A stretch of 21,297 bases of DNA, taken from positions 1 to 21,297 of the IMG/VR virus record IMGVR_UViG_3300028388_001297; one strand, 5' to 3'. Positions 1 to 21,297 of the stretch are shown in pieces. A program made the translations under genes and the position numbers. Source of the stretch: a virus. Each line of letters starts with the position of its first letter. The stretch's first letter is position 1. The notes beneath the pieces are model-generated. The model did no database searches and had not been told where the DNA came from. It was given only the letters and a program-made list of their open reading frames with translations.

Positions 1-52
1 GTATAACTGATTCAAGACGTTTTAGAATCAAGTGTGAAGAGAGATACGTGTA

Positions 53-1285
53 ATGGCATTGCGTTGGGCACAACAAGAAATAGTTGACGACAAGAATCGC
101 TTCAAAGTTGTTGTGGCTGGCCGCCGTTTTGGCAAAACACACCTAGCAATTAGAGAGCTATGCAAACACGCAAGACACCCTGACAAAGTTGTATGGTATG
201 TAGCACCCACATACAGACAAGCCAAGTTGATTGCATGGCAAAAGCTCAAAGCCAAACTATTGAAATTGCGTTGGGTTGCTAAGATAAATGAAAGTGAATT
301 GCAAATAATTTTAAAAAACAACAGTGTAATAGCACTCAAAGGTGCAGACAATGCAGACAGCTTGCGTGGAGTTGGTTTAGACTATCTAGTGCTTGACGAA
401 TTTGCTGAAATGCAAAAGGAAGCATGGAGCGAAGTGCTGCGTCCAACACTTGCAGATCGTCAAGGTGGCGCACTGTTTATTGGTACACCAAAAGGCTTTT
501 CAAACTGGGCACACGACATGTACCTAATGGAAGAAACGTCTGACTCATGGAAGAGTTTTCAATACACAACAATTGATGGTGGCAATGTACCACTTGAAGA
601 AATTGAATCAGCAAGAGCTGACCTAGACGAACGTTCATTTAGACAAGAATTCCTTGCTACATTTGAAGAATATGCAGGTAGAGTATACTATGCATTTGAT
701 AGAAAACTAAATGTTACACCATATGAAGGTGATGTACCACACACAATCTATCTAGGTTGTGACTTTAACATTGATCCTATGAGTGCTGTGCTGTTTGCAC
801 GTAAAGGTGATGTATTACACGCATTTGATGAAGTAAGAATATTTGGATCAAACACTAACGAACTAGTTGATGAAGTAACACAGCGTTATGCAAGAGCAAG
901 GATCATGGCATTTCCAGATCCAGCAGGTAGACAGCGCAAAACATCAGCTGGTGGAACAACAGACATCCGTATACTGCAAAATGCAGGATGGATAGTAAAG
1001 GCTAAAAACAGCCACACTCCTATAAGAGATAGAATAAACGCTGTAAACGCTAGACTAAAAAACGACAATGGTGAAATTAATTTGTATATTGATCCAAAAT
1101 GCAAACACACCATTGAAGGTCTAGAAAAACACATATATCGTGAAGGAACAAACCAGCCAGACAAATCAAGTGGACTTGACCACATGATGGACGCACTTGG
1201 TTATTGTGTAGATGGCTTGTTCCCAATAACTAGAGACTATGGAGACATTGAACAGCCTCTGAGATGGGGTCATAAACTGGGGTAA
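53..1285 (+). CDS. terL: Terminase large subunit (packaging ATPase/nuclease)
   Basis: This 410-residue protein is the DNA-packaging motor that docks on the portal, pumps DNA into the prohead and cuts it. The N-terminal ATPase shows a Walker A motif at residues 22-30 (AGRRFGKTH), a Walker B motif at about 112-116 (LVLDE) and the coupling segment LFIGTPKG at about 141-148. The C-terminal RNase H-like nuclease has plausible metal-binding acidic residues: D238 in GCDFN, D290 in AFPDP, and D377/D381 in GLDHMMDAL. The length fits the family. The ATG at 53 has a weak purine-rich site (GAAGAGAG) upstream, and a 6-bp hairpin (8-13 with 25-30) lies in front. The portal gene starts 6 nt after the stop. 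TerS is not adjacent; it lies near 20.1 kb. Confidence 0.97.
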   Translation: MALRWAQQEIVDDKNRFKVVVAGRRFGKTHLAIRELCKHARHPDKVVWYVAPTYRQAKLIAWQKLKAKLLKLRWVAKINESELQIILKNNSVIALKGADNADSLRGVGLDYLVLDEFAEMQKEAWSEVLRPTLADRQGGALFIGTPKGFSNWAHDMYLMEETSDSWKSFQYTTIDGGNVPLEEIESARADLDERSFRQEFLATFEEYAGRVYYAFDRKLNVTPYEGDVPHTIYLGCDFNIDPMSAVLFARKGDVLHAFDEVRIFGSNTNELVDEVTQRYARARIMAFPDPAGRQRKTSAGGTTDIRILQNAGWIVKAKNSHTPIRDRINAVNARLKNDNGEINLYIDPKCKHTIEGLEKHIYREGTNQPDKSSGLDHMMDALGYCVDGLFPITRDYGDIEQPLRWGHKLG

Positions 1286-1291
1286 GAAAAA

Positions 1292-2719
1292 ATGCAAAGA
1301 CTATTAGAAGATGCTTACAATTATGCCATAGCGGCAAATGAAACATATGAGAGGTACCAAGAACGATGGGAATATCTCTTAGAAAGTTATGTGGGAGGCG
1401 AGGATTATCGTCGTGCAGCCCATCTGACACAATATCAAATGGAAACAGGTGACGAATATCAAGCAAGACTTGATGCAACACCACTAGACAATCATTGTAA
1501 AAGTGTAATCAGCACTTACATAAGTTTCTTGTTCCGTGCTAAACCATACAGAGACTTAGGAAGCATTGAAAATGACCCAGCATTGCGTGACTTCCTAAGA
1601 GACGCTGATTATGACGGCCGCAGTCTTGACGCATTTATGAAAGAAGTAAGCATCTATGCCAGCATATTTGGACATGCATTTGTTATGGTAACCAAGCCAA
1701 ACATTAGTGCAGCCAACAGAGCTGAAGAACTTGCCCAAGGTGTAAGACCTTACCTGTCAATCCTAAGTCCACTAGTAGTTACAGACTGGAGTTGGGAGCG
1801 CAGTGCTAATGGCAAATACACACTAGACTACATCAAGTATATTGAAGATGTAAATGGTGATGAAACTGTTGTTAAAGAATGGACCAATGATCTAATCAAA
1901 ACCACAAAAGTCAACACAGGCAAGCGTGAAGTAATTGAACAGTATTCAGAAGACAATCAACTGGGCATGATTCCAGTTGTTATTGCCTACAACCAACGTG
2001 CAGTTGTGCGTGGCCTTGGTATTTCAGACATTGCTGACATTGCAGATCACCAAAAGAAGATCTACAACGAATATTCTGAAGTAGAACAAAGCATACGTTT
2101 AAATGGACACCCTGCACTTGTTAAAACACCTCAGGTAGAAGCAGTAGGCGGTGCAGGTGCTATAGTAAGCATGCCAGAAGACATGGACCCAGGACTAAAG
2201 CCATACCTATTAGATGTTACAACTGACATCAACTCAATATATGAGTCAATACAAGCAAGTGTAGACGCTATTGACAAAATGGCCAACACTGGTGCTGTAC
2301 GTGCAACTGAAAGCCGCACAATGAGTGGTGTTGCTATGGAAACAGAGTTTGCCTTGCTAAATGCAAAATTAAGTGAAAAGGCAGACAACCTAGAACTTGC
2401 TGAAGAGCAGATTTGGAGATTGTATGCCATGTATCAAGGCTACACATGGGATGGTACTGTTGAATATCCAGGCAGCTTTAACATACGTGATACCGCAAAT
2501 GAAATCAACCAATTGCGTATTGCACGTGAAACAGTTACTGATCCTAAACTGGTTACTGAAGTTGACCGTGCAGTTGCTAATTGGATGGGTGTTGAATATG
2601 ATCCACAAGAAGAATTTGTACCACATACTATGACTAATCCAGCTACTGGAGAAAGTGTTGTTGCACAAAGCCATGAAGAACACGTTAAACTAGCAGCGGA
2701 GGGATGGATACATGGGTAA
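1292..2719 (+). CDS. Portal protein
   Basis: This 475-residue protein directly follows terL, the usual portal position, and the length fits phage portals. It would form the dodecameric ring at one capsid vertex through which DNA enters and leaves. The N-terminal half is alpha/beta-rich with a buried hydrophobic stretch near FMKEVSIYASIFGHAFVMV. The middle has a long helical segment (IADIADHQKKIYNEYSEVEQS), followed by the TESRTMSGVAMETEFALLNAKLSEKADNL region, a pattern typical of portal stem and wing helices. It resembles the SPP1 gp6/DUF4055 type of portals by overall pattern, but the exact family is not resolved by eye. The 3' end overlaps the next gene by 8 nt, indicating translational coupling. 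Confidence 0.9.
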   Translation: MQRLLEDAYNYAIAANETYERYQERWEYLLESYVGGEDYRRAAHLTQYQMETGDEYQARLDATPLDNHCKSVISTYISFLFRAKPYRDLGSIENDPALRDFLRDADYDGRSLDAFMKEVSIYASIFGHAFVMVTKPNISAANRAEELAQGVRPYLSILSPLVVTDWSWERSANGKYTLDYIKYIEDVNGDETVVKEWTNDLIKTTKVNTGKREVIEQYSEDNQLGMIPVVIAYNQRAVVRGLGISDIADIADHQKKIYNEYSEVEQSIRLNGHPALVKTPQVEAVGGAGAIVSMPEDMDPGLKPYLLDVTTDINSIYESIQASVDAIDKMANTGAVRATESRTMSGVAMETEFALLNAKLSEKADNLELAEEQIWRLYAMYQGYTWDGTVEYPGSFNIRDTANEINQLRIARETVTDPKLVTEVDRAVANWMGVEYDPQEEFVPHTMTNPATGESVVAQSHEEHVKLAAEGWIHG

Positions 2720-3422
2720 GCAAATCAAACAACTACAAGCAACCAACAATACTAATTGGGAAATAGCACTGGGTGAAATAGACAATGCTACACCCCTTGA
2801 CAAGTTTGGATTAAATGCAGCTGTAGGCAGCAGCTATGAAACCATATGGGATGGTGGTAATATATATGCATACCCAAGCGCAGCAGTGGCTATGACTGTA
2901 ACAAGTGCAGCTGGCGCAACAGACAATGGTGCAGAAGTTACTGTGATAGGATTAGACACCAACTATGAAGAACTAGAAGAAACTGTAACACTTGCAGGCA
3001 CAGGCACTGCTACTACCACAGGAGAGTTTCTAAGAGTGTTTCGTGCTTATACATCAAATGGACAAGATGCAACAGACACTGTTACAGTTGCAAATGGTGG
3101 TACAACCTATGCACAATTTTCAGCAGAGATGCAGCAAACACTAATGGCTGTATATACAATACCTGCAGGTTATGTAGGATATTTGTTGAGTGGCAATCTA
3201 AGTTCACAAAAAGACAAAGACATCACATCAAAACTTATGATGAGAGAATTTGGCGGTGTTATGAGAACCAAAGGATTAGTACTAACACCAGGTACTCCAT
3301 TCCAAAGATCATGGAACATACCACTTGCAATACCTGAAAAGACAGATATAGAAATTAGGGCTAAAGCAGGCGCAACAGGACCTGTTGCAGCAGGCTTTGA
3401 GATAGTATTAATAAAAGATTAG
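2712..3422 (+). CDS. Putative virion structural protein, between portal and scaffold
   Basis: This 236-residue protein starts inside the portal gene (8-nt overlap). It is rich in Thr, Ala, Gly and Val, with short beta-strand-like stretches (AVAMTVTSAAGATDNGAEVTV, then LDTNYEELEETVTLAGTG), as in beta-sandwich decoration or capsid-vertex proteins. The second half has the pattern YTIPAGYVGYLLSGNLSSQ and ends in alternating strands (IEIRAKA, AAGFEIVLIKD). There is no signal peptide, membrane segment or Cys. Its place among head genes suggests a head decoration, head fibre or vertex protein. I recall similar proteins among uncharacterised structural proteins of marine phages, but that is memory, not a search. 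The exact role is unknown. Confidence 0.7.
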   Translation: MGKQIKQLQATNNTNWEIALGEIDNATPLDKFGLNAAVGSSYETIWDGGNIYAYPSAAVAMTVTSAAGATDNGAEVTVIGLDTNYEELEETVTLAGTGTATTTGEFLRVFRAYTSNGQDATDTVTVANGGTTYAQFSAEMQQTLMAVYTIPAGYVGYLLSGNLSSQKDKDITSKLMMREFGGVMRTKGLVLTPGTPFQRSWNIPLAIPEKTDIEIRAKAGATGPVAAGFEIVLIKD

Positions 3423-3444
3423 TAGAGCGTGAGGGGTGCCTGCA

Positions 3445-3639
3445 ATGGCAAAATACAGAGGTAGTCAATGTAAAACTGATTGCAGCGGGCATAGAGCTGG
3501 AGCTAGATACTTTAGGTCAGGGGGCAGAAGCCTAACAAGGTCTAGTTCCAGCTTTAACAAAGGAATGCGTCTAGCACAATCAAGTGCTAAGAAACAGGGC
3601 AAGCGAACACGCTTGTCAATAACTAAAAAAAGCAAATAG
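3445..3639 (+). CDS. Small basic Cys/His-containing protein, unknown function
   Basis: This 64-residue protein is strongly basic, with many Lys, Arg and Ser residues and no hydrophobic segment. The ATG at 3445 is chosen over the in-frame GTG at 3436 because GAGGGG (3431-3436) lies 8 nt before the ATG and overlaps the GTG. The N-terminus has a compact motif CKTDCSGHRAGARY (C9, C13, H16), and the remainder is Ser/Arg/Lys-rich, with low sequence complexity typical of nucleic-acid-binding tails. Similar short proteins occur, as I recall, in marine T4-type and other cyanophage genomes without an assigned function. Possible roles are DNA binding in the head or neutralising packaged DNA, but both are guesses. 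It lies in the head cluster, 12 nt ahead of the next small ORF. Confidence 0.65.
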   Translation: MAKYRGSQCKTDCSGHRAGARYFRSGGRSLTRSSSSFNKGMRLAQSSAKKQGKRTRLSITKKSK

Positions 3640-3651
3640 GAGGGTCTAATC

Positions 3652-3711
3652 ATGGCAATGGCACGTGGTAAGAAAAAGAAAAATAAAAAGAAAAAGTCTA
3701 GAAGAGGTTGA
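3652..3711 (+). CDS. 19-codon Lys/Arg-rich ORF with an excellent RBS (leader peptide or frameshift N-terminus)
   Basis: The ORF is short: ATG at 3652, TGA at 3709-3711, encoding a peptide composed almost wholly of Lys, Arg, Gly and Asn after MAMARG. It has the best ribosome binding site in the area, AGGAGGG at 3638-3644, 7 nt before the ATG. It overlaps the 121-residue ORF starting at 3665, which is one base ahead (+1 frame) and has no visible RBS of its own. The overlap is a run of A-rich codons. The peptide may be the real N-terminus of the downstream protein joined by a +1 ribosomal frameshift, a translational-coupling leader, or a gene broken by a one-base indel in a homopolymer. I cannot tell these apart here. 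Confidence 0.45.
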   Translation: MAMARGKKKKNKKKKSRRG

Positions 3712-4030
3712 TTGGTGCGACTATTTCCAACGGATTCAAGGCGTTTGCCCTTGGAGTTATCGTGCTTGGAAAAACGGCACCGTAGACATTGTAGAGTGGC
3801 AAGGCAATATAGAAGATTTGGATGGATACCAAGCAAGGGTATACGTACATGTTCATGCTTCGCCAAGACTGTTGAACAAATGGGCTGACAAACTCAATGC
3901 ACAACACAGTGCATATGAGTTTTTATGGAGTCATCCTAGATACAAGGGAGATAGTACTCCCTTGCCTTGCATCATACAACAGGACAGAAACCAATTAAAA
4001 ACTATAAGAGATAAGATAAAGCATAAATAA
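3665..4030 (+). CDS. Conserved-looking hypothetical protein, head region (start uncertain)
   Basis: The open frame runs from a GTG at 3665 to TAA at 4028-4030 (121 codons). The first 12 or so residues are Lys/Arg-rich, then comes a protein-like body: EEVDWCDYFQRIQGVCPWSY, RAWKNGTVDIVEWQG, a Gly-Tyr-Gln-Ala strand (DGYQARVYVHVH), helices (LLNKWADKLNAQHSAYEFLW), and an ending in IIQQDRNQLKTIRDKI. Trp, Cys and Tyr content is high and there is no signal or membrane segment. The GTG has no Shine-Dalgarno; the strong site upstream serves the ATG at 3652 in another frame, so translation probably depends on that ORF. If joined to it by a +1 shift, the product would be about 125 residues. I recall a similar family in marine phages, with no known function. 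Confidence 0.6.
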   Translation: MVRKRKIKRKSLEEVDWCDYFQRIQGVCPWSYRAWKNGTVDIVEWQGNIEDLDGYQARVYVHVHASPRLLNKWADKLNAQHSAYEFLWSHPRYKGDSTPLPCIIQQDRNQLKTIRDKIKHK

Positions 4031-4035
4031 CTGTA
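4024..4035 (+). promoter_or_regulatory. TAAATA-AC-TGTA motif, candidate late promoter before scaffold gene
   Basis: The hexamer TAAATA (4024-4029) overlaps the stop codon of the 121-codon ORF and is followed by AC then TGTA. It is one of eight + strand TAAATA sites, all at gene junctions. It lies 33 nt before the scaffold start at 4069. No -35 box is visible. It resembles the T4 late promoter TATAAATA (here CATAAATA); function is inferred only. Confidence 0.4.
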
Positions 4036-4068
4036 CAAAATTAACTCATTTATGGAGGTATGGTAACG

Positions 4069-4746
4069 ATGGACCAAGAAACCACGGCAGCCACAGAGGT
4101 AACTGACACCCAGGCAGAAACAGTTGAAGTTCAGGCACAAGCAGAAACAAAGACTTATACACAAGAAGAGTTTGATGCAGCAATGGCCAAAATGCGCCAC
4201 GCAGTAACAAACAAAGTGTTAAAGCCTTACCAGGACTTAGGTGATCCAGAAGAACTACGCGAGTTGAAATCCAAGGCAGAAGCGCAACGCCAAGAAGAAC
4301 AACTAAAGCGTGGAGAATTTGAGAAAACACTTCAGGAAATGGCTGCTAAAAAAGACGCTGAGATTCAAAGGCGTGATGCAATTATTAAGGAATACAAGGT
4401 GGATACACCTTTGTTGAATGCGGCAGCAAAATATCGCAGTGTTCAGCCAGAGCAAGTAAAATCATTGTTGAAGAACAATGTGCGTTTGGGTGAAGAAGGC
4501 AATGTTGAAGTCGTAGGTAGTGACGGAAGTGTGCGCTACAATGATGCAGGAGAAGCACTAGGAGTTGACGATTTAGTCAAGGAGTTCTTAGACGCAAATC
4601 CGCACTTTGTGCAAGCAACACCTTCAACTACTAACACAAAGAGTTCAATTAATAATAGCAAAGAGCCGTTAGATATCAGCAAACTGGATATGTCAAATCC
4701 AGAACATAGAAAAGCCTATGCTGAAATGAGAAAACAGCGAGGCTAA
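4069..4746 (+). CDS. Capsid assembly scaffold protein
   Basis: This 225-residue, charged, Glu/Lys/Gln-rich protein lies immediately before the major capsid protein, the standard place for a scaffold. It would fill the prohead during assembly and then leave or be degraded. Residues 1-35 are acidic and disordered-looking (repeated Thr/Glu/Ala/Gln). A long helical coiled-coil-like stretch follows (about 60-125: ELRELKSKAEAQRQEEQLKR and onward to RRDAIIKEYK). The C-terminus is basic (EHRKAYAEMRKQRG), typical of a coat-binding end. I chose the ATG at 4069 rather than 4060 because GGAGG (4054-4058) is 10 nt from 4069 but only 1 nt from 4060. No protease motif is seen. Confidence 0.88.
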   Translation: MDQETTAATEVTDTQAETVEVQAQAETKTYTQEEFDAAMAKMRHAVTNKVLKPYQDLGDPEELRELKSKAEAQRQEEQLKRGEFEKTLQEMAAKKDAEIQRRDAIIKEYKVDTPLLNAAAKYRSVQPEQVKSLLKNNVRLGEEGNVEVVGSDGSVRYNDAGEALGVDDLVKEFLDANPHFVQATPSTTNTKSSINNSKEPLDISKLDMSNPEHRKAYAEMRKQRG

Positions 4747-4773
4747 GCCTAACACTTTAAGGAGACTATTATT

Positions 4774-5628
4774 ATGGCTAACAATACCACAATCAATAGC
4801 GAACTGTTTACTAAACTGCTTGCAGAAGCTCAGTTCGCCATGTATGAGCAAGCAGTTGCTCGTCAAATCGTTACTCCATTTGATGTACCATCAAATGCAG
4901 GTAAAGTACTACAAGTACCAGTATACTCAGCAGTTACAGCTGATGGGTTAACAGAAGGTTCTGCACCTTCAGCAGAAGACACTAACACTACTTCAGTAGA
5001 TGTTACACTTGCTGAAATTGGTACATACTTCCAAGTTACTGACATGCTACGTGACTCAGCTCAGCGTGATGTTATCGCTGACCTAGGCGCACAAGCTGGT
5101 CGTGCTATTGCTGAAAAAATGGACACAGATGTATTCGCTCTATTCAACAGCTTTACTAACTCAGTAGGTACAGAAGACTCAGCAATCACTGTTGACAACA
5201 TCTTTGAAGCTGTTGCTACACTACGCAACAACAAAGTTGTTGGTCCATTGAGTGCTGTTGTATCACCAAGACAAGCTCTTCAGTTGAAGAAAGAACTTGC
5301 TGGTACAGGCGGTGCTAACCTAACTGCAAGCGGTGTTGGTAATGACATCTTACGTGGTTACTACATTGGTACAGTTGCTGGATGTCAAATCTTTGAATCT
5401 AGCTTGGTCAAGCGTGATTTAGACACTGACACTGACACAGAGCTAAACGCAGTTGGCGCAGTATTCAGCCCAACAGCAATTGGACACGCTATGCGTGGTG
5501 GAATCCGCATGGAGACTCAGCGTCAAGCTGCTGCTCGTGCAGAAGACATCATGATGAGTGCTGTATGTGGTCAAGCGATCCTACAGAACGCACACGGTGT
5601 GAAGATTGTTGGTTCTGACTCAGACTAA
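4774..5628 (+). CDS. Major capsid protein (HK97-type fold inferred)
   Basis: This 284-residue protein follows the scaffold gene with an AAGGAGA ribosome binding site and starts at the ATG at 4774. It forms the capsid shell. Sequence signs are an N-terminal helix (ELFTKLLAEAQFAMYEQAVA), the strand-rich segment with GKVLQVPVYSAVTADGLTEG, the EIGTYFQVTDMLRDSA region typical of the backbone helix/P domain, AGRAIAEKMDTDVFALFNSF, and a late hydrophobic strand region (ILRGYYIGTVAGCQIFESS), ending in RMETQRQAAARAEDIMMSAV and a GVKIV strand. This order matches HK97-fold coat proteins of the short scaffold-dependent type. There is no sign of an N-terminal delta domain. A strong terminator follows. Confidence 0.92.
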   Translation: MANNTTINSELFTKLLAEAQFAMYEQAVARQIVTPFDVPSNAGKVLQVPVYSAVTADGLTEGSAPSAEDTNTTSVDVTLAEIGTYFQVTDMLRDSAQRDVIADLGAQAGRAIAEKMDTDVFALFNSFTNSVGTEDSAITVDNIFEAVATLRNNKVVGPLSAVVSPRQALQLKKELAGTGGANLTASGVGNDILRGYYIGTVAGCQIFESSLVKRDLDTDTDTELNAVGAVFSPTAIGHAMRGGIRMETQRQAAARAEDIMMSAVCGQAILQNAHGVKIVGSDSD

Positions 5629-5637
5629 TAACAACAA

Positions 5638-5651
5638 TAAATAGTAGTGTA
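5638..5651 (+). promoter_or_regulatory. TAAATA-GTAG-TGTA motif after capsid gene
   Basis: TAAATA at 5638-5643 is followed by a 4-nt spacer and TGTA. It is fully intergenic, 10 nt after the capsid stop and ahead of the terminator at 5677. If it is a promoter, most transcripts would end at that terminator, so its role is unclear. It is listed because it belongs to the same motif set as 5725 and 17443. Confidence 0.25.
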
Positions 5652-5676
5652 GTTACTGACATTACTACATCACCTG

Positions 5677-5717
5677 AGAGCCCTTAGTTACCAAGAGTTT
5701 CTAAGGGCTCTTTTTTT
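5677..5717 (+). terminator. Rho-independent terminator after major capsid gene
   Basis: There is a perfect 11-bp stem: AGAGCCCTTAG at 5677-5687 pairs with CTAAGGGCTCT at 5701-5711, with a 13-nt loop and a run of seven T at 5711-5717. It lies 49 nt after the capsid stop and would limit transcription from the head genes into the tail genes. Confidence 0.93.
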
Positions 5718-5724
5718 AAAGACA

Positions 5725-5736
5725 TAAATAAGTGTA
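5725..5736 (+). promoter_or_regulatory. TAAATA-AG-TGTA motif, candidate late promoter for tail operon
   Basis: TAAATA (5725-5730) is followed by AG and TGTA, matching the motifs at 4024 and 17443 at the same spacing. It is placed 8 nt after the capsid terminator and 50 nt before the first tail/connector gene, exactly where a new promoter is needed. I see no sigma70 -35 box upstream. The function is inferred. Confidence 0.5.
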
Positions 5737-5755
5737 GCTAGAAGGACTAGCACAC
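5732..5755 (+). other. Hairpin presenting AAGGA, leader of connector gene
   Basis: GTGT-A-GCTAG (5732-5741) pairs with CTAGC-ACAC (5747-5755), leaving one bulged A and a 5-nt loop AAGGA. The nonamer AGAAGGACT inside it (5740-5748) is repeated at 5766-5774, where it forms the ribosome binding site of the next gene. It may be a 5' mRNA stem or a decoy/operator element for translation. Confidence 0.4.
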
Positions 5756-5779
5756 ATTTAATTCAAGAAGGACTTGACT

Positions 5780-6208
5780 ATGGCTTATGCAACTATTGAC
5801 GATCTTTTAATCGTTGAACCTACCATAACAGATTATGGTGTACTTGACTGGGACGCTGAACTAGCGAGGTCAGAATCAGAAATCAACCGTTTACTCAAAG
5901 TTCGCTGGTATTTGCCATATGCAAAATCACAAAACATCACTGCTGAATTTGACAGCACACAGCTAACTGAATCACAGTTTACACAAGCAACCATTTACCA
6001 TGCACTAGCATATCACATTTGTCCTAAACTAACACAGTTTACACCAGATGAGGACAAGTTTACCGTTATGATGAAATACTATGCTGGTAGATTTGAACAT
6101 GAAATGGATCTTGTGCTTAGAGAAGGTGTTTTGTATGATCTTGATGATGATGGCACCGTTGAAAGAAACGAAAAAACACCAGTTGTAAGTTTGAGGTTGC
6201 GTAGATGA
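5780..6208 (+). CDS. Head-tail connector/adaptor-type protein
   Basis: This 142-residue protein is the first gene after the capsid terminator, where siphophages encode the connector rings that join portal and tail. The ATG at 5780 is preferred over the in-frame TTG at 5774 because AAGAAGGA (5765-5772) is correctly spaced (7 nt). The sequence begins MAYATIDDLLIVEPTITDYG, then a helical part with SESEINRLLKVRWYLPYA, later QFTQATIYHALAYHICPKL and a helix-rich region (KFTVMMKYYAGRFEHEMDLVL), ending in a beta-like basic tail. This is the layout of gp6/gp15-type helical adaptors (DUF1320-like), but the family assignment is by pattern only. Its stop overlaps the next start (ATGA). Confidence 0.65.
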   Translation: MAYATIDDLLIVEPTITDYGVLDWDAELARSESEINRLLKVRWYLPYAKSQNITAEFDSTQLTESQFTQATIYHALAYHICPKLTQFTPDEDKFTVMMKYYAGRFEHEMDLVLREGVLYDLDDDGTVERNEKTPVVSLRLRR

Positions 6209-6639
6209 GCCTTAGAGAAGATATAGTCCAACACATAATTGAAAGTTTAAAACAAATGGATTCACCCAAGCCTGTGCTTGTAACACGTGAGCCATTTGAA
6301 GTAGACAAACTAGCAATCACACAATTTCCTGCCATACTAGTAAGTTTTGATACAGAAACAAGAGAGCTGTTAACTATGGGCAGCAATGGTATCAAGAATG
6401 GCACACTCATTTTCAATATTAGAGGTTTTGTAAGAGGCAAAGAACTTGACAAAGCACGTAATGATTTGATCACTGGTATAGAAACAACACTTGAAAGTGA
6501 GCGTTATAGAGAAAAATACACACAAGGTGTAAGAGACAGCCAAATAACTTCTATTGCAGTAGTTGAAAGGTTGCAACCTCTTGCAGAAATACTAATCACG
6601 CTTGAGGTGGGTTACACCTACAGGCGTTTAAACCCATAG
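6205..6639 (+). CDS. Tail terminator / tail completion protein (gpU-type)
   Basis: This 144-residue protein starts in an ATGA overlap with the connector gene. The order connector, terminator, tail tube, chaperone and tape measure is standard. Sequence signs include an N-terminal amphipathic helix (REDIVQHIIESLKQM), the strand pair around PAILVSFDTETREL and GTLIFNIRGFVRGK, a helix carrying the LDKARNDLITGIETTLES region, and a final strand LITLEVGYTYRR. This alpha/beta arrangement is that of the lambda gpU/SPP1 gp17 tail terminators, which cap the tube at its head end. It has no signal, Cys cluster or membrane segment. The alternative is a neck protein. Confidence 0.7.
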   Translation: MSLREDIVQHIIESLKQMDSPKPVLVTREPFEVDKLAITQFPAILVSFDTETRELLTMGSNGIKNGTLIFNIRGFVRGKELDKARNDLITGIETTLESERYREKYTQGVRDSQITSIAVVERLQPLAEILITLEVGYTYRRLNP

Positions 6640-6655
6640 CGTGAGGAGAAAACAA

Positions 6656-6874
6656 ATGGTTACAATGAAAAAAGGTAATAGAGTTAAAATAGTTGACGAA
6701 TCAGAAGTGAAAGGTCAATTAAAAAATGGCTGGGCAGTTGACGCAAATCCTGAAATAAAGGCAGTGCTACGTCCAGTTAAAAAGAATGCGGAGGAAACGC
6801 CCGCCGTAGAAGATAGTTCTTCTGAACAGGGTGACGATGATAAAGCAAACTTAGAGGAGAACGAAAATGAGTAA
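6656..6874 (+). CDS. Small acidic-tailed protein, unknown function
   Basis: This is a 72-residue protein. The ATG at 6656 is preferred to the GTG at 6641 because GAGGAGA (6643-6649) sits 6 nt before it. Residues 1-45 are mildly basic (MVTMKKGNRVKIVDESEVK, then GWAVDANPEIKAVLRPVKK), and the rest is Glu/Asp/Ser-rich and probably disordered (AEETPAVEDSSSEQGDDDKA). It overlaps the tail tube start by 8 nt, so it is translationally coupled. I do not recognise a family. Small proteins at this place in siphophages are sometimes minor tail or assembly factors, but no function can be read from the sequence. Confidence 0.6.
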   Translation: MVTMKKGNRVKIVDESEVKGQLKNGWAVDANPEIKAVLRPVKKNAEETPAVEDSSSEQGDDDKANLEENENE

Positions 6875-7292
6875 TTCAGCTTTAGTAGGTAATGCGGGTG
6901 TCATCTCTGTAGATGGTGTAAACGTAGCAGAGGTCCGCAATTATTCAATTGAAATGACAGCAGACACTATTGAAACAACAACAATGGGTGCATCAAATTC
7001 AGGTAGAACTTATGTAAAAGGTCTATCTACTTTCTCAGGTACAGCTGATGTATACTGGGATGAGAGCCACTTTGACGCAGCCTCTGGTGTTGATCTAGAC
7101 GGTTTAGTTAATGGTGCAGTAGGTGCTAGTTCAGTAGCACTTATTGTGTATCCAGAAGGCGTGAGTGATGGTGCAAACTGGAATGGTAACATTGTTATCA
7201 CTGGTTATTCAATCACAGCGTCAATGGACGGATTGATTGAAGCATCAATCAGCTTCCAAGGTGATGGACAGCTATCTTACACAGCTAGCTAA
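6867..7292 (+). CDS. Major tail tube protein
   Basis: This 141-residue, beta-rich protein is the tail tube subunit that polymerises around the tape measure. Signs are the N-terminal ALVGNAGVISVDGVNVAEVR, the EMTADTIETTTMGASNSGRT loop, and alternating strands (FSGTADVYWD, SSVALIVYPEGVSDGANWNG, IVITGYSITASMDGLIEASI, SFQGDGQLSY). This pattern of short strands, with few charged residues and no Cys, is that of lambda gpV/HK97 gp6-like tube proteins, and the length matches. It sits between the terminator-type gene and the tape measure/chaperone genes. It overlaps the previous gene by 8 nt, and its RBS AGAGGAG lies in that gene's end. A single copy suggests a plain tube without a C-terminal Ig domain. 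Confidence 0.88.
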   Translation: MSNSALVGNAGVISVDGVNVAEVRNYSIEMTADTIETTTMGASNSGRTYVKGLSTFSGTADVYWDESHFDAASGVDLDGLVNGAVGASSVALIVYPEGVSDGANWNGNIVITGYSITASMDGLIEASISFQGDGQLSYTAS

Positions 7293-7301
7293 TAGAGTAA
7301 G

Positions 7302-7592
7302 ATGGCAAGCATAGTTTTCACAGGCAAGGACGTAATCAGTGCAAAGTTAGCTAAGACTTTGCAAATGACTATGGCTCAGGTGGCAGACGAAACAATGAAA
7401 GTTGCAAAGTCTAAAACCCCTGTGAAAACTGGCTACACTAAAACACAATGGAAGAAAAAAGTTACCAAGCAAGACTTTGAAGTGGCAAACAGGGTGCCAT
7501 GGATTGAACGCTTGGAAGCGGGGGCAAGTAAACAGGCACCAAGAGGAATCATTGGGCCTACACTACGTGAAGTAAAAGGAAAAGTAAGATGA
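7302..7592 (+). CDS. HK97 gp10-type neck/tail completion protein
   Basis: This 96-residue basic protein resembles the HK97 gp10/minor-tail-Z group. It has an N-terminal Val-rich strand (MASIVFTGKDVISAKLAKTL), a helix carrying QVADETMKVAKSKTPVKTG, and the diagnostic pattern SKTPVKTGYTKTQWKKKV, followed by VPWIERLEAGASKQAPRGII and a helical, basic C-terminus. In this family the TPVKTG-type motif follows a helix and precedes beta strands. These proteins usually join the neck and lie before the tail terminator; here the gene follows the tail tube, which is unusual. The start at 7302 is 9 nt after the tube stop; its RBS is weak (AGAGTAAG). It ends in an ATGA overlap with the chaperone gene. Confidence 0.7.
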   Translation: MASIVFTGKDVISAKLAKTLQMTMAQVADETMKVAKSKTPVKTGYTKTQWKKKVTKQDFEVANRVPWIERLEAGASKQAPRGIIGPTLREVKGKVR

Positions 7593-7945
7593 CAAACAAA
7601 ACAACAAGTCCTATGGACAAAATTACTGGCCACTTCCGCAACAAGATCTCAGGTGAAATGTCAAGTATCTATGTTGAGGAGTGGGATTTAAAAATCTACT
7701 ACAAGAACTCAAACACATTGCAGGAAGAGTCTAAGCTAATTGAACTTGCACAAAAGGGCAAGACAGTTGAAGCATTAGTTGAAACACTAATCATCAAGGC
7801 TCGCGATGAAGAAGGAAAGAAATTATTTAAACCAGCTGACAAGCCTGTGTTTATGAATGAAGTGGATCCAAGTGTGTTGATTAAAGCAGTTGCAGATATG
7901 AACTCAACGCTTGAAATTAACATGGAGCAAGCGGAAAAAAACTAA
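7589..7945 (+). CDS. Tail assembly chaperone, short form (gpG-type)
   Basis: This 118-residue protein binds the tape measure and guides tube assembly. It is charged and helix-rich (TLQEESKLIELAQKGKTVEA, LVETLIIKARDEEGKKLF) with an N-terminal part DKITGHFRNKISGEMSSIYV. It lies immediately before the frameshift extension and the tape measure, as in lambda G-T-H order. Its last codons are GCG GAA AAA AAC TAA, so the stop codon directly follows the slippery heptamer. Most ribosomes would end here; a fraction would shift back by one base to make the GT form. It overlaps the gp10-type gene by 4 nt (ATGA). Confidence 0.88.
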   Translation: MTNKTTSPMDKITGHFRNKISGEMSSIYVEEWDLKIYYKNSNTLQEESKLIELAQKGKTVEALVETLIIKARDEEGKKLFKPADKPVFMNEVDPSVLIKAVADMNSTLEINMEQAEKN

Positions 7946-8115
7946 GAGGAGATCCAGATCTAATCTTTATGTTTAGACTAGCAAAGGATTTGGGTCTCCG
8001 TGTAGCAGATGTCATGAAAATGACAAACGCAGAGTTTGCTGGATGGGCAGCGTTCTACAAGATAGAACAAGAAGAAGAGAAAAAAGCCATGCAAAGGGCA
8101 AAAGCGAGGAGATAA
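7589..8115 (+). CDS. Tail assembly chaperone, long frameshifted form (gpGT-type)
   Basis: A -1 shift at A AAA AAC (7936-7942) continues from CTA at 7942 to TAA at 8113-8115, adding 57 residues for a total of 175. The added segment reads LRGDPDLIFMFRLAKDLGLR and then ADVMKMTNAEFAGWAAFYK, ending in an acidic then basic tail. That helical motif (LAKDLGLRV...MT..EFAGW.A) is the typical T-domain signature of GT chaperones, which recruits tube subunits. The in-frame continuation is intact and has no internal stop, so it is selected. It ends 3 nt before the tape measure start. The GT/G ratio would be set by slippage efficiency. Confidence 0.9.
7936..7942 (+). other. -1 programmed ribosomal frameshift site
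   Basis: The heptamer A AAA AAC is in register with the gpG-type reading frame and followed at once by TAA in frame 0. It is a textbook slippery sequence; both tRNAs can re-pair after one step back. No experimental data are available, but the frame and its conserved tail function make it very likely used. Confidence 0.93.
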
Positions 8116-8118
8116 GCA

Positions 8119-10479
8119 GTGGACGCAGTAGTAACAATTGGCGGAGTAAGTACTGCACTAAAAGCTGCAACTGTTGCTTTTGCTGGCTTTGTTGCTTCAA
8201 GAGGTTTGCAAGGAATACTTGATGCAACACAACGCATGGAGGGTTTCCAAACACAGCTTACAACCTATCTTGGCAGTCAACAACTAGCAAACGCAGAACT
8301 TGAACGTCTAAGAAAACTAGCAAGAAGTTTACCACAAGATGTTGACGAACTTACACAAGCATTTGTAATTTTCAATAGATTTGGTATTGATACTTCAAAT
8401 GAAAGCATGAGAGCTTTTTCAAATATTGCTGCTTCAAACTCAAAATCAATTATACAATTTGGTGAAGCAGTTGCAGATGCAATGACAGGCGAATTTGAAC
8501 GTCTAAAAGAGTTTGCTATTAAAGTATCAACTGAAAATGGTAAGTTTATTGCTAAAATTGGTGAAGATCAAGTTGCTGTTGCTACAAGCACAAGTGATCT
8601 AGTAGAACAACTAAAAGCACTTGGTGAAGAAGGTGGACGTTTTGGTAATGTAACCGTTGGCGCACTAACAATGGCAATGTCAAACTTCCGTAGCGCTGTG
8701 TTTGAAGTAAGTGCTGCACTAGGTTCAGGAGGACTTGGACTTGCTATTGCAGACACTTTAAATCAGATCACTGCACTTATCACAGAAAATGACAAAGCAG
8801 TAGAAGCATTTGGTGACAAGCTAACCAAAGCATTCTTATATGCTAAAGAAGCAGCTATGTTAGTATTCAATAATATTGAATTGCTAGGTAAAGCACTTGG
8901 TATACTAATTGCAATTAAAGTTGCTACTTGGGTAGCAGGCGCTGCTGCTGCAATGGCAGCATGGGGTGTTACTATAGCAAAAGCACTTGTACCAGCACTT
9001 GCGTTTTTAGCCAAAGCACTGGTTAGAACAGCAGTATTGGCATTGAGACACCCGTTAATTGGTGGTATTGCACTTGTTATTGGTGGCATTGAATACTTCA
9101 CTGGCGCACTTAGTAAATTAGCTGAGAAATTTGGTCTAATTGGTGATGAAAGCGTTATGGATGATCTTGTTAAACAAGCTACAGAGCTAGGTGATACCAT
9201 AACAGGCCCAGTCATTGATGGTATGGATCAATTCAACAGCATTGGCGAGCGTGTTGACGAACAATTTGCTAGTATCAAGGAAAGAGCCAATGAAACAACT
9301 GAAGCTGTAGACGAAGCAACAGCAGCAACTGAACGTGCAAGGTTGCAAGCAGAACAAGCTGCTGCTGCTGAAGCATCAAGAGCTAGTGCAGTACAAGAAA
9401 TTATTGCTCAAAAAACTGAAGAATTGCGCATTTCAGGTCTAAGTCAAGAAGCACAAACTGCATTGAATCTTGAGAAGGAAATTGAACAAAAAACTGGTAA
9501 AGAAATTACTGAAAACGAACGCGAACAATTGAGGTTATTGGCTCAACGTTTAAATCTTCAAAAAAATATAGCTGATATTCAAAATGATATCTACGAAGTT
9601 GCTGGCATGAATGCTAGACAAGAAATTGAAAATATTAAACAAGCTACTGCAACATTTAGACAAGGCATTGAACAAAGATATGGCGAGTTAGCAGATTTCT
9701 ACGAATATACTATAGATGGATTCAAAACAACTCTAGAATTAGAAGAAATGTTGCAAATAGAAAGCTATAGACGTCAAAGGGAAGCAGGAAAAGAATTCCA
9801 AGACTATATGGTAGACATATATGCTGAAGGTATTAGAAGAAAAATGAGACATGATCTACAGTATTCTCAATACCTAAAACAATACCAAGATGGTAATATG
9901 CTTCAACAGCAGCGTGGCGCTGAAGAAGCAGAAAAAATTGTTGCTGACCGCATTGAATTTGAAAAGAAATCAGAATTAGAAAAAGCGCAATTTGCAATAC
10001 AGCAAGGTGCTACAGTATTTGAAGCATTAGGTAGAGAAAACAAAGCAGCGTTTGAAGCAGCCAAAGCGTTTAACATTGCAAATGCCATAATGAACACTTA
10101 CACGGGTGCAACCAAAGCACTTGCTACATATCCGCCACCCTTTAACTTTATTGCTGCTGCGGCAGTTGTTGCTAGTGGTCTTGCACAAGTTGCACAGATT
10201 AGAAGCCAGAGCTACTCAGGTAGACAGCTTGGTGGTCCTGTTATGAATGGCACCAGCTACATTGTTGGTGAGAACGGGCCAGAAATGTTTACTCCAACAA
10301 CCAATGGTAGCATAACTAGAAATAACAATCTACCAGGCGGAGAACCAGTTAACATCAACTTCAACATCACAGCAAATGATGCAACTGGATTTGATGATTT
10401 ATTAATACAGCGTCAAGGCATGATTACACAAATGGTTAGTGATGCAATGACAGAACGTGGACAGAGGAGTATGCTATAA
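8119..10479 (+). CDS. Tail tape measure protein
   Basis: This 786-residue protein is the longest of the tail-shaft genes and directly follows the G/GT chaperones. It sets tail length and is ejected ahead of DNA. At about 0.15 nm per residue it suggests a tail near 120 nm. The GTG start at 8119 has a well-placed GAGGAG (8106-8111, 7 nt). Domains: an N-terminal helical part; hydrophobic segments at about 255-330 (LGKALGILIAIKVATWVAG and a GGIALVIGGIEYF segment); a long coiled-coil stretch (about 385-610) rich in Gln, Glu and Ala; and a typical phage C-terminus (QLGGPVMNGTSYIVGENGPE). I see no lysozyme or peptidase domain. It overlaps the next gene by one base (TAATG). Confidence 0.93.
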   Translation: MDAVVTIGGVSTALKAATVAFAGFVASRGLQGILDATQRMEGFQTQLTTYLGSQQLANAELERLRKLARSLPQDVDELTQAFVIFNRFGIDTSNESMRAFSNIAASNSKSIIQFGEAVADAMTGEFERLKEFAIKVSTENGKFIAKIGEDQVAVATSTSDLVEQLKALGEEGGRFGNVTVGALTMAMSNFRSAVFEVSAALGSGGLGLAIADTLNQITALITENDKAVEAFGDKLTKAFLYAKEAAMLVFNNIELLGKALGILIAIKVATWVAGAAAAMAAWGVTIAKALVPALAFLAKALVRTAVLALRHPLIGGIALVIGGIEYFTGALSKLAEKFGLIGDESVMDDLVKQATELGDTITGPVIDGMDQFNSIGERVDEQFASIKERANETTEAVDEATAATERARLQAEQAAAAEASRASAVQEIIAQKTEELRISGLSQEAQTALNLEKEIEQKTGKEITENEREQLRLLAQRLNLQKNIADIQNDIYEVAGMNARQEIENIKQATATFRQGIEQRYGELADFYEYTIDGFKTTLELEEMLQIESYRRQREAGKEFQDYMVDIYAEGIRRKMRHDLQYSQYLKQYQDGNMLQQQRGAEEAEKIVADRIEFEKKSELEKAQFAIQQGATVFEALGRENKAAFEAAKAFNIANAIMNTYTGATKALATYPPPFNFIAAAAVVASGLAQVAQIRSQSYSGRQLGGPVMNGTSYIVGENGPEMFTPTTNGSITRNNNLPGGEPVNINFNITANDATGFDDLLIQRQGMITQMVSDAMTERGQRSML

Positions 10480-11075
10480 TGAGCGGGACATTTCCAACAT
10501 CGCCAGGATTTCAAAGCGTTAATTTTAATGTTAATGTACCAACACTTGTTACTGAAACACTAAGTGGCAAGCGCCAGCGTGTTGGAATGGGACATCAATT
10601 TTATAGCTTTACAGTAAAATATCCACAAGTAACACAGTATCAAATGGGACCAGTGATAGGCTTTTTAGGAGGACAATATGGTCCACTTGAAAGTTTTGAA
10701 ATTGTGTTGCCAGAAGTAAGTTACTCAAAAAATCCTAATTTGTACACAGGTGGTAGCGTAACACTTGATAGTGCTGCAAGCATTGGTGACAATAGTCTAG
10801 CAGTAAGTGGTGTGCCAGGAGGCAACAGTTGGTTATTTGCAGGTGACTTCTTTAAATTTGACAATCATTCAAAAGTATACATGTGTACAACAGACTTTGT
10901 AGTTGGTGAACCATTGTTGTTCAGTGGTTCATTAGTAGCAGATGTGCCAGCAGGAACTGCAATTACAGCAACACAAGTACCATTTACTGTTATGCTTGAC
11001 AATGAAGTGCAGCAATATTCAGTAGGCTTGGGAGGCATTACCACAATGAGCATTGACATGCGAGAGGTGTGGTAA
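10479..11075 (+). CDS. Distal tail protein-like (minor tail protein, gpM position)
   Basis: This 198-residue, beta-rich protein starts in a TAATG overlap with the tape measure. The N-terminus (MSGTFPTSPGFQSVNFNVNV) and the RVGMGHQFYSFTVKYPQVT segment suggest a Dit-like or lambda gpM-like ring protein that begins the tail tip. A central part has QYGPLESFEIVLPEVSYS, and a Gly/Ser/Val-rich second half includes TGGSVTLDSAASIGDNSLAV and SVGLGGITTMSIDMREVW. There are no catalytic motifs and no coiled coil. The position fits a tail-tip hub component next to the gpL-like gene. I cannot name the family firmly. Confidence 0.7.
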   Translation: MSGTFPTSPGFQSVNFNVNVPTLVTETLSGKRQRVGMGHQFYSFTVKYPQVTQYQMGPVIGFLGGQYGPLESFEIVLPEVSYSKNPNLYTGGSVTLDSAASIGDNSLAVSGVPGGNSWLFAGDFFKFDNHSKVYMCTTDFVVGEPLLFSGSLVADVPAGTAITATQVPFTVMLDNEVQQYSVGLGGITTMSIDMREVW

Positions 11076-11666
11076 ATGAAAACATATCCCAATGTTATCC
11101 GTGATGAATTTGAACGCAATAAGTTTATTGCAGTAGATTTACTTGATTTATATCTCTATGATTACAATGAAAATGCAAATTTCTTGCATTTGTGTACGGG
11201 CGGTCTAAACATTGAGGATGGGGGAACGGAGTACACTGCCCAAGGTGACTTCATTGGCTTTTCTAGTGTGTCTGAAGAGTTTGATGTAAGGGTTGGTAAG
11301 TTTACCATATACCTAAGCGCCTTGGGCAGTGGAATGGTTGAAAAATTTATTGACAAACCAATTGAAGGACAGCGTATAAGAATACGCAAAGCGTTCTTGG
11401 ATTTTGATCCAATGAATCTAGATGTAATTGATGAACCAATACTGATATTTGATGGACAGATCATGAATGTAAAAGTTGTAGAAAGTCAAAATTCTGCAAC
11501 TATAAACGTAGAATGCGTTACACTGTTTGCAGACTTTGAACGCAAAGCAGGACGCAGAACAAACGTAGGCAGTAATCAGTTGTTTCAAGGCAACACATAT
11601 GATACTGCATTTGTTAAATCAGGGCATGTGGGCAACACAGAATTTTTATGGGGAAGAACCAAATGA
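11076..11666 (+). CDS. Tail tip hub/minor tail protein (gpL-like, DUF2163-type candidate)
   Basis: This 196-residue protein directly abuts the preceding gene (ATG right after TAA) and precedes the tip protein by one gene. Signs are an N-terminal LLDLYLYDYN strand region, an LHLCTGGLNIEDGGTEYTAQ segment, GKFTIYLSALGSGMVEKFID, RIRIRKAFLDF, and a final FDGQIMNVKVVESQNSATIN pattern with a basic C-terminus (RKAGRRTNV). This strand-rich ring-forming arrangement is that of phage minor tail proteins related to lambda gpL/DUF2163, which sit between Dit and the J tip. Two Cys residues are widely spaced (LHLC and VECVTLF); whether they hold an Fe-S cluster as in gpL is unknown. The stop lies within the GNAT gene start (ATGA). 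Confidence 0.65.
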   Translation: MKTYPNVIRDEFERNKFIAVDLLDLYLYDYNENANFLHLCTGGLNIEDGGTEYTAQGDFIGFSSVSEEFDVRVGKFTIYLSALGSGMVEKFIDKPIEGQRIRIRKAFLDFDPMNLDVIDEPILIFDGQIMNVKVVESQNSATINVECVTLFADFERKAGRRTNVGSNQLFQGNTYDTAFVKSGHVGNTEFLWGRTK

Positions 11667-12127
11667 TAGTAAGGCCAATGCAACCTGAAGAAATTGATGT
11701 TACAGTCAACTTGTTCAACTACTACAAAATGGAAGCTGTAGAAAGCATTCCAGAAATAGAAGAACAGTATGATCCAGATTCAGTTTTAGAAACAATTAGA
11801 ATGTACAACACCTACCACGAGTATGCATGGTTCAATGCATATGACGGACAACGTCCTGTGGGTCTAATTGCAGGTTGTGTAACAGCACTACCTTGGAACA
11901 GACGTATACTAGTAGCACACATAGATATGATTTACATGCTTGAAAGTCATAGAAATATGAGCAATTTTATGATGTTGTACAATGAAATTGAAGCATGGGC
12001 TAAAATGTGTGGATGCACTAAGATAACTGCTGGTGATATTGGTATCAATCCACAAAGAACAGAAAAAATTTACACACATCTTGGCTTTGACAAGGGCGTG
12101 TTTATGGTCAAGGAGTTAGCTGAATGA
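11663..12127 (+). CDS. GNAT-type acetyltransferase in tail-tip cluster
   Basis: This 154-residue protein has the GNAT superfamily layout. It has an N-terminal RPMQPEEIDVTVNLFN helix, an acidic helix, GQRPVGLIAGCVTALPW as beta2-3-type strands, HIDMIYMLESHRNMSNFMML as motif A, and a LYNEIEAWAKMCGC helix followed by IYTHLGFDKGVFMV as motif B. The usual acetyl-CoA loop (R/Q-x-x-G-x-G/A) reads HRNMSN here, so both glycines are missing; binding may be altered. The ATG at 11663 is preferred over 11648, because GGGGAAG (11650-11656) is near and the ATGA overlap is typical. It sits where gpK/gpI-type genes usually occur. It may modify a virion protein or a host target; catalysis is not proven. Confidence 0.75.
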   Translation: MIVRPMQPEEIDVTVNLFNYYKMEAVESIPEIEEQYDPDSVLETIRMYNTYHEYAWFNAYDGQRPVGLIAGCVTALPWNRRILVAHIDMIYMLESHRNMSNFMMLYNEIEAWAKMCGCTKITAGDIGINPQRTEKIYTHLGFDKGVFMVKELAE

Positions 12128-15100
12128 GTTTTGTAGTAAAGGCAGTCAAAGGTGTAGTTAAAGCTGTAGGCAACATCATAACAGGTGTTGTAAAAGCAAT
12201 TGGCAACGTAGTAAGTGCTGTTGTTAACTTTGTTGCAAGTCCATTTATGGGCTTGTTTGGTATGCCTGATGCACCCAGTGACGCAGCTGAAGCAGAACGC
12301 CAACAGGGTGTTCTATTACAAAAGTCTGGCTCTAATGTAAACATACCTGTTGTATATGGTTATAGAAAAGTAGGCGGTATTGTTGATTTTGCAGAAACAG
12401 GATCAGACAACAACAGATATCTTTGGGTTGTGTACACACTTTGTGAAGGACCAATTGAAGGATTACACGAATTATACATTGACGACAATCAATTAGACGA
12501 AAGTATTATTAGTCCACTAAATGAAGGACGAGGCATTGAAATCAAACAGGGCAAATACAAAGACAGAGTAAGACTACAGTTTATCAATGTGCCCTACTAC
12601 TACAGAAATCTAGATCAACATCCAATTATTGGTAATCATATTTGTAGAAATGCACCAAGTTGGGAAGATTCAATGATCTACAATGGTGTTACATTGGTAA
12701 TGGCTCGTTACGAATGGAAAGAAATTAAAACACAAGAAGACGCTGACAACAATCCATTCTCAGGCAACATACCAAAATTACAAGCAACCATTATGGGCAG
12801 ACGTGTAGCAAGTCTAGTAACCACAACAAGTGAACAGTATGCTTATCAAGCAAGTGGTTACAAAGAACGTTATTCTACTAACCCTGCAGAGATATTACTA
12901 GATTATTTGCGCAATCCACGCTATGGTAAAGGTCTAACAAATGACGAAATAGATTGGGACAGCTGGAGAATTGCTGCTGCCAAATGCAACACTGAAGTAG
13001 AATATGTAAATGGTCTAAGAGGACCAATACTTACTACTAACGTTGTAGTAGACACAGCAAGCACACTGTTTAACAACACAAAATTGCTGTTAACAAACAT
13101 GCGTGGTTACATGCCATATGTACAAGGCAAATACAAATTAAAAATTGAAGATGCTGGACACCCAACAGATATTCTCAGTGGACAAGCAACAATTTACAAA
13201 ACATTTACCAAAGACAATATCATTGGTAACATCACATACACTGGTGTTGACAGAAGTGCAAAATACACACAAGTTGTAGTAAAGTATGTTGACCCTGACA
13301 ACAAATGGAGTGTGCAAGAAGTTGTTTGGCCAGAAAGTGATGTTGTTAGACAAAGCTATATCAATGAAGATAATGGTAGAGAAAATTCAACTGAAATAAC
13401 ATTCTCAGCATGTACAAACTATGCTATTGCCAAAGACTTTGCACGTATGATCTTTCAAAAGAGTCGTTGGCAAGACAGCCTAAGTTTTCGTGCTGATTCA
13501 AGTGCGTTTGATCTTGAGCCAGGTGACAACATATACGTAAATGCTAATATTCTAAAATTTAATGGACCAGACAAAGTAAGTTCAGGTGACATACCTTGGC
13601 GCATTGTGTCAATCAAACTAAACAATGACTATACATTTGACATTGGTTGTGTGCGCAATGAAGATTACTTGTATCCACACACCAAAGTAGGTGAACAGGA
13701 TATAGTATTACCGCCATACATACCCAAGGGCGCAGAAATATTCTATCCAGACAATCCATATGTTTATCCAAGAGGCATTATACCTCCAACACGTTCGCCA
13801 CATCCAGGCATTGTGCCTGATCCTGTGCCAGGTGGTGGAGAAGATGAAGACATTATTCCTATTCTACCAGGACCACCACCAAGAGATCCAGATGATCCTG
13901 ATGGAGGAGGCAATGGTTCACCAGGAGGTGACAACAATGACGGCAACAATCCAAATGATCCGCCACCACCGCCACCACCAGTATACAAGTTTAATGATGT
14001 AATTGATATCACAAATGTACAGTACAGCCTAACACCAGGTAGTGCTGCAACTGATGCTACATTTACTTTCACGCAGCCTGATCATCCACAATATTCAGGC
14101 ATTGACATTTGGTATAAAATTGCAAGCAATAGAATTACAACATACAGACATGCAATAGACACAACACTACAAGGAGCAGGTGAAGAAATATCATTTACAC
14201 TGCCCAATCTAAAAGCACGTACCAGTCATGAACTAATTGTAAGGGTAAACTATTCAACTGGTGAAGCCAGCACAGGCAAAACAACCAGTTACTTCTTCCC
14301 AGAGCCAGGTACAAGCGCAGATGTTACTGAAGGTGAAAGTGTTGTAAGACCAGGTTGGGAGTTACCTGAACGTGAACCAAACAATCGCAGGGACACTTAC
14401 ATTGAAGCAATTAGTGCGCAAACACTGTTGTCAAATGGTAACACACGTGACCCAAGACAAATAAGTGTAACACTAAGACAGTTTACAGCTGGCTTGTTAG
14501 ACAATGACCAAATCAAGGGTGTTGACTGTTATTTTAAACCAAGTTCATTAGAGTATTGGTACAAACGTAGACACAACTTTAACAATTCATATGTTCAAGG
14601 CGATGACTACACATTCCAATTTCCAGACAACTTAGGTTCACAAGGCAGCTTGGACAAGTATGACTTTATATTCCGTTTTGTGTATCAAGATGGCACACAA
14701 AGCAAGTATCAAGCACGTTTGATGAATTGTGATGTTGAAAGCAATGGCATAACCAATGACTTTGACCCTTTTGAAGGCAAACAAATGGCTGCAAATGGCA
14801 AAGAACTAGTAAGTGATTATGCACTGCAAACAACAGACGAAGATCCAATTGATGTTCCAGGTGTTGATCCAAGAACATTTGTAATCACTAGAAACAGTTT
14901 GTTCCCAATCAATCCTAATTCACCAGTTCCTAGCTTTAGGGTTGTGTTTAATGACGACTTTGCTGATCCTGAAGGTGTATTTCAAGGTGTGCGTGTGGCA
15001 TACAGAAGCCTAGCACGTGGTGCAAACAACAAAGCAGTTACCGTAAACTATGTGCCAATTGAACGCAACAGTTCAGGCGATTTAGAAATTAGATTTCCAA

Positions 15101-15939
15101 TAAACTTTGAAGAAAATTATGAATATGTGATTACACCTTTGGTTAGATACCTAAATTCAACTGTTGAATGCAATCAAAGTTGGTATGGTCGTGGTGCAAT
15201 GACACGTTTCCGCAACATTGACTATTGGCAAGTGTTAAACTTTAAATTAGAAGACACTAATGTAGCCAAACGCAGACTCAGTGATACTAGAACAATTGAT
15301 CCTGCAGATCCAACACTGCAAATTCTCAAGTTTGAAAAGATTGATCTTACTAGCCAAGGTGGCAGAGACCCTGCAAGCACCTACTATAGACTAGAAGTCA
15401 ACTACAGTGAAATTAGTGGATTTCAAGGTATCAACATCTATCGCAGAACCAAAGCATTTGCTTCACAAATCAATGACAGCACATACTATGGTTGGGGACG
15501 CTGGGAGAAAATAGAAGACACACGTACAAGTGTAGATGAAACACTGATATTCAATCTACGCATGGGTATTTTCTACCAAGAATTTAATCAAAACAATGTA
15601 TTGGTCAATCCATTGTACAGCACCAACAAACCTGTACACCCAATAGGTTGGGACGAATTTATTGTTACAGTGGTAGCAAATGGACAAGAGTCAAGCAAAG
15701 CATACTATTTGCAAGGTCAGTTCTTGAGAGCAGGCGATTATAGATTTGATCTACTAAATGCCAACGAAGTTGAAGTTGTTGATCCTGCAGACTATAACAA
15801 CTACAGTGCAGCAAGTGATAGAAATCTTGATGATGCTAGAGCACCAATCAGTGGCACAACTACATTGATCAAATGGCCAAACAAAACAGCTGGTGGCTGG
15901 AGTTTGCCAACACCAATAGACGGCCCAACTGTGATATAA
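12124..15939 (+). CDS. Tail tip attachment protein (gpJ-like)
   Basis: This 1271-residue protein is the largest ORF. Its N-terminus is hydrophobic and amphipathic (VVKAVKGVVKAVGNIITGVV and similar V-K-A-V repeats to about residue 40), typical of J-type tip proteins. It continues with QKSGSNVNIPVVYGYRKVGG, EGPIEGLHELYIDDNQLDES and LDYLRNPRYGKGLTNDEIDW, characteristic of the phage-tail-3/J central region. A Gly/Pro/Asp-rich linker at about 546-619 (ending in seven prolines, 613-619) separates it from beta-rich fibronectin-like domains that probably bind the host receptor. The C-terminal quarter is likely the receptor-binding part and the most variable. It overlaps the GNAT gene by 4 nt and is followed by AAGGAG for the next gene. 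Confidence 0.93.
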   Translation: MSFVVKAVKGVVKAVGNIITGVVKAIGNVVSAVVNFVASPFMGLFGMPDAPSDAAEAERQQGVLLQKSGSNVNIPVVYGYRKVGGIVDFAETGSDNNRYLWVVYTLCEGPIEGLHELYIDDNQLDESIISPLNEGRGIEIKQGKYKDRVRLQFINVPYYYRNLDQHPIIGNHICRNAPSWEDSMIYNGVTLVMARYEWKEIKTQEDADNNPFSGNIPKLQATIMGRRVASLVTTTSEQYAYQASGYKERYSTNPAEILLDYLRNPRYGKGLTNDEIDWDSWRIAAAKCNTEVEYVNGLRGPILTTNVVVDTASTLFNNTKLLLTNMRGYMPYVQGKYKLKIEDAGHPTDILSGQATIYKTFTKDNIIGNITYTGVDRSAKYTQVVVKYVDPDNKWSVQEVVWPESDVVRQSYINEDNGRENSTEITFSACTNYAIAKDFARMIFQKSRWQDSLSFRADSSAFDLEPGDNIYVNANILKFNGPDKVSSGDIPWRIVSIKLNNDYTFDIGCVRNEDYLYPHTKVGEQDIVLPPYIPKGAEIFYPDNPYVYPRGIIPPTRSPHPGIVPDPVPGGGEDEDIIPILPGPPPRDPDDPDGGGNGSPGGDNNDGNNPNDPPPPPPPVYKFNDVIDITNVQYSLTPGSAATDATFTFTQPDHPQYSGIDIWYKIASNRITTYRHAIDTTLQGAGEEISFTLPNLKARTSHELIVRVNYSTGEASTGKTTSYFFPEPGTSADVTEGESVVRPGWELPEREPNNRRDTYIEAISAQTLLSNGNTRDPRQISVTLRQFTAGLLDNDQIKGVDCYFKPSSLEYWYKRRHNFNNSYVQGDDYTFQFPDNLGSQGSLDKYDFIFRFVYQDGTQSKYQARLMNCDVESNGITNDFDPFEGKQMAANGKELVSDYALQTTDEDPIDVPGVDPRTFVITRNSLFPINPNSPVPSFRVVFNDDFADPEGVFQGVRVAYRSLARGANNKAVTVNYVPIERNSSGDLEIRFPINFEENYEYVITPLVRYLNSTVECNQSWYGRGAMTRFRNIDYWQVLNFKLEDTNVAKRRLSDTRTIDPADPTLQILKFEKIDLTSQGGRDPASTYYRLEVNYSEISGFQGINIYRRTKAFASQINDSTYYGWGRWEKIEDTRTSVDETLIFNLRMGIFYQEFNQNNVLVNPLYSTNKPVHPIGWDEFIVTVVANGQESSKAYYLQGQFLRAGDYRFDLLNANEVEVVDPADYNNYSAASDRNLDDARAPISGTTTLIKWPNKTAGGWSLPTPIDGPTVI

Positions 15940-15948
15940 GGAGAAGAT

Positions 15949-16671
15949 ATGGCATTACCAACACAAACAGGCGTAGTTAATCCTTTTACAAATAGCATAG
16001 AACCGCAGAACACTGGCAGCTGGACTGACCTTGGATCAACATGGGACGAAAGTCCTAATTGGAATCCAACTGCAACTGAGCTAGTGTGGATATCAGAACC
16101 AATTGTGCTTGACGCAAGCCAAACAATTAATTTGGTTATTGAATCTTCTGCACAAGGCAGCGTAGAGTATGAAGTTTATGCAAGTGACACAGCAGCATTT
16201 GCAGGAGAAGAAACAGTTACTACTATTGCACAAGGCGCAACAGGAGTAAGTGCATTTAGTGGACAGTATTTTTATATTGTAGCAACAGTTACAAATACAA
16301 GCGTATTGCCTTTGCTAGAAGCATTTGATATAACAACAAATCAAAAGACCAGCACAAAACTATCATTAAATGACATAGACACCAGCACACTTGATGGTAC
16401 AGTTAGTGCAAGAGAACTTGATTTTGGCAGAACTGTCAGTGGTGTTAAAAATTTACAGATCACAGTTAAAGAAGTGAGTGACTTTACACTAGAAAGTTAT
16501 GTAACTGATTATCCAACATCAAACACACTGTTGCCAAGAATAGTAAACAAAACAACACCAAGCATTGCACTAGTAGGACTGGACAATGTGCCAAGAGATG
16601 CAGTGGTAGACGTAGTAGCAGAAGTATTGCCTGAGCAGTACATGGCAGGAAATAATCTGCTGATTAGATAA
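15949..16671 (+). CDS. Putative virion/tail protein, unknown function
   Basis: This 240-residue protein starts 9 nt after the tip gene (RBS AGGAGA overlapping the tip stop). The composition is Thr/Ser/Asn/Val-rich with beta-strand patterns (INLVIESSAQGSVEYEVYAS, TAAFAGEETVTTIAQGATG, QYFYIVATVTNTSVLPLLEA) and no Cys. The segment WTDLGSTWDESPNWNPTATE is Trp-rich, like carbohydrate-binding or fibre proteins. The second half continues in strands (LQITVKEVSDFTLESYVTDY). The order after J suggests an accessory tail fibre or tip decoration. No similarity to a known enzyme is visible. I do not recognise the family. Confidence 0.6.
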   Translation: MALPTQTGVVNPFTNSIEPQNTGSWTDLGSTWDESPNWNPTATELVWISEPIVLDASQTINLVIESSAQGSVEYEVYASDTAAFAGEETVTTIAQGATGVSAFSGQYFYIVATVTNTSVLPLLEAFDITTNQKTSTKLSLNDIDTSTLDGTVSARELDFGRTVSGVKNLQITVKEVSDFTLESYVTDYPTSNTLLPRIVNKTTPSIALVGLDNVPRDAVVDVVAEVLPEQYMAGNNLLIR

Positions 16672-16677
16672 AACAAC

Positions 16678-16683
16678 TAAATA
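16678..16683 (+). promoter_or_regulatory. CTAAATA site, candidate late promoter
   Basis: CTAAATA (16677-16683) lies fully between genes, 20 nt before the start of the 157-residue gene, and is followed by TTACAG instead of TGTA. It resembles the T4 late promoter TATAAATA and the CTAAATA form seen in cyanophages. No -35 box is visible. Confidence 0.35.
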
Positions 16684-16702
16684 TTACAGAGGAAGATATA
16701 AC

Positions 16703-17176
16703 ATGGCATTTCCAAATACACAGATAAGCACAGCAAATTTAGATTCAGACGCAGACTCACCAAGTCTTGCTAGAGCTGACTTATACACTGCTGTTACAAG
16801 TTTAAACACCATTATTGCAGATGCTAACAGCGCAGATGGCGTTTGTGTATTGAATGCAGCAGGCACCATTGACGGTGATCAAATGCCTGTAAGTGTTACT
16901 CCTACAGGCACACTAACACTAGCACCAAGCACAGGCGTTGTTAAAATTGAAAATATACTGCGTATGCAAACACAGACAACAGCACAAGTGGAAGCATTAA
17001 CAGGAACCACAGGAGACGTAGTCTACACAACAGATGGAGATGCAGGTCAACCTTGTTTAGCAGTGTATGACGGAAGCAACTGGCGTGTTGTTAGATTTAT
17101 GACCACAATTGGTGATACAGCTGTTTCAATATCAGTATCAGCAAGCGTTACATGTGAGCTAACTGAGGTTGTTTAA
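16703..17176 (+). CDS. Putative tail fibre/virion protein, unknown function
   Basis: This 157-residue protein has an RBS GAGGAAG (16690-16696) and starts MAFPNTQISTANLDSDADSP. Strand-like segments follow (GTLTLAPSTGVVKIENILRM, TGDVVYTTDGDAGQPCLAVY) with a Trp-containing VYDGSNWRVVRFMT pattern and a Ser/Val-rich end. These short SNWRVV-type segments near the C-terminus are common in phage tail fibre knobs and decoration proteins, but this is a pattern, not a proven match. It is the last of the structural genes before the holin-like gene, and its place suggests an accessory fibre. It is Ala/Thr/Asp-rich, without a signal peptide. Confidence 0.55.
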   Translation: MAFPNTQISTANLDSDADSPSLARADLYTAVTSLNTIIADANSADGVCVLNAAGTIDGDQMPVSVTPTGTLTLAPSTGVVKIENILRMQTQTTAQVEALTGTTGDVVYTTDGDAGQPCLAVYDGSNWRVVRFMTTIGDTAVSISVSASVTCELTEVV

Positions 17177-17178
17177 CA

Positions 17179-17445
17179 ATGAGCGAAGTCAGTAAGCTAG
17201 AATATGAAAATCTAGAAGTCCATGTAGACAAGTGTGCTCTCCGCTACGAACAAATGAATCAAAAGCTAGAAGAAATAGATGTACAATTTGAAAAAATAGA
17301 CCGTCGCTTTGATAGAATAGATGAGCGCATGGATAGAATAGAAACTGACATGAAAAAAGGCAATCGCACAATCATAGTTGCACTTGTAGGTGCTGTTGCT
17401 ACCATTATAGCCGCTTTTGTAGGAGTTGTTGCAGCAGCTATTTAA
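17179..17445 (+). CDS. Coiled-coil plus C-terminal membrane protein (holin-like, XhlA-type candidate)
   Basis: This 88-residue protein has an N-terminal half with heptad repeats from about 22 to 60 (KLEEIDVQFEKIDRRFDRID, then RMDRIETDMKKG) and a C-terminal hydrophobic segment 64-88 (TIIVALVGAVATIIAAFVGV plus VAAAI). Basic residues at 59-63 would face the cytoplasm. This is the architecture of XhlA-type phage membrane proteins that take part in lysis with a holin. The alternatives are a pinholin or a superinfection protein. It sits between structural genes and the Zn-finger-like gene, but no endolysin is seen in the window. It begins 2 nt after the preceding stop, with no clear RBS. Confidence 0.6.
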   Translation: MSEVSKLEYENLEVHVDKCALRYEQMNQKLEEIDVQFEKIDRRFDRIDERMDRIETDMKKGNRTIIVALVGAVATIIAAFVGVVAAAI

Positions 17446-17454
17446 ATAGTTGTA
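17443..17454 (+). promoter_or_regulatory. TAAATA-GT-TGTA motif
   Basis: TAAATA (17443-17448) overlaps the stop codon of the holin-like gene and is followed by GT and TGTA; the final A is the first base of the next start codon (ATG 17454). The same 12-base pattern occurs at 4024 and 5725. Being so close to a start, it could yield a nearly leaderless transcript or could be a translation-linked element. Confidence 0.35.
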
Positions 17455-17759
17455 TGAAGGGCTTACCAAAAGAAATAGAACAACAACTTGAATTTAAAGA
17501 AAAGAAAGGTGAAGAAGCAGCTCCGCCTATTCTTGCAAAAGTACATCATCGTCCTAAACCATGTGAAGATTGCGAACGCATAGTTTGTGATAGACATCAA
17601 ATGTTTCGCTACCATAATTCAGTAAAACACTATCCGCATTGGCGTGTTACATGTCGTTCATGCAATCTAGTGTGTAATCCTCACAGTGGTAGATACGATC
17701 TAACTCCACAACAAGCACAAGTCATTTTTAATGAACTCTATTTGAAGAAAACTAAATAA
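17454..17759 (+). CDS. Small Cys-rich zinc-finger-like protein
   Basis: This 101-residue protein carries C37, C40, C45, C67, C70 and C74, including CxxC pairs (CEDC, CRSC) and several His (HHRPKP, DRHQMFRYHNSVKHYPHW). This is a likely zinc ribbon or treble-clef core; an HNH-like role is possible but an HNH signature is not clear. The N-terminus is charged (MKGLPKEIEQQLEFKEKK), and the C-terminus is helical (QQAQVIFNELYLKK). It starts 8 nt after the previous stop, and no good RBS is visible; the preceding TAAATA motif ends at its start codon. I recall similar small CEDC-type proteins in marine phages, without function. It would bind nucleic acid or act in transcription, as a guess. Confidence 0.6.
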   Translation: MKGLPKEIEQQLEFKEKKGEEAAPPILAKVHHRPKPCEDCERIVCDRHQMFRYHNSVKHYPHWRVTCRSCNLVCNPHSGRYDLTPQQAQVIFNELYLKKTK

Positions 17760-17764
17760 TTGTG
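17753..17764 (+). promoter_or_regulatory. TAAATA-AT-TGTG motif
   Basis: CTAAATA (17752-17758) overlaps the stop of the Cys-rich gene and runs into ATTGTG. It is the last member of the motif set in the structural region and lies just at the start of the palindromic block 17759-17861. It matches the TAAATAnnTGTA pattern except for the last base. Confidence 0.3.
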
Positions 17765-17838
17765 TGCAATTTAAACATTGTTTATTGCCATTTACAATGT
17801 TCCGTCATCATGACGGAAACTCCGTCATTGCACACAAT
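17759..17838 (+). repeat. Nested inverted repeats (multi-stem palindromic block)
   Basis: The outer arms are ATTGTGTGCAAT (17759-17770) and ATTGCACACAAT (17827-17838), a perfect 12-bp inverted repeat. Inside it are a stem AACATTGT (17774-17781) with ACAATGTT (17794-17801), and a 19-base palindrome TTCCGTCAT-C-ATGACGGAA (17800-17818). A further copy CTCCGTCAT occurs at 17820-17828. The right outer arm overlaps the start of the following terminator stem. Folded, it could form a three-way junction. It may be a protein operator, an attenuator, or an RNA element. Confidence 0.75.
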
Positions 17839-17868
17839 GCCCACACACTGTTGTGGGCATTTTCTTTT
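17836..17868 (+). terminator. Rho-independent terminator at end of structural region
   Basis: AATGCCCACA (17836-17845) pairs with TGTGGGCATT (17852-17861), a 10-bp stem with a 6-nt loop, followed by TTTTCTTTT. It closes the structural gene cluster and precedes the sigma70-controlled region. Confidence 0.85.
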
Positions 17869-17909
17869 CCAAAATACTCCAAAAAAAGCCTATTTTAACA
17901 CTGTTTTGC

Positions 17910-17938
17910 TTGACTTTACATAAGTAATTGTGTATAAT
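17910..17938 (+). promoter_or_regulatory. Sigma70 promoter (TTGACT-17-TATAAT)
   Basis: The -35 box TTGACT (17910-17915), a 17-nt spacer and the perfect -10 box TATAAT (17933-17938) precede the 83-codon gene, with AAGGAGA as its ribosome binding site. This is the first clear sigma70 promoter in the window; none is seen in the structural genes upstream. Confidence 0.9.
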
Positions 17939-17967
17939 AAAATACATATTAACAAGGAGAAAACAAA

Positions 17968-18219
17968 ATGGCACAATACAAACTATCATATTATGTAGCA
18001 CTACCTGGACATAATGATAAAATAGAAAAAATTGCAAATACAGAAATAGAATTAGCAGCACATATATTAGATATGGAGCGTGATGTAGGAGCAATTTGTC
18101 ACGGTGTTGAAATTGAGCAAGGCGAATTTACTGAGAATCGTCGTTCAAACAATAAATTAGCATTACAACAAATCCAGCGTTGGACAAAGGTATTAGAAAA
18201 CGCAATACACATAAATTAA
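17968..18219 (+). CDS. Small protein of unknown function, sigma70-transcribed
   Basis: This 83-residue protein has an RBS AAGGAGA (17955-17961) and a strong promoter just upstream. The sequence starts MAQYKLSYYVALPGHNDKIE and continues helical and acidic (IELAAHILDMERDVGAICHG, VEIEQGEFTENRRSNNKLAL). The HDN/IELAAHI part has a pattern reminiscent of small phage adaptor proteins, but no family is recognised. A single Cys and no membrane segment are seen. Early expression is suggested by the promoter. It is the first gene of the nonstructural region and is followed 53 nt later by the HNH-like gene. Confidence 0.6.
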   Translation: MAQYKLSYYVALPGHNDKIEKIANTEIELAAHILDMERDVGAICHGVEIEQGEFTENRRSNNKLALQQIQRWTKVLENAIHIN

Positions 18220-18225
18220 CAAACA

Positions 18226-18264
18226 CTCCTAGGCAAGAGTTAAAACTGCCCTATATTTTAGGAG
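18226..18264 (+). promoter_or_regulatory. Possible RBS-sequestering stem before HNH-like gene
   Basis: CTCCTA (18226-18231) is complementary to TAGGAG (18259-18264), which contains the ribosome binding site of the HNH-like gene at 18273. The pairing would hide the site. It is a 6-bp stem with a 27-nt loop, so it is a suggestion only. Confidence 0.3.
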
Positions 18265-18272
18265 AACGTAAA

Positions 18273-18947
18273 ATGGCACGAGGACGTAAAACACACCCAC
18301 TAGCATTGGCAAAGAAGAAATATGCCAGACACAAGGCGCAAGCCAAATACAGAAACATTGAATTCAAGTTTAGTTTTGATGAGTGGTATCAATGGTGGCT
18401 AAACAATGGTGTTGATAAAAACACAGATACTTTTAACAAAGCAGACACTGGCAGATTGTGCATGTGTAGACATGGCGATGTAGGCGCATATGAACCCACT
18501 AATGTGTACTGTGACACAATGGTTAAAAACGCACAACACTTGCATGAAAACAAACCATCACAAAAGCTGATATATCGCTATGCTGCAGATCTAGTAACAT
18601 TAACAGAACTGTGTGATAGACTGGGCTACACCCCAGCAAGACGTGAACACTGGCATCACACCACATATGACTACTATAGGAACACTGAAGCAAGACAGTT
18701 GACCAATAGATTTAGACAAACATATGGCACACTGCGCACACGCACTGAATATCACAGCCCACGAGATCGCACGTGGTATCCTACCGTAAAAGCAGCGTGT
18801 GCTGCAAGCAAAATGGATCCAGGCACATACAAAAAACGCCTACGTTTGGAGTATGAAGGTTATGAGAGTCGTGTTACACGCACACTTGAAGATTATATAC
18901 GTGCAAACACACGTTATCCTGACCCAATCATACCAAAAGACATCTAA
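18273..18947 (+). CDS. HNH-fold-like protein with C-terminal helix-turn-helix
   Basis: This 224-residue protein starts at the ATG at 18273, which has a correctly placed AGGAGA; the longer frame from 18180 overlaps the previous gene and lacks an RBS. It has a basic N-terminus with conserved-looking features (KKKYARHKAQAKYRNIEF, SFDEWYQWWL), then the segment RHGDVGAYEPTNVYCDTMVK-N that resembles the RxxDxGxYxxxNVxxxT...N core of phage HNH nucleases. A clear His-Asn-His catalytic set is not visible (H68 and H92 are candidates). The C-terminus (WYPTVKAACAASKMDPGTYK) is a helix-turn-helix of the intron/homing-endonuclease (NUMOD1-like) type. Interpretation: a homing-endonuclease-like or DNA-binding protein, possibly inactive. 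Confidence 0.6.
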   Translation: MARGRKTHPLALAKKKYARHKAQAKYRNIEFKFSFDEWYQWWLNNGVDKNTDTFNKADTGRLCMCRHGDVGAYEPTNVYCDTMVKNAQHLHENKPSQKLIYRYAADLVTLTELCDRLGYTPARREHWHHTTYDYYRNTEARQLTNRFRQTYGTLRTRTEYHSPRDRTWYPTVKAACAASKMDPGTYKKRLRLEYEGYESRVTRTLEDYIRANTRYPDPIIPKDI

Positions 18948-18957
18948 AATTCGCAAT

Positions 18958-18995
18958 CGCCATTGTAGAGGCCGTGCATAGCCCTGCAAATGGCG
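18958..18995 (+). other. Stable bulged hairpin, no U-tract
   Basis: CGCCATT (18958-18964) pairs with AATGGCG (18989-18995); the stem continues with GTAG/CTGC-type pairs (18965-18968 with 18984-18987, one U-G) and GGC/GCC (18970-18972 with 18981-18983), with two single-base bulges and an 8-nt loop. No T run follows, so it is not a standard terminator. It may protect the mRNA 3' end or be a processing site. Confidence 0.5.
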
Positions 18996-19007
18996 TTAAA
19001 TTAATGG

Positions 19008-19036
19008 TTGACAAGAACAGAACATATATGTATAAT
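19008..19036 (+). promoter_or_regulatory. Sigma70 promoter (TTGACA-17-TATAAT)
   Basis: The consensus -35 TTGACA (19008-19013) and consensus -10 TATAAT (19031-19036) are separated by 17 nt. This is as strong a sigma70 promoter as can be written. The start would be near 19043, ahead of the 115-codon gene; the transcript could run into the structured region at 19412. Confidence 0.95.
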
Positions 19037-19063
19037 ATAATACAATGACTAACGGAGAAAAAA

Positions 19064-19411
19064 ATGTCAAATAACCAACGAGATTTAACGCAAAAGCAGA
19101 GTGTTCAAACACTTGAGCAAGAGCAACTTGTTGGCTATTGGTTAAAACGCAAAGGCATCACAAGAAAGGCACTTGAAACCCATCCACACATAGACGATGT
19201 TATACTACTAATGAAATATCGCGACGGTATGTGGAACTACCTAAACAACAGCGAACGTGCTGTGTGGGCAGCATACTGGGGTTACACCTACAACAAACGC
19301 AAGGCACTCAAGAAAAAGAGCCTAAGCAAACTAGAACAGATAACTAATACAGTAATAGCAAGGCAAGAAACAAGGCAATCAGCAATAAACAAGATCAAGG
19401 CATTAAGATAG
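19064..19411 (+). CDS. Small basic protein of unknown function
   Basis: This 115-residue protein is driven by a consensus sigma70 promoter, with GGAGAAA as the ribosome site. The sequence is helical and rich in Lys, Arg and Gln (MSNNQRDLTQKQSVQTLEQE, VGYWLKRKGITRKALETHPH, then DGMWNYLNNSERAVWAAYWG). Two aromatic-rich clusters precede a basic helical C-terminus (RKALKKKSLSKLEQITNTVI). There is no Cys, no membrane segment and no known motif. The basic and Trp-containing character suggests DNA or RNA binding, perhaps an early host-takeover or replication accessory protein, but this is only an inference. The gene is followed by a non-coding region of 471 bases. Confidence 0.65.
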   Translation: MSNNQRDLTQKQSVQTLEQEQLVGYWLKRKGITRKALETHPHIDDVILLMKYRDGMWNYLNNSERAVWAAYWGYTYNKRKALKKKSLSKLEQITNTVIARQETRQSAINKIKALR

Positions 19412-19589
19412 AACCCTTATTCAAAATCCTCTGCGAATATGACGGCTAAATCAGAGGACGCTACCTAAGTTGCATCTAGGCTTAGGATAATAGTGGTGCC
19501 GCCCCAGCCCGCAAGGGTGCCAGTTACACATAGTCAAACTTCTGGTAATGGGTAGATGTCGCTTGTGAAGACTTCAAGTCAACAAGTTG

Positions 19590-19665
19590 AGCGATGGTAA
19601 ATGTAATGGTATTGCCAAGCACTAAGGTGCTTTTTTTAAGTGATATCATTACATTTGCCGTCGCT
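19590..19665 (+). repeat. 26-pair RNA-type hairpin enclosing a terminator
   Basis: Positions 19590-19615 pair with 19640-19665 with no mismatches if G-U is allowed; the five non-Watson-Crick pairs (19595/19660, 19598/19657, 19609/19646, 19613/19642, 19614/19641) are all G-U on the + strand RNA and would be A-C on the other strand. Six more pairs extend it beyond a 6-nt bulge (19584-19589 with 19672-19677). The pattern points to an RNA function on the + strand. Confidence 0.75.
19617..19637 (+). terminator. Rho-independent-type terminator inside the long hairpin loop
   Basis: AAGCAC (19617-19622) pairs with GTGCTT (19627-19632) around a TAAG loop and is followed by a seven-T run (19631-19637). 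It lies in the loop of the 26-pair hairpin, so stopping here would prevent the right arm from being made. Confidence 0.7.
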
Positions 19666-19734
19666 TGGCTCCAACTTCAAGTAACAGTCAATTACTTCTA
19701 TCAAACAAATGACTTGTTTAGTTTGAGCGATAGC

Positions 19735-19835
19735 AATATGAATATCTACTTAGTGAATATGAGCGCAAGCGAATATGAAGTAAGAGATATGAATAAGACT
19801 AACGCAGTTAGGCTTTGATATACACCTATATGAAT
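19735..19835 (+). repeat. AATATGA/ATATGAAT short repeats (iteron-like)
   Basis: ATATGAAT occurs at 19736-19743, 19787-19794 and 19828-19835; GAATATGA at 19755-19762 and 19771-19778, with another copy at 19435-19442. The copies are all on the + strand within an AT-rich stretch just before the 73-codon gene. They could be protein-binding iterons of an origin, but no replication gene is near. Confidence 0.45.
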
Positions 19836-19882
19836 ACCTCTTAGAGATCTAATAGATAAGTAATACAAACGGAGATAGCTCT

Positions 19883-20104
19883 ATGTTAATTGAATACTTT
19901 GCTAGTGAACAAGAAGATGAACGTCTTTACCAGTTGATTGAACGATTCAATATCAAGATCACAGAGGCATTTAACCCACAAGACCGCTACTATGTGTTGG
20001 AAACACATGATGATAGAATAGTAAGTCTCATGCTGTTGTGTGGCATAGAAGCATACATCTCAACAACAGGTGAAAAAATAGTGGGTGCCACTGCACGGCT
20101 ATAA
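19883..20104 (+). CDS. Small protein of unknown function
   Basis: This 73-residue protein has GGAGA (19871-19875) 7 nt before the ATG at 19883. The sequence is acidic at the start (MLIEYFASEQEDERLYQLIE), then mixed (RFNIKITEAFNPQDRYYVLE, HDDRIVSLMLLCGIEAYIST) with a Gly/Lys end. It has one Cys and an alternating hydrophobic pattern of two strands around ISTTGEKIVGATA. It looks like a small folded alpha/beta protein. I do not recognise a family. It lies just before terS; the 9-base gap holds the TATAAATA-type site. It may be an accessory packaging or regulatory protein, by position only. Confidence 0.6.
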   Translation: MLIEYFASEQEDERLYQLIERFNIKITEAFNPQDRYYVLETHDDRIVSLMLLCGIEAYISTTGEKIVGATARL

Positions 20105-20107
20105 ATA
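20100..20107 (+). promoter_or_regulatory. TATAAATA site (T4 late promoter-like) before terS
   Basis: The exact T4-type late promoter octamer TATAAATA lies at 20100-20107, overlapping the previous stop codon and 5 nt before the terS ATG (20113). No Shine-Dalgarno is seen for terS. If this acts as a late promoter, the start would lie about at the ATG, suggesting a leaderless or near-leaderless transcript. Confidence 0.4.
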
Positions 20108-20112
20108 TACAC

Positions 20113-20568
20113 ATGCAACAAGAACCAAAGCGAACAGGACCCAAACCCAAAGAACTAGTAGAATCTACTATACTAGGACTTGAAGTGGGTCGCGGCGAAA
20201 ACAAACAAGTAGTACCACCTGATCAAGTTGAAGAACTTGCTAGTATTGGTTGCACTGATAGAGAAATTGCCACATTCTTTGGAGTAAAAGAAGACACTCT
20301 TAGACGCAACTTTGCGGACAATCTCGCAAAAGGTAGACAATTTCAGAAAACAAGACTGAGAAGGCTTATGTTCCGTGCAGCTGAAAACCTCAATCCAGCC
20401 ATACTGATATTCCTTTCCAAGAACATACTTGGATATACAGATCAACCTCTACAAACTGAAGCAAATGCTCCTTTACCATGGAGTGATGACGAAGATGAAA
20501 CTGTTGAATCAAGTGAAACAACGGAAGAAAAACTTCAACAAGAGGTTGACAACCCAGAAGATTTGTAG
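20113..20568 (+). CDS. terS: Terminase small subunit
   Basis: This 151-residue protein recognises viral DNA and loads TerL for packaging. The N-terminus is basic (KRTGPKPKELVESTILGLEV); a helix-turn-helix occupies about residues 46-73 (GCTDREIATFFGVKEDTLRR) and is followed by a helical segment AENLNPAILIFLSKNILGYT, which is the family's typical K.LGY/W pattern before an acidic tail (LPWSDDEDETVESSETTEEK). The composition and order are typical for TerS of siphophages. TerL is not next to it but lies about 20 kb upstream in this window, suggesting a circularly permuted map or a rearranged genome. No RBS is clear; TATAAATA is just upstream. The -35 of the following promoter lies within its last codons. 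Confidence 0.88.
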   Translation: MQQEPKRTGPKPKELVESTILGLEVGRGENKQVVPPDQVEELASIGCTDREIATFFGVKEDTLRRNFADNLAKGRQFQKTRLRRLMFRAAENLNPAILIFLSKNILGYTDQPLQTEANAPLPWSDDEDETVESSETTEEKLQQEVDNPEDL

Positions 20569-20574
20569 TATAGT
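20546..20574 (+). promoter_or_regulatory. Sigma70 promoter (TTGACA-17-TATAGT) inside terS end
   Basis: TTGACA (20546-20551), a 17-nt spacer and TATAGT (20569-20574) span the end of terS. The start would be about 20581. Its core matches the promoter at 20676 at TTGACAA and TGTAGTATA, suggesting duplicated promoters. Confidence 0.85.
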
Positions 20575-20580
20575 ATACAC

Positions 20581-20666
20581 ACACTAAAGACGCTTAGTGT
20601 ACTATTTCATCTCAACCCAAACCCAACAGCATGCCATTTTAACTCCTGGTGCTGTTGGGTTTTTTT
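20581..20666 (+). ncRNA. Candidate small RNA (about 86 nt)
   Basis: It lies between a sigma70 promoter (20546-20574) and a strong terminator, and no ORF of any length with an RBS lies between them. The predicted RNA starts with a hairpin ACACTAA/TTAGTGT (20581-20587, 20594-20600), has a single-stranded middle (about 20601-20618) and ends in the terminator stem. This is the typical layout of a bacterial sRNA. Confidence 0.65.
20619..20666 (+). terminator. Strong rho-independent terminator
   Basis: AAACCCAACAGCA (20619-20631) pairs perfectly with TGCTGTTGGGTTT (20650-20662), a 13-bp stem with an 18-nt loop, followed by a T run through 20666. It ends both terS transcripts and the candidate sRNA. 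Confidence 0.95.
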
Positions 20667-20675
20667 ATGTGTTGG

Positions 20676-20704
20676 TTGACAAACGATAAATAATGTAGTA
20701 TACT
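20676..20704 (+). promoter_or_regulatory. Sigma70 promoter (TTGACA-17-TATACT)
   Basis: The consensus -35 TTGACA (20676-20681), a 17-nt spacer and TATACT (20699-20704) lie just after the terminator. The spacer contains TAAATA (20687-20692) followed by ATGTA. The RBS AAGGAG and the ATG at 20727 follow. Confidence 0.92.
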
Positions 20705-20726
20705 AGTACAATAAGGAGAACACAAA

Positions 20727-21155
20727 ATGGCAACTAATACACAACTAAGCATTGAGATAATGTACAAACTCAAAGAGTTTCTCAATAATGAAATTAGATC
20801 TAACGGTGAAATTCAAATCAACAACCGTCGTATCTGGGATGGCTGGTTGCACAAGATGGACAATGAAGTATGGTATGGCATACTTCTAACACTAGCAGAA
20901 CTAGAACGTGCGCACCCAGAGTATTTTAATCTACATCAAAGCAAAGCCATTCTAGAAGGCTTGACACTGTTAAACAAGTTCTCAGACTATTATGACAAAG
21001 TGTTGGACATGAACAACCGTCACGTTAAAGCCAAAGGTGTTGCGTGGAAGTGTCTGATGACAGTGCGTGAAGTTTGGAATAGCTGTGTGGATGACGCACT
21101 GCCAAACCTAGACACAAGCCGTGTTACATCAACATATGGAGACATATTTGAATGA
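20727..21155 (+). CDS. Protein of unknown function, sigma70-transcribed
   Basis: This 142-residue protein has an RBS AAGGAGA (20713-20719) and a consensus sigma70 promoter upstream. The sequence is helical with many Trp, Tyr and Asn (MATNTQLSIEIMYKLKEFLN, GEIQINNRRIWDGWLHKMDN, EVWYGILLTLAELERAHPEY); the second half is also helical (AILEGLTLLNKFSDYYDKVL, AKGVAWKCLMTVREVWNSCV), and the C-terminus is acidic. The pattern suggests a folded alpha-helical protein without a membrane segment or clear catalytic residues. I do not recognise it. Its stop overlaps the next gene start (ATGA), showing an operon. It may be early or host-directed. Confidence 0.6.
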   Translation: MATNTQLSIEIMYKLKEFLNNEIRSNGEIQINNRRIWDGWLHKMDNEVWYGILLTLAELERAHPEYFNLHQSKAILEGLTLLNKFSDYYDKVLDMNNRHVKAKGVAWKCLMTVREVWNSCVDDALPNLDTSRVTSTYGDIFE

Positions 21156-21297
21156 CATATCACGTTAAGTATGTGGCCAAAGTACAGATGAATCCGCCCA
21201 AGAGTCGTCCTGGACTAAGGCCAAGCCAAGACAACTGGGGCACAGAAGAACGCATCATTGAACGTGATCGCTACTATGGATATCTCAAACATAGAGC
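21152..21297 (+). CDS. Partial ORF running off the window end
   Basis: An ATG at 21152 in an ATGA overlap begins an ORF that is open to the end of the window, 48 complete codons. It reads MTYHVKYVAKVQMNPPKSRP and continues with a GLRPSQDNWGTEERIIERDR segment. It has a GGAGA about 11 nt upstream. The start is plausible, but the product is unknown because the gene is cut off. The basic, proline-containing beginning gives no family hint. Confidence 0.5.
   Translation, partial: MTYHVKYVAKVQMNPPKSRPGLRPSQDNWGTEERIIERDRYYGYLKHR

Follow-up and report, generated by a model that had tools for sequence, protein, structure and literature searches.

Distribution of TAAATA in the contig

The window, a 21,297-nucleotide stretch of viral DNA from IMG/VR record IMGVR_UViG_3300028388_001297, raises the question of whether the hexamer TAAATA, repeated between its genes, marks late promoters of the T4 type and, if so, what reads them. 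The first-pass annotation had placed eight + strand copies exclusively at gene junctions. A recount located them at exactly the positions claimed (4024, 5638, 5725, 16678, 17443, 17753, 20102 and 20687), and every one of the eight is intergenic or overlaps a stop, with none in coding sequence. At 4024, 17443, 17753 and 20102 the hexamer touches the stop of the gene before it, and the other four copies are intergenic (5638, 5725, 16678 and 20687); the minus strand of the window carries two copies, at 7824 and 17439. Beyond the window, the contig's other 4.3 kb adds + strand copies at 21701, over a stop, and at 22441, in an intergenic position, and TAAATA is the most junction-enriched hexamer of the contig.

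The depletion from coding sequence that had been estimated by eye proved to be real. Shuffling synonymous codons predicts 8.7 + strand copies in the 23.6 kb of coding sequence and permuting codons 10.6, yet there are none, and not one of 400 shuffles reached a count that low; on the minus strand the same test gave 3 copies where about 11.5 were expected. Three copies (4024, 5725 and 17443) do read TAAATAnnTGTA exactly, the one at 17753 departs from it in the last base, and the copy at 20102 reads TATAAATA in the sequence, again as first described. The idea that nnTGTA belongs to the motif fared worse: it is present at only 3 of the 191 unique junction sites found among relatives, and we rejected the extended motif TAAATAnnTGTA.

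Conservation and register among relatives

Absence of the motif between the genes of relatives, which by the annotation would have counted against the reading, was not observed: a TAAATA stands ahead of the scaffold gene at 55 of the 58 non-redundant loci, including relatives with as little as 40% protein identity. The sites of the family formed by the contig and its relatives stand before late (virion) genes, namely scaffold, neck-tail and TerS. Within the genes of 11 family genomes TAAATA is avoided on either strand (z -9.2 and -10.2), and of 15 isomeric hexamers it is the one most strongly avoided there. No such avoidance is seen in Pelagibacter phage HTVC111P or in G004, a relative that has replication genes and lacks TAAATA at its junctions; G004 is the sole relative with replication genes available in full for contrast.

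The distance from TAAATA to the ATG peaks sharply at 10-11 nt, with 18 cases against 5 in a gap that spans 12-18 nt (P about 1e-8). In T4-type late promoters the box lies 6 nt before the start, and +1 falls 11 nt beyond the T of TAAATA. The start inferred from the peak falls at that position, and the peak fits the published T4 register (PMC1524935). At unique junction sites of relatives, which all contain the core by definition, the base before it is A in 61% and C in 24% (A or C, 85%). Upstream of the core, over the span of the logo (positions -14 to -2), nothing except AT richness is conserved; position -13, a T in the T4 box, is variable in family sites, as already reported for other T4-like phages (PMC1524935).

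Organization of the sites in the window

All features that follow lie on the + strand. The genes for TerL, head, tail and J-like proteins (53..16671) make up the inferred late module, within which the core at 4024..4029, before the scaffold gene (4060), has a predicted start near 4035 and an orthologous site in relatives. Right behind the capsid gene, TAAATA at 5638..5643 would give rise to a short RNA beginning at 5649, a candidate 69-nt late small RNA (5649..5717; fold z -5.6) consisting of a 5' hairpin with the loop CTGACAT and then a terminator. The hairpin is also present in relatives, and in seven genomes the counterpart of the site stands 18 nt before CTGACAT. The terminator, an intrinsic one separating the capsid gene from its downstream neighbour (5678..5717), is supported by sequence, fold and conservation, and the copy immediately 3' of it (5725..5730) would restart transcription of the neck-tail genes; among relatives with a gap of at least 70 nt at this junction, 16 of 17 carry TAAATA there.

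Further downstream, the sequence places a copy before gene 16703 (16678..16683) and others over the stops of gene 17179 (17443..17448) and gene 17454 (17753..17758), the last followed by a structured stretch and then a terminator. The first base of the 17443 copy lies exactly 11 nt from the ATG of gene 17454, and that of the TATAAATA core over a stop at 20102..20107 exactly 11 nt from the ATG of the terminase small subunit TerS (20113..20568), an arrangement repeated in the relative G001. On this geometry the transcripts of both TerS and gene 17454 would be leaderless.

Sigma70-type promoters

It had been stated that the structural genes contain no sigma70 promoter. This holds for the head-tail genes, where sigma70 scans gave no consensus pairs at the TAAATA sites, but four near-perfect promoters occupy the small-gene region: TTGACT-17-TATAAT at 17910..17938, before small gene 17968; the perfect TTGACA-17-TATAAT at 19008..19036, before small gene 19064; TTGACA-17-TATAGT at 20546..20574, at the end of TerS; and TTGACA-17-TATACT at 20676..20704 (TTGACA at 20676), before gene 20727. 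The small accessory genes behind sigma70 promoters (17968..19411) are poorly conserved in the family. One TAAATA copy, 20687..20692, sits in the spacer of the promoter before gene 20727, as part of a composite promoter conserved in G001; its position within a sigma70 promoter speaks against the satellite reading set out below.

Late factor, replication and lysis genes

Although the annotation had envisaged a late-promoter system complete in itself, neither a single-query search nor an HMM found a gp55 homologue in the contig or in any family contig (only the control matched), and recognisable replication genes were absent as well. The complete relatives measure 27.6-31.8 kb, with overlapping ends, split genes or the topology of the record showing that they are closed. 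Homology searches with positive controls gave no match in them to DNA polymerase A/B, DnaB or integrase, and library scans gave no replication, RNA polymerase or endolysin families; recognisable sigma genes are absent from them too, and a tyrosine integrase was without match in the family. Capsid and packaging genes of its own are present, and several genomes close with their own TerS and TerL. The lack of both a gp55-like gene and recognisable replication genes suggests that the late factor is supplied in trans. Many small proteins are without annotation and could hide a sigma factor or an initiator; T4 gp55 itself has no Pfam model match.

Gene g3 (2712-3422) was considered as evidence of exchange with T4-like phages, its annotated-phage matches being mostly to cyanophages; this was rejected, since in IMG/VR it occurs on many contigs without the tested T4-type markers. 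The HNH-like gene 18273, a conceivable link to a helper, gave weak matches (29-44%), those listed being in T4-sized phages, and the IMG/VR scan was empty. Weak profile matches to a T4-Srd-like sigma decoy in two genomes fell within HNH-like proteins. For the host, GTDB genomes yielded 55 pattern stretches, with no relative among them.

Proposed mechanism and alternatives

Given the junction and strand specificity of TAAATA, its conservation at orthologous sites, its avoidance inside genes, the T4 register and the likeness to the T4-like phage HTVC008M described below, the late-promoter reading of the first-pass annotation stands, shorn of the nnTGTA extension and of self-containment. In the family TAAATA is very probably a T4-type late promoter. 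From the motif, its conservation and avoidance, and the start-site geometry, which are direct observations on the sequence, we infer promoter activity, and we have little doubt that the sites act as functional late promoters. The gene absences are likewise observed, by homology; factor identity and supply in trans are what we infer beyond them, in that a gp55-type factor probably reads the sites and a T4-like helper may well supply it.

The host sigma70 polymerase would then transcribe a few small early or accessory genes, while the head, tail and packaging genes would stand behind TAAATA, preceded by A or C, at -11 to -6 without a -35 element. A T4-like phage present in the same cell would lend its gp55-type late factor to the host RNA polymerase, which would then read these promoters, and that phage would also replicate the family's DNA and lyse the cell. 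Reading by a co-infecting phage's factor is proposed because the complete genomes lack gp55, recognisable replication and endolysin genes. We therefore favour, with some reserve, the view of the family as satellite viruses that encode their own capsid and have their late genes transcribed by the gp55-type polymerase of a co-infecting T4-like phage.

On the other hand, the phage might be self-sufficient, one of its small proteins being a highly diverged sigma-like or other promoter-specificity factor for TAAATA and host enzymes replicating its DNA. Most small proteins are without a family match, and diverged sigma factors can evade profile searches, as gp55 does with Pfam. We nevertheless consider this unlikely, given that the promoters occur family-wide but the small genes found in the window and in the complete relatives nearest to it do not, that the HMM does detect gp55-type proteins in the control, and that replication and endolysin genes are absent too.

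Less probable still is that an alternative sigma factor of the host reads TAAATA, with replication also host-dependent. Such a proposal would agree with the failure to find a phage-encoded factor; but the register, with T at -11 and A at -6, fits T4 late promoters rather than the sigma70 -10 element (TATAAT: A at -11, T at -7), a -35 element is lacking, TAAATA is constant despite large sequence divergence in the family, and perfect host-type promoters exist yet are confined to small genes.

We regard as very improbable a divided genome, in which the late factor and replication genes would lie on a second, separately assembled segment of the same virus: it would account for the missing functions, and metagenomic assembly cannot link segments, but several genomes are self-closing with their own TerS and TerL. 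We also know of no segmented tailed phages, which counts against it. That TAAATA is no promoter at all and instead a by-product of TAA stops and AT-rich junctions, or an RNA-level signal, is scarcely credible even though several copies overlap TAA stops and a first-order model predicts 2.6 noncoding copies, since antisense-strand avoidance inside genes, the 10-11 nt peak, orthologous sites kept while their flanks diverge and the G004 junctions without TAAATA would not be expected.

Returning to the satellite reading, we are inclined on balance, though tentatively, to see a widespread tailed lineage that parasitises T4-like phages of aquatic bacteria, with head, tail and packaging genes of its own behind promoters of the T4 late type, some of them leaderless, and with late transcription, replication and lysis borrowed from the helper. 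If so, the lineage would amount to the bacterial equivalent of virophages, satellites that encode their own capsid would be common in natural waters, and promoters could reveal that an element depends on a T4-like phage. A testable signature for finding more such elements among unclassified siphovirus-type contigs would be TAAATA with a start codon 10-11 nt or no less than 19 nt downstream, in a contig without gp55.

Comparison with known systems

DSL-LC06, of the proposed 'Nanhuiviridae' (PMC10611076), has a collinear TerL-portal-scaffold-MCP-tail block (TerL 51%, MCP 41%), is circular at 29.8 kb and carries TAAATA at 7 of 9 junctions. That paper treats it as an ordinary phage and attributes replication proteins to every one of its genomes (PMC10611076); the GenBank gene list of DSL-LC06 contains none. 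The siphovirus-type Pelagibacter phages HTVC202P, HTVC111P, HTVC112P and HTVC026P resemble the family in gene order, TerL (about 50%) and MCP (35-38%), with genomes of about 32 kb; unlike the family they are isolated, have a GC content of about 31% and carry TAAATA scattered in coding sequence, and HTVC202P, HTVC111P and HTVC026P have DnaD-type genes.

Satellites such as P4, PICI and PLE are helper-dependent, use the helper's capsid and typically integrate, whereas this family encodes its head, tail and terminase itself and gave no match to a tyrosine integrase. Nearer to it are Mulch and Flayer, satellites of Streptomyces phages in which encapsidation genes are likewise present and key replication genes missing; their helpers are isolated BE-cluster siphoviruses (PMC10690885), while the helper proposed here is T4-like and dependence on it is deduced from promoters and gene content.

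With the late promoters of T4 and the Kyanoviridae, served by the gp55/gp33/gp45 polymerase, the family shares the TAAATA core before late genes and the lack of a -35 element, and its predicted start lies 11 nt after the T; T4-type systems encode gp55, whereas the family consists of siphovirus-type genomes without detectable gp55 in which the -13 T is not conserved. The leaderless peak is rare or absent in T4, S-CAM3, S-SKS1 and the examined parts of Mosig and Melnitz, yet HTVC008M, which encodes gp55, shows the family's distance peak, 12 of its genes lying at 11 nt, and also shares the order of terminator and TAAATA. Since the peak occurs in HTVC008M and not in the other T4-like phages examined, we dropped it as a marker of the helper's clade and name none. 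Late-promoter prediction in pelagimyophages had previously failed (PMC7029224), and the leaderless geometry would offer a way to locate such promoters in those resembling HTVC008M.

TAAATA at the gene junctions of the contig

The window takes up bases 1-21297 of a 25,626-base IMG/VR virus record, an incomplete genome, and all of its called genes lie on the + strand. They encode TerL, portal, scaffold, major capsid, tail, tape measure and J-like tail proteins, followed 3' of the J-like genes by a small-gene region and then TerS; fibre-region genes lie downstream of the window, in the rest of the contig. A GNAT-type acetyltransferase gene that many relatives retain sits within the tail operon (11648-12127). 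The 470-nt stretch at 19412-19882 contains no convincing gene and carries short direct repeats and a 23-nt inverted repeat (19590-19612/19643-19665); an Rfam search with it gave no match. The HNH-like gene starting at 21152 (window part 21152-21297) loses its frame at an N, contig base 21298, probably through an assembly or masking flaw.

Exact searching confirmed the eight + strand TAAATA copies that the first-pass annotation had read as possible T4-like late promoters, and located two more in the contig beyond the window; all ten lie at gene junctions or overlap a stop codon. The claim that genes are free of the hexamer also held, with 0 copies in 23.6 kb of coding sequence against 8.7 expected when synonymous codons were shuffled and 10.6 when codons were permuted, and none of 400 shuffles reached the observed count. 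Ranked by junction enrichment among hexamers, TAAATA comes first, above ribosome-binding words.

Conservation, avoidance and spacing in the family

The IMG/VR relatives, whose genes were called mechanically, have capsid proteins of 58-95% identity and TerL identities falling to about 50% and below. TAAATA lies no more than 120 nt upstream of the scaffold gene in 55 of 58 non-redundant loci, at scaffold identities down to 40%; the exceptions are G004, a relative that encodes replication genes of its own, the GC-poor locus L013, and L127, closely related to L125, in which the site is present. Of 17 loci whose gap on the 3' side of the capsid gene reaches 70 nt, 16 have TAAATA there, one copy usually standing directly after a terminator; of 19 short-gap loci, 0 do. 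Only TAAATA and a preceding A or C are conserved across 191 unique junction sites; the TGTA extension proposed earlier recurs at its proposed spacing in just three of these and was dropped.

Two structured stretches accompany these sites in the window. Behind the capsid gene (5638-5717) is a candidate late small RNA with TAAATA, a hairpin and a terminator in that order; TAAATA stands exactly 18 nt upstream of the CTGACAT-loop hairpin, a spacing identical in seven genomes, and the stem bases differ (GTAAG/CTTAC in locus L100, GTAGT/ACTAC in the window). At 17753-17870 the sequence downstream of TAAATA folds strongly (z -6.5); it has inverted arms of 12 nt, ATTGTGTGCAAT, and a terminator.

Within the coding sequence of 11 family genomes (242 kb) TAAATA occurs 29 times on the sense strand against 108.6 expected (z -9.2) and 26 times on the antisense strand against 123.3 (z -10.2), an avoidance exceeding that of every other hexamer of equal composition and absent from G004 and the pelagiphage HTVC111P. 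Avoidance on both strands would be expected if the hexamer were a promoter and stray copies did harm, and would not be expected of an RNA element or of stop codons; we therefore infer a promoter rather than an RNA signal.

Distances between the T of TAAATA and the first downstream ATG that opens a reading frame peak sharply at 10-11 nt (18 cases), are nearly absent at 12-18 nt (5 cases) and form a broad group from 19 nt upward. The peak has P ~1e-8 against isomeric hexamers, in a test that has loci in common with the avoidance and conservation tests and is not fully independent of them. A fixed start near 11 nt, with genes either leaderless or leaving room for a ribosome-binding site, would explain both peak and gap. 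In the window the ATG follows at 11 nt for TerS (20102 to 20113) and the gene at 17454 (from 17443). Such a start would place TAAATA at -11 to -6, and thus in the register of T4, whose late promoter box TATAAATA spans -13 to -6 (PMC1524935).

Perfect or near-perfect TTGACA-N17-TATAAT promoters were found upstream of small genes in the window, DSL-LC06 and five other relatives (G001, G003, G006, G007, G014); the 11-of-12 matches that a few genomes have within long genes carry 16- or 18-nt spacers and look like chance. A composite promoter, with TAAATA in the sigma70 spacer, occupies the same place in the window (20676-20704) and G001 (4781-4809).

Late factor, replication and lysis genes

The gp55 or sigma-like gene for which the first-pass annotation had proposed a search did not emerge: a gp55 HMM built from eight phages recovered the HTVC008M control at 2e-74 and had no significant match in the family. 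The complete relatives are four with end overlaps (G003, 241 bp; G006, 174 bp; G007, 87 bp; G014, 133 bp), G001 and G010, each with a gene divided across its ends without overlap, and DSL-LC06, a circular record. None of these matched profiles for DNA polymerase A, DNA polymerase B, DnaB or tyrosine integrase, which matched G004, HTVC008M or control genomes. PHROG and Pfam scans of non-structural proteins returned endonucleases, methyltransferases, an XhlA-like protein and similar, with no polymerase, primase, helicase, RNA polymerase or endolysin, and a weak Sigma70_r1_1 match in one member (8.5e-4). Long unmatched proteins fell into tail-fibre, structural or unknown families, three having no match. 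HNH-like proteins are encoded at 18273-18947 in the window, 5406-5786 in G001 and 18329-18856 in G010, the latter two weakly matched by the profile of phrog_4592, a T4 sigma70 decoy family.

Part of the DSL-LC06 proteins were scanned singly; because a joint scan with G004 cannot assign matches to either genome and lists only some of its families, DSL-LC06 gene content comes mainly from its GenBank annotation. That gene list has no replication protein, contrary to the accompanying paper, in which all its genomes are said to have them (PMC10611076). In G004 the DNA polymerase A profile matched, and no gene junction carries TAAATA; helicase, single-strand binding and endolysin matches were among the 25 of 52 families listed for the joint scan.

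Genes widely common to the family are mostly structural, packaging-linked or HNH-like nuclease genes; few of the small genes found in the window and in the complete relatives nearest to it are kept across the family. A late factor could be hidden among the small unannotated proteins.

A satellite reading and known systems

The metagenomic contigs and their sequence statistics, on which the whole analysis is built, show T4-late-type promoters conserved as a set in genomes where no matching factor and no replication or lysis genes can be recognised. The promoters and the missing genes are most simply accounted for by a satellite virus that encodes its own capsid. Its TAAATA promoters would be read by the gp55-type polymerase of a T4-like phage infecting the same cell, and this helper would also supply replication and lysis. 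Literature searches that covered few subscription journals and few preprints turned up no satellites described as using T4-like late promoters. A precedent exists in Mulch and Flayer, satellites that encode a capsid and lack replication genes (PMC10690885); the text of that paper does not contain the word "promoter".

Among T4-like phages, T4 has three loose cases of leaderless spacing, none with the full box, Mosig and Melnitz have one each in 50-kb parts, and S-CAM3 and S-SKS1 have none in the parts examined. In HTVC008M, a gp55-encoding T4-like phage of Pelagibacter, the T of TAAATA lies exactly 11 nt ahead of the ATG of 12 genes (in loci L152, L153 and L192-L194), a spacing that suggests leaderless late mRNAs, and a terminator and then TAAATA lie behind the capsid gene, in the same order as in the family.
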